From assembly GCF_001638985.1 (NCBI RefSeq), contig NW_017265135.1:3061545-3125544 (forward strand): a stretch of DNA of 64,000 nt. The letters run 5' to 3'. The stretch comes from Phycomyces blakesleeanus NRRL 1555(-) (taxonomy: Eukaryota; Mucoromycota; Mucoromycetes; Mucorales; Phycomycetaceae). Every line of letters starts with the position of its first letter. The stretch's first letter is position 1. Of this stretch, positions 1 through 64,000 are shown one piece after another. Both the position numbers and the translations under genes were made by a program. The notes under the pieces were generated by a model. It ran no database searches. It was not told where the DNA came from and was given only the letters and a program-made list of their open reading frames with translations.

Positions 1-602
1 AGGGGGGGGGGGGAATTATTATTAAATTTTTTAATCCTTTTTTTTTGTAAAACCCACCCCCCAATAATAAAAAATGTTTCCCTTTACCCCGGATTCGGGT
101 TCCTTGGGAAAGAAGACCCTCCCTCTTTTTTCAAAGGGGATGAGGTGTGCCCATGGTAATGGGGATGGGGAAAATTTTTTAGGCCCAAAAAAAAAAGGAG
201 GGGAAATTAAAAATTTAGGAAATTTTGGGCAAGTTTTTTTCCGGGGACCGGGGGAAAATTTTGGGCCTTTTGGATTCGGTTCAACCCCCTTTTGCTTTCC
301 CTTTTGGAAAGGCCTGGGGGCGCTTATTTGGGCTTGCTTTTTGCCCATGGAGGATATCCGGATTTCCGGATATATCCTTTGGGGCTCCCCCCCCCATTAA
401 GGTTTATATTCCCACGCCCCCCCTCATATATTTCCAGGTAAATTTCCATTTACATTTACATTCATTTCCTTTCTTTTACATATATATATAAAAACTTTTT
501 AACCTGGGATTAATGGTTAAGGAAGGAAATAATCCCCCCTTTTTAAAAATTAAAATAAAAAGGGGTTTGTTTGCCTTTAAAAGGGGGGGGGGGGGGGGGG
601 GG
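1..602. other. Low-quality contig end, corrupted mirror of 30,652-31,253
   Basis: Read in reverse complement this segment aligns almost base for base with 30,652-31,253 (start of SNT2 and its 5' flank), but a large fraction of positions are wrong. In the ~30 bases I compared next to the run, every wrong base equals an adjacent base of the clean copy, giving inflated runs of G, T, C and A. The corruption starts exactly where the 20-base G run (583-602) ends; from 603 inward the match to the other arm is clean. This is what out-of-phase reads after polymerase slippage would give. The open frames here should not be annotated as genes. Confidence 0.85.
583..602. repeat. 20-nt poly-G run
   Basis: An uninterrupted run of 20 G. 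It marks the border between clean mirror sequence (right) and error-rich mirror sequence (left). Its counterpart is the 20-nt C run at 30,652-30,671. Confidence 0.95.
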
Positions 603-840
603 CTTGATGATAATGGTGATATAATTGTAGTAATTTGCAAATATGCACTCGATATAAATTTTACTATACTTTAATAATAAGGCTTGGAAGGATCGAAGAA
701 TATTATTGTGTTTGCGTTTTTCTTGCATTTCTTATTAATGTATCCAAAGAAGTATATATTCAAGTCTCACATCCAATGTACACAAAGCCAAATCAAGATG
801 TCTAATAATAATAATAATAAGAAAAACAAGGGGATATATA

Positions 841-876
<36 letters not shown>

Positions 877-2112
877 TGTATGTATGTATGTATTTCCTTT
901 TATTCAAAATATATGTAAAGATATATATATATATATAAATGACTTGGTTACTATGAGATATTTTGGTTATTTGATTGACTTGAGGTAAGAAAAAAAAAGA
1001 CCCTGTTTGCTATAACCTTTGGCTTTAGTAGATACAAAAATTGCTTTCTTTCGTAAAGACATCAAAGACCATTACATGATCAACCTTTGACATCTTCCTT
1101 CATCTTCTTTTTATAATTTATTAGTCTACATTTGCCTGCGTTCTTTTCTTCCCTTTATATTTCGAATACCCTGCTAAACATTTTGTCGGTTTGTATTTTA
1201 TATAGTCTATGAAAATGACCTAAAATTTTTAAGTCTTTATAATGAAATTAGATGTGTATATTTGCTTATAAGCTCTTTTTATTTATTATTTATTGCTCTT
1301 AATATAAGTATGAAAGCTATCTATAATTGGCTTGCTTTTTTTTTGTAGAGTATAAACCTCATATATATAGTTTTCAAAAAGAAAGGCTCGAATTTAATAT
1401 TCAAATATCTCATTAACATATCTACAATCTGTAGCTCTCGTTCTCCCTCTTTTGTATCTTTTTTACTGACCAATAATTGAAAGAATGTCGGATTTGAAAG
1501 ACCAGATAACCAAAAAAAAAAGAATCTTGTACCCTTCGCTATCCAAAAGTATTATATATATACGTCTGTATATATAGGCACGCACACATATATTGATATA
1601 TTACTGAGGAGGTGTATACCACATGTAAAGCCAAATGCAATAAAATAACCTTTTTTTTTGTATTTTTATTCACAGAGAATATATAAATATATATATGGTT
1701 ATTCACTTGGTACTTCTTTTAGATCTTCATATTGATTATGTAGTCTATGTAAGTCTTTAATAACATTATCATGGAATCAAATGAAAGTACCAAAATGATC
1801 ATGTAGACTTAATTCAATATCAATTACACCTCTTCGCTCTCTCTCTCTTTCTCTCTATCTTTATCTCAAAAGTCTCAAATACTTTTATACAGTAATAATT
1901 ACTATATTATTAATATTATTTGTAAACATGCTTAATTGTCTGTCAAGTAATTACATAGAAATCAAAAAAAAAAATAAGGCTTGTAAATCAACCTTGCAAA
2001 TTACTTGTTTTTTATTGTAGTGTAAAAATTCATGTAGATTGTGTATAAATGAAAATATCTTGATCAATTTTTACTCTTTTCTTTTGGTTCGCCGCCTAAA
2101 TTATTCTATCAA
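603..2112. other. Non-coding flank shared by both repeat arms
   Basis: Mirror copy of 29,142-30,651. Contains a (TATG)n tract at about 846-890, ATA-type microsatellites and a CT-rich run near 1,832-1,856. I see no convincing gene; the short ORFs are low-complexity. On the other arm the same sequence is the upstream flank of SNT2. Confidence 0.7.
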
Positions 2113-5100
2113 CACCACAGCAGATTTTTTTGTGTAATCTTGTTCCTTAAAAGGATTCTTGTATACGGGGCGAATTTTGCCCATAACAGGAAATTCATTT
2201 TTTTGGGGGACTGAAAAGTGGGGGGATGGGGGGACTACTCTCGGCCAATAGATTTCGATTAAAAAATGTACTGCACAATTTCAAAAATGGTTCAAATTTT
2301 TAATTTGTTTCAAATAATTTTGGGTTGTAAAAAATTTATTTTTTATTTCGAAAAAAATTAGGCTAAAAAAAAGCTAGACTGGACCATAAAATCCACAGGC
2401 AGTAGCACACCAGTATATTCGTACCACTAGAAACACTAGTAGTATAACTGTTTGTACTTATGCCTGTAAATTACGTGATCGGTTTGCTGCAAACTACTAT
2501 GTCTAGCTAATCCAAGAGACCCGGTGCCAGAAATTCCAATAAACCCAAAGAGCATAAAGATTTGAATTTCGAGAAAAGCTAAAGCAGAAGAACTAATAAT
2601 TAGTAATTAAACTTAGTTATATATATTTAACAGAATTTTACCTTTGACTCTATTAAGGCATTTGCAATAAAAGGCAGCCAAATCTCTGCAAGTGAGGAGT
2701 AAATAGTTAGTCTTCTGTTGCTTTGTAAGAGGAACATGTAGTTATTACCTCTTTATTGATTTACCGAGATGATGAAAAACTAATTTATAAACTAGAATTG
2801 TATGATTAATAAACACAATGACATAAAAAACTTTGATAGCATAAATACCTTTGAGCTTACGGTCTTTAAGCAAAATTCTGCTTCTATAAATACTATAAGT
2901 ATACTGGAATATCTTACAAATGGAAGCTCATGCAAATAATAAATATTTTGTGGAAAAGTAAAATGAAAAAGAAGACAAAAACACGCGATATTTTCTTAAA
3001 AGAAAAGAAGTAAAAAAAATTCTAATTGGTCCGCTGACATTAAATATCGATCTTTCCACATTTTATAAATTCAATTATTTTCGCAAAGTCATTTTCCCCC
3101 CTTTGTTTTTACAATCAATTTACTATTATGCAAAAGAATACAAGACAAGAAACATATAAAATCGTTAAGACTCGCCCCCCTAAAAGGCAAGGCGAACTTA
3201 ACTTTAGCATCAATTCAGGTGTTTTTACCTGCTCTGAATGCGAAAAAGAGTTCGAAAAGCCTTGGTTACTGAAAAGGCATTCGAAGGTTCACCATATAAG
3301 TAATCAAATGGCAACCAATACTGTACTCGACGAACCCGAGCAGGCCGAATTGATAGTCGAGAACACTATTCCGGATGCTAATGCATTTGATTACTCGAGT
3401 GACGAAGATGACTCCTCCAGTATCGGGGATGAAGAAGACAACATTGTAGACGAGGAAAACGATATTGTCGATAATTTCTTTGATATTGAAATGAACAGTA
3501 ATCCAGTTTTCAACGCGTTCTCTGACATGTTTTCTTCTGCTGCTGCTGCTGATGAGGTATCAATGACCGATGATGACTCTGAGATCCCGGAAGAAGTCTT
3601 TGAGACAATTGGCGCTGTAAATGACCCTACAAGCTGTTATCCTTTTCGCGATCTTCAAACCATGATCCTTTTCGCTTTTATCGATGGGGATAATGACATG
3701 ATCTCCCAGCGAATGTTGAAGAAGATACTGCTTGCGATGAACTTGATCATTAAGATCCAGCAAGAAACTCCCATAGGAAGAACATTTAAGTTACCTCGTT
3801 TGGATGCTCTTTTAAATTATCAGGCAAGAAAGAAGTCCAAGATGCCTGTCTTTCCTTCACAAAGAATATCAGTACCTGGATCAAACGGGAACGCATTCGC
3901 CCACATTAACCTTCCGTCCGACCACTTGAGATTTCTTATGGCAAACCCAAAGAAATCCAAGTTGATCTCGTCCATGCCCGATCGTACCCCAAACCAATCG
4001 ATCTGTTTGGAACAAGGTGAAAAGTGGAGAACCCACCATCTCTTTCAGCAGCCTATGCACACTGTAAATGGTATAGATGTCTGGTTTGGAAACATCGTTT
4101 ACTTGAAGACAAACGATTGCAGCATCCGCTTTTTGGTTGAATCGTTCCACACGGCAAATAAAAACATTTTTGCGAGAGGGTATCTGGTCAGAGCGATTTC
4201 GATTGTATGCTATGGCGTTGAGGTTGCTGTTACCGATCTTAGAGTAGAGCAGATCTCTCACGTTGACACCACTCCTGTTGAAAGAGATCACTACTACAGT
4301 ATCTCAAGTAGCCTTACCAGATTGAGTCCTGCTCATGACTTTCTTCTTTTTGGAGTTCATCCAATGAAGAAGCCTATGCCTCTTTCTGTTTTGCCCGGTA
4401 ATGTAGATCGCGATGCAGTGTTTTACAAAGTTAGGATTGTTTCAATCATCCTTTTTACAGACGACACTTCCGGCAATCGTTCAAAGCAGTACAATCCGTT
4501 TGAAAGCTGGTTAATGAGATGCGCTGCCTTGCCTTTTAAGGATCGAAATTCGATAGCAAACATCCAGTTTCTTTCTACAATCCCTAAGAAAGATGGTGCA
4601 AATGGTATGTCTCTTCTGCCAGCAATCGTTGATGACTTTAAGAAACTCGAGAAAGGTGTAAAAATGTTCTCCGCTGAAGACAATGAGTATGTTCTGGTTG
4701 TTGCTCCCATCCTTTGGATTGAGGCTGACACGCCATGTCATTCGGAACTTTGCGGATTGCTTGGGCCGGCCACCACATTTCCTTGCAGAAGATGCTACAT
4801 CGAACTTAGACGTGCAAAAGACTTTGTGAAGGACTTGTCCTACTTCTGTGAGTGCCATGAGAGACGAACTCGAGAGCACTATGTTCTTGCAAACTCGTCA
4901 CCTGGCAGAGACACTGAGATCCCAAATGCTCCGAAAATTGGAATGAACACGCCTGCAAACGAGATAAGCTTTAGAGATCGTTCGACTGGCCGCTTATTAG
5001 AATTGCAGTCGTTTGATCCAGAAAAGGATACACCAGTGGAAATCCTCCACACGATACTTCTTGGTGTTGCAAAGTATATGGTAATTGACTTGGTTAAGGT

Positions 5101-6486
5101 CGTGCTTAAGAATGACACAGCCACAATAGCAAGACTTTCAGAATTCTTGACAGATTACACGCGATCAACTGGTCTATCAAGAAAGTTCACCCGAAACTTG
5201 AGACATAGTGGTTCATTCCTCGGTAGAGATTTCAAGGTTCTGCTTCAAATACTTCCTGTAATTCTGATTACAGAATTCTCTGGAAATCATGAGCTAGACC
5301 TTGTAATACCATGCTTTGTTGAACTTGGCCGATTGTGTTCTCTGGTATTCGTTCGTCAGGTGACATCAGACTTTGATAACTATATTATCAGAGTAGATAA
5401 TGCAGTGAAGCGCTTGATCAGAGCATTATTTGACTACGATAAAGGAACCAAGAACGAGCTCCACAAGGCATATTGCACCAAGCCGAAAGTTCATTACTTG
5501 ACACATCTCAAGGAAGATATAATTCGTTTTGGCCCAGCCCTCAATTATGAAACAGAAAAGGGCGAACAGTTCAATAAGCACATTCGCGAACATCTGTTTC
5601 ATACGAATCGCCAAAACACTTCCAGGGATGTTTGCCTAAAGTTTGCAAAGCAGGTAGCATTGCAACATGTAATTGACGGCGGGTCGTGGATTAATAGCTC
5701 TGGCAACCGAGAGAAGTCTGGAACTGGAATAGAGAGGTTCATTAAGGACAACAATGAATCTTTGTTCTATTACACCTTCTTTGGCGGCTCGAGAGAGCTA
5801 AAGGACAACAACGACACTGGAGATATTGAAGATGACGCCGTCCAAAACAACAGTTTTGGCGCGTTTGTTTTTAAAGATGATCCAATCTCTCGCCCTCGTA
5901 TAGGACTTGTCTCAGGCTCTGTTGTTAAGTTTCTTAGCATTGTTCCTCGTACGGATAATGACAGAAACAATAACTATGCCAAGGCTGTAATGACAGGTGA
6001 GCATTCTGATGTTGCTAACATGAATCTCGTTTGTAAGTTAGATTTGCACATTTTCCGCAACCCATTTTACATTGTAAATTTGAGCAAGTTCGGTTCCTAC
6101 TGGTTCATTTTCAATAATATTCTTTTTGATGAATAAAATGATGCTACTTCTTTATTATTATTATAATTATTATTTGAACCTTCTGTTTTCTTCTTCTCAA
6201 CATCAATTTTTTTGCGTAATTTCTGTGAAGTCATTTTTTGGTTACTCAAACCAACCCCCAACTTTCCTTAATAAATCCTTTGTCTCACTTGAACACTTTC
6301 TGACTTCCCTAACAGTTTTTTTTCTTACTTTAAAAGCCCACAAGTAGTACTGAACTTAATTTTATCCTTTATTCGGATGAAAAAAATTGAGTACGAAAAC
6401 AAATTACAATATTTTGGCCTCTAAGCCAATCATATTGCTTAGGTGCCAATTTTCACCCAAAATGATAACAAAAATCTCTGGTGGTG
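2113..6486 (+). mobile_element. DNA transposon, copy 1 (4.37 kb, imperfect TIRs)
   Basis: The left end begins CACCACAGCAGATTTTTTTG (2,113). The right end, read inward on the minus strand, begins CACCACCAGAGATTTTTGTT (from 6,486). These are imperfect terminal inverted repeats of roughly 24 bp. The right terminus coincides exactly with the point where the two arms stop being identical, which supports it as a true element end. The single large gene at 3,128-6,136 is the transposase. A subterminal hairpin with arms CTAAGC/GCTTAG sits near 6,420-6,441. I see no matching target-site duplication. The left end is less certain because the flank beyond it is also shared by both copies. Confidence 0.72.
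3128..6136 (+). CDS. Transposase-like protein with N-terminal C2H2 finger, copy 1
   Basis: Intact intronless 1,002-residue ORF. A C2H2 zinc finger lies at residues 35-55 (C35, C38, H51, H55), followed by a strongly acidic stretch at about 90-125. Motifs resemble fungal Plavaka/KDZ/Tnp2-related transposases: TDDTSGNRSK at 444-453 (candidate first catalytic Asp), D534 followed by a C-x2-C pair at C553/C556, TPVEILHTILLGVAKY at 635-650, and a later segment with HYLTHLK and a conserved YETEKGEQFNKH. Its likely job is to bind the element's ends through the finger and catalyse cut-and-paste transposition in the nucleus. The family placement rests on motif memory, not a search. With no stop or frameshift, it could still be active. 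Confidence 0.8.
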   Translation: MQKNTRQETYKIVKTRPPKRQGELNFSINSGVFTCSECEKEFEKPWLLKRHSKVHHISNQMATNTVLDEPEQAELIVENTIPDANAFDYSSDEDDSSSIGDEEDNIVDEENDIVDNFFDIEMNSNPVFNAFSDMFSSAAAADEVSMTDDDSEIPEEVFETIGAVNDPTSCYPFRDLQTMILFAFIDGDNDMISQRMLKKILLAMNLIIKIQQETPIGRTFKLPRLDALLNYQARKKSKMPVFPSQRISVPGSNGNAFAHINLPSDHLRFLMANPKKSKLISSMPDRTPNQSICLEQGEKWRTHHLFQQPMHTVNGIDVWFGNIVYLKTNDCSIRFLVESFHTANKNIFARGYLVRAISIVCYGVEVAVTDLRVEQISHVDTTPVERDHYYSISSSLTRLSPAHDFLLFGVHPMKKPMPLSVLPGNVDRDAVFYKVRIVSIILFTDDTSGNRSKQYNPFESWLMRCAALPFKDRNSIANIQFLSTIPKKDGANGMSLLPAIVDDFKKLEKGVKMFSAEDNEYVLVVAPILWIEADTPCHSELCGLLGPATTFPCRRCYIELRRAKDFVKDLSYFCECHERRTREHYVLANSSPGRDTEIPNAPKIGMNTPANEISFRDRSTGRLLELQSFDPEKDTPVEILHTILLGVAKYMVIDLVKVVLKNDTATIARLSEFLTDYTRSTGLSRKFTRNLRHSGSFLGRDFKVLLQILPVILITEFSGNHELDLVIPCFVELGRLCSLVFVRQVTSDFDNYIIRVDNAVKRLIRALFDYDKGTKNELHKAYCTKPKVHYLTHLKEDIIRFGPALNYETEKGEQFNKHIREHLFHTNRQNTSRDVCLKFAKQVALQHVIDGGSWINSSGNREKSGTGIERFIKDNNESLFYYTFFGGSRELKDNNDTGDIEDDAVQNNSFGAFVFKDDPISRPRIGLVSGSVVKFLSIVPRTDNDRNNNYAKAVMTGEHSDVANMNLVCKLDLHIFRNPFYIVNLSKFGSYWFIFNNILFDE

Positions 6487-7034
6487 AACAATTCAAGTCT
6501 GAGTATCCAATACATTTGCAATATTTCAAAACCAACAAGCTTATATATATGGACATATACATACATTATGTACATGTATGTGTATACTTGTGCATATGTA
6601 TGCATAATAGAGACATTTGCGTGTGTATACACAGGTAGGTAGGTTCAAGTAGTGCTGATAATGTCATTATTATTATTATCTCTTACTCCACTATATACAC
6701 CAAATATAATTCCAATTTTCTACTTTCTACCATTCTCAAAATATAGCTAGTATAATATTTCTTAGCAATACTTCTATTTCAATGAATAGATTTGAGCAAG
6801 AGGTAAATTATTATATATATATATATATATTTCAAAAAAATAAAAATAAAAAAATAAAGGTGAATAGTAAAGGCTAATTATATAGCTTGTAAGCCATCAA
6901 ACTATGTACAAGAAATAAATAAAGCTAAGAGTAATAATAATGATAGTAGTAAGTGTAATAAGAATAATAGGATTAATATGAATAGTAGAAAGAAATGATA
7001 GTAGACTATAGAAAGGAATAAGTAGTATTAAGTA
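6487..7034. other. Non-coding spacer between transposon and YTP1-like gene
   Basis: AT-rich sequence with TA and TAA/TAG microsatellites and a TG/TA-rich patch at 6,545-6,635. This is the unique right flank of transposon copy 1 and the probable 3' UTR/terminator region of the minus-strand gene ending at 7,035. No gene seen. Confidence 0.6.
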
Positions 7035-7706
7035 TTAAGCTTCATTCATGTAATAAGCTGCTCCATCGAGACCCACTCCACGAGACTTCTTTTGAGCCTT
7101 CTTCCGGTCCTCACGCTTCTTAGCCCATGCTTTGATAATCATCAAAAATGCAACATATCCAAGGGTCATTGAACTCAGCGCCACACAACCATTCATCATA
7201 AACATTGAGTCTACTTCATTACGGCGCAGCCAGGTCATGGTACCGGAATTGGAAGCCATAAATAGGATAGAACCTGCTATCAACAGGAAAGCACCAACCG
7301 CTTCACTTGGAGGCCGAGAAGGACTAGAATTGGTCGGGGGTGAAAGATACATGGTGACATATGTCACAAAGCGGAATACGGCTGCCATGGACAACAAAAG
7401 TCCCCACATGTAGTGCACCTGGGTTGAATATGCTGTGTCTTGATGGTGATTTCCCATCGAAATTCCAGTCATCAGTACAGTCAGAGCCGGGAAAGGGTTC
7501 ATGGAGAATGTCTGGGTCTGTTCATGCTTGGGTTCGTTGAGGGGTGTATCTTCAGTTCGACTCAATAATCTACGCAGAGTGCGACTCTCTACCAGAATAC
7601 CAACAAGACCACACCACCACCACCTAACAAATGTTTTTTAAATAAATTAATATAATTAGCTACCGTTTGCTTTTCTTTGCTCTCTCTTTTTTTTGTAAAA
7701 AATAAG

Positions 7707-7741
<35 letters not shown>

Positions 7742-9023
7742 ATTATGGCTTACATAAAGGCAAGACTAGCGTGTTCAAGATCCTTGTGGGTCCAGGCAGA
7801 ATCCTGTCCAAAGTGCTCCATCCATGTATTTGTGATACCGTATGTGAAAATTAAACCACACTCGATCATTTCAAAGCTGAATTTGCTACCATTGTCAACC
7901 CGATTCCACGCCCAGCCACGGTTTGCAAATGCACCAAGATAACGACCAAATGTAACGATGCCGTAAAAAAAGAAGATGCCACCCTTGATCAAGTGGGCAA
8001 TGCAGCCAAGAACAGCCCAAGAGCGACATACACCATGGTATACCACCAAACCCGACAGTGTTTGAACGAAGATAAGTACGGGAAACACACGACCGAGAAT
8101 CTGGTGGAAGTGGCGGAAACATGTGGTCGTCAAGGGATTGTGGGCCAGGGTCTTGAATACACGTTTGACACTATATGGAATTCGATTGGTAAAATCAAAG
8201 CGATGGTACCATCGAGACTTTGGCTGAATGTTGAGGTCTATGCTGTTCAAAGGATCGTCCTCTAGGCAATCGAATGCTTGATCGTCTTCGTCTTCTTCGT
8301 CTTCATTGTCTTCATGTTTTGTGAATGTATAGCCTTGGTCTTCACCATTGTGGTGCAGAGTATCCGCAGATGAGGATACACTGTGGCGGTCGGGGTGAGA
8401 GGATGAAGACGAGGACGAGGATCTGACCAACCGCACATTTTCGAGTTGGTCGTACGAGGACGTTGTGTTCATGCGACCGACTGCGTTTGCGACCTTTCGT
8501 AGCACACCTACGCTCATCTGAACAATCAGGAGTAAGAATAGAGACCAGCCCATGGAATGGTGTGAGTTTCCGGCATAAAGATGGGGTGTGGTATGGCCAT
8601 AAAGCTTAGCAAAGAAGAAACCAAACATGGCTGTGATAAAGCACAGAATTTGTGTGGGCAAATGAAGTGAAGATCTAGCAATACCAAACATGACACCTGC
8701 TCATTGTTCGTTAGAAGAAGAAGAAGCAATGCATTATATTCAATAATAAAAACTAGTAATAGTGATAAAGGTAACAATAAGAAGGAGTAAAATGAGGGTT
8801 TACCTATAGGTAACAACACCCAAAAGGCCAAGACCATGAAAATCACATGAAGGTAAAAGTATCCTTTATATTCAGGAAACAGAGAATAAGACATTGGTTC
8901 AGTTCCTGTGGAATTGAAGGCAGGCATTGGAGGGTCTTCCATTGAATGGGCATGCTGAGCAGCTACTATTTGGGCCAATATTAGGCTTACAAGAACTGTG
9001 TAAATATATGACAGTCGAGCCAT
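7035..9023 (-). CDS. YTP1-like multi-pass membrane protein (DUF2427 + Ytp1 domains)
   Basis: Three exons on the minus strand (9,023-8,804; 8,696-7,754; 7,623-7,035) join in frame to 583 residues. The start ATG at 9,023 opens a typical signal peptide (LSYIYTVLVSLILAQIVAA). Several membrane segments follow (HVIFMVLAFWVLLPI, ILCFITAMFGFFFAKLYG, SLFLLLIVQMSVGVLRK), then an acidic, Ser-rich loop of about 100 residues. The Ytp1-type second half contains HFHQILGRVFPVLIFVQTLS and WTHKDLEHASLAFM, and six or so further helices. The tail is Lys-rich (KKREDRKKAQKK). Fungal proteins of this architecture are cytochrome b561-like membrane proteins of unknown function; the His residues in the helices would fit haem binding, but that is inference. 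A domain search would settle the family. Confidence 0.82.
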
Positions 9024-10683
9024 CTTCAAAGAAGAAGGAGAAGAAAAAGGAAAAAAGGAAAAAAAAAAAGAATAAGAAGCAAAGGATGCCCTTTGTAAGA
9101 AGAAGTGTGTGGTTATTCTTTTACTTCTATCCTTTCCTCTTTATATATTTGGTTTTTTTTTTTTTTACTTTTTTTTTGTGCAGCAAGACTTTTCTTTTTA
9201 TATATATACATATCAATATTATATATTTTTTAATAGCGGTTGCTACATATATCCGACATGACGGGGCATCATGTCATTTTTTGAATACTCTATCAATTGA
9301 CTGAAACATCAATGATTTTGCCTGCTTAGAATTGTATAAATGATACAAAAAATACCTCTTTATGAAATTGACCAGTAATTCGGCTTAAATTCTCGTATGC
9401 TTCATTTGTCTAGACAAGATACAAATGCACATCATCTACCAAGAAAGATAATGATAATAAAATGAAGCAAAGCGATTATATATATTATATAAAAATATAT
9501 ATAGTATAATCCGGATAAATTGGGATAACTTTTTCCAGCAACCTCCGTCTTCAATTCTGTTGTGGACAATTCATTGTTCCGTTTTGTCGAAGGGCGATCC
9601 CTTTCTCTCTATATCTTCTTTTTTCTTCTTTTTTATTTATTTATATAGCTATTATTATTATTTTATCACTTTATTTTTTTTTATTACTTGCGCACACACT
9701 TCTTTATTTTTCGGTTTACTTTCTTGACGCGGTTAATTTTTATGCATTTGATTGACTGTGATGACGCAAGATCAGTTATTCAAAATGTGAATGTATTTTG
9801 TGTTTTTGATAATTGGGATAGAATAAGGATTACTTGCATAATTCATCATACATATCAAAAAGGTATAATATAAATATATATATATAAAATGTTTCAACCC
9901 AAATCCAAAACACACACACACAAAAAATTTCTTACTTACTCACTACACTAACTCACTCACTCACTCAATTAAATTGTTACAATTTCTTGGTATTCTGGTT
10001 GTTGTTTTTTTTGTACCACATTGTACAACTCTATATCCACATCCACACCAACACCAAAACCAACACCCACACCCACACCCACCCACACACAAAACTTTGA
10101 ATTACAAAAAAAAACATATACTATATATGTGTGTATAAAAATTGAAATGGAAATATTAAGCATTTTTAGGATGTTTTTTAAAAAAAAGATGAATAGTCAA
10201 TAGTCAAGTGTATCTAATATGACTTTGATAGATACGTTCTTTTGTTCTTATGTTCTTGTTTTGTTTCTTTTTGTTTGGTTTGTAGTCTAGACAACCATAT
10301 ACAAATAATGATATCAATTCTCTTCAGGGGTTGTGTTCGGACCATCGATTTCCCGTCAAAAATACAAAAAAAAAGTGACGGATAAATAAACGGTTTCAAG
10401 CAGTCAAAGGCCATCAAAGAAGACCGTCAGATAATCGGACATATCATGTCACCCCTTCTATTGTGTTCCATGATTCCGAGAGAGAGAAGGAGAGAGAAAA
10501 AAAACTTGTAACTCTTTATAATCGGATAAACTGTGTAAATACAGATGGTTTAATCGCTTTTTTTTGGGTTATCGGCAATACGTTTTGTAAAGATGTGTGT
10601 GTGCGTTCGGAAAGACGACCGTTTGTACGTACGTATGTGTGTGTGTGTGTAAAGAGGTCTAGAATATATACTACTCGGTTGCT
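9024..10683. other. Intergenic: YTP1-like promoter and PEX10 3' side
   Basis: Holds the upstream region of the minus-strand YTP1-like gene and the downstream region of PEX10. Contains A/T runs, an ACTC-rich tract at 9,938-9,965, a (CACCCA)n-like tract at 10,036-10,085 and a (TG)n tract at 10,630-10,650. I found no further gene. Confidence 0.55.
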
Positions 10684-12230
10684 TTAAAAGTTAGAGAGAC
10701 GTATCAAGTGAGAGATGTTGACGTTACTGCGGCAAAGCGGACACTCGGGCTTTAATATCACAAGCAACAGAAGAAGAAGAAAAAAAAATGTATACAATAT
10801 GTTAGTAATCAATGTTTGCACTACTCAAAGTCTATCTCTAAATCTTTTATTTACCTTGTTCTCGCACCATTCAACCACACAGGACCAGCAGAACAAGTGA
10901 CCACAAGGTGTTGCAGTTGTGCTATTGCGAGGTTCTAGACACAATGCACATTTCTGGTTCTCTTTGGGAGCTACCAAAGAGCTTTCTACTTCTTCTTCAA
11001 ATTTGTCCATAAAATCAAAATCATCCTCTTCTACTTTAGCACTAGGCAAACTATCAATCTTTTCCCTTTCTTTCTCCTTTTCCTTTTCTTCCTTTAAACG
11101 GACTGCACGTTTGCGGACAGCAAGAGCAGTCTGGATAACCAGCTGAAGTACAATAAGAATACCCAGGATTTCATATCCCATTCGCTCCTCATGAATACCC
11201 AATTGGCGTGTAAAGATCTAGAATATATACACACCAAAAAAAGACGCCTCTTTAATCAATCAATTTTTTTTTAAAAAAAATACACACACACACACATATA
11301 TATATATATAAAGGTAACTTACATAACGAATACCAGTCAAGCGTTTAGAGAAGCTATAATATGTTCCAAAAAAATAAAACAGGGCAAGATGAAGTGGCTG
11401 AATGTTCTTTGAGAATATTTCTTGCAACGACGGTGTGCGTTCAACTATCCAAGCAAGGTGTTGTTTCCATGGCTTGTCCTCCTTTAACTGTCCACGTCGC
11501 CTTTGTTTCTTTAGGTGTGCAACCGTACGTTGATATAGATATGGTAGGATCGAATATGAAAATACAAGGCTTGCTCTACGCTATTTTTAAAGTTTCATGA
11601 AAAGTTATTGATTATTAATTATTATACATTTATATTTACATATACATACATACATACATACATACAAATACATGTATTTATATAGTAAATACTCGGTACT
11701 ACTGCTATTGACACCAGCCAAAACTTACCAATACACTCGGAAAGGTGTTTGAGGGTCCAACCTGAACAAGATCACAATACTCTTCTCCTAGTGTCTGAGT
11801 ACCTATGTTTTTAACATAAGAGTAAATTTTATGGCTGTTATATATTCTTGACGATGAGGCTGGCATTATTGTCATTGATGACCTATGTTACTGCTTCTGT
11901 CATATAACTCACCAAGTAAAGTAGTAAGACCATGGTAACTAAAGTCTGCAAATGCATTGATTTCCTTTTGCCATTGATGTTGTCTTCTTGAGCCAAAGAA
12001 TTGTTGACATGCACTCTTCATTTGTTCTTGTAAGATGGTCTGGTAATAGACATCTTTTTGATTTGCTCTGACTAATAATTCATTTTACAACAATTTAGAG
12101 ATTTGTTTCTATTGTAGTTGTAAATTTAATTCAATTCAATTCAATTCATTTTTCTTTTATTGTTTGATGACTTGCTGATGTCAGGCTGTGCTCCTCGAGG
12201 GAATTCCATGGGTAAGGTAGGGTTTGCCAT
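10684..12230 (-). CDS. PEX10: Peroxisome biogenesis factor 10 (RING E3 ligase)
   Basis: Six minus-strand exons (12,230-12,172; 12,067-11,913; 11,802-11,729; 11,580-11,323; 11,217-10,855; 10,749-10,684) close in frame to 324 residues, the usual PEX10 length. PEX10 is the RING subunit of the PEX2-PEX10-PEX12 complex in the peroxisomal membrane, which ubiquitinates the receptor PEX5 for recycling. Diagnostic segments are RANQKDVYYQ and LGEEYCDLVQV in the N-terminal part and an ILPYLYQRTVAHLKK segment. A C-terminal C3HC4 RING follows: C272, C275, C287, H289, C292, C295, C306, C309. A Lys/Glu-rich linker (222-260) precedes the RING. The first intron uses a weak GTCATC donor and is the least certain joint. 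Confidence 0.93.
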
Positions 12231-12759
12231 TATGATCAAGTAAGCATATAAAAAGTTATGTGTGGAACTTTGACTATTTGTCGTTTGTGGGGAACATTCT
12301 CACGTGAATTAGAGTGGATTTGTGTGTGCTAAAAAAATAATTAATATATATATATACTTTTCATATATATATATATATGATTTTTATATTTTTTTATGTT
12401 TATTTATTAATTTATTAATGAACGAGTTATTGATGTTGAATGGCATTTTCGTGAATAAAGAAATGGAGTAGCAGATGAGGCTATCCATGAAAGTTGTGTG
12501 GGAAGTTTGGGGGGAATTGATGGTTAAGTCTAGAGACAAAAGTATGGGAATGTTGAATTACAAATACATAGGATAAAAAAGAAGTAATAATAATAATAAT
12601 AGTAATAACTGTAAGGCAAGGCAAAGCAAGGCAAGGCAATGAAATAAAAGCAGATAGATATAGTACAAAGAAGTAAAAGAAATGAGGAAGGCAAAAAGTA
12701 CTTTTGGGGGGTTGGTTGTTTGGGGGGTTAACTAAATTTTTTTTTCTTTTTTCTGGTTT
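12231..12759. other. Intergenic: PEX10 promoter / bZIP 3' side
   Basis: About 530 bp between PEX10 (starting at 12,230, minus) and the stop of the bZIP gene (12,760). Contains a run of GGCAA-type repeats near 12,613-12,640 and TA tracts at 12,345-12,380. No gene seen. Confidence 0.55.
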
Positions 12760-13705
12760 TTAGTCGCTTGACTTTGTGTCCTTCTCAGTTAAAAGGCCTC
12801 GGAGCCACTTGACTTCAAGTTCAAGTTCATTTACTCTCTCTTGAAGAGCATCGGACTTGGATGTCATCTCACGGACAGTTTGTTCCATGGCTTGCTCACG
12901 CTGCTTCTTCTTGATACGGAATCTTGCAGATGCAGCAGTGTTGCGACGTCTCTTGTCCTCGTCTGCTGCTTGAAACTCTTCTTCTACTTCATCTGGAGCA
13001 CGCTTCAATGATGTGGCCGTTGTGTTGGCAGATGTGAGTGTGGGTGTGGTGGTAGTGGTTGGGGCAATAATAGATGATTTCTTGCGCTGTTTGGGCTGAT
13101 GTTGCACGGTGAGTGGTGCGGAGGGCACAAGAGACTGACTCAACAGATTGACCAATTGTGAGGCATCCATGGTTGGTGGCTTGGGAAGAAGCAATTGGCG
13201 CGCTGGTGTGGCAACAGGTGCTTCTACCACAGGAACAATTGTACGAGGCACAGGTCGTTGCTGCTGAGTTTGCTTTGGCTGTATTTGTTGTACTTGCTGC
13301 TGCTGGAGCTGTTGTTGTTGTTGTTGTTGTTGTTGTTGTGGGAGTTCATAGTCGAGATAATTGACTAGGTTTTCATAAGTAATGGGGTCCAACTCGGGTT
13401 GGAACTGAGGTGTTGAGAGAAAGGAAGCTGACGGGGCAGAGACAGATGGAGAGGTAGCTGATGAGCATGTCTTGTCGTCTTCAAAGATACCAGAGCCAGG
13501 CTTTACATCGAATGTGAACTGGGCATTTGTCTATATATCCGCAAATACAAACAAGTATTAGTGTTTACCAAACTAGAAAATGAAAATAATTTACCCAAAG
13601 GTCCAGCTCATCTGCAGCATCTTGTTCTGTCTTTTGCTGTTCTGTTGGTATGTCGAACACAAGAGAGTCGAGTGGTGACATGAAGGTCGAAAATGGAAAG
13701 GACAT
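12760..13705 (-). CDS. bZIP transcription factor, CYS3/MetR/Zip1-type
   Basis: Two exons (13,705-13,595; 13,530-12,760) give 293 residues. The N-terminal half is Ser/Thr/Pro-rich, then a long Gln tract (about residues 102-129) and a predicted disordered region. The basic region at 234-248 reads NTAASARFRIKKKQR, preceded by KRRR. Behind it a short leucine zipper includes LQERVNELELEVKWLRGLL. This basic-region signature is the one I associate with Neurospora CYS-3, Aspergillus MetR and S. pombe Zip1, which switch on sulfur-assimilation genes in the nucleus; assignment to that clade is from memory. A GCN4-like factor is the main alternative. The Gln codons are a near-pure CAA/CAG tract, prone to length change. 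Confidence 0.85.
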
Positions 13706-14765
13706 TGTGTGTAAAATACGTGGTTAAAATAATATGAAAATAAATTAAAAAATAAATAAATGAAAAACAAATAGATATCAAAAAAGAGGTAAATATTGAA
13801 CTGCCTTTAAATGAATGTTTTAAAAAAAAATTTAACAATTTAAAATAAGAAAAAAATAAAGGGGAGAAAGGCTTTAGAAATATATATATACATACGTAAA
13901 AATATAAAAAAAAATCGAATCAGAAAATCATCATAAAATATTTATATCTTATTTTTATTTGCTGTAGTAGCCGAATAAATCCAAAAAAGGCAATCAAGTC
14001 AAGATGACAAATCAACCCAAATTTGTTTTATTTTTTTTTATATATTGGTTTCACTAGAGACGTCTGTGGACTCAGATTTGTAGAGTTGTACAAAAAATAG
14101 CTATAAAAAAAAAAGGTTTTTTTTTGAAATTTTCAAAGCGTTTCCATAGAAGGACTATTAGTTACCTATATAATATTTTTGACAAGGCGACTACTAAAAT
14201 TATAAATAATAGCATGTCCTATTGATTCAACTAAACTTTTCACTTGTTTTGGCTATAGAACAGTTATAACTTCTATATGTAATTGGGAGCTTGTATTACA
14301 TGTCTTTTATCCAAGGCATATGTGATATATGATTAGAGTAAATTTCGTATGAAAATGAATAATCAGACTTTTCCATGCCATTGTAAGTTTATATTCGAAA
14401 CTTATATTTCTCTATATATTTTCGCTGTTTTAATAGCGTCAGTTTAGAAAAGCAAATAGACGAATATGAGAGGCTACAAATTTGATTAAGTTTTGGTAAA
14501 AAATCTACCAAAACCTAATCAAATTTGTAAAACATTTTCCATATTTAAATATGCATGTAACGTAGGTTTATTTTCCAAGGCACTGATCTCGTGCAAAAAG
14601 TTGAAAATCTGAGTCGACAGTCTTTAATATATCTTCATTTTGAGTTTCAATATCAACTCTGACATGATTAATTATTTGAAATCAATGTACTTCATGGTAG
14701 TGGGTAATTAGGTTAAAAAGAGAGGATTTATATTTGCACATGTAGAAAAAAAGAAGAAGAAAAAA
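13706..14765. other. Upstream region of the bZIP gene
   Basis: A/T-rich, with several A8-A9 and T8-T9 runs. Contains the strong hairpin at 14,476-14,528 listed separately. No gene seen. Confidence 0.55.
14476..14528. repeat. 23-bp-stem hairpin
   Basis: Left arm 14,476-14,498 and right arm 14,506-14,528 are reverse complements over 23 bp with one mismatch, separated by a 7-nt loop. In a minus-strand transcript the mismatch would be a G-U pair, so the RNA stem would be fully paired. It could be the relic of a tiny foldback element or a small-RNA precursor; nothing in the sequence decides between these. Confidence 0.85.
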
Positions 14766-15840
14766 CTATTCATAATGACGTGGATGAGGAAATACCACAT
14801 GACTAATATTCTCATTGTTAATGTCGTCAATAAGACCAGTCATCCCCTTGATGGACTTCACCTCCACCACCTTCATCTCACTGAGCGTAAGCCTTTCCCA
14901 CACAGGGAACATCCCCTCATTACTGGCCCAAGCGCCACACAGATGCTCATCGATAAAAAAGAGACTAGTCTCTCCCAAGACAGAATGGAAGAAGAATTTT
15001 CGAATAAATCCATAACTTTTAAAGATATAACTCTTGTTACTTACTCCCACAAGCTCGTCAGTGTCTTGGCCCCGAATAGATGCCACCTCTCACTAAATTA
15101 CCGTAATTCATGCACATCTCTTTCTCCACAGCACCAAGAAACATTCTTGTTGGGCTCGACAAAAGCTCGGGACCAACAACATCATCACTCGCGACCTCGA
15201 AGCTGCCGGTCCTTCTGTCGGTTGGTCTCACAACAGCAGACCGACCACTGAGGCAATGCCGTATTCCGGCCTTACAAAACAGGATATTATCCATGTTTTT
15301 TCTTGTTTCTTTCCGGGACCCTCTTGTAGCTCGATATGCACTAATAAGGCATTCAATTGGACGGCAGCTATACACTCGCAGCGGACCCTTCTCTCTCATG
15401 ATATAACCAAGATGAACCAGCATGTGCTTGTTAATCACGAAGATGGTAGACTTAAGCCTCTTCTCTGCAATCTCATCGCAAAGGAAGGAATACCATCGAT
15501 TAATAGATCTATAAATGTGATTAAAAATTGCTTATTATATATATATATATGATTGACTTACTTATCCATTGTTCGGATCTCTCTCTGTTATTTTCCATCA
15601 TTGGGCAACAGAACAGGCCTTGACCAGGTCCATGATTACCTCTTTGGTGTCGCTAAGGATGAAGTTTTTCTTTACTGCCACCGTCGAAACAACAAACAAA
15701 AGGAAACCCAACCAGTTGGCTGTCTTCTGTCTGCCAGTTGTTTCCTCCAGTGGCCTCCAACTGCCAGTAAAGATTGCCGGTATGTCTGCCCTGGACTTGG
15801 TGATTGTCCTCCATACATTAGACTCCATTATCTATAATGA
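14766..15840 (-). pseudogene. Broken transposon-protein gene (different family from the 4.37-kb element)
   Basis: Three minus-strand coding stretches read as pieces of one protein. 15,828-15,601 encodes VWRTITKSRADIPAIFTGSW and WLGFLLFVVSTVAVKKN. About 15,510-15,058 encodes FVINKHMLVHLGYIMREKGP and RVYSCRPIECLI. About 15,080-14,766 encodes GMFPVWERLTLSEMKV and ends ENISHVVFPHPRHYE. The pattern HLLVHLG...GPLR-YS-R--E recurs, as I recall, in transposon proteins of Mucorales. The frame is broken by TGA at 15,598-15,600, by a further in-frame TAA just before the following splice donor, and by a frame change near 15,058-15,080. The sequence upstream of 15,840 could not be joined. A dead relic is the best reading. 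Confidence 0.62.
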
Positions 15841-18800
15841 CAGGACTCGCGATAAATTCTCCACTCAATACACTGTACAGCTTCTGGACTTCATATTCAC
15901 GAACTCAACTAGGATTCAAGATGTGTTTTTCTGTGAGGACAAGCCTACTATCAAAATATCGAAAAAAGACAAACATAAAGCTGACTGTTTAAGAGAAAGC
16001 GCACTCTGCCATTGGTCTAGTCTCCTCCCTTACGAAGAATGCGCCCAGAATTTATGTACTCTGACATGCCATTTCAACAAGCTAAATTTGCGAATAATGG
16101 GTACTAAGCTTATAAATTGAATCATAATCCATGCTTGCCTTAAAGAAATAGATATCCCTCTATCAGATAACAGCGGTGCTGGGATTGCTGAGTATTTAAC
16201 TACTGTCCTTTCTTTGGCTGTAAGTAGAAAATACTTGTTTTTATTTATCTATAAAAACCAATATAAAAAATGACCTTCTTCAGGAGACACTGTAACGCAG
16301 CAGCAGCACCAAAAAAGAACAATTTCGCCTTGGCTGCAGAAAAATACACGCCCACAGAGTGCATGGGTTTCAATGTCAGCCATTACTGGAATTAAAATAG
16401 GTTGTCGAGACAAACTGTATGCAAACATAAAAAGTATATAGTCTTGGGACGCGGTTAGGCCCTGCAAAACTACACCAAAAGAAAACGTTAGTATTGGACT
16501 AGACTATTGTGAATAAACTAAACATCAAGAATGACATCAATATTTAAAGCTCTGAATGATATTCTTTAAGAGAAATAGCTACATAAGTCATTAACTACAT
16601 GTCTTCTTTCCCTATATATATATATATATATGATCTCTTGAAGAAACAAGGATTTTTCTTGTATAATCACTTGGTTAGCCATCTTCTTTTTCTTTAAAAA
16701 AGGGGTAAAAAGAAAAGGACATGGAAATATGGGTCTTTATTGAATCTCAAACTGGTGTAATGTACAATTGCAGCTAGACAGTTGGGTAGCTGGCAGATGT
16801 AGACTCAAAAGAGTTTTCTCCAAATGGAAAGTGCAGACATTAATATTCTCATATGCTGTACGTATTATTAATCAAAAAATAAAGAAAAATAGGGTTTATT
16901 ACACAAGAAAAATATATAGACGATCCAACAGTCTATCTTAAAGATCAAGCTACACAAGCTCTTTTTTTTGTTTCTTTCTTTTTTATTGCCTTTTTAGCCT
17001 TGTTGTAGCCAAAGCACAAAGTAATGCAAATATAATGATATAATAAAATACTGATATAAACACGTTTGATCTGTCAAATATACCCAGGTACAGATAAGCA
17101 CGCGTAAAGAAGTATATATCTGTCATAAAAGATCATTTTGCGGTCATTGATTGACAAAATCGATTTATAGTTCAACACACAGGATCTTGTTTGATTGGTT
17201 GAATATATATATATATATATATATCTATATTTGAGATAAGACAAATTTGGCAAATATTTTTCTTTATCTATTTTTTTACTTTATTTTTTGCAAGTGCTGA
17301 CGAGACTTTCCTTTTTCTGTCATTAGCTGTCAAGGTTTAGATGTACGAGCTGAAACTATTACTCATAATTATGACTTAATTATTTTTTTTGTGTTTTTAG
17401 CAAAATTTACATAAAGGAGAGTTAGTTGCAGTTAATTAAGGCGTTCATCCTTAACTGTTGTTTGTTTCATACCAGGCAGATTCGTAGGCAAATCATCCTT
17501 CCGAAAGTACCACCACAAAAAAAAACACACACACACACGCAGGCGGAGATGTGCAGCTTGTATAACTGTATATATATTTTATAATATAATATAATATAAT
17601 ATAATATTTCATAAAAAATTCCCGGAAACCCTTGAAATCATTAGAGGTAAGGACTAGAATGAATAAAAATATATTGTATTACTTATATTACTAAAATCAC
17701 TTTTCTTGTTGTACCTCCAAAGCATGTGTATATATCTATAAGAATAATAGTGAGAATGTCATATCCGAACTTTTGGACTCGTCAATCAAAATCAAAGAAA
17801 GACTACCTCTGTAACCTCTTACTTTACAGATCAAATATTGCTGCTGCTGCTGCTACTATTATTATCATTCTTGATTTGAATAACAAACTATATCTGTGTC
17901 AAAGTAACTGACTATTTAGTAAGTGGTGTTTCCTTTTTTGTTTCTTTAAAGTTTAATATAATATATGGTTGAATTAGTAATGGTAATGCTGGTAGCAATA
18001 GCGATGGTAATAAAGCCGTCATTCATATTCTAGAAAGAAAATGGCTTATTAATGGATAAAGTTTAATCAAACAAACAAGCCGTTAAGCCGGGTGAACTCA
18101 CAGAAAAGAAAATAGAAAAAAAGAAACGTGTGTTTCGTGTAAATTTGAGACGTACAAGAACAATAATAAGAGTACTGTTTTTTTTTTAAAAAAAGGCTCT
18201 CTTGATGACTTTCACTTTGCCAACCACAATGGTGACTTGGTAGATTAATTCTGATAATCTAGCCCTGTTTCAGAGCCAATACAATCTTTGTCTCAGAATT
18301 TCTAGATTTCATGGTAAGGTTTGGTCAGAAATACAAGGTGCTGAGCAGTCGAGTTGTAACAGATCACTAGGGTAGTTATTTCCCTTGCTGTTGCTGTTGA
18401 AAGAAATATTTGGGGTAAAGTAGATAAATATTTACAAGCAATAAGAAATGATATCGCTATGAATCATATACCCGTTTATCGCAATAATCAAACTTCCTAC
18501 TGGTATAGTTCTAATCGGCTTGTAAAACTTATTGATTTATTTGTTTTTATAGAAAAGTAAATGACAGGATAAAGTTTAGCTGAAAATGCACTGCTTCGCA
18601 TGGGTTTTTCGAATCAATTTCCGAAACTGATTCATGAACACAGCAAGGGTATAATAATGCACATGCGGTCAGTCTTTAACTTACTATATAATTTTTCTTG
18701 TATAACGAAGAAAGTTACGAGCTCATAATTTGTTTTTTTGGTAGCCTTTAAAAGGCTATACAATATTATGTGCTTTTCATATATATAAGACTGTTGGATT

Positions 18801-19718
18801 TTTTGTTGAAGAGGAAGATTCTAAAAGAGCATGTAACTCCCAGCCCTTTTTGTTCATTTAACCAGGTGCCGTCCGATTGTATAATATATTGTAATATACT
18901 TGGAACATATACACTTTACAAAAATGAAGCCCAAGACAATAAGAAGTGGTCCATACATACATATAAGAAAACAAGGTAAGATAAGGTTAAAGGACGATTA
19001 AGGAACCTATGAGCACACATTCTGTCTTTATCTTTCTTCATAAAATCTCTTCAATGGTACCTTTAAGAGTACATGCTTATATGTAGAGGGAGTGAATGGG
19101 ACAAGATAATAATCACATTTATCCCATTTATCAAATTTATCACATCATTTTTTTTTTAAGTTAAATATGAATACAACTCAAGGGTATCAATAATTCGTTT
19201 CTGACACACACTTGACTAATTTACTTTCTCTCTCTCTTTTGTCAACATATTTCTGAATAGTAACAATGCGTAATGCGTAATGTGTAATGCGCAATAATTA
19301 GTTCTCAGTTCTTTTTGCGTGCTTTTATTGTACAACATAATGTTACACGCGGTCCAACGGAAAGTCATCTTGTACTTGAGCCCAGGCATGAATGAATAGA
19401 TACATGTATTAAGGGTCATCAAAAAGAGGGCTTCTCTATTTACATCTGTAGAATTGTTGCTTAGTATTTACAGAAGGCAGGAATGCTTAAAGACGTGCAA
19501 TCTATCTAGCATGGAATATACACATCTATGATTTATCTTTTGCTTTTAATGCTAACAACCCGCCACTCAAGTCAAGTCAAGACAATATATATATATATAT
19601 ATTACCATACCATGTCATCGTATTATAGCCCTTTTGTGATTAATGAATAATTTTATTACTCTGCTGCGCTTTGTGTATTGCCTTCTTTTCTATCCATCCC
19701 CTCTAGTGTTTCCTCTAA
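15841..19718. other. Long gene-poor region
   Basis: Nearly 4 kb without a supportable gene. The first few hundred bases may be the decayed 5' part of the neighbouring transposon relic (minus-strand fragment HALCGRVFFCSQGEIV near 16,330). The rest is AT-rich, with TA tracts at 16,614-16,631 and 17,203-17,224, a TATAA repeat at 17,579-17,605 and a (GCT)n tract near 17,840. Confidence 0.5.
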
Positions 19719-20256
19719 GAGCATCTGCAGCGGTTACATTAAAATTAATTTTTGCGACGGTTTTAATGTAGATTCCGAAATATTCTTAAAAAATCGTCTG
19801 CAGTGGTCACATTACAGACAACATTATAGATAATGTAGTCCATTTTTAAGGTCAGGAACATTACATGTAGTGTTACATTATAAATCGGTATTATCTTTTT
19901 GAATCGTTTTCTTCCCTCTCACATCCTTTGTTAAAACGAACAATAGTCTATAGAAATGAGCAAAGAAATTCTCACAAATTATGCTCACTATTAATCTGAC
20001 AATATTGAGATTATTAAATTCATATTTTTAATGCATCTATAAAGAACAAATGTCCAATAAAATAAATTTTAAGAAAAAGAATATGAACAAAATCATTAGT
20101 GAAAAACTGGAAACTTTAGACAGTCAAAAAGCTCAAATAGTTCCTTTGTAATGTAACCACAATTTGGCAATCTGTTTTTAACTGGTATTCAATCCCCGGT
20201 GTGGCTATACTACACTATATATAATGTTTTCGATAATGTAACCGCTGCAGATGCTC
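19719..20256. mobile_element. MITE, 538 bp, 23-bp perfect TIRs, TAA target duplication
   Basis: The left terminus (19,719-19,741) begins GAGCATCTGCAGCGGTTACA. The right terminus (20,234-20,256) is its exact reverse complement. Both sides are flanked by TAA (19,716-19,718 and 20,257-20,259). A 3-bp TAA/TWA duplication is typical of PIF/Harbinger elements. Inside, a related motif GTGGTCACATTAC near 19,803 has an inverted partner (AATGTAACCAC) near 20,150, giving nested inverted repeats. No ORF, so it must have relied on a transposase encoded elsewhere. Confidence 0.88.
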
Positions 20257-20259
20257 TAA

Positions 20260-20800
20260 ACCTTTCCCTTTTTTTTAGACTTCCGCTTACATTTCATCAA
20301 ACATTTTTACGCGTTTCTAGCACATGCAACATTCGCAGTCACAGTATGCCACTAAGGAATAAGATCTTGTTCTACTACTTTTACTATTGTTATTACTTGT
20401 AGCAGTGGCAGTGGAGATAATAGTAATATTACTATTATAATAATTACTAATAGCTCTTGTTAAGAATTGGTAACGCTTTACTTTTATTTTTACTTTAAAA
20501 GGCTATCTGCCAGTTTGGTTAACACATTATAACTTTCCAAGTCTCTTCTCTTCCTCTTCCTTTTGGAGTCAGTGTAATTGAGATTGATATTGAAATGATT
20601 TTGATTTGTCGCGACATTGATATTTATGTATTTTAGAATATAATTGTAGTTGTGTTGTACAAAATTAGGAACGGCTGGCATGACTCTGAGTTCCAACAAC
20701 CATTTTGAGGTCAATGGTGCACAGACACCTTCTCTCTCTCTCTCTCTCTTTCATTGTTATTATTTTTTTATTACCAAATATATATATTGGTATTTAGTAA
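20260..20800. other. Spacer with CT tract, upstream of small gene
   Basis: A/T-rich with a (TC)n tract at 20,730-20,748 and a poly-T-rich pyrimidine stretch ending TATTTAG at 20,797, which could be a 3' splice site. A 5' UTR exon of the small gene starting at 20,801 could lie here, but I cannot place its donor with confidence. Confidence 0.4.
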
Positions 20801-21046
20801 ATGGGTCACTCTTTTCTTATCAAGACCACCGAACCCCAGGATCAAATTTCACTGGAGATTGATCAATCGGATATTCACCTGGACTGTGGAGGGCGTGTTG
20901 GGGAGCTACCAGACTGGTATATGTACACTCCAAGCCATGACATCACCATTTCTACAGACAGGGTTCTTGAAGCACTAGGATCACTTGGCTTTGTTGATTC
21001 CGTCCAGCTCAACCAATCCAAAACACGAACAAAGAGAGATTTATAA
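20801..21046 (+). CDS. Small unknown protein, 81 residues
   Basis: The ORF starts at an ATG directly after a possible splice acceptor (TATTTAG) and an in-frame TAA, so translation cannot begin further upstream without a frame change. The composition is that of a real folded protein: HSFLIKTTEPQDQISLEIDQ, then LDCGGRVGELPDWYMYTPSH and ISTDRVLEALGSLGFVDSVQ, ending in a basic tail (KTRTKRDL). About 50 bp after the stop the sequence becomes A/T-rich with several AATAAA-like signals (21,205). No family recognised; it may be the last exon of a longer gene. A transcript would decide. Confidence 0.5.
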   Translation: MGHSFLIKTTEPQDQISLEIDQSDIHLDCGGRVGELPDWYMYTPSHDITISTDRVLEALGSLGFVDSVQLNQSKTRTKRDL

Positions 21047-22570
21047 AAGGAACCAGTCTAATAGCAACAGTAAACTCTTCCTTTGCTTCACCTATTACCA
21101 AAGAATAAGATAAAAATCCAAAGAAGCCTGCTTTTTTGTACTTTATATGATGTTGAATTTATAATTTGTTTAAATGTTTCATTACTTATTTAATCATCCA
21201 ACAAATAAAGATGTTCATTTTTGTACTTCATTCATTCATTATTACTATTATTACTATGTAAATGGGTTGATTAAAATCTTGAAAAAATTCTTTTCTATTC
21301 ATTTATTTTTGATAAAGAAATACATCTTTTTCAGTGTTGGCTGATTAATTTTGTTTAAACCACACACCGATTTCTTATTATGAAAGGTTTATATATAATA
21401 ATAATAAATCTACATCCAATCTTCAGTAAATTAGTTTTTACCAAGAATTAAGTGTTTACACAGAACAACAACAAAAGAAAGTCATTTTTTTTTTTGAAAT
21501 ATTGTATTAGGCCACGATATTCACTAATTACTACGTCTTATTTCTGGAGTGAAATGATTGTTAATTGTTCATAAAGTTCGTTTCGTGATAAATCAATGTC
21601 AATACTCTTTAAATTATCTATATATTTATTTTTCAAGCTAATTGCTTAAACCTGGTACTTAAGAATAATAAATAAAGAGATAAAGTAAAAGCAAAATAAA
21701 AAGAAGAAGGTATATATATATATATATTGAGAATAGCAATTACAAATATCCGGTTGCAGCTAAGGGGGGGGGGGGGGGGGGGGTGATCCATGTTTTGTGT
21801 ACATTACTCACATAATCTTACATATATTTTAAACTAGTCATTTTACAAAGAGTCTGAAAAACAAATTTATTTTAGTTTCAAAGTGTCAAGAGTAACTATG
21901 ATCTTAGCAGCAAGAAAGAAAGAAAGAAAGAAAAAATCCCGTAATCTAGCATAGTGCACACTTTGAAATCAGTCTTTTAATGTAAAGTAGAGATACTTCT
22001 TCTGTTTCACATCTACACTCACATTTCACATTAACCTTGCCGTTCAAGTTCCAATTTTATTTTACCTAACCAAAAAACAGACAAACAATACAATACAATA
22101 CAAATAGATAAATGAATAAAAGAATTGTAAAGAGAAAAGGCAGCAGAGTTATCTAGTATAAAATCTTGTCTATTTGATCAAAGATTCAAAACATAAAAAA
22201 AAGCAAAAAACAAAAAATGATCCTTCTTTGTCTCGCTATTGTAAGACATCTAATTTACTCTCAGAGTAAAATACGTAATACACATGCTTTAAAAGCGGCT
22301 TTAATAAGGAGGTATTCTTTAGTTTATTTTATTATATATATATATAAGAAAGAGGAAAAGGAGCATATAATAATAATAATAATCATAATGAAGCCATTCA
22401 TCTTTTACATATATCATATCCTATATTTATTTATTTTTTATTTTGCTTCAAATTCCAAAAAAAGCAAGAAAGCAAACAAGAAAGAAAAGCAAAAGAAAGT
22501 GAAAGCGGAGGATAATAGGGCTTAAAGTGACTCGAAATTCTTAAACCGAATCGGTCTTGTTCTACTTCCA
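21047..22570. other. Intergenic, with 20-nt poly-G run
   Basis: Very AT-rich; holds the 20-nt G run at 21,764-21,783, a GAAA repeat at 21,912-21,935 and several TAATAA tracts. It includes the promoter side of the plus-strand gene at 22,571. No other gene seen. Confidence 0.55.
21764..21783. repeat. 20-nt poly-G run
   Basis: Uninterrupted run of 20 G, the same length as the two runs in the inverted-repeat arms, but here the sequence on both sides looks normal. Confidence 0.95.
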
Positions 22571-23608
22571 ATGACTCCAACTGTTCGCCCGCAGCATCCT
22601 ACTACTGGCCATCAGCCAATTCCTCGTATATTGCCAACTCCATTGAAGGTCCCGGATGATTGGAAACCACCCGTCTTATTACGTCAGGATGCCTTTCAAT
22701 TAGAATGCGATTTGGAGGAATCGGGATTGTTTGAAGCGATTGCTAATGGAACCTACAATGAATTTGGACACGACCTTGACTCGGACAGCCTTTCGATTTC
22801 GACCCAGCAAAGTCTGAATGGAAGATCAAGGTGTCGCCTTTGTCGGAAGATCAGTAATCCCAGTACGATGCGTTATGTTTCCCCTACTCAGAGTCTAACA
22901 CCTCGGTGAGTAATAAAAAGAAAAGAAAATACTAATAACAATAATAACAATAACAATAATAATAGTAATATATAGATTGAATGGCACACACCACAATAAA
23001 AAAAAAAAGAACAATATAAATAAAATGAGCACGTTTGATTAACACTTTCTTAGAGGTTATTACGTTGATGATCGTTGTCTTCGGTACCTGATCCACAGTG
23101 TTCATTCATTGCCTTTACGAGATTCTCAAATGCAACAGAATCAGCAAAGTTACCAGCAACAGCAGCAGCAAGAAAATAAACGGGAGCAAGAACGAAAGAC
23201 AAAAAGGCACAGTGGACTGCGGTGGATGTTTGTAGGCGGAATCACATTGGCTGTATATACATGCTATCTTGTTCACGATTGCACCACGATGCGAGTTGTG
23301 GCCCCTTCAGAACTGGGATCACCTACTTCTACAGGAAGACCAGCACCAGACTATGTTTGGATTCCGGTAAGATGATGAAATATTGCATTGCGCTTTATTA
23401 ATTTATTATCTAAATTGAATACAAACATTACGATGATATATATTTAAATATATTTATATAGATACCAGACAAGGCGTGCTACAAGTCCAGTTTGGCCGGA
23501 AGATTTTTATCGTTTATCTTCTCTACCCAGTCTTTTGTAATGTTAATTATACTTGGTATGGCATTTCTGTATGTCCAAGTCGTTGTTCGTCACCGACGCA
23601 TTTTTTGA
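22571..23608 (+). CDS. Unknown membrane protein with two predicted TM segments
   Basis: Three exons (22,571-22,905; 23,054-23,366; 23,462-23,608) join cleanly in frame to 264 residues. The N-terminal part is Pro-rich, then acidic. A CRLC pair followed by RKISNPSTMRYVSPTQSLTP spans the first splice junction and leads into GYYVDDRCLRYLIHSVHSLP. A Gln-rich, then Lys/Arg-rich segment precedes TM1 (LRWMFVGGITLAVYTCYLVH). TM2 lies near the C-terminus (FVMLIILGMAFLYVQVVV) and ends in a short basic tail (RHRRIF). No family recognised. The clean splice sites and conserved-looking segments argue that it is a real gene. Confidence 0.72.
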
Positions 23609-24020
23609 ATACTTTCAAAGAGACCAACCAAAAAAAAAGAAAAGAAGAAGAACATGAAAGAAAGACAAGGTCAAATGAGAAAGATAAAGAAAAGTTCATT
23701 CCTCCCTTCCTTTCCCCCCTTTTTTTACTTTCTTTTCTTAGTAATCTTCTTTTTGATTTAAATACGTTTTGGTAGTAATTGAAAAAAAAAATGGCAACTG
23801 GTGTATATTTTTTTCTCTTAAAGAAATTCTTTAGATATTATTTTCATATGTATACCCACACTTATCATTTCACACACACACACAGTATACTCACCCACTC
23901 ACTAAGATACATAATCACTCACACACAAACACAAACACCTTGTTAATTTCAACCCATTTTTGATTTTAATTTTTTTTTTAAAAAAAAAGAAAAATAATAA
24001 ATTGTTATGATAATAAATTG

Positions 24021-24034
24021 GTTACCATGGAAAC
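24021..24034. promoter_or_regulatory. X-box-like palindrome (RFX-type site)
   Basis: GTTACCATGGAAAC matches the X-box form GTTNCCATGGNAAC bound by RFX-family winged-helix factors (Crt1/Sak1-type in fungi). It is a 13-of-14 palindrome lying 61 bp left of a second site. No gene start is obvious nearby, so the target is unknown. Confidence 0.55.
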
Positions 24035-24094
24035 GTTTCTTTTTTTCTTTTTCTTTTGGTTATAAAAATAAAGTTGTGTTTTGTTGTGGAGACG

Positions 24095-24108
24095 GTTTCC
24101 ATGGAAAC
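24095..24108. promoter_or_regulatory. Perfect X-box palindrome (RFX-type site)
   Basis: GTTTCCATGGAAAC is a perfect 14-bp palindrome matching the RFX X-box form. It is 74 bp from the first site, centre to centre (about seven helical turns). A weaker third copy (GTCACCATGGAAAA) lies at about 24,342. Confidence 0.6.
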
Positions 24109-24767
24109 AAGAATAATAATATAAAATGAAAGCGTCTGAAGCTATTGGCTGAAACAGTATACTTTATATGCCCGCTCTACTTTCTATTTTATTTTTTTCC
24201 TTTTTGTAATGAAACGGAGGTGAATGAAATGAACTAAACAACAAGGTACACGAGCCAAAAAAAAAGGACATTGTAATTAGGGCCTTTTTTATATATAAAT
24301 GTATGTATACTCTGTTTGTTTGATTTACTAACTTATACTTGTCACCATGGAAAAACACGTACACACGTACACACGTATACACACATATACATATAAACAC
24401 ATAAACATATAAACACACACATATATATAGTTGATCTTCATTTATGATACGTTGGTGTTCATGAAATTTAGACTTTTTTTTTTGGTTTTTCTGTCTCTTT
24501 ACTTGTGACAAAATAACCTCGAATAGCTGAGTTTACAACACAACGTGGCCCTCGATGTATCATTAATAAATCTACGCACTAATGTCTTTTCATTGATTGA
24601 TTGATTTTTATATATATATGTATATACATCGATTGATCGATTGATCGAATGTTTGATTGTAAAGGGCAGTCAATAGACAAGTCATTGTACCGTTGTACTG
24701 TTATCGATCCAATGAGATATTGAAAAATACCATGCCGGAAGGGTGGCCAGGAATGGGATGGTGTGTA

Positions 24768-27700
24768 CACCACCAGAGATTTTTGTTATCATTTTGGGTG
24801 AAAATTGGCACCTAAGCAATATGATTGGCTTAGAGGCCAAAATATTGTAATTTGTTTTCGTACTCAATTTTTTTCATCCGAATAAAGGATAAAATTAAGT
24901 TCAGTACTACTTGTGGGCTTTTAAAGTAAGAAAAAAAACTGTTAGGGAAGTCAGAAAGTGTTCAAGTGAGACAAAGGATTTATTAAGGAAAGTTGGGGGT
25001 TGGTTTGAGTAACCAAAAAATGACTTCACAGAAATTACGCAAAAAAATTGATGTTGAGAAGAAGAAAACAGAAGGTTCAAATAATAATTATAATAATAAT
25101 AAAGAAGTAGCATCATTTTATTCATCAAAAAGAATATTATTGAAAATGAACCAGTAGGAACCGAACTTGCTCAAATTTACAATGTAAAATGGGTTGCGGA
25201 AAATGTGCAAATCTAACTTACAAACGAGATTCATGTTAGCAACATCAGAATGCTCACCTGTCATTACAGCCTTGGCATAGTTATTGTTTCTGTCATTATC
25301 CGTACGAGGAACAATGCTAAGAAACTTAACAACAGAGCCTGAGACAAGTCCTATACGAGGGCGAGAGATTGGATCATCTTTAAAAACAAACGCGCCAAAA
25401 CTGTTGTTTTGGACGGCGTCATCTTCAATATCTCCAGTGTCGTTGTTGTCCTTTAGCTCTCTCGAGCCGCCAAAGAAGGTGTAATAGAACAAAGATTCAT
25501 TGTTGTCCTTAATGAACCTCTCTATTCCAGTTCCAGACTTCTCTCGGTTGCCAGAGCTATTAATCCACGACCCGCCGTCAATTACATGTTGCAATGCTAC
25601 CTGCTTTGCAAACTTTAGGCAAACATCCCTGGAAGTGTTTTGGCGATTCGTATGAAACAGATGTTCGCGAATGTGCTTATTGAACTGTTCGCCCTTTTCT
25701 GTTTCATAATTGAGGGCTGGGCCAAAACGAATTATATCTTCCTTGAGATGTGTCAAGTAATGAACTTTCGGCTTGGTGCAATATGCCTTGTGGAGCTCGT
25801 TCTTGGTTCCTTTATCGTAGTCAAATAATGCTCTGATCAAGCGCTTCACTGCATTATCTACTCTGATAATATAGTTATCAAAGTCTGATGTCACCTGACG
25901 AACGAATACCAGAGAACACAATCGGCCAAGTTCAACAAAGCATGGTATTACAAGGTCTAGCTCATGATTTCCAGAGAATTCTGTAATCAGAATTACAGGA
26001 AGTATTTGAAGCAGAACCTTGAAATCTCTACCGAGGAATGAACCACTATGTCTCAAGTTTCGGGTGAACTTTCTTGATAGACCAGTTGATCGCGTGTAAT
26101 CTGTCAAGAATTCTGAAAGTCTTGCTATTGTGGCTGTGTCATTCTTAAGCACGACCTTAACCAAGTCAATTACCATATACTTTGCAACACCAAGAAGTAT
26201 CGTGTGGAGGATTTCCACTGGTGTATCCTTTTCTGGATCAAACGACTGCAATTCTAATAAGCGGCCAGTCGAACGATCTCTAAAGCTTATCTCGTTTGCA
26301 GGCGTGTTCATTCCAATTTTCGGAGCATTTGGGATCTCAGTGTCTCTGCCAGGTGACGAGTTTGCAAGAACATAGTGCTCTCGAGTTCGTCTCTCATGGC
26401 ACTCACAGAAGTAGGACAAGTCCTTCACAAAGTCTTTTGCACGTCTAAGTTCGATGTAGCATCTTCTGCAAGGAAATGTGGTGGCCGGCCCAAGCAATCC
26501 GCAAAGTTCCGAATGACATGGCGTGTCAGCCTCAATCCAAAGGATGGGAGCAACAACCAGAACATACTCATTGTCTTCAGCGGAGAACATTTTTACACCT
26601 TTCTCGAGTTTCTTAAAGTCATCAACGATTGCTGGCAGAAGAGACATACCATTTGCACCATCTTTCTTAGGGATTGTAGAAAGAAACTGGATGTTTGCTA
26701 TCGAATTTCGATCCTTAAAAGGCAAGGCAGCGCATCTCATTAACCAGCTTTCAAACGGATTGTACTGCTTTGAACGATTGCCGGAAGTGTCGTCTGTAAA
26801 AAGGATGATTGAAACAATCCTAACTTTGTAAAACACTGCATCGCGATCTACATTACCGGGCAAAACAGAAAGAGGCATAGGCTTCTTCATTGGATGAACT
26901 CCAAAAAGAAGAAAGTCATGAGCAGGACTCAATCTGGTAAGGCTACTTGAGATACTGTAGTAGTGATCTCTTTCAACAGGAGTGGTGTCAACGTGAGAGA
27001 TCTGCTCTACTCTAAGATCGGTAACAGCAACCTCAACGCCATAGCATACAATCGAAATCGCTCTGACCAGATACCCTCTCGCAAAAATGTTTTTATTTGC
27101 CGTGTGGAACGATTCAACCAAAAAGCGGATGCTGCAATCGTTTGTCTTCAAGTAAACGATGTTTCCAAACCAGACATCTATACCATTTACAGTGTGCATA
27201 GGCTGCTGAAAGAGATGGTGGGTTCTCCACTTTTCACCTTGTTCCAAACAGATCGATTGGTTTGGGGTACGATCGGGCATGGACGAGATCAACTTGGATT
27301 TCTTTGGGTTTGCCATAAGAAATCTCAAGTGGTCGGACGGAAGGTTAATGTGGGCGAATGCGTTCCCGTTTGATCCAGGTACTGATATTCTTTGTGAAGG
27401 AAAGACAGGCATCTTGGACTTCTTTCTTGCCTGATAATTTAAAAGAGCATCCAAACGAGGTAACTTAAATGTTCTTCCTATGGGAGTTTCTTGCTGGATC
27501 TTAATGATCAAGTTCATCGCAAGCAGTATCTTCTTCAACATTCGCTGGGAGATCATGTCATTATCCCCATCGATAAAAGCGAAAAGGATCATGGTTTGAA
27601 GATCGCGAAAAGGATAACAGCTTGTAGGGTCATTTACAGCGCCAATTGTCTCAAAGACTTCTTCCGGGATCTCAGAGTCATCATCGGTCATTGATACCTC

Positions 27701-29141
27701 ATCAGCAGCAGCAGCAGAAGAAAACATGTCAGAGAACGCGTTGAAAACTGGATTACTGTTCATTTCAATATCAAAGAAATTATCGACAATATCGTTTTCC
27801 TCGTCTACAATGTTGTCTTCTTCATCCCCGATACTGGAGGAGTCATCTTCGTCACTCGAGTAATCAAATGCATTAGCATCCGGAATAGTGTTCTCGACTA
27901 TCAATTCGGCCTGCTCGGGTTCGTCGAGTACAGTATTGGTTGCCATTTGATTACTTATATGGTGAACCTTCGAATGCCTTTTCAGTAACCAAGGCTTTTC
28001 GAACTCTTTTTCGCATTCAGAGCAGGTAAAAACACCTGAATTGATGCTAAAGTTAAGTTCGCCTTGCCTTTTAGGGGGGCGAGTCTTAACGATTTTATAT
28101 GTTTCTTGTCTTGTATTCTTTTGCATAATAGTAAATTGATTGTAAAAACAAAGGGGGGAAAATGACTTTGCGAAAATAATTGAATTTATAAAATGTGGAA
28201 AGATCGATATTTAATGTCAGCGGACCAATTAGAATTTTTTTTACTTCTTTTCTTTTAAGAAAATATCGCGTGTTTTTGTCTTCTTTTTCATTTTACTTTT
28301 CCACAAAATATTTATTATTTGCATGAGCTTCCATTTGTAAGATATTCCAGTATACTTATAGTATTTATAGAAGCAGAATTTTGCTTAAAGACCGTAAGCT
28401 CAAAGGTATTTATGCTATCAAAGTTTTTTATGTCATTGTGTTTATTAATCATACAATTCTAGTTTATAAATTAGTTTTTCATCATCTCGGTAAATCAATA
28501 AAGAGGTAATAACTACATGTTCCTCTTACAAAGCAACAGAAGACTAACTATTTACTCCTCACTTGCAGAGATTTGGCTGCCTTTTATTGCAAATGCCTTA
28601 ATAGAGTCAAAGGTAAAATTCTGTTAAATATATATAACTAAGTTTAATTACTAATTATTAGTTCTTCTGCTTTAGCTTTTCTCGAAATTCAAATCTTTAT
28701 GCTCTTTGGGTTTATTGGAATTTCTGGCACCGGGTCTCTTGGATTAGCTAGACATAGTAGTTTGCAGCAAACCGATCACGTAATTTACAGGCATAAGTAC
28801 AAACAGTTATACTACTAGTGTTTCTAGTGGTACGAATATACTGGTGTGCTACTGCCTGTGGATTTTATGGTCCAGTCTAGCTTTTTTTTAGCCTAATTTT
28901 TTTCGAAATAAAAAATAAATTTTTTACAACCCAAAATTATTTGAAACAAATTAAAAATTTGAACCATTTTTGAAATTGTGCAGTACATTTTTTAATCGAA
29001 ATCTATTGGCCGAGAGTAGTCCCCCCATCCCCCCACTTTTCAGTCCCCCAAAAAAATGAATTTCCTGTTATGGGCAAAATTCGCCCCGTATACAAGAATC
29101 CTTTTAAGGAACAAGATTACACAAAAAAATCTGCTGTGGTG
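24768..29141 (-). mobile_element. DNA transposon, copy 2 (4.37 kb)
   Basis: Mirror of copy 1. The left terminus here is CACCACCAGAGATTTTTGTT (24,768). The right terminus ends CAAAAAAATCTGCTGTGGTG (29,141). The element is flanked by GTGTGTA on the left and TTGATAG on the right, with no obvious target duplication. It sits about 2 kb upstream of the SNT2 start codon, in the opposite transcriptional orientation. Confidence 0.72.
25118..28126 (-). CDS. Transposase-like protein with N-terminal C2H2 finger, copy 2
   Basis: Identical in translation to the ORF at 3,128-6,136 over all 1,002 residues: C2H2 finger (35-55), acidic region, candidate catalytic Asp residues (445/446 and 534), C-x2-C at 553-556 and the TPVEILHTILLG motif. 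Transcribed on the minus strand, away from SNT2. Complete identity means either a very recent transposition or duplication, or that one copy is an assembly duplicate of the other. Confidence 0.8.
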   Translation of the reverse strand: MQKNTRQETYKIVKTRPPKRQGELNFSINSGVFTCSECEKEFEKPWLLKRHSKVHHISNQMATNTVLDEPEQAELIVENTIPDANAFDYSSDEDDSSSIGDEEDNIVDEENDIVDNFFDIEMNSNPVFNAFSDMFSSAAAADEVSMTDDDSEIPEEVFETIGAVNDPTSCYPFRDLQTMILFAFIDGDNDMISQRMLKKILLAMNLIIKIQQETPIGRTFKLPRLDALLNYQARKKSKMPVFPSQRISVPGSNGNAFAHINLPSDHLRFLMANPKKSKLISSMPDRTPNQSICLEQGEKWRTHHLFQQPMHTVNGIDVWFGNIVYLKTNDCSIRFLVESFHTANKNIFARGYLVRAISIVCYGVEVAVTDLRVEQISHVDTTPVERDHYYSISSSLTRLSPAHDFLLFGVHPMKKPMPLSVLPGNVDRDAVFYKVRIVSIILFTDDTSGNRSKQYNPFESWLMRCAALPFKDRNSIANIQFLSTIPKKDGANGMSLLPAIVDDFKKLEKGVKMFSAEDNEYVLVVAPILWIEADTPCHSELCGLLGPATTFPCRRCYIELRRAKDFVKDLSYFCECHERRTREHYVLANSSPGRDTEIPNAPKIGMNTPANEISFRDRSTGRLLELQSFDPEKDTPVEILHTILLGVAKYMVIDLVKVVLKNDTATIARLSEFLTDYTRSTGLSRKFTRNLRHSGSFLGRDFKVLLQILPVILITEFSGNHELDLVIPCFVELGRLCSLVFVRQVTSDFDNYIIRVDNAVKRLIRALFDYDKGTKNELHKAYCTKPKVHYLTHLKEDIIRFGPALNYETEKGEQFNKHIREHLFHTNRQNTSRDVCLKFAKQVALQHVIDGGSWINSSGNREKSGTGIERFIKDNNESLFYYTFFGGSRELKDNNDTGDIEDDAVQNNSFGAFVFKDDPISRPRIGLVSGSVVKFLSIVPRTDNDRNNNYAKAVMTGEHSDVANMNLVCKLDLHIFRNPFYIVNLSKFGSYWFIFNNILFDE

Positions 29142-30377
29142 TTGATAGAATAATTTAGGCGGCGAACCAAAAGAAAAGAGTAAAAATTGATCAAGATATT
29201 TTCATTTATACACAATCTACATGAATTTTTACACTACAATAAAAAACAAGTAATTTGCAAGGTTGATTTACAAGCCTTATTTTTTTTTTTGATTTCTATG
29301 TAATTACTTGACAGACAATTAAGCATGTTTACAAATAATATTAATAATATAGTAATTATTACTGTATAAAAGTATTTGAGACTTTTGAGATAAAGATAGA
29401 GAGAAAGAGAGAGAGAGCGAAGAGGTGTAATTGATATTGAATTAAGTCTACATGATCATTTTGGTACTTTCATTTGATTCCATGATAATGTTATTAAAGA
29501 CTTACATAGACTACATAATCAATATGAAGATCTAAAAGAAGTACCAAGTGAATAACCATATATATATTTATATATTCTCTGTGAATAAAAATACAAAAAA
29601 AAAGGTTATTTTATTGCATTTGGCTTTACATGTGGTATACACCTCCTCAGTAATATATCAATATATGTGTGCGTGCCTATATATACAGACGTATATATAT
29701 AATACTTTTGGATAGCGAAGGGTACAAGATTCTTTTTTTTTTGGTTATCTGGTCTTTCAAATCCGACATTCTTTCAATTATTGGTCAGTAAAAAAGATAC
29801 AAAAGAGGGAGAACGAGAGCTACAGATTGTAGATATGTTAATGAGATATTTGAATATTAAATTCGAGCCTTTCTTTTTGAAAACTATATATATGAGGTTT
29901 ATACTCTACAAAAAAAAAGCAAGCCAATTATAGATAGCTTTCATACTTATATTAAGAGCAATAAATAATAAATAAAAAGAGCTTATAAGCAAATATACAC
30001 ATCTAATTTCATTATAAAGACTTAAAAATTTTAGGTCATTTTCATAGACTATATAAAATACAAACCGACAAAATGTTTAGCAGGGTATTCGAAATATAAA
30101 GGGAAGAAAAGAACGCAGGCAAATGTAGACTAATAAATTATAAAAAGAAGATGAAGGAAGATGTCAAAGGTTGATCATGTAATGGTCTTTGATGTCTTTA
30201 CGAAAGAAAGCAATTTTTGTATCTACTAAAGCCAAAGGTTATAGCAAACAGGGTCTTTTTTTTTCTTACCTCAAGTCAATCAAATAACCAAAATATCTCA
30301 TAGTAACCAAGTCATTTATATATATATATATATCTTTACATATATTTTGAATAAAAGGAAATACATACATACATACA

Positions 30378-30413
<36 letters not shown>

Positions 30414-31098
30414 TATATATCCCCTTGTTTTTCTTATTATTATTATTATTAGACATCTTGATTTGGCTTTGTGTACATTGGATGTGAGACTTGAATATAT
30501 ACTTCTTTGGATACATTAATAAGAAATGCAAGAAAAACGCAAACACAATAATATTCTTCGATCCTTCCAAGCCTTATTATTAAAGTATAGTAAAATTTAT
30601 ATCGAGTGCATATTTGCAAATTACTACAATTATATCACCATTATCATCAAGCCCCCCCCCCCCCCCCCCCCTCTCAATGTCAATCATACTCTTTTTATTT
30701 TAATTTTTATAATGTGAGTATTATTTCATTCATTATCTATTATTCACAGTTTAAATAGTTTTTATATATATATGTAAATGAATGTAAATGAATGTAAATG
30801 TAAATGTAAATTTACATGTAATTATATGAGTGTGTGCGTGGGAGTATAAGCGTTAATGTGAGTGTGAGCACAAATGTATATATCTGTATATCTGTATATC
30901 TTCTATGGCTAATAAGCAAGCACAAATAAGCGCACCTAGGCCTTTCAAAAGGGGAAGGCAAAGGTGGGTTGATCGGATTCTAAATGTCCCAGTATTTTCT
31001 CTCGTTCTCTGTATATAAGCTTGCCTAAATTTTCTTAATTTTTTATTTTCCCTTCTTTTTTTTTTTGGTCTTAAAAACTTCTCCTCATCACCATCACC
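29142..31098. other. SNT2 upstream region
   Basis: Clean version of the flank also seen at the left end of the window. Contains a long (CATA)n tract at 30,364-30,407, the 20-nt C run at 30,652-30,671, GTAAAT/GAAT repeats at 30,774-30,812 and a T-rich stretch just before the SNT2 start. No gene seen. Confidence 0.6.
30652..30671. repeat. 20-nt poly-C run
   Basis: Uninterrupted run of 20 C, mirror of the G run at 583-602. It is the exact border beyond which the left-arm copy becomes error-rich. Confidence 0.95.
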
Positions 31099-33718
31099 AT
31101 GGCCACACCTCATCCCATTGCAGAAATGAGGCAGGCTCTTCTTTCCGATGGAACCGTAGTCCGGGTTAATGGTAAGCATTTTTTATTATTGGTGGTTGGA
31201 TTTGACAAGAAAAATGTATTAAATATTTTATTATTATTTCTCTCTCTCTCTTATGTCTTTGTCTCTGTTTCTAACTTGTCCTATTTTTTTAAAAAAATAA
31301 ATTAAAAAAATAAATAAAGACCATGTCTTCCTGGCGTCGGAGCACTTGGGTGAGCCCTATCATGTCGGGCGTATCATGGAGTTTCCGGTTGTTGTGGCGG
31401 GCAAGGGGCAGCAAGCTCGAATTGCCTGGTTCAATCGACCAAAGGATGTGGTGAATCGAAAGCACCATGATCCTCGACTCTTGTTCGCCACCATGCAGTC
31501 AGATCTCAACCCAGTGAGTGCAATCCGAGGCAAGTGTACGGTCACCCATAAGCACTACATTGGAAAGGAAGGACTGGAAATGTATCGATCATTGGAGGAT
31601 CATTTTTATTTCCATCGTCTCTACGATCGGTACATGCAAAGAATGTACGAAGTCGTAGCATGTGAGGCCGTACAGAACGTACCTCTGGCAATCCAGACTG
31701 CCTTAAGAGAACGGTATCAGTTTGTTGTTGTGGAGCAAGCTATTGCAGATGACTTGATAGTCGACCGATGTAACTGCTGTATGTGTGACGAGTGGTGTGC
31801 GAGGTAAATGTTCATGATTCTCCTCCCCCTCCTCTCTCCTCCCTCCCCCTCTATCTCTCTATTTCACACCATCTCTATCTCTCTATTTCACACCATCTCT
31901 TTCTGTCTCTTTACATATCTTCATCGCTATATCTTCTTTATACATTCGCATACCTACATACCTACATCCCTACATTAAATTTCTACATAAATATTGCTCT
32001 CTATAAAAGAAAGAAAAAAGAATAGAGAATAAGAAAAGATCAAAAACCCCCAACGACAACAACAACAACAAACAACAACAAAATCCCCCTTCTCTTTTAG
32101 AGGTTGTTGGTTTAATGATGATGAAGATGAAGAAGATGATAAATAGACATTTGCTTTTCTTTGTTTTCAAAAATTATAACAATTATATATATATATTCAC
32201 ATTTTTGTTTGTATTCTCATCAGTGCCAAGTCGGTCAAATGTGCAGCATGTTTAAAAAGTTACCATATGTCTTGTCTCAATCCTCCTCTTCTTCGAAAGC
32301 CTTCCAAAGGCTTTGCCTGGCAGTGCGCCTCGTGTACTAGAGAAGAGCTCCTGGGAGGCTCATCCCAGAACACGTCCACTCCGTCTGAGAGTGACAGCAG
32401 TTCGAATAGCTCAAAGCCTGTTTCCTCCTCTCGTCCTAAACGACAAACCCGCACTGCCACGCGTGCAAATGTCACAAAAACAACCCAAAAACAGATCAAG
32501 AAAAGGGTCGCGCCTACAGAACCTAGACACACACCAAAAGGTAGAGTACCCCAGTCAAAATAGATATTACAAATAAATAGAAAAGAAAAAGGGATTTTGT
32601 TTTTTTTTGTTAAAAGATAGATAGTTAGATAAATACCTAAATACATAAAATAAAGAAATAAAATAAAATAAATAAAGACATAAGAAGAAGAAAAAGGTCA
32701 ATGTATCTATCTTTGACTGTGCGAGTGAGTATGAGTATGAGTATGAGTATGAGTATGAGTGAGTGTGAGTGTGAGCGAAGTGATAGTGAGAGTACATAGT
32801 GTTAATATCTATCGTATACATGTCCTCATTGATCAATACATGATTGATTCAAATCTATCTTCTTTAATTAGCACCAGAAGAAATGACAATGACTGCAATG
32901 TGGCCATTCCGTTACTTCAACATGAGCACCCAACTCCTGGATATTGAATGTACGCCGAATCTGCCCATTTTATTTACTATTTACTATTTACTATTTACTA
33001 TTCATTTTAATTTTCTACATCTTTCTTTCTCTCTCTCTTTTGTATATATATACATTATTTATATACATATGCTTTGCAGTCACATCTAACACCATTAATA
33101 CTATCAAATGTAGCCAACAACAACTGCTATCCACATGCGAAGAGTCGTATAGGAGCAAAATACCAGGCTGATACCCCTGATTTTAAGTTGGAAGAGGCCT
33201 TGGCCATTGTCGACCAAAGTCGGTCTTCTACACCCCTGACAACAGAAGAGATTTCCCAGGAATCATTTGGCAAAGTTCAAAAACGCAGGTACAATAAGCG
33301 GGTCGGTCGACCCATAAAACGACGTTCAGGTATGTCATTTATTTGTGTACATATATATATATACATATCACTTCATTTCACAGTGTGGATTTGTGTATGT
33401 AAACATGCATACACACGCACATATAAACATATAAGCATAAAGCATATTCATTTATAAATAATAATATTGACATTAGCATTAGCATTATAATTATTAAGAA
33501 TAACAATCATAATATTAACTTATTACAAAATAATGATAATAATTATGCTTTTTTTTCTTATAAAAATAACAATAATAACCAGCTACTAGCCCTAATCCTT
33601 CCAAGGAACCAGAACAGGAAGAAGTCGAAGAAGAGAATGCCCCTATAGCTCGTGGAACAGACGCCACATTGAGTCCAATGTTTAGACGTACGCAATGGAC
33701 AGATGATACCCAAGGTAT

Positions 33719-33780
<62 letters not shown>

Positions 33781-36606
33781 TTGCTATATTGTTAATGCTC
33801 TCAAAATGATTTTCTTATAAATTTATAAATATATTGTACACAGATAATCTTGAAAAATACATGTTAGCTGTCAAGGCCTTGCCAGATCTCCCACTTCCCC
33901 CTCACTCAGGTGATCTCTTGGATAGGGCCCTGCTTGAGTACGAGCGAAGTAACTATGATGCCTCGACCGCACTCTCTATCATGGCTAGGCTCACTACAGA
34001 CGACTTTTATCATGTTCCAGAATGGTCAGAGGAAGAACTCGAAGCCTTTGAACAAGGAGTCCGAGATCATGGTCATGATTTCAATTTGATCAAACAGAGG
34101 GTAAGCACTAGTAAGAAGATTTCTTTATTTTTGGTTTTAAATAAATAAATAAATAAAAAAGACAAAATAACCAGGAAATACACACACACACTCACTCACT
34201 CACTCACATATATATACATTTTGATACCCACTTGTACAACAAAATTTGATCTTTTATTTTTGTTGTTACGTTTACTATTTTATTTTTTACTTAATTCTTT
34301 ACAGATCCCTAACAAGACTATGCCTGCCATTATTCGATTCTTTTACCAGTGGAAAAAGACAGATCGATACGAGCCAGTATATTCAGAGTGGACAAAAGTA
34401 TATCGCCCGACGTAAGTTTCTTCTTCTCCTTTACTTTAATTTCTTTATATTAAAGAAATGTTATATAAAATCCTCATTTATCTTTTTACATCAATGTATA
34501 AATTACTATGCATACACAAATAAACAAATACTCAATGTTTTTATTATGCTTATTATTATCATTACTTTCGACATATAGTAAACGGATCAAAAGAAGAGCA
34601 ACTATGGGTCAAGATGGCCGTGTCAGCAAATCGCCAACAGAGTCGCTGGATTCTGAAGATGATAGTGAAGAAGAAACAGATCTGACAGTTGTACCGATCA
34701 GCTCTTACGAGCATGCAAATTATCGATGCACAAACTGCCACACAACCGAATCTTCTATCTGGCGCCGTCCTCCATCTGACACAGACAGAAGACGAAAGGA
34801 ATTCAAATTTGTAGTTTGCGATTCATGTGGTGTCTACTGGCTAAAATATGGAAAGAACATGCCAATCACTCCTGAATGTCTTGCTGCTAACAATCGTGGC
34901 CGTGGTAGACCCTTAAAAGCCCCATTCGAAGGTAAGGCATACCAACTAAGCAAAGAAAGAAAGAAAGAAAAACTCCAAAGAATTAAATTTCTTCATTCTC
35001 TATCGCTATCTCTTACCTCTTCTTTCTCTCTGCCTTTATTCACTTTTTTTTTGCTCTTCTTAAATAATAATAATAATTCAAAAACTCAAAAACGCCTATT
35101 TTCTTACTCATCTTACTTATTATTTATGTCAAAAAAAGTACCAAAAACAGAAAAACGCAAACAGCAATCTGAAGAACCCATTGTTACCTCGGCTTCTAAT
35201 GCAGACCTAGTTGCAGCTGTGACCAAAACGGAGCATATTCCTATTCGAAAAAGAATTAAGCTTATTGTACGTACATCTTAAATCTTTGTGTAAACCATTG
35301 ATGAGTATGAGATCTATACTCATTTATTTATGTTTTAATATCGCTCTTGTAGAAGGATCGTATCAATGCTTCACGACAGTCCCATGCACCAAAGCCATGC
35401 TCTTTATGCTCTCATCTGGAGCCAAAAAACAAACTATTAGTGTGTGCTGACTGCAGCATGTCTGTACACAATGGTATGTTTGATTAGCCTGATTTAATTC
35501 TTATTTCTGCTTTCCTCTTTTAAAAAAAAGGAGGGGGAAAAAGCGAAAAGTAAAAGGGGTCGTACTTACTTTTACTACCCTTTTTTCTCTTTCTTTCTAT
35601 TTAACACACACACACACAAATATTTAACCTGCTTATAATAGATTGTATTGGTTCTGTGTCTGACAAACCTGTCCCTTGGATATGCGATGTCTGTACTAAT
35701 AGACGTCATCCTAAAGTGTCATCTGTAAGCAAGTTTATTTTATTTCTACTTTTAAAGAAAAAACAGTGAGAAAATGTATTACCTAGGCTACCTAGATTCT
35801 AACTACTACTGCTACCTGCTATTTGTTATTTGTTATTTACGTGTGCGTGTGCGTGTGCGTGTGCGTGTGCGCGTGTATTAATTCCGTCTTTGTAGGACTA
35901 TACGTGTGTTATCTGCCTAGATACTGACCGTGACACTCGTCGGCCAATGAAGCCCACTTCGGATTACAAGTGGGCTCATGTCAGCTGCGCGACATTTATT
36001 CCAGAAGTCAAGTTGGTCCATCCTGAAACTCTTCAACCAATTGAATACATCAATGCCATACATCCTGCTCGGTGGCAAAAAGATTGTGAAATCTGTCACA
36101 ACTCGAGCGGGGCTAAGGTGGCATGTGGGGACTGTAACAAACTCATCCACGTGGAGTGCGCGGTAAGAAACCAGTTTCAGCTTGCCTTTGAAGTAGTACA
36201 ACCTCCAAAGTCCTTTTCGATTCCACTGTTGTCCCCAGGTGCGTTTGATCCGCACGCCTCTGGAGGTATGATGATACCTCAGGTGTGGTGTCCTGAACAC
36301 AGTCTTCTCCAGAAACACATCATTCCTCTTCACGCTAGAACCCTAGACACACAGGACTCAACCTTCAAGACGTACGCTCATCTCTATAAATCAATCGAGA
36401 GTGACTCGACATCAGCCATGCGAAAAATCTATGGAATCAATTACAAGTATGCGCGCACCGGAAGTCTCAGTCTGGCCTTTCACCATCCACGTCTCATAAA
36501 ATCAACCATTCCAACCGCAAGTTCCTCTCACATCATCCCAAGCCCTCGGCAGAGTGCCATTGCAGCTATGGCGAAAAAGTTTGTTCCATCATCTTCGCTT
36601 TTGTAA
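31099..36606 (+). CDS. SNT2: SNT2/SntB-type chromatin regulator (BAH-PHD-SANT-GATA finger-PHD-ePHD)
   Basis: Thirteen exons (31,099-31,171; 31,320-31,803; 32,224-32,540; 32,872-32,949; 33,114-33,329; 33,583-33,714; 33,844-34,100; 34,305-34,411; 34,579-34,931; 35,139-35,266; 35,353-35,473; 35,642-35,724; 35,896-36,606) join in frame to 1,019 residues. Order: BAH domain (about 24-155, with HVFLASEHLGEPYHVGRIME), PHD finger (about 175-235), SANT domain (about 495-537, WSEEELEAFEQGVRDHGHDF), GATA-type C4 finger (C605, C608, C635, C638), second PHD (about 730-775) and an extended PHD at the C-terminus (CVICLDTDRDTRRP). SNT2 family proteins read histone H3 in deacetylase/demethylase complexes and control stress and secondary-metabolism genes. 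The exon 4/5 junction uses an acceptor inside the sequence and is the least sure joint. Confidence 0.92.
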
Positions 36607-37181
36607 CACCTTCTTCTTCTTCTTCTTTGTACCAAGCTCTTCATCATATTTTTCACCCTTACTCTCTTTTTCCTTTTCCTTTTTTTAAAACTTTTTTTAA
36701 AGAGAAGAAAGGAAACGAATGGGTCATAGTTTACAAACAGATTCTTTTTCTTTTAAAAAAAAACTCTCATACTCCTTATCATCAAACACTTCTTTGTATC
36801 TTTATTTTTATTTTACATTTAATCGTACTCTTTATCATTTCATATACTAGTCAGCAGAGGTTTGATTCCTCTTTGATTCCTCTTTTTCTTTTTTACTCTT
36901 AACAAAAATAATAATAACAACACCATATATCTGCATCATCATAATTAAAGACAGGCTTTTTTTTATACTCTATTATTAAAATCTTCTTCTTTTTTACTAT
37001 ATATCTTATACAATCGTTCAATTCCTATTCTTAATAATTTACTTGATATTTACAAAGAGCAAGACAATTATAATATCACACACATACCATAAAATACAAT
37101 ACAATATAATGCAATGCAATGCAATTTATTTAAATACTTTTATAAATCTATCAACTTCTTTATATATATATATTTAATCTT
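36607..37181. other. Convergent 3' spacer SNT2 / RRN7
   Basis: T-rich on the left, with TTC repeats straight after the SNT2 stop, and AT-rich on the right. It should hold both 3' UTRs. No gene seen. Confidence 0.6.
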
Positions 37182-39438
37182 TTAAGATTGTGTACCAAAT
37201 AATATACGTTCATACATCACTATTGCAGAATGTACACTGATGGGTTTTACGCCTAATATATTGGCAGCAAGTTTTATAACCAGCTCATATTCCTTGGTGT
37301 GCACTAACTTTGGACGAGCCTTGTAGTCATAATAAACTCGTTGATAGTTCTCACCCATATCTCGCGTGGCTCGGGTGATAGGTTCATTCTCTAAAGATCT
37401 ATTCAGAATTTCGTTCATGAAAAGGTCATGTTGGTCTATAGAATCCTGAGGGAGCTTAAAAGCGAATTTACGGCTAATACGATCCAATTCGCTTTTTAGA
37501 GAATACTTTGTTGAGGCACTGTTATCGGTAGTGTCTTCATCTCCCATCAGAAAATACAAAAGAACATTGAGGTCCACATCAGGATCTTTGATAGACCTAG
37601 ACAAACACAGCATGTTATCATTTGCTTTCTGTTTTTTTTTTCGACAAAGAAAATATTACTCACTTTTTAGTACAAGTATCTTCCCATATTTTCGCCTTTT
37701 CCTTGATGAGCTTGACCCAGGTATTTTTTGGCATTAGAGGTACAATATTATTTCTAGGCAACAATACATCTCTAAATTATATTTATTTATTGTGATTAAT
37801 ATAATCAATATTATATAATTAGAGAAACATGCATTGATTTGTTTGTTTTTAATATATATATATATATATATATCTTTCTTCAGCCTACCTTTTATCATCA
37901 TCCAAACCATATGTAAGTTTAATAGTAATCAAAACACTAATAACAGCAAGCATATCACCACTTCCTTGAGCACGTCTTGGTCTGGCATATTCTTCGATCA
38001 AACCGTTTATCCTGCCATCAAAACCAAGCTTTTCGGATATGTGTATTGCGACAAAATACATTTCCACTGGACGTCCACGGGTGAATTATACACAAAATAA
38101 ATAAATTGTTTTCTTCTTCTGGATGTACTTAAATAAAGTAAAAGCAAGAATAAGAAAAAGAACCTCACCTGGAAGGCAGAATTGATTTGAGAGACGATAG
38201 ATCAGCAAGGGTGTATTGACCAAAGGAAATGTCAATTTGCATCGTAGATTGAATAGCGATCCGAACCTAAAGACATCTTTAGACAGGCAGGTGACTGTCG
38301 GGACGACTAACATTGACATCTTGAGTTTGTTTACATCCACAAGTGAGATAATTTCGTCTGGGAGTTCACGAAAGATGAACATGTAAGGAAGTCGCATGGT
38401 TTCGCACCATCGAGTAATGTCGCTCATGAGTACCGGCCAGCGTAGCCAGACGCAGGCAAGATAACAAAAACAAAGCATGTGACGGAAACGTAATTCAGGC
38501 CATACGATGTCTTTTGTCCTTTTAACTCCTTTTAATTGCTCTTTTGCCAAAAATGTTCTCTTTCGCTTTAACTCCTTTTCTTTTTGTTCATAGCTGTGTC
38601 TGTCCTTTTTGCTATTGATGTCGATATTGCTACCGTCACTATCATTATCATCGTCGTCGGCTTTGTCATAATCATCTTCGTTTTCGTCGCTGTCTTCCTT
38701 GTCACTAATGCAGTTAATATCGTCTTGGATAGCAGCCATTAATTTCCTTTTAGATTCATCCACATTGACCAAATTGATTTCATCGGTCAAGTAGAGTTTG
38801 CTGTCGTTTGCATACAAAAGCCACAACTCACGCACAACATACTAGTGCACCATTAACGATTAGTATTAGTATTGAATTTTCTTCTTGTTGTTCTTTTTAG
38901 CAAAGCAAATAATAGCACCAGTAGTTTGTATATATGTATATATAAATGTATTATGTACCTCAAATTCAATTGGAAATCCCAAATCATGGACAAATGTTAA
39001 TGCCAATTTTTGTAAACTATGTTGAAATATACGATAGTGGACTGATCGCAGCTCTGTACCATACACCCCTGATAGCAGCAAATAGACGCCATAAGTATCC
39101 AATAGAAATAAGATAGTCTAATTAAGGAATAGGTAGAAAAATCTTACTTGATTTTCCATGATGGGCCTTAACACCTGTAGCAGCTTTTTTACGCTGATAA
39201 CCTACTTGCCCAAACTCCTCATCACACTCTTCTTGCCAGCCCTAAAATTATATTTATATTCCTTAGTACTCTACAATAATATGAAGAAGTAAAACTAGAT
39301 TTTTTTAAGAAAAAAAGAAAGAAACACAATCCATACCAAGACTTGATGGCCATAACGACATGTCATGCCACCATCCTCTGTAAGTTGAAATCTTTTGGTT
39401 CCACAAACAGAACAAACACGATTGCGAGCACCAGACAT
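37182..39438 (-). CDS. RRN7: RNA polymerase I initiation factor Rrn7 / TAF1B homologue
   Basis: Seven exons (39,438-39,337; 39,241-39,148; 39,068-38,959; 38,841-38,169; 38,066-37,889; 37,753-37,664; 37,596-37,182) give 553 residues. The protein starts with a zinc ribbon (C9, C12, C27, H31) and GWQEECDEEFGQVGYQRKK, followed by two cyclin-like folds; FRHMLCFCYLACVWLRWPVL and LTIKLTYGLDDDK are typical of the family. An acidic/Lys-rich insert lies between them (EDSDENEDDYDKADDDDNDS). Rrn7 is the TFIIB-like subunit of core factor that loads Pol I at rDNA promoters. The exon 3 acceptor (CTATCAG at 39,069) was chosen because the nearer AG breaks the frame. Its start is 138 bp downstream of the TFB5 stop. 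Confidence 0.88.
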
Positions 39439-39576
39439 TATGATTTCAATGATTTCAATGAAGTATTTTTTCGTTGTTTTTGCTTTTGTTGTTGTTTTAT
39501 TTTTTTTTTAATTTTTTATTTTTTATTTTTTTGTATTCGATTCAAAGGTCTTTTTTTTTATAGAAAAAAAAAGGGT

Positions 39577-39804
39577 TTAGCTCTTATGGCGCGTATCCTT
39601 TTCTTCGTTTGAAATCGTGTAGGAGTTTTCGTCCAAGACCTTGTCCAATTCGTAACGTAGTTGGGGAACAGAAGAGGCTTCGATGAAAAGATGAGTTTCG
39701 TCTAGATCTTCAATTACAAAATTGCTGCGTTTGTTGAGATTCAAAACAATTTGTTTGACTGTACTATCGCATTCTACTAAGACTCCTTTGACAGCCTTGA
39801 CCAT
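39577..39804 (-). CDS. TFB5: TFIIH core subunit Tfb5 (TTDA/GTF2H5)
   Basis: Intronless 75-residue protein starting MVKAVKGVLVECDSTVKQIV and containing FVIEDLDETHLFIEASSVPQ, both hallmark Tfb5 segments; length matches the family (about 70 residues). Tfb5 stabilises TFIIH by binding Tfb2/p52 and stimulates its translocase in nucleotide-excision repair and promoter opening. The short charged tail (NEEKDTRHKS) is longer than in animals. Divergent from CFD1 across an 872-bp spacer, and tandem with RRN7. Confidence 0.93.
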   Translation of the reverse strand: MVKAVKGVLVECDSTVKQIVLNLNKRSNFVIEDLDETHLFIEASSVPQLRYELDKVLDENSYTISNEEKDTRHKS

Positions 39805-40676
39805 GACAAAAAGAAGAAGAAAGCAAGGGAAAAGATGAGATGGATGGGGAAAGGGGACTTGAATATTTGAATCGAAACCTTAGCTCGTTAATCTCTACAC
39901 CAAGCCACTCAGTGAAGAATATATATGTATATATATATACACACATATATATATATTTATATATATATTTACTGTTATCCAACGGAATTTAAAGGGATAA
40001 ATTGAAGGAGCCGTTAAAGAGAACTATGCAAGAAAATCCCTTGTGTCAAATCAACCTTATACACAAGACAAAATGAAAGGAGTCTGTTTGAGGTTGATTA
40101 TGTAGTCCAATTAGCCATAATTCTGCTTATTGTGAAATAGTATTGAGCGTATTTAAGTATCTGCACGCATTTGTGTTAATATATCAATACAGTATTCATT
40201 ACAGATACAATACAATAAACTATATTTTTCAAGTAACTCAGACTTGCCTCGCACAAGAAAATCATATATCTTAAAACGAGATTCTAATCTGTTCGAAGTT
40301 CAGCCTTTGAATTGATTAAAGTGTATATAACATATTCACAGCACTTGAAAATCTTAACTCTCTAGGAAACAACAATAATACATTGCTGTTTTCTATCATA
40401 GTAGTACTTCTTCTTTCTTGTGAAAGTTAAATCCAATTATTAAAGTACATCAAAGAAAGATAGTAAAGAAAGAGTTATTGTAATTATAACTTTTCACAAC
40501 ATTTTGTGTGTAAAAAGTGTCAAAGCTTGTATATAGATTGTGCACCCATTTGGCCGTCACAATTTCACCACTTTGAGCTCTTATTTTAATCTACTTGATT
40601 ACTCATACACTACATACACACACACATATATATAAAGAGAAGACACGGGAAAAGCCTTATTTAACTCTCTTACACC
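39805..40676. promoter_or_regulatory. Divergent promoter region TFB5 / CFD1
   Basis: Shared upstream DNA of TFB5 (minus) and CFD1 (plus). A TATA-like run (TATATATAAAG at 40,627-40,637) lies about 45 bp before the CFD1 start. A TA/CA tract at 39,926-39,970 lies near TFB5. No gene seen inside. Confidence 0.5.
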
Positions 40677-41698
40677 ATGTCTGAAATCAACCTGTCGAAC
40701 ATTAAGCACATTGTCCTTATCCTTTCAGGAAAGGGTGGTGTTGGAAAGTCATCGGTAACAACACAGCTTGCTCTTGGCTTAGTACAAAAGGGATTCAAGG
40801 TTGGTGTTCTTGACATTGACCTGACAGGTCCCAGCATTCCTCGAATGCTCGGTCTAGATGGCAAGCAGGTTCACCAAGCTTCTCAGGGGTAATAAATGCA
40901 AAGAAATAATATATATATACTACACAAACACACACACATACACACACAAAGAACTGAGAATAATAACAAATAGTTGGGTACCCGTATATGCAGATGAGCA
41001 ACAACGTTTGTCATGCATGTCAATCGGATTTTTGTTGAGCAGCAAAAACGATTCTGTCGTTTGGAGAGGACCCAAGAAAAATGGTATGCAGAAAGAACAA
41101 AAGAATGTTGGAATGAATGACTGCTGACTCAATACAGCCATGATCAAACAGTTTTTACAGGACGTATATTGGGGTGAACTCGATTACCTGCTGATTGACA
41201 CTCCTCCAGGAACATCGGACGAACATATTAGCATTGTCGAATATTTAAAATCCTTTGAACCTGACGGTGCTGTTATTGTGACCACACCTCAAAACGTGGC
41301 TATTGCTGATGTACGAAAAGAGATCTCGTTTTGTCGCAAGGTTAAACTTCCTATTCTCGGTGTAGTGGAAAATATGAGTGGCTTTGTGTGCCCTCACTGC
41401 GCAGTAAGTGATTTTTGTTCGTTCTGGTTCAAGGTCTAGTTACTCCAGATATATATATAGATGACTAAGCCCCTTTGGATAGGATTGTACCAACATCTTC
41501 TCATCGGGCGGTGGAGAGTCGATGGCTAATGAATACGGAATCGATTTCTTTGGTCGTGTTCCAATCGACCCAGGATTCACTAGCATGGTTGAGGCAGAAG
41601 GAGACGGCTCATATGTAAAGTCATTCTCAAAGTCCAACTTGTTTCCTGTCTTCCAAGAAATATGTGACAAAGTAATAACCAAGACGTCAAAGGCTTGA
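40677..41698 (+). CDS. CFD1: Cytosolic Fe-S cluster assembly factor Cfd1 (NUBP2)
   Basis: Four exons (40,677-40,888; 40,974-41,083; 41,138-41,403; 41,483-41,698) give 267 residues. The deviant Walker A motif GKGGVGKSS begins at residue 18. Switch segments are [14 protein letters not shown] and [10 protein letters not shown]; the C-terminal cluster-binding CPHC is at 192-195. The N-terminal four-Cys extension of Nbp35 is absent, which identifies it as Cfd1. With Nbp35 it forms the scaffold ATPase on which cytosolic 4Fe-4S clusters are built and passed to apoproteins. The CPHC motif sits right at the third splice junction. Confidence 0.94.
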
Positions 41699-41972
41699 AT
41701 AACAGCACAGGCAACTCTATATATGGGAAGAAATATGCTGAGCCCACTCTTGTACACTTTCTACTCATTCTCGTCACGCACAACCATTCAAATAAAAAGT
41801 GGTGTGTGTATATATAAAATGAAATAAAATAAAAATTGAATAAATGAATGAATGAATGACTCCTCTCTTTGATTTTATTTTTATTTTTATTTTTAAAATA
41901 TATAAATAATTCTGGTGTATTTTATATATATAAATATAAATACATATATTTGTGAATACCTCTTTTACGATA

Positions 41973-43727
41973 ATGTACGATATCAAAAGAAAACTGGTGT
42001 GTATTTTGTGTCAAGACCCTCTAAAAAGTATGACTTACACTACATAGAATAATAGCGTGAGCGAATATCCGAAAAAATATGGGGGAAATGGTTTATTATA
42101 TTGGCCGGGGTTCAGTTGGTCATTACTATTCCCAACCTTATTGCTACCTTGATAATTTTTCACCCTATTGGAGATCTTGGGTCACGACAAGATCAAAAGG
42201 GTTGGGTTCTTGATGGATACAAAGCTATCCGCATACAAGCAGAGACCATTTGGTTTATATTATTCGAAGTCTGGCGTTTTTGGCTAGCCTTTGATGGGGT
42301 AAATATAAATATTTATATAATAATAAAAGAGATAGCAGCCACAGAACGTACGCTAAATTAAAGTCTAGGTTGTCCAAGGAAGTTCGCTTACAGTGTTTCT
42401 CGCATTCGGTTCTACTATATTTGCTATTGCCTTGGGAATTATGGTAAAATTTAATATATGTATATCTTCAAAGAAAATATATCCATGTATACACACACAC
42501 ACACTTAGACAAACTTGTAGCTTTTTGTATCATATATCTATTACAAGAAAAACAAGACTTACTTTATGATAGCAAATTGTAGAATTCGAAAAGGCAGTTG
42601 GAAATCTGACAGTCAATATAATTCCTCATATAGTCATGACTACCCTGCTTCTTATCTTGACGGTCCCTACTACCTACGTAACATACAAGCTTTATAAAAA
42701 CTGTGATTGGATCATATACAAGAAGTTAGGTTCCGATGTCAATCTACACCGTGAGTACTTATCAGCGTTTGAAACCGAATATAATGTGTATATGTACTGA
42801 TGACTCGCCCCTGTTATTATTATTGATGCTGTTGCTGTAGGGATGTACCATTGGGTCCAATGCTATGTGCTTGCCGTAAAAAGTAACCTGTTCTTTCAAG
42901 TTCTACTTATTATATTCTATGCTATATATATTATGCTATTTGGACCAGATGCTTGGATTTGGGCATTCTCCATTTGTGCACCTATCTTAAGTGCAGCGTT
43001 CCTCCTTTTTGGTCGAAAAGCAGTATGTATATATCACATTATGCTGTTATTATTGTCACTAATATTTTGCCTTTACAACATGTATTATATGCTCAATAAC
43101 GACTTAGATTGCTGACGAGCAGCATTGGATGATGATTACCTTTCTTTTCTATCAAATGGCAATTATTGTTCTCAATATTATTGTCTTGGTCTGGTCTATT
43201 GGATACATGAAAGCTGACATTTGGTATTTCTTGTGTGCATATGGTAAGCAAGCATCTATCTTTATTTGGTATATGCATCTTATATATATATATATAATGT
43301 TGACCTTCTTTTTAATATAGCCGGATGTTCTGTCATAATGTGTCTAGCAAGTATTATATATATATATATAAAGGGAGCATATCAACTTACTTTAAAAAAG
43401 TATATTTCAGATCACCATATTTGTTTCCATAAAATGTCTATTGAACTTTGGAAAAGGCCTGTACCCACATGGTAGCTCTTTGAAAGCAATCTAGTTACCA
43501 TTCACTTATACCTTTTGCTTTTCAAAACTGTAGTCCAAATCGGATGGTACAAGACCAAGAAAGACCACACAGTGCTGGACAGAAGAATTGCTACAAATCA
43601 TTTTTCAGAAACAATGTCACTAGATGGCTGGGGTAAAAATGACGATATGATGTATATTGACCCAGACAGTAGTCTTATAACCAGCAATTGTTTAGTAAAC
43701 GATGAGATTAGTATTAAAGAGCCTTAG
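41973..43727 (+). CDS. Multi-pass membrane protein, possibly UPF0658 family
   Basis: First exon is only 24 nt (41,973-41,996, MYDIKRKL), then 42,056-42,298; 42,369-42,443; 42,573-42,750; 42,841-43,022; about 43,123-43,243; one or two short exons in 43,321-43,490; and 43,534-43,727. Seven or eight hydrophobic helices are visible, for example WFIILAGVQLVITIPNLIAT, VFLAFGSTIFAIALGIM, IVMTTLLLILTVPTTYV, FFQVLLIIFYAIYIMLFG and FLFYQMAIIVLNIIVLVWS. A frame containing LLNFGKGLYPHVQIGW suggests a fungal UPF0658-type Golgi membrane protein, but I could not fix the exon joints between 43,321 and 43,534, and the family call is tentative. The C-terminal tail (from WYKTKKDHTVLDRR) is hydrophilic. Confidence 0.7.
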
Positions 43728-44700
43728 CTATATAATGTAATACTTTCCGCTATGAATATTAAGTAGCTTTGTATAAATATATATCAATAAAATTAGCTAT
43801 AGCTCCAAATTGGCTATGCAAACCACTTTTATATGTGTATATAACCTGGTTGGACACATAACTATCCACCATATGGAATTTGTTTGATATTGATTGCTCA
43901 AATATTGGTCAAAATATCTTATTTTTTCAATCTAAAAAATCATTTACTAATAAAAAATTCGATATTTGCAGTACACAACCATGTTTGATCCCAAAACTCC
44001 CTCAGGACATACACCTAAAAAAATCAAAAATCCGTGTTTTTTTTCTTTTAAGTAAAGTTATTAAGCAAGTTAATTGATGATGGACGGTACTCGTCTGACC
44101 AAAAAGAGACAAATATTCATGGAAATATCAACATATTTAAAAGTAACGATTTCGATATTTACACCACATTAACCATGTTTGATCCCAATATTCCCTCAGG
44201 ACATACACCTAAAAAAAAATCGAAAATTCGTATTTTTTCTATTAAGTAAAGTTGTTGCGCAAGTGAATTGATGATGGTCAGTACATGTTTGACCAGCAGC
44301 AGCCAAATATTGATGAAGATATTAACATATTTAAAAATAACGCTTTCGATATTTACACCAAAAAACGATATTGATTAAAACCCCGACAGTAAAGCTGTGT
44401 AGACCAAAAATCATTCGCATTGCGCGTATGCCAGGTTCTATAATCAATTACCGCAGAGTATTATCAAGATAATAATAACCATTGTGCTTTACCCAAGAGG
44501 TATAATTATAAGAGTATGATAAGGTTTTCTCTACCTAAAGGTGTTTACAAAATCCTTTTTCCTTAGGCTTTCTAAATCTGTAAACTCCGTATTAAACGGC
44601 AAGATGAACAGAAACTTTGTGATTTTTAAATCACGTGCAGATAAAATGCAGTTCAATTTTGTTTGATGACAGCTTTAATAAACGCTTGTTCTTGTTTGTC
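43728..44700. other. Intergenic with tandem repeat
   Basis: Contains the ~200-bp imperfect tandem repeat described separately, followed by the WDR70 promoter. No ORF of note. Confidence 0.6.
43899..44370. repeat. Imperfect tandem repeat, ~200-bp unit, about 2.3 copies
   Basis: Units begin with CAAATATT at 43,899, 44,110 and 44,304 (spacing 211 and 194 bp). Shared blocks include CATGTTTGATCCCAA, CCCTCAGGACATACACCTAA, AAGTAAAGTT and TTCGATATTT. The copies have diverged by substitutions and short A-run length changes. No coding potential. Confidence 0.85.
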
Positions 44701-47036
44701 ATGTCTGGATTCGTATGTACATTAATGCTTAATTATTACCACTAAAGCATTTCCCATTATTTACAGAATGACGATCTCTCAAGCCTTTTTCCTCAATCAT
44801 TCGGAGCAAAGAAAAAGACTCCTGTAGCTAGTAAAGCGACTTCCGGAAACGGTGATTGGGATGCTCTGCGTGACTTTTTACCAACTTCATTCGGAAAACA
44901 AAAGAAGGAGAAGGATGTGTCGCTAGAGTTTGAGAAGACCAAGAGAGAGGTAATAATAGCGACAGTGTAAATAAAAGTAGTAATATAAAGAAACTGCCTC
45001 ATCTAAAAATGATCCAATTCTAGGATCTAATTCCAGCAGGTGACAAGCGAGCACGCATCGAAACAAGTCAAGGATCAAATAAATCTGTTACTAAAGAGAA
45101 AGAGCTAAGCGATGATAATGAAGACGATGAAGACGATGACGACGATGACGACAATGAGGAAGTTGAGGCATCTTCGGACGTACTTCCCATTACTCATGAA
45201 ATCAGATTACGAGATCATCAAAGAACAGTGTCAGCATTGACTCTGGATCCTTCGGGATCGCGTCTAATTACAGGTGGATATGACTACGAAGTCAAATTCT
45301 GGGATTTCTCTGGTATGGACAAGTCATTTCGTCCTTTCCGTACCCTCGAGCCATGTCCTGGACATCAGGTGCATGATGTTCTGTACTCTCTCACTGGTGA
45401 TTCTTTTTTGGCAATTACTGGTAGTGCCCGTGCCAAGCTATATGATCGCAATGGACTTGAGCTGTGTGAATACATGAAAGGAGATCCTTATATTCGTGAT
45501 TTGCGCCATACCGATGGACATGTGGGAGCACTGACAGGTGGTGCATGGCACCCCACAGATCGCAAGACATTTATTACGTCTTCGCAAGATGGTACCATTC
45601 GTTTATGGGATGTTGATAATAAGCGTAGACAAAAAGCTGTCATTCCTTACAAATCACGCGAGCGAGGTGGTCGCTCTTCTGCAACTGCTGTGTCTTATAG
45701 TCATGATGGAAAAACGATTGCAGGTGCTTTTCAAGATGGTACATTGAATTTGTGGGACACTTCGAGTTCGTTTTTGAGACCTGTTATGGCTGTTCCTGAT
45801 GCTCACCAAAAGCAATCTGAAACATCTTCCGTGGTCTTTTCTCGGGATGGACATACTTTGGTAACTCGCGGTGGTGACGACTCTGTGAAGCTGTGGGACA
45901 CTCGTAATATCAAAAAACCAGTGCGTACAGCCTACAATCTCGAGGTTGTCAACCCTCAGGCTAATGTGATATTTAGTCCTGACGAACGCCTTATCCTGAC
46001 AGGTGAGGTTCAAAAAAGATGAATGACTGTGAAGTCTGATATCTGACATGTGTATGTATATGTTTTTGTAGGCACATCTGTACCCAAAGGAGAAGGGTAC
46101 GGAAAGTTAGTCATGATGGATCGTGAAACACTCGAGATCAGAAGAACAATGAGTAAGTATTATTAAAAAAATCTTTCTTTTCCTCTTTTTACTTTATTTT
46201 AACACATTATACCCCAGGTGTCAACCAATCAAGTGTAGTTAAGGTTCTCTGGCACCCTCGCATTAATCAAGTAAGTGTTTCGTACTATTAATGCTATTAA
46301 TCAAATCAATAATTCTAATTTAATTATATGTATCTTATTGATAATTTCTAGATTGTGACAGGAAGTGCCGATGGTACCGTGAGTGTATTTTATAGCCCAA
46401 CTCACTCTGTCCGTGGTGCCAAACTGTGCGTCGTAAAGGAAGCCAAGAAACGTGCAGTGGATGACTATGAAATCGATCGTCCAATTATTACACCTCATGC
46501 CCTCCCAATGTTCAGAGATGATGAGCCTAGAAGCTCTAAAAGAAAGAGAGAGAAACTGAGAAGAGACCCAAAGGTGTCTCATCGTCCAGGTATGAACCAC
46601 TTTGCAAAAAAAAATTGGCCAGAGATACTGACGCTAGTTATAGAAATGCCTGTCAATGGACCTGGAAAGGGTGGAAGAGTTGGTTTGAACGAGCAGCAGG
46701 CTGTAATTGCTGGCTTTTCTAAAGACACTACAAGAGGTAAGCTGAGCAGCTAAAAAATAATCCAGTCTGTCCGTTATATTTATATTTATATTTCTTTCAG
46801 ACGAGGACCCTCGAGAGGCACTTCTCAGATATGCAGATGCTGCTGAGAAAGATCCCATGTGGGTCAGTAATGGTAAGTAAAATAATTTAATTATGCTATA
46901 ATCGCTGGATATTAATTCTTTTACAATGAATAATAATCTTATGTTGCGTTGTGTTTTATTTTATTTTATTTCAGTTTACAAATCAACACAGCCTAAACCG
47001 GTATTTGCAGAAGAACAAGAACAAGAAAGCGAATAA
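44701..47036 (+). CDS. WDR70: WD40-repeat protein WDR70 (gastrulation-defective homologue)
   Basis: Eight exons (44,701-44,712; 44,767-44,949; 45,024-46,002; 46,072-46,152; 46,218-46,270; 46,352-46,736; 46,801-46,872; 46,975-47,036) give 608 residues. The first exon is a 12-nt microexon (MSGF). The N-terminus is polar and includes DLSSLFPQSFGAKKK, followed by an acidic run. WD40 blades include SALTLDPSGSRLITGGYDYE, KTFITSSQDGTIRLWDVDN, GTLNLWDTSS and IVTGSADGTVSVFY. Family-typical segments are IDRPIITPHALPMFRD and HRPGMNHFAKKNWPE near the C-terminus. WDR70 works with CUL4-DDB1 to promote H2B ubiquitination at DNA breaks. The stop lies 40 bp from the DHFR stop on the other strand. Confidence 0.9.
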
Positions 47037-47076
47037 AGAAAAGAAAATACACACATACACATACACATACACACAA

Positions 47077-47790
47077 TCATATACGTACATAAAGAAGAAA
47101 TTCATAATCGAGATTTTCATGGCTCTGTATTCCCTCTGGAACAATTTCTTGTATGAATGCTTCTAATTCTTCATGGCTTGCAAGACGAAATATTCTGAGA
47201 TCTATCTGTGGCATAAAGGTATCGCACTCGATGGGTTCTTTGGTGTAAATAAGTGTCAACAATATGTGTGTGGACTGAGGCAAGACCATGGCTTCCTCGT
47301 AGACTTTTTCGCCGCCTAGGACAAAGATACGCCCACCCGTCTTTTGGCTTTCTTCAATCCCGTCTGAGAGAGCTTGGGAAATACTGTTTGACAGGGAAAC
47401 ATTGCGAAACTTGTCTACAGCATATCTTTATACGACAAAATACGACAAAATATAACACAGATTCTGAGAAAGTTTTGATAACTGAGACTAGCCTATGCTT
47501 ACTGACATGTTGTAATCTGGATTACGTGAAACAACAATATTAAATCTGTCTTCCATTGGAATTCCTCGCATAGGAATCGATTCCCAAGACAGACGTCCCA
47601 TAATCACAACATTGTGCCAGTCTTGATCATCGACTCGATTCAATGGGGTGTCGACGTATTTCTTTGTAGTCACATGATTAAGCCATTTAGTATCAGCTGG
47701 AATGTACCAGGGCAAGTCTTGCTTGTACCCGATTCCTCTAGTATCTGAGAGGGCGGCTGCCATAAGAACGACTATATTTTGTTTGGTCAT
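47077..47790 (-). CDS. DHFR: Dihydrofolate reductase
   Basis: Two exons (47,790-47,507; 47,425-47,077) give 210 residues. It reduces dihydrofolate to tetrahydrofolate with NADPH for thymidylate and purine synthesis. Visible signatures are VVLMAAALSDTRGIGYKQDL with PWYIPAD, VVIMGRLSWESIPMRGIP (NADPH-binding loop), NIVVSRNPDYN, RIFVLGGEKVYEEAM, and the final strand YEFLLYVRI. A GTCAGT donor is needed to keep the frame at the exon junction; the stronger GTAAGC four bases on would give a wrong frame. Length is close to other fungal DHFRs. Only 68 bp separate its start from the stop of the upstream cyclophilin gene. Confidence 0.95.
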
Positions 47791-47858
47791 GGTTGCGAAT
47801 TAAGATGTTTCGAGATTCTGTTCAATTGTTTTTTCTTTTTCTTTTTTCAAAGCGTCTT

Positions 47859-48760
47859 TCATTTTCCGTCACCGCAGTCCACAATAGTGATATTAGTGAG
47901 GGGTTTCTCGCCCTGAACTGATACATTGTTGATTTCAGTCAAAACCTCCAGGCCATCAATTACACGACCAAATATAACATATTTGCCGTTAATCTTTCCA
48001 AACTGAGCTGGATTCGTGTCTTTATCTCCAAGAGTAATAAAAAACTGAGATGTATTCGAGTTCTTGCCTAAGTGCGATACAAGTTTAACGACTTGAGACA
48101 TTTTGCAAAGCATGGAAGCTTATTATTAATAGTTGCATACCAGAGTTTGCCATAGCAACCATTCCACACTGCGAATATTGCTTTGATAAGCCTGGCTTCT
48201 CATCGTTAAATTTTCCATTATATATGCTGTCTCCTCCTGATCCATCACCTTATTTTCAACATCAATTGTAAGATTTGTATTATTATTATCTTTTGCTTTT
48301 GCTCTTGCTTTTTTATTAAAACTAGCATTAGTACTATACCTCTTGTTACATCACCACCTTGAACCATAAAGTTTGGGGAAAGGCGAAACATCAAAGTTCC
48401 CTTGTAGTGAAGTGGTTTTTTTGAACTTTTCCCGATTTTGCCACCTTTGCAAAGTGTAGCAAAGTTCTCACAGGTCTTAGGACAGTCTTTGTCAAAAAGT
48501 TCAATAACAAGTCGTCCACCCCTCAGTTTCTGGGGAGGATCTACTAGCCATGCCTCATTCTGTGCAGTAGGATCATTTGCAAGGATGTCTCGTAAGGTGT
48601 CTTTTTCGGTAGATGATATTTGATCAAGCTCATTGCTGGAAAATCCATAACTTGCTCCCCATTGAGTGACCCAATTCTTCACACTGGCATGACGAGAGCA
48701 TTCATCTTCATGCCGAGTAATGTCACCAATTGCAATATCGAAATAAGCGTATCTAGTCAT
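47859..48760 (-). CDS. Cyclophilin-type peptidyl-prolyl isomerase with insertion
   Basis: Three exons (48,760-48,340; 48,248-48,141; 48,067-47,859) give 245 residues, against about 165 for a plain cyclophilin. [11 protein letters not shown] (3-13) looks like strand 1. About 65 extra residues follow (14-80, Trp-containing, with [20 protein letters not shown]), and only then the usual [20 protein letters not shown]. The core is otherwise normal: [17 protein letters not shown] (R126, F131, Q134), [20 protein letters not shown] (Q184, F186) and [17 protein letters not shown]. The His of the usual GKH-VVFG is Tyr (206) and the cyclosporin-contact Trp is not present, so drug binding may be weak. 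It probably acts on Pro peptide bonds; substrate unknown. Confidence 0.88.
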
Positions 48761-50505
48761 ATTTCCAATCAAATTAAAATATAGAAGGAGAGAGAATAGA
48801 CAAACATGTATTTGGGCTGTTGAAGGGATTAAGTCTTTGGGTTGATGCTAAGGGCTCTCTAAGCCACGTTTTTGTGTATTTAATTAAATTCGGTTTTGCT
48901 CTATATAACTCTCTATCTATTATGACATGCCAATCTATTTGACCGTTAATTATTATAAGATATATGTTATATGAGGCAACAGGTAGAACTTATAGCATTC
49001 TCGGGAATTTGGACCAAGAACCTTAGCGCTTTTTTAAAGAAAAAAAAAGTCTTCTAGTACTGCTGTTGATAATAAATAACTTTATCAAAAATAAAAGCCA
49101 AATCCGTATGATACACAGTTATAGAAGTTTAAAAAAGGAGTAAAAATGTACTATTCTACTGATTTGTGTTTAATGATATGCAATACGAGAATTTGGATAA
49201 AAATAAGAAAAGTAACAAATTGAAACAGATCTTTTTCACTTATTATTTGGGTAGCAATTTAGTGCAAACATGCATATTTCTACTGTCACTGGATAGTATT
49301 CTTGTGATAATAAGCTTTAGTATTTCAGACTATACTCCTAGAACAGAAGTTAGTGATGAATTATTTGATTTTCTTGAATAACCTTTTATTATTAATATCA
49401 GCCGGTTTAAGTATTTAAGATCAATAGAACATTTGGCTTGACAGCTTATAGAGAATATGTTGGAAAGGAAATAAAAGGCTAAAAATGTATTTATGAAAGT
49501 TTAGGTCCAAGAGTAAACTTACCAAGCTATTGGAGAAATAATAAAGTAGAGAGAGGGGCGGAATTTTATGTACATGTCTGTCAATTAAAATTGAGAAGAG
49601 AATCCGACTACACTATGCATGATTCTTATGTATAATTCCAAGAGCGTGTTATCAAAGGATATAATAAAAATATCAAGGCGTTAGACCAGATCTTTATATA
49701 CATAGCTCTATTATTATTGCTGAAAAGGAAGAAGTTGTCATGGTACAGTTTTTCAGACAGAGAAAAATAAGGCCGACTTTTCTAGAATACAAGACGTTGA
49801 CTAGTATGTTTCTACATACTAAAATTGGTTGTCTTTTGCAATATCAAATATTATGAAGGATTGTATATAATGGTACCCAGACTGAAAGGACATCCCTACC
49901 CCCCTGTAGTGTACTACACATACACGAAGAACAGGGTAACCCAGCTTGATCTCTGTTTTCAACCATATAAAACATAAAGAAAATCCCAGCCTGTGGTTTG
50001 TAGTAATTATATGCTAATGCCAATATATAGTTGTATATGAATTTCATTCTTAATTTTCATCTTTCAGTTGTTCTATTTATAGATTTATAGCCTCAAAGTA
50101 CAGTGTTCGCCATAGCTGGTTGTCGAGACCTTTAAACAGTGCAGGGCAGTCAAAGCTTTCCAATAGTTTGCTGCACCAGAACAGACCTCTGTGCTTTTAT
50201 AATTTTTTTTTATTTTTCCACGTTTCGTATAAACTCCGCTATTCAGATAGGTTTAGACACTCGGAGCGCTTCCAAATCGAGTTACCCCTTCAGCCTATTT
50301 TCCTTTTATGAGGGTGCATGCTGGTATATATTAAAATACCGAACACTTTCTATGCTATTTTTGGCTCCATTTTTATTTTTAATTTTTATTTTTATTTTTA
50401 AAAAAAGGACACAAAACTAGACGATTCTCTGACTTTTCTTTTCCCTCTCTCACACGCACACGCACACTCTTACTCTCTCATCTTTATTCATCACCAAATC
50501 TCACA
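48761..50505. other. Gene-poor spacer, cyclophilin and AGM1 promoters
   Basis: AT-rich, 1.7 kb between two divergent genes. I see only short unsupported ORFs. A pyrimidine-rich stretch (about 50,430-50,490) precedes the AGM1 start. Confidence 0.55.
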
Positions 50506-53179
50506 ATGACATCCTTTGACTACAGCTCCATCAAATCCAACATTATTGCTCACAAGGTTGAGTCCTACACCTACACCTATGGAACTGCTGGATTCCGTAC
50601 AAAGTATGTTTTGCAACAGTTAAAACTAATGAAATATTAACGCGACTTTATGATTTTTTTTTCAGGGCTGAGTTGCTGGATTCAGTTATGTACAAGGTTG
50701 GTATCTTGGCTACCCTTCGTTCCAAGAAGCTCGGTGGTGCCACTATTGGTGTCATGATTACTGCTTCCCACAACCCAGAAGAGGTATGCATAATTTATAT
50801 TTTGAATGACAGGAGATATCAAATAATCAATCAAACAATCAATCAATCTATCGATCCATACATTGTTCAGCACAAACTTAAACTAACAATAAATCTTTAA
50901 GGACAATGGTGTCAAGTTGGTCGATCCTCGAGGCGAGATGCTCGAGCAGTCCTGGGAAGGTTATGCTACCAGCCTCGCAAACGCAAAGGGTGGTGATGCT
51001 TTGGCTGAAGTAGTCGAGGAAATCGTTGCTGCAAACAAGATCGACACTGAAGCTCCTGCTGCTGTTATTTACGGTTATGACACAAGGTATTTTTTTATGC
51101 TACGCGCGTTTGTGCGTCTGTGCCTGTGCCTGCGCGTCTGCATGTATGCGTGCATACATACGTGTGTGTGTGTGTGTACGTGCGCGTATGTTCACACGAT
51201 ATACTTGCTCAGATATTAAATTCTTTCTTTTGTTTCAATATTGATCAGACCAAGCTGTGCTGAGCTTGTCAAGTGTCTCGAGCTCGGATTGGAGGTCTCG
51301 GGTGCTAAGGCCACAAACTTTGGATTAAAGACCACTCCCATGCTTCACTATCTTGTTCGTTGCATTAACACAGCCAACACCAGTGACTCTTATGGTGAGC
51401 CCACTGAAGAAGGTTACTACAAGAAGCTCTCCGAGGCATTCAAGACTTCAGTTGTAAGTTTGAAGGGGTGAAGGGGTTTCTTTTTGCTCTAAAGAATAAT
51501 AATCAAACTAAAAATCAAGGGGATGGAAGTGTGGGTGAATTAGGAGATGCGCAAAGGGGGAGGGGGTGAGATCATAAAACCTTAAATAAAATAAAATACT
51601 CATCTCTTTTTGTTACATCTGTAGAAAGGAAAGTCTCGTCTTTCTCCTCTTACTGTTGACTGCGCTAATGGTGTTGGTGCTCCCAAGCTCCGTGAGTTTC
51701 TCCGTTACCTCCCCGAAGATGTCTTGTCTGTAAACATCATGAACGATGATGTCACCTCACTTGGCAAGCTCAACAAAGATGTAAGTTTATCAGATAATTA
51801 AAAGGCTAATGTACAGCACAAAAAAGAAGAATAATAAAAGCGACTTGGGTGTATTTATTAACGGTTGTTATGTCCCGTTCGTTGTATTATAATGTAGTGT
51901 GGTGCTGATTACGTAAAGACCCAGCAGAGAGCCCCTCCCGGTTCCAAGATTGCTCCCGGAAGCAGATTCTGTTCATATGATGGCGATGCCGATCGTATTG
52001 TTTACTACTTTGTTGACTCTAGTAAGCTTAGTTCATAACACTTTTAAAAGCACACACACACTTGCTCATGCGCGCTGTTGATACTAATATCTTATGGTCA
52101 TTAGACGGTACATTCAGACTGTTGGATGGTGACAAGATTGCTGGTCTTGCTGCCATGTTTATCATGGAACTCGTCCACGATGCTGGTATTAGCTCCATCA
52201 AAGTCGGTGTCGTACAAACCGCATATGCCAACGGAAGTTCCACAAACTATCTCACCAAAGTATTGGTGAGTTTAAAATATATATTTATTTATATTTGGTG
52301 TTTAATAAGAGAGAGAAAGAGAGGGAGAGAATATGTAGAACAAAAAGAAATAACCTGACTTAATAATAACATTTTGTAAACCTCTTAGAATGTCCCTGTC
52401 TCTTGTGTATCAACTGGCGTTAAGCATCTTCACCACGAGGCTGAGAAGTACGATGTTGGTGTTTACTTTGAAGCCAACGGTCACGGAACTGTTCTCTTTA
52501 GCCCTGAAGCTCTCAACACAATCAAGACTACTGAAGCGTAAGAAATTAAAATTAACGCCAATTCAATATCTTATATTACATTATATTAACGATATATATA
52601 TGTATGTATGTATGTATGTATATAGTAAGACACCTGCACAAAAACATGCCATTGATCAGCTCCAGGCTTTGACAGAGTTGATTAACCAGACTGTCGGTGA
52701 TGCTATCTCTGATATGCTTTTGGTCGAGACCATCCTCACTAACCGTCAGTGGACCTGTGAGGAGTGGAACCAGGCTTACACTGACCTCCCCAACCGTCTT
52801 GTCAAGGTTGTTGTTAAAGACAGACACATCTTCAAGACCACAAATGCTGAGCGCCAGCTTGTTGAACCTGTCGGTCTTCAGGGAGAAATCGATGCTCTTG
52901 TAGCAAAGTATGCCAACGGCAGATCTTTCGTTCGGTAAGAATTCTATTTTGTTTCATTCGTAGTATTATAAGTACACATACGCGTTTGTGTGTATATGTA
53001 TTTACTTAACATATGTATTTATTTATTTAATACGAATCAGTGCTTCTGGAACTGAGGACGCTGTTCGTGTATATGCTGAGGCATCCACCCGTGCTGAAAC
53101 CGATGAGCTTGCATCCAAGGTAGCTCAGCTTGTTTATGACCGCGCTGGTGGTGTTGGTGGTCGTCCCTTGTCGTCTTAA
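50506..53179 (+). CDS. AGM1: Phosphoacetylglucosamine mutase
   Basis: Ten exons (50,506-50,603; 50,666-50,783; 50,902-51,086; 51,249-51,453; 51,625-51,780; 51,898-52,021; 52,105-52,265; 52,389-52,537; 52,626-52,934; 53,041-53,179) give 547 residues. It interconverts GlcNAc-6-P and GlcNAc-1-P on the way to UDP-GlcNAc for chitin and glycoproteins. Motifs: catalytic serine S67 in [20 protein letters not shown]; metal-binding DGDADR (282-287); sugar-binding YFEANGHGT; and phosphate-binding [12 protein letters not shown] (from 502). Codon use is richer in C-ending codons (GTC, CTC, ACC) than in its neighbours, consistent with high expression. Confidence 0.96.
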
Positions 53180-53439
53180 ATATTCCCATACACATATGCA
53201 CAAGGTAGCATAAAGAACAAAACAACAATAACAACAATAACAACAGCAGCAACAGCAGCAGAAAGCATAGCAAACCACAAATAAAGAACATCAGAAAAGA
53301 TAATATCCCATAATATATTTTGCTTGTTTGTTTGTCCAGACCTGTTGATAGGATCAGATTAATCAAAAGTCTCTGAATGAGTGGAACATAAGAGAAGACT
53401 ATAGCTCATACAGATACACAATACATATATTTGTGCCTA

Positions 53440-53525
<86 letters not shown>

Positions 53526-54218
53526 TCTGTGTCTGTATATGGAGTACACATATTCTCCAACAAATACCCCCCTCCCCTGCAAACACATTTATTTCACAGT
53601 ATTGGTGTCTTTGACTTTTGCTCTTTAAACTGATTAAATTGGTTGTTATAATATATCGAAGATAGAAAGAGATGATTATTTGACTACTACATCCTGAAAA
53701 TACTAGTATATTTAATGGATTTAATAAACGAATCTTGTCGTTTTCCATTCTTTCTAAAATATTTATTTATTTATTTATTTATTTATTTCAAATAAAATAC
53801 CCAGGCCATTTAATACATAGTCTTCTTTTACATGAGCTTTACACAGCTATATTGGCACCCACAACCACAAGATTAGAGTCAGCTTCATTTTTTTATTACT
53901 GCTTAGCAAAATGAAAAAGGTTCCATAAATCCCTACATTGCTAGCTATCATTTATTGTGCAGTACATCTCTATAAGAAAATAATCTAATGCTTTATTTAC
54001 TCAAAAGTCTAGTAATATCAAGTTGAATACATATAAACACACACACTCTCTTATACATCAGCACATATGTATGTGTGTATATATAAGTATTACATAAATG
54101 ATTGAGTGAGTGAGTGAGTGAATGAGTGAGTGCATCTATAGATGTATACACACATATATACACAATAATAAATCATCAAATGTACGACTCTTCAAAGTTA
54201 TTTCGTGTGTATACATAG
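53180..54218. other. Convergent 3' spacer AGM1 / M28 peptidase
   Basis: Contains AAC/AGC trinucleotide repeats right after the AGM1 stop (53,220-53,262), the hexamer array at 53,441-53,538, an ATTT tract at 53,757-53,788 and GAGT repeats at 54,103-54,131. No gene seen. Confidence 0.6.
53441..53538. repeat. (GCCTGT)14 hexamer minisatellite
   Basis: Fourteen exact GCCTGT units (53,441-53,524) followed by two GTCTGT variants. Because the unit is six bases, all frames stay open (Leu-Cys, Val-Pro, Ala-Gln dipeptides), which generates spurious ORFs on both strands. It lies about 260 bp after the AGM1 stop. Confidence 0.95.
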
Positions 54219-56652
54219 TTACAAATGCCAGACTTGAACTACCGAGCTCAGCCAGGTTGGTGTCGTCCAAATCGGCATTGCCTTACGAAGCTCTGTCAGA
54301 ACACCTACACCACCTACCAGGCGTTCTGCGCCCAAGCCAGCAAAGTTCTCGGTCTCCAATCCAGTAAACTGGAATCTCATCTTCCATTCTCCCGCTTCTG
54401 CCAATGCACTTTCTGATTCGGGGACCTTGACTGACAAGGTAAACTTCCAGCCATCATTGCCATGGCCAGTGATTTGGCGGACTATGTAGTGAGCAGAATT
54501 CTCCTGAGGTTCTTCGCCCTCAATACTCCAAGATACCACAGCTCCATCAAAGCTGATCACATTCCAGATATAGCCGGGTGATAGGGAGACAACAGTAAAG
54601 GTACGTATCCCGGTCTGAGGATCGTAGGTGTCATCGTGTACCGAAAGTGAAGGGAAGGGTCCATCGACTAGACTGAGAAGATTTGGTGTGTCGGCTAATT
54701 CCTTATCCGAAATCTTGGAGCGAATAAAAGCCGTAGAATCAAACTTGTAGCCACCCAAGAATGCGCTAAAAGGATACACAACATCCCAGTCATTTTCACC
54801 TTCAAGCTTAACATGACGAATGGGAGCAGCTTCTAGCTTGTTTTCGATAGTGTCCACAATATTATGGATGTAAGGTCCATAGTCAGCTTCAGCAAGACCA
54901 ATTGACATCTCTCCCGAAGTAAGGTTCTTCAGATGCTGAATGTAACTATTATTATTATTATTTTAAAAATAAATAAAAGAAGGTAGGAGAAGCAGTTAAT
55001 ATTCATTGTTTCCAGAAATTCTAAATGTATGTTATTTGATATATATAATTATAAAGCATAAAAACTCACATTCTCTTGGGGTGAAGTTCATCATAAGGGA
55101 ATGCCCAACCTCCATATTTTCCTCCGCTAATCATGACAGATACAAGCACCAAACTTTGTATTGCGACAAGGAAGACGATAATCTTGCCAAGAAACTTCTT
55201 TCCGAAACGATGGACATGAGCGAGTGTAGGGAGAGTGGTCATGAATGTCACCATGCCAAACATGATAGAGACAATCAAATCAACAGGAGCATCTACACCC
55301 ATGCGTCCAGTGAGGGGAACAAAAATATCGATAAGAGAGTACGAGTAGCCGTTGTACAAGAGAGCGATTGGGAATACAGTGAAGAGATATGTGAGCTTAT
55401 GAACCTTGGGTTGACGGATCTTGTCTCTTCTTTGGCCCGAAGTGAGGTAAAGATCGTTAACAGCACAGGCAGCAAGAAGAATAAAGCTGTAGATCCACAG
55501 GAGATAAGAACTGGCGATCCCTGTCTGGGTAGTGAAGCCAGTAAAGGTTATAAAGAATGCCAAGATGGAAATAAGTGTGCCGTATTCCATATCCACATGC
55601 TGAGGACCAGGCAGATAGTACGAAAGATATTGTGCGCCATAAGCACCAATATATGACATAGGACCAAATATGAGATAGGGATACCATTCTCTTGCAAACC
55701 AACACATGTTGCGTCCCATAAAATCGGAAGTAATTAGTAGAGCAATTGTGACTGGCAAAAGCAAGGAAGCCAACAAACTGAGCAGGATTGAGAATATAGA
55801 CTTGACATATGAGATGAGAATATTTCCCACTGTTCTATAAGGCGATGACTTGGTGGTATTTTTGACGGTGTAGGCAAAGAAAACAAGACTGATGATTACA
55901 GTCGAAGTTTGAAGAATATAGGCAGTTTTCCATGAATATGAAACAAAGAAAAGACCTAAAATCCACCATTAATTATCGGCTAAAATAATAAATCGAAAGC
56001 TCATATTATAAATGACACAAAATAATAAATTTAATTACCATGAATATCAAAGAAAACTACGTCACTGGCCTGCTCAATATTATCCATAGTGGTGTTCAAT
56101 GCTAGATAGTTCACAATAGCCAATGTATTTTCCCCAAGATGCTGAATAGCTCCAGGCTCAAGATGCTCAACAATATCCAGGTGGGTGTGATACAAGTATG
56201 AGTTCTTGTAAATGGCCAAGTCAATGCCAGTAAGGTTTCCGTATTGTACAAATTGTCTAAAATCGGTGTCTGAAAGAATAAGCCCAGTCCGGAATACATC
56301 ATTGGCCTGTTAAATTATTGTTTGACAGATTAGAATTGGCATCATTAATGAGTCTCAAGGCAGAAAATAAAAAGAAAATTGGTTACCATGACAGTTCCAT
56401 GGGGATAAGGTGCTTGTTTATAGGCTTCAATCATCTCCCTTGAGTTGGCTTGGAATAGAATTTCAGCGCCAGTCGTACCACAAGAATCAATGTTTACCAC
56501 AGCACGAATACTGTCTGATGCTATTAGTATTTAGAGTCTTTTGTTTTTTTTTATTAACACTTTTAAAACTTACGTATCCTTGAGAGCATGTTTTGTGATG
56601 AACATATGAGAAGCGTCCTGTAATGTTTCCTCTGCACCGTTGAACACTAAAC

Positions 56653-56686
<34 letters not shown>

Positions 56687-57643
56687 GAGAGAGATAAGAA
56701 TAAGCTAAATGAAACCTAGATGTTTTATGGACTTTTTTTTTATCCATTACTTACAAAACACAATTGAGTTTTTGTAAGAAGTCCAGTCGCGTTGACTGAG
56801 TACACGGATAATCTCTAACATCACGGCAGTACCAGATCCATCATCACTCGCGCCGCGTGAGCCCAGAGTAGTATCAAAATGAGAGTTCATCAGAATTGCG
56901 TTTTTCTCACAGCTTCTGTCATTCTGTCCAATTGTGCTGTCTTCAGGGCAGGACAAACGTACGATAATATTTGTCACATTTACGTACTGCTTTAATACCA
57001 CTATTTGAAATATTAGCACAAAGTCCAGTATTTCTTTTTTTTGTATATTTGTGTATTTGTCTGTGGTTTGGAAGCTACCCCTTCAATTATAGACACAAAC
57101 ACAACCACACACAGGTACTTACTCTTGTCTAGGATATCAAAACGATGACTACCAGTCTCCTGCTGAACCCACATTTCAAACTTTGGTGCGCCAGGGATGC
57201 CCTGAGCCTTTTTCTTGTGTGAATCGAGTACTCCTTCCAAATATTCAAACGTCTGCTTTTCCTCTGTAGTACCAACAATACCTAAGCAACAAAAATAAAA
57301 ATGTGTTCACGGCTTAGCACATGGACAAACGCACAGAGTCGTGCGCCACTGTATTCTTATTAGACTTACGATAACCAATGGTTTCACTAAGATAAGCCAT
57401 TGTTTCTACGGCATTATATTCTGAGAACTCATTTAAGCCAGTTTCAGGGTTAATGCCTCTGTGGGTTTTTGGTTCTGGTAGTCTATAGTGAAGGTGTTTT
57501 GCGATGACAATTGCGAGGAGACAGTATACGATGATTCTGAACCATGAAGCTAAGGCACCAGGTCGAGATGTCAGTGATTCTGCAACGTCTGACGCGTATA
57601 GTGTTGCTCCAGAACTTCCTGATTTCTTGCGTAGTGTTGCCAT
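54219..57643 (-). CDS. ERMP1-type membrane metallopeptidase (M28 family)
   Basis: Eight exons (57,643-57,370; 57,281-57,123; 57,000-56,755; 56,646-56,574; 56,510-56,387; 56,306-56,039; 55,955-55,070; 54,945-54,219) give 918 residues. One N-terminal TM (FRIIVYCLLAIVIAKHL) precedes the lumenal M28 domain with its metal ligands: H185 in MNSHFDTTLG, D197 in GASDDGSG, catalytic E232 and ligand E233 in FNGAEE, D259 in IDSCGTTGAE, and H332 in YHTHLD. Exon 7 encodes many more membrane helices (for example SIFSILLSLLASLLLPVTIA). A C-terminal lumenal domain follows. ERMP1/Felix-ina proteins reside in the ER membrane; the fungal vacuolar protease Pff1 is a relative. Its natural substrates are unclear. 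Confidence 0.92.
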
Positions 57644-59761
57644 GAAAAGCAACGCGCGTAAAATGCAGTGTAAAAGAAAAAAATAAACAAAAACAAAAAC
57701 AAAAAAAGGAAGGAAGGAAGGAAGAAAGCAAAGGAGAGAGGGAAAGAAAGGGGGGTATAAAGAGATAATGAAGGGGATGTATATACAGCGTAAAGTATAG
57801 CCGGGTAAATTTTCTTACCGCTTGAATGAAAGACCACTATTTGCTAGTCATAGCGCCACATAATATTGACTAATTATTTATAAAATAATTATAAAAAGGG
57901 CAAGAAAATAAGCCCAGGCAGGGTTCTTTTTTTTTTTTGGAAGTGAAGGAGGCGAATTTCCGCAACTTCTGTGCAAGGCAATAGAGTCAGGATGATGAAT
58001 ATTGGGTTAGCAAATGGTATAATTATTATCAAACATGGAAACATGCCGAGATATATATTTATTTTGGATTTGAAAATCATCTCAGAATTTAGACACCACA
58101 AAGGGGGAGAGAGAGAGCGAAAGGGTCGAAACTAATTACCGATCAAGTGAAAATTACAATCGAAATTACACAAAGTTGCATAGAGTTATACCTAGAATTA
58201 CATATCTGTAATTGAAACTTTAATATGTAGCTGTCATTTCGATTGTAAATTTGATTGTGATTCTTTTTATTTTATTATATTTTGGAAGAAAAAAAAAATC
58301 TGCCTTGATAGAGTCATTTTCTTGTTTTAATTTATTTATTTATTTAATGATGCACACTTGTTACACAGTCTGAGACCATTCCTTGGGCTATCTACACAAA
58401 ACTTTGACAATTAATCCGTATGTGTACGTGTATGTGTATGTTTGTGTGTTATTCAAATAGTTAAAGCATATGTATATGTAGGCCTGTATATATTTACACA
58501 TGTATATTAAACTTGGGATTTAATCTGTTGCTATAGAAACAAAATAAAGAAAGAAAAGTTAACCTGCATTGTTTGTTATTGTTATTTTCTTTAAAAATGG
58601 TGATGTCTTATCATGGAAATCGTCTCTTTTTGATCTTCTGCGTAGTACAGAAGAGAGAAAGGTAGCGTGTACATACATTTACCTATACATATGTATTTGT
58701 AGGCGGACAAAGATCTAATTGCTTTGATAAGGATCATTGTATACATACTTTATATACACACACAAATATATACATATATAAAAAACAAATAAACATAACA
58801 TAACAAATGGAGAGAATAGTATATACTTTATAATCTCTAGCGTAATCATTCTCCCATATGTTCTAGGCTATGTGTAGCTCAAGATAGTGTGACACGGTTG
58901 TACAGGTTGCTGTGGAGATCCACTTCACCTTTTTTTTTGCTTTTTGCTTTTTCTTTTTCTTCTTCTTTTTCTTTGAAGAACAAGTCACTTTTTTTGTTGT
59001 ATTTGTTTAGACATGTAACATCCCATTAAAGGATGTCCAGACTCGGTCACAGAAAAATAGAACACGATATCTATCTTTATTTTTGGCTTTTGGTTTTAAT
59101 TGAATGTTTAAATGTATAGTCTGTAGAGTTGTCTTGATAAATAGACAGCTATTAAGTACACAATAAATATTTCTGCTATTTCTCTATTTTTTTTTGTGGG
59201 ATGATTATATTGTCGCCTGTCAAGCTACCAAAAAGAAGAGTCCGACATCACCCCATTACATTTATTATTAAGGACAATGGATAAACAAATATATGTCTAT
59301 AGGAAAGAAGAAAAGAAAGGGAAAGAAGAAATGCTTTGAAATGCTTTGACCTACTTGATTTTCTCTTTTGATAAAGTGGTACAGCAGCAAATCAAATATT
59401 ACTACTATTATTATCATTATTATTTTGTGTTTTATTATTATTAGTATTATTAAGTGCAAATTATATGGGTACAAATATTATATAAAATGAAAATAATAAT
59501 AATAATAAAAATTGTTTAAAAATGAGTTTAGCTGTAACCAAATAGGCCATCAAAATAGTATAAAAAGTAAAATAGTAAGAATAAGAGTATTAATAATTGT
59601 AATAAAAATAAAAATAAAATATCATTTCACGCTCCAACGTAAATAGATTTGGGCAGGAAAGTTGGATTTGTAGATGATATGAAAATAGTGGCAATTACAG
59701 AAAGTATATAGTAAGATATTAAGCAGGTAAGAAAATAAAAAATAAAAAATAAAATATATGT
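57644..59761. other. Gene-poor spacer, M28 peptidase promoter side
   Basis: 2.1 kb of AT-rich DNA with GAAA/GGAA repeats just upstream of the M28 gene (57,665-57,750), a foldback at 58,150-58,252, TG/TA tracts near 58,420-58,510 and ATT tracts at 59,400-59,450. I found no supportable gene. Confidence 0.55.
58150..58252. repeat. Imperfect foldback repeat
   Basis: AAATTACAATCGAAAT (58,151-58,166) has a near-exact inverted partner ATTTCGATTGTAAATTT (58,236-58,252). Between them is a smaller palindrome, AATTACATATCTGTAATT (58,196-58,213). It could be a decayed small foldback element. Confidence 0.6.
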
Positions 59762-61743
59762 TTAGGCTACTGCCTGAACAGGAGGTGTGGTAGTGGCGGT
59801 GGCGGCGGTGGTCAAAGGTGCAGAGACTTCTTCCTTGTGTTCCTCCTTACCAGCTTCAACTACAGGAGTTTCAGCAACAGAAGCTTCGGTAGTAGCAGTA
59901 GCAGGAGCCTCAACAGCAAGAGCCTCAACAGCAGCAGCCTCAGCTGCCTCAGAAACAGTCTCTGGTACATCAGCTGCAGGTTCAGCAGACTCTTCGTTCA
60001 AAGGTGCAACAGCTCTGTCCTTCTTATCCTTCTTCTCTTTCTTGGGAAAACGAAGCATTTGTGTCAAACGACGGCTAAGAGGAGAACTAGGACGGGAGGG
60101 AGGCTTTGCCTGTGCTTCTTCTTCCTTGACGGGCGCTTCTTCTTCAACTGGCTTAGGTTCTAGAAATATGTAAAGTAAAAATAAAATAGAAAATCACAAC
60201 CGTGTTCTTTTAGTGTTTGTGGTTGTTATTGCCAAACCTCCCTAAGGGGAGCTCGAAAGACATTTGGTGCTAATGTCATGTAGTCATTTGGACCTTCATT
60301 GCAGGTAACACATGCCTCACATGAAAACATCCGAACTAACACCCTCTTTGGACGCCCATTCGCCAACACACTCAACAGGAATGACACATGTGCCCAGATC
60401 CCCCCTTCATTCTCCCACCACTTTAGCTACAAAAAAATGCAAAATTCTTACCTGTAGCACTAGTCTCCAAAACAGGAGACACGGGTTCTTCAGCTGTAGA
60501 CTCGGTAGACTCGAGGACATGAGGCTCTTCGTGCTTAACAACAGGCTTATCGGCTTCCTTCTTCTTGCCAAACAGCTTGGTCACAAACGAATTGCGCTTG
60601 ATCTGGTCAAGTACATTTACTTCCTTGTGAGCAGCATCCTTGACAGCTACTGGAGTTTCTTCTTCGGTCTCTGAGCCAACAACAGCAGCAGAAGCAGTAG
60701 GAACAGCCACTTCTTCAACTGGGCTGGCCTTTGGGGTTTCTTCAGCAGGAGCAGCTACTTCTTCAGCTTCTACAGCAGATACAGAAGCCTCTGGAACAGC
60801 AGGTTGTGATTCGGCTGATGCGGGGCTCTCTTGAAGAGGGAAAGGTAACACGAGATGTATGAGCTATCATTGTGAATTGTCATTTATAAATTATTATTTT
60901 TTTGATTTACCGTGCTCCAAAGCGGTGTGTTCTTCATGCTTGGCGGGGCTCTAAAAGGAAAAGAAAGAAATTCAGGCACCATTCGTACCGGGATCGTCCA
61001 GAAAACTATAGCAGCCAAAAGACAGCTGTTACACCAGCCATGCCAGCTAGCAACGCTTTAGGGCGACTACAGCTCCGGCAGGGCGGATCCACAAATGAAA
61101 CAATTACAATAATCAATTATTGATTGACTAGCCTTACCTTGCTACGGTTAAAGATACCACCTAAGAAGCGAGACTTGCGTTTCTCAGTTTTATCAGCTGA
61201 TACATGCGCCTCTGCGTGCTCTTCTTCAGCAGCAGGAGCAGCAGAAACGGCAGCAGCAGCAGCCGCAGGCTCGTCCACGTGGCTATCGACAGCAGTTTCG
61301 ACAGTGGCAGGCTCCTCCACATGGGTCTCTACTGCAGGAGAAGTGACAGCAGGGGTAGGTAAAGGTTCGACCTTTTCATCCGTAGGCTTATCAACATGAC
61401 CAGAAAGTGATCTCTTGGCCTTATTTAAGAAAGTTGAAAGGCGGTTGGTGGCAGACTTGGAAGGAGCGGGGACAGCAGGAAGTTCCTTTTGAATTTCGCG
61501 AGATGCTGTAACTAGCACTTCCTCAGTAGCAGCAGTAGCAGAAGCAGTAGCAATCTCAGTGGTGGTCTCAGCTGCAGTCTCGGTGGTAGCTTCAGTGGAA
61601 GCCTCCTTGATTTCTTCAGTCTTGGGGATGGTGTCATTGGATACAACGACAGGTTCGACGGCAGGGGTAGGCTCCACCACAGGGGTAGTGATTTCCTGGG
61701 TTACGGCAACTGGGGGGAGAACAGGGGCTTCTTGGCTAGACAT
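59762..61743 (-). CDS. Ala/Glu/Pro-rich protein with four basic amphipathic modules
   Basis: Four exons (61,743-61,138; 60,950-60,911; 60,829-60,452; 60,159-59,762) give 473 residues. Most of the chain is acidic, low-complexity Ala/Glu/Thr/Val/Pro sequence. Four short basic-hydrophobic patches interrupt it: NRLSTFLNKAKRS (100-112), KRKSRFLGGIFNRSK (188-202), IKRNSFVTKLFGKKK (292-306) and SRRLTQMLRFPKKEKK (370-385). They share a Lys/Arg-x-Ser/Leu-x-Phe/Leu layout and resemble membrane- or phospho-binding short linear motifs, but no family is recognised. The small second exon (40 nt) partly duplicates the start of exon 3 (SPAKHEEH vs SPASAESQ). It is probably cytoplasmic and largely disordered. 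The models join in frame, supporting a real gene. Confidence 0.75.
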
Positions 61744-64000
61744 AGTTAATAGTTATCAATAAAAAGAAGAAAGAGTAGAAGAAAGAGATGAACAGCATGC
61801 CAATTTATGAAGAAAAGACGCCATTCGGACACTCAAAACCAAGTCATTTGCTCTCTCTGCTAGAGTCGATCCGCACGATCAGGTGGGCAAGCTCCCTCGG
61901 CTGTATACGTGACTGTCTTTGTGTAATGGAGTACTGAGAGAGAGCATCTTGCTATAATTTGGCCTCCTCCACCTGGAAAAGAAAATTAGTAAAATTTTAG
62001 CTGGATCACAAATTTATCACTTACCTTAAATATGACTTTTTTGTGACCCAAATTTAATACAGAACGCCAGTCAATAATATATATATATATTGAAGCATGC
62101 ACAAGTTTATTGTTCTAGCGGTCTCTATTGACAGTTTTAACAGAAGCGGATAATTTTCTGATTATTTCTATTTGAAGATCTTCTTAAGCGAATACTTCAA
62201 ATCAATAACTTGAAACACGGCCAGTGTTACTCACCAAAAGAGGTTTATACTCATGTTAACGAGATTCCAAGCGGGCCAATAGAGCTGAAAAGAATGCGGA
62301 AGGCTACATCCAGTAAGAAAAAAAAGGGGTTTGGCCTAAGGATAAAAGCTTCGATAACATTTTCAAGTGCATCGATTAAACCAACAACCTCGTTGGCTAG
62401 TAGCTGTCAATAAAAATGCTTTGATAGATCGCGTTTTTGTGAGTTTTTAATATTGGTCGTCTATGTATGTAGTTATAAGAGCTTATCTATTTATCAATAA
62501 AGTTCTACTTTACCATTGAATACTGATATATAATTGTCTTGTATAAGATTCTAGTAAGTTTAGTAACTTTAAAGACAAGAAACTATGGGCTATTAAACGA
62601 TACATAGGCTGAGAACTACTCCTTTTATACATTACAAATAATTCTACACAGTACAAACGTATCCTGCGCATGCATTTCAGCAATTGGGAAACCCCCTGGG
62701 AATATCTCGGGCTCTCACAGACGCCCTCTTTTAATTTTTCCACAAAATACTTAACTTTGTGATAGTTTTCTACTCAGAATTCTCCGGACTATATCCGGAC
62801 TATATCTTCAATACTTTTATGTAGATTGAGGGTTCACCAAGGAGAGTTATCTGAGTATCTATGTGCATGAATATCCACGTCTCTCCTGATACACTGAACT
62901 ATTTATTAGCGTTTAAGACATCATGTTTGTCACGAGACTGTTAAGTAATATATTAAAAGAAACCTGAGTATTATTGAAAGAATAAAAGACGTCTTGTATC
63001 AGAGAGAGAAACATACAAAAGAAAATGCCAGGTGAAGTATGCAACTAGTAACATTGTCTGTTCTAAAGACTCTTTTACTGCCGTCGTACCTTAGTTGATG
63101 CAATAAATCTTTCTCATTTCTCATTTTCGCTTCAATTTCTATCATATGTTAGGTCAGCATACTCTGCCCTTCCAGCCACTCTCTAAGTTATCAGTACTCC
63201 AAAGTTCTCTGTATCTTTCTTTTTAATATAAGCTTAACCACAATAAAAATTGTCTTAATCTTTATTGGCCATTTACAATTTTTTTTGGTTCGTTATCCTA
63301 CTAGCCTTCCGATCTGCGTTATATCATTAAATTTAACCTCTGACTGATTTTTGGTCACTCTTTGCCTCTCTAGAACAAAAGAGAAATACAGTTTCTTATC
63401 TTCCCTTCTTCTTGTGAATACTTGAATGAGAGATACAAGCAAGGCTTCTCTCATACATATCGACAAATTTAAATACCAGTATACAAAAGAGTTGTATAAA
63501 TAAAAATAAAATAAAAGCTGCAATATCCTGTAGTGAAAGTAAACGTAAAAAAGCGCAAACAGTAAACTTTAAGCCCGATAAGGCTTTCAGTATATAAATA
63601 TCTCTGTTTGTATGTGATCTATACTCAGTTCTTTGCAAACCCTCTCAGAGATTTAGGACCACTACCCAATATATGGGAAATGCTTCATTTAAAATTAAGT
63701 TTTATAAGACATGTCAGATTGTATACGCTGCCTCAGACTAATTATAGAATGTTTATTTTCTGAAATTCCGAAAGATTTTGATGAAGATATAAAACTTTAC
63801 ATCTTTTAACCATATTAATCTATGTTTAGAGCTCTGAAAGATTTGTGAGTAACATATATTAGATATAGAAATATAGAAATGTGGTTTATTTGAAAGATTA
63901 ATAATGGGTATGCAATCAATTATCTTTTTTAAGTTATTTGGTTCGATCTGATATTGACATACAATATATTTCCGCTGCTTTATTGACTATTATTTTCCAT
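61744..64000. other. Right end of window, no supportable gene
   Basis: The first ~240 bases are the upstream region of the minus-strand gene ending at 59,762. The rest is AT-rich with scattered short ORFs. A 67-codon plus-strand frame at 62,210-62,413 (CYSPKEVYTHVNEIPSGPIE) might be a decayed exon or transposon scrap but lacks an ATG start. Nothing else stands out. Confidence 0.45.

Follow-up and report, generated by a model that had tools for sequence, protein, structure and literature searches.

A giant palindrome at a RAG1-like transposon of Phycomyces blakesleeanus: a very probable artefact of the assembly

Introduction

The first 31,253 bases of a 64,000-nucleotide stretch of Phycomyces blakesleeanus NRRL 1555(-) (contig NW_017265135.1, positions 3,061,545 to 3,125,544, hereafter the window) read as a giant inverted repeat, with a transposon in each arm and the start of an SNT2-like gene at the outer edge of the right arm. 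This raises the question of whether the chromosome carries such a palindrome or whether it arose during assembly. Repeat-induced misjoins and inversions are known in shotgun assemblies, and the answer here was sought in the repeat itself, in the sequence left of the window and in the target duplications of the transposon.

Results

Extent and content of the mirror

Self-comparison of the window was dominated by one inverted match, 13-6490 against 31240-24764, with 98.13% identity over 6,479 columns. The constant mirror sum of 31,254 given in the preliminary description proved to be exact: when each position i was paired with 31254 - i, the stretch 603-6486 equalled 24768-30651 at 5,884/5,884 positions. 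The aligned bases 1-6530 held 155 mismatches, 125 within 1-581 and 30 beyond 6486, that is, outside the repeat, and the single indel was located at position 562. The mirror is composed of the transposon, a clean outer flank 1,510 bp long and a degraded tail of 602 bp (Table 1), and it reaches unique DNA beyond the mobile element, since 603-2112 mirrors 29142-30651 exactly. The outer boundary of the left arm does not lie inside continuous, well-supported sequence; the arm passes through the degraded tail into 4,120 Ns. When the genome was searched with the non-element flank, simple repeats being ignored, nine matches were listed, namely the two long mirror copies and seven short ones (30 to about 125 bp).

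Downstream of exon 1, the SNT2-like gene encodes the Pfam domains BAH, GATA and extended-PHD, and its BAH exon gave one genome match. Both the outer flank and exon 1 had been described as mirrored. The flank is indeed mirrored cleanly over 603-2112; the copy of exon 1 is confined to the degraded tail and is unreadable there.

Table 1. Features of the locus (window coordinates)
Feature	Position	Strand	Basis
Transposon, left copy, 4,374 bp, CACCAC...GTGGTG	2113..6486	+	Boundaries from 28 two-ended copies
Transposon, right copy, 4,374 bp	24768..29141	-	Identical to left copy
Transposase ORF, left copy, 1,002 aa	3128..6136	+	Pfam and fold prediction
Transposase ORF, right copy	25118..28126	-	Frame 25118-28210; ATG by mirror of 3128
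Spacer, 18,281 bp, orientation doubtful	6487..24767	.	Orientation from target dinucleotides
3' target dinucleotide AA, left copy	6487..6488	+	Read at spacer end
3' target dinucleotide TA, right copy	24766..24767	-	Read at spacer end
5' target dinucleotide, SNT2 side, AA in element orientation (TT on + strand)	29142..29143	-	Read from mirror copy
Clean copy of SNT2-side flank	603..2112	.	Equals 29142-30651, 0 mismatches; no third long copy among matches listed
SNT2-side flank, part copied at 1-2112	29142..31253	+	Self-comparison and genome search
Exon 1 of SNT2-like gene	31099..31171	+	Exon end by eye from GT splice site
Degraded copy of 30672-31253, contig end adjoining 4,120 Ns	1..582	.	Substitution pattern and Ns
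G20 homopolymer, onset of degradation	583..602	.	Mate is C20 at 30652-30671

The degraded end and the flank left of the gap

The window opens at a sequence edge, its base 1 being preceded by 4,120 bases (C2:3057425-3061544) that are all N and probably stand for a gap in the sequence. Bases 1-602 are a degraded copy of 30652-31253, with 119 mismatches among the 569 sites compared in 1-582. At all but one of these substitutions (118/119) the erroneous base repeated the correct base that comes just before it when the tail is followed outward, against a mean of 48.7 (sd 4.8) after shuffling. RIP or other mutation was therefore rejected as the source of these mismatches, and the changes were not confined to C-to-T and G-to-A in a change table that includes the 30 positions past the repeat. 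Errors lagging by one base are as in a stuttering read that runs outward. The assembly presumably rests on Sanger shotgun sequencing; the word Sanger does not occur in PMC10386755 or PMC3597544.

On the other side of the Ns, the scaffold already contains this transposon's 5' part, on the same strand, beginning at C2:3054715 and followed for 2,710 bp. The 1 kb preceding C2:3054715 gave a single full-length genome match, which was itself, all others of the 56 rows being short. The element beside the left spacer end thus has a rival, single-copy 5' flank. This copy agreed with the window copies at 15/15 diagnostic sites (14 substitutions and one indel) between element positions 233 and 1599, and with the copy at C44:182256 at 6/6 diagnostic sites between 1792 and 2632. 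Because of this haplotype switch, that contig end also looks like a walk between copies, although gene conversion could have produced the switch as well.

The transposon and the spacer

The repeated element belongs to the RAG1-like DNA transposons of CACTA type and duplicates 2 bp of its target. Two copies on other contigs (L028 and L029) carry exactly the same 4,374 bp as both window copies, so the identity of the element between the arms is no evidence of duplication. The transposase has a C2H2 finger at its N terminus (a weak Pfam match), a BAH-like region predicted at residues of about 308-418, and a catalytic part with a predicted RAG1-like fold. In searches by sequence, no Pfam match at E 0.001 identified the transposase, and no family was matched by residues 281-425 up to E 10 when BAH was sought. 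A sequence profile retrieved no solved relative of the catalytic part, only two zinc-finger matches appearing up to E 1; such a relative was retrieved when folds were compared. The motif residues, whose roles were assigned from position and order only, are D534, C553xxC556, H789xxxH793 and E810/E813, and except for C553 they were nearly invariant across 20 homologues.

The element was compared with the CMCT clade, in which the descriptions given in PMC12730594 place EnSpm/CACTA, Mirage, Chapaev, Transib, Plavaka, ESTA and Lanisha. It shares with this clade, as far as it is characterized there, the CA..TG termini (CACCAC...GTGGTG in the window copies), target duplications within the range of 2-5 bp, here 2 bp in all 28 two-ended copies, a C(2)C and an H(3)H motif (H(3-4)H in the clade definition) located between the second D and the last E, and the RAG1/Transib-like fold, the last by comparison with the predicted structure. 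None of the groups whose descriptions were compared agrees in every respect. EnSpm/CACTA proper is described there with a 3-bp duplication, in contrast to 2 bp here, and Pfam tnp2 scored 14.2 bits against a cut-off of 28.6. The termini given for PlavakaA (TGT..ACA) and PlavakaB (CATCA..TGATG) differ from CACCAC..GTGGTG, and Pfam Plavaka matched one of the 20 homologues and not the window protein. ESTA is described with a TA duplication, whereas 13/28 copies here have TT, AA or AT.

The spacer carries a YTP1-like gene (Pfam YTP1), a bZIP gene (Pfam bZIP) and a RING-type ORF labelled by eye as PEX10-like. Each of its terminal 1-kb stretches gave one full-length genome match. One match each was obtained with the YTP1-like ORF and with an ORF near the right spacer end; the bZIP ORF matched itself and, more weakly, four places on other contigs. 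P. blakesleeanus reportedly underwent a whole-genome duplication. A paralogous block suitable for a gene-order test was not found in genome searches with the BAH exon and three spacer ORFs.

Target duplications match crosswise

To obtain a reference for the target duplications, 30 loci (L028-L057) were fetched from lists of 39 and 40 end matches; 28 proved to be two-ended, with lengths of 3,841-9,153 bp that in some cases reflect insertions or a deletion, and two one-ended (L056 and L057). The two window copies and the left-of-gap copy were left out as the objects of study, as were a C31 copy with ends about 15.6 kb apart, two partial C50 matches and distant matches of 68-86% identity (C1:1792526, C9, C12, C15:586267, C25, C31:260116, C32 and C36). 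In these controls the two dinucleotides were the same in 28/28 copies (TA 15, TT 6, AA 4, AT 3).

As assembled, both window copies are mismatched, TA/AA and AA/TA. When the flanks were paired crosswise, the left spacer end matched the SNT2 side (AA with AA) and the right spacer end matched the left-of-gap flank (TA with TA). Inverted copies stand at both breakpoints, 2113-6486 on the plus and 24768-29141 on the minus strand, with a mismatch at each and a match across, while the controls match directly. Such a crosswise pattern is expected in about 4.8% of cases from four unrelated dinucleotides at the observed frequencies. An inverted pair about 19 kb apart on C30 matched directly (L037 TA/TA, L048 AA/AA); this is a weaker control, because the two copies resemble each other less and are turned with their 5' ends inward, where the window copies have their 3' ends. 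Crosswise-only matches imply that, compared with the state at insertion, the spacer lies the other way round.

Discussion

We consider it highly likely that a single SNT2 flank was assembled twice and that the spacer is printed inverted between two inverted transposon copies; the palindrome very probably does not exist in the chromosome and is an artefact. Arm identity, Ns, stutter pattern, second flank and crosswise duplications were all observed directly. A unique segment of 18.3 kb would lie between two copies of a young DNA transposon in opposite orientation, and at 4.37 kb the element would be too long and too uniform for ordinary reads to resolve. The assembler may have carried the left spacer end through the element into the SNT2 flank, the walk stopping where the stuttering outward read failed at the gap, and the right spacer end would likewise have been joined, via an element, to the same flank. 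The order at insertion would have been left-of-gap flank, element, right spacer end to left spacer end, element, SNT2. The number of Ns, if it is a measured distance, tells against this model: from the left-of-gap flank to SNT2 there are 35,971 bp as assembled and 27,029 bp in the model, an excess of 8,942 bp. The linkage map of P. blakesleeanus offers a parallel, since possible assembly inversions, blamed on repeats, are mentioned for scaffolds 3 and 5 in the relevant portion of PMC3597544; scaffold 2 is not named in that portion, and contig numbers here may differ from its scaffold numbers.

The preliminary description had preferred an assembly error to a true palindrome and had placed it at the transposon and the low-quality end; gap, stutter tail, second flank and haplotype switch all agree with this. 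It had taken the right arm for the genuine junction and the left arm for the erroneous one; here the duplications say the reverse (AA/AA for left end and SNT2, TA/TA for right end and left-of-gap flank, with 28/28 controls). The chimera idea was right in kind, and the footprint-matched junction is the left arm, not the right. With the spacer in the other orientation, a walk from position 6,600 is expected to enter the SNT2 flank without any palindrome.

How the spacer came to be flipped divides the preferred reading of a twice-assembled flank into two branches. The assembler may have made the flip, to which we give roughly an even chance. The situation is like that of repeat-induced misjoins in having identical inverted repeats longer than a read, a contig end at Ns, a degraded terminus and a haplotype switch near a contig end; it differs in that 2-bp target duplications show, without reads, which junctions belong together. 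The other branch, which we advance tentatively, is a real or mixed inversion: recombination between the inverted elements may have flipped the spacer, the right arm then being true and the left a misjoin, or both orientations may coexist among nuclei. The window copies are long, identical and inverted, as this requires. Exchanged target duplications count as unequivocal evidence of inversion in the Drosophila account of PMC3355041, where, in the part describing inversion 2s, inverted copies likewise bracket a unique segment; the duplications there are 9 bp and not 2 bp, and here assembly error is possible. A mere assembly flip gives the same pattern, signs of assembly error are already present on both sides of the Ns, and the crossover point is unmappable because the two copies are identical. 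Some cause other than these two is given a small chance.

If both orientations coexist, the joining of either spacer end to one and the same SNT2 flank would be accounted for. It appears rather unlikely that in the sequenced strain the 18.3-kb segment and the YTP1-like and bZIP genes on it can be flipped by recombination between the two identical inverted elements, with each SNT2 junction recording one of the orientations present among the nuclei of the multinucleate fungus.

A plain chimera, the version favoured in the preliminary description, in which the spacer is correctly oriented, nothing was rearranged and the left arm alone is wrong, agrees with the Ns, the degraded end and the rival flank left of the gap. 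It predicts that the left-of-gap flank matches the left spacer end and SNT2 the right one, but both mismatch (TA/AA and AA/TA) against 28/28 elsewhere. Unless the dinucleotides mutated at both copies, they contradict it, and we regard it as improbable. A true inverted duplication, with the element and at least some 2.1 kb of the SNT2 flank copied left of the spacer to give palindrome arms of about 6.5 kb, is the sequence as printed and has room for extra DNA in the stated gap length (if the 4,120 Ns were a measured distance, a true extra segment would fit that length better), but it is very improbable indeed, as the 1,510 bp of clean flank show no differences, the copied sequence decays and then breaks off at the Ns, just left of which the same element has a rival flank, and the right-arm target mismatch is left unexplained.

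The preferred reading, that of one flank assembled twice, clears the reference genome of a spurious palindrome and of a spurious partial duplication of a chromatin gene, and 2-bp target duplications can help, in the absence of reads, to match junctions at inverted repeats. Should the inversion be real, the locus would be a case of transposon-driven rearrangement in a model fungus.

Mirror symmetry in the assembled sequence

The giant inverted repeat reported in the preliminary description proved exact as an observation. Self-comparison of the window returned an inverted match by far longer than any other repeat (the runner-up was 212 bp), and its core, which takes in both copies of the RAG1-like, CACTA-type transposon, was identical at every position. 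Exon 1 of the SNT2-like gene, which had also been described as mirrored, does have its counterpart, but only within the degraded tail at the window start, where the copy is unreadable; the BAH exon of this gene gave one match in the genome search. Two further element copies, L028 and L029, carry the same 4,374 bp as the window copies, so the identity of the element between the two arms was given no weight. That these two copies, on other contigs, match those of the window in full suggests very recent transposition.

Coordinates of the features (window positions unless a contig is named)
Feature	Position	Strand	Remark
Window	G000:C2:3061545-3125544		genome of 53.5 Mb, 60 contigs
Element piece left of the Ns	C2:3054715-3057424 (L009:3171-5880)		2,710 bp
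Run of Ns	C2:3057425-3061544		4,120 bases, directly before window base 1
Longest inverted match	13-6490 / 31240-24764		
Mirror core	603-6486 / 24768-30651		5,884/5,884 positions identical
Degraded tail	1-602		poor copy of 30652-31253, one indel
SNT2 flank, second copy	1-2112		
Element, left copy	2113-6486	+	
Spacer	6487-24767		18,281 bp
Element, right copy	24768-29141	-	
SNT2 flank	29142-31253		exon 1 at 31099-31171
G run at the tail	583-602		20 bases
G run in the spacer	21764-21783		20 bases
L028	C17:444026-448399		
L029	C16:402315-406688		
Tandem repeat	43958-44360		194-bp unit, 2.1 copies, 83% alike
TGTGCC hexamer	53432-53536		17.5 copies

Target duplications of the element

The element has the termini CACCAC ... 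GTGGTG, and 30 loci carrying it elsewhere were fetched as controls for target duplication. In all 28 that had both ends, the same two bases stood on either side (TA in 15, TT in 6, AA in 4 and AT in 3). Read in element orientation, the dinucleotides at our locus were TA in the flank left of the Ns, AA at the left spacer end, AA on the SNT2 side and TA at the right spacer end. As assembled, the window copies are TA/AA and AA/TA, both mismatched; paired crosswise they become TA/TA and AA/AA. With no relation among the four dinucleotides, such a pattern is expected about 4.8% of the time; an assembled order still in its original insertion state should show it only after mutation. The inverted pair L037/L048 on contig C30, about 19 kb apart, has kept its direct matches (TA/TA and AA/AA); its 5′ ends face each other and its copies are less alike.

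Three older copies, L050 and L052 on C2 and L054 on C15, share a nearly common target flank (TTGATATA / TAGTGATA); they may lie within a different repeat that itself occurs in several copies, or may have been duplicated together with it.

The gap and its margins

The sequence directly before the window is all N. Withheld sequence would also appear as N, but we took the run as a scaffold gap; the degraded tail, together with a contig end inside a repeat on the other side, fits one. Mismatches in the tail numbered 119 in 569 sites, and at 118 of them the printed base repeated the true base of the preceding position, counted outward, against a mean of 48.7 (sd 4.8, largest 63) in 2,000 shuffles. 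The errors start immediately after a 20-base G run; a second run of the same length lies within the spacer. Polymerase slippage in a homopolymer leaves the trace beyond it a lagged mixture, and the tail error pattern is what a read shows after such slippage.

Directly left of the Ns stands the 5′ part of the same element, on the same strand, with a stop in its transposase frame. The preceding flank is unlike the SNT2 flank and is single-copy: when its last 1 kb was searched against the genome, the self-match was the one full-length row and the other 55 rows were short. By this measure the 1-kb stretches at both spacer ends are likewise single-copy (full-length rows 1/8 and 1/12). This element piece agrees with the window type at 15/15 diagnostic sites (element positions 233-1599) and with the C44:182256 type at 6/6 (1792-2632), the switch falling between positions 1599 and 1792, some 0.9-1.1 kb before the contig ends. 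Gene conversion could produce such a switch; next to a gap, though, it is more simply explained by the assembly having walked into reads from a different copy.

Order and origin of the mirror

The crosswise target duplications point to an insertion state in which the spacer was reversed relative to the assembly; its order was left-of-gap flank, element, right spacer end ... left spacer end, element, SNT2. Insertion created the left-arm junction (SNT2 flank, element, left spacer end) but not the right-arm one (right spacer end, element, SNT2), and both arms use the same SNT2 flank. The assembler may have flipped the spacer and used the SNT2 flank twice, an account to which we give an even chance. 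The scaffold distance counts against the flipped-spacer model: from the left-of-gap flank to SNT2 it is 35,971 bp as assembled versus 27,029 bp in the model, the 8,942-bp excess being the element piece, the Ns and the 2,112-bp flank copy. For Phycomyces, a linkage map study raises the possibility that scaffolds 3 and 5 contain assembly inversions and attributes these to repeats; the passage on them does not name the present locus (PMC3597544).

Alternatively, and more tentatively, the living chromosome itself may have undergone the spacer inversion, either as a fixed change or as a mixture of states, with the assembly holding junctions of both. A Drosophila study regards exchanged target duplications as unequivocal evidence that an inversion arose by ectopic recombination (PMC3355041); at the Phycomyces locus the junctions themselves are in doubt.

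The chromosome very probably has no such palindrome. What the locus does contain is two identical young transposons in inverted orientation, with exchanged target duplications, next to a gap.
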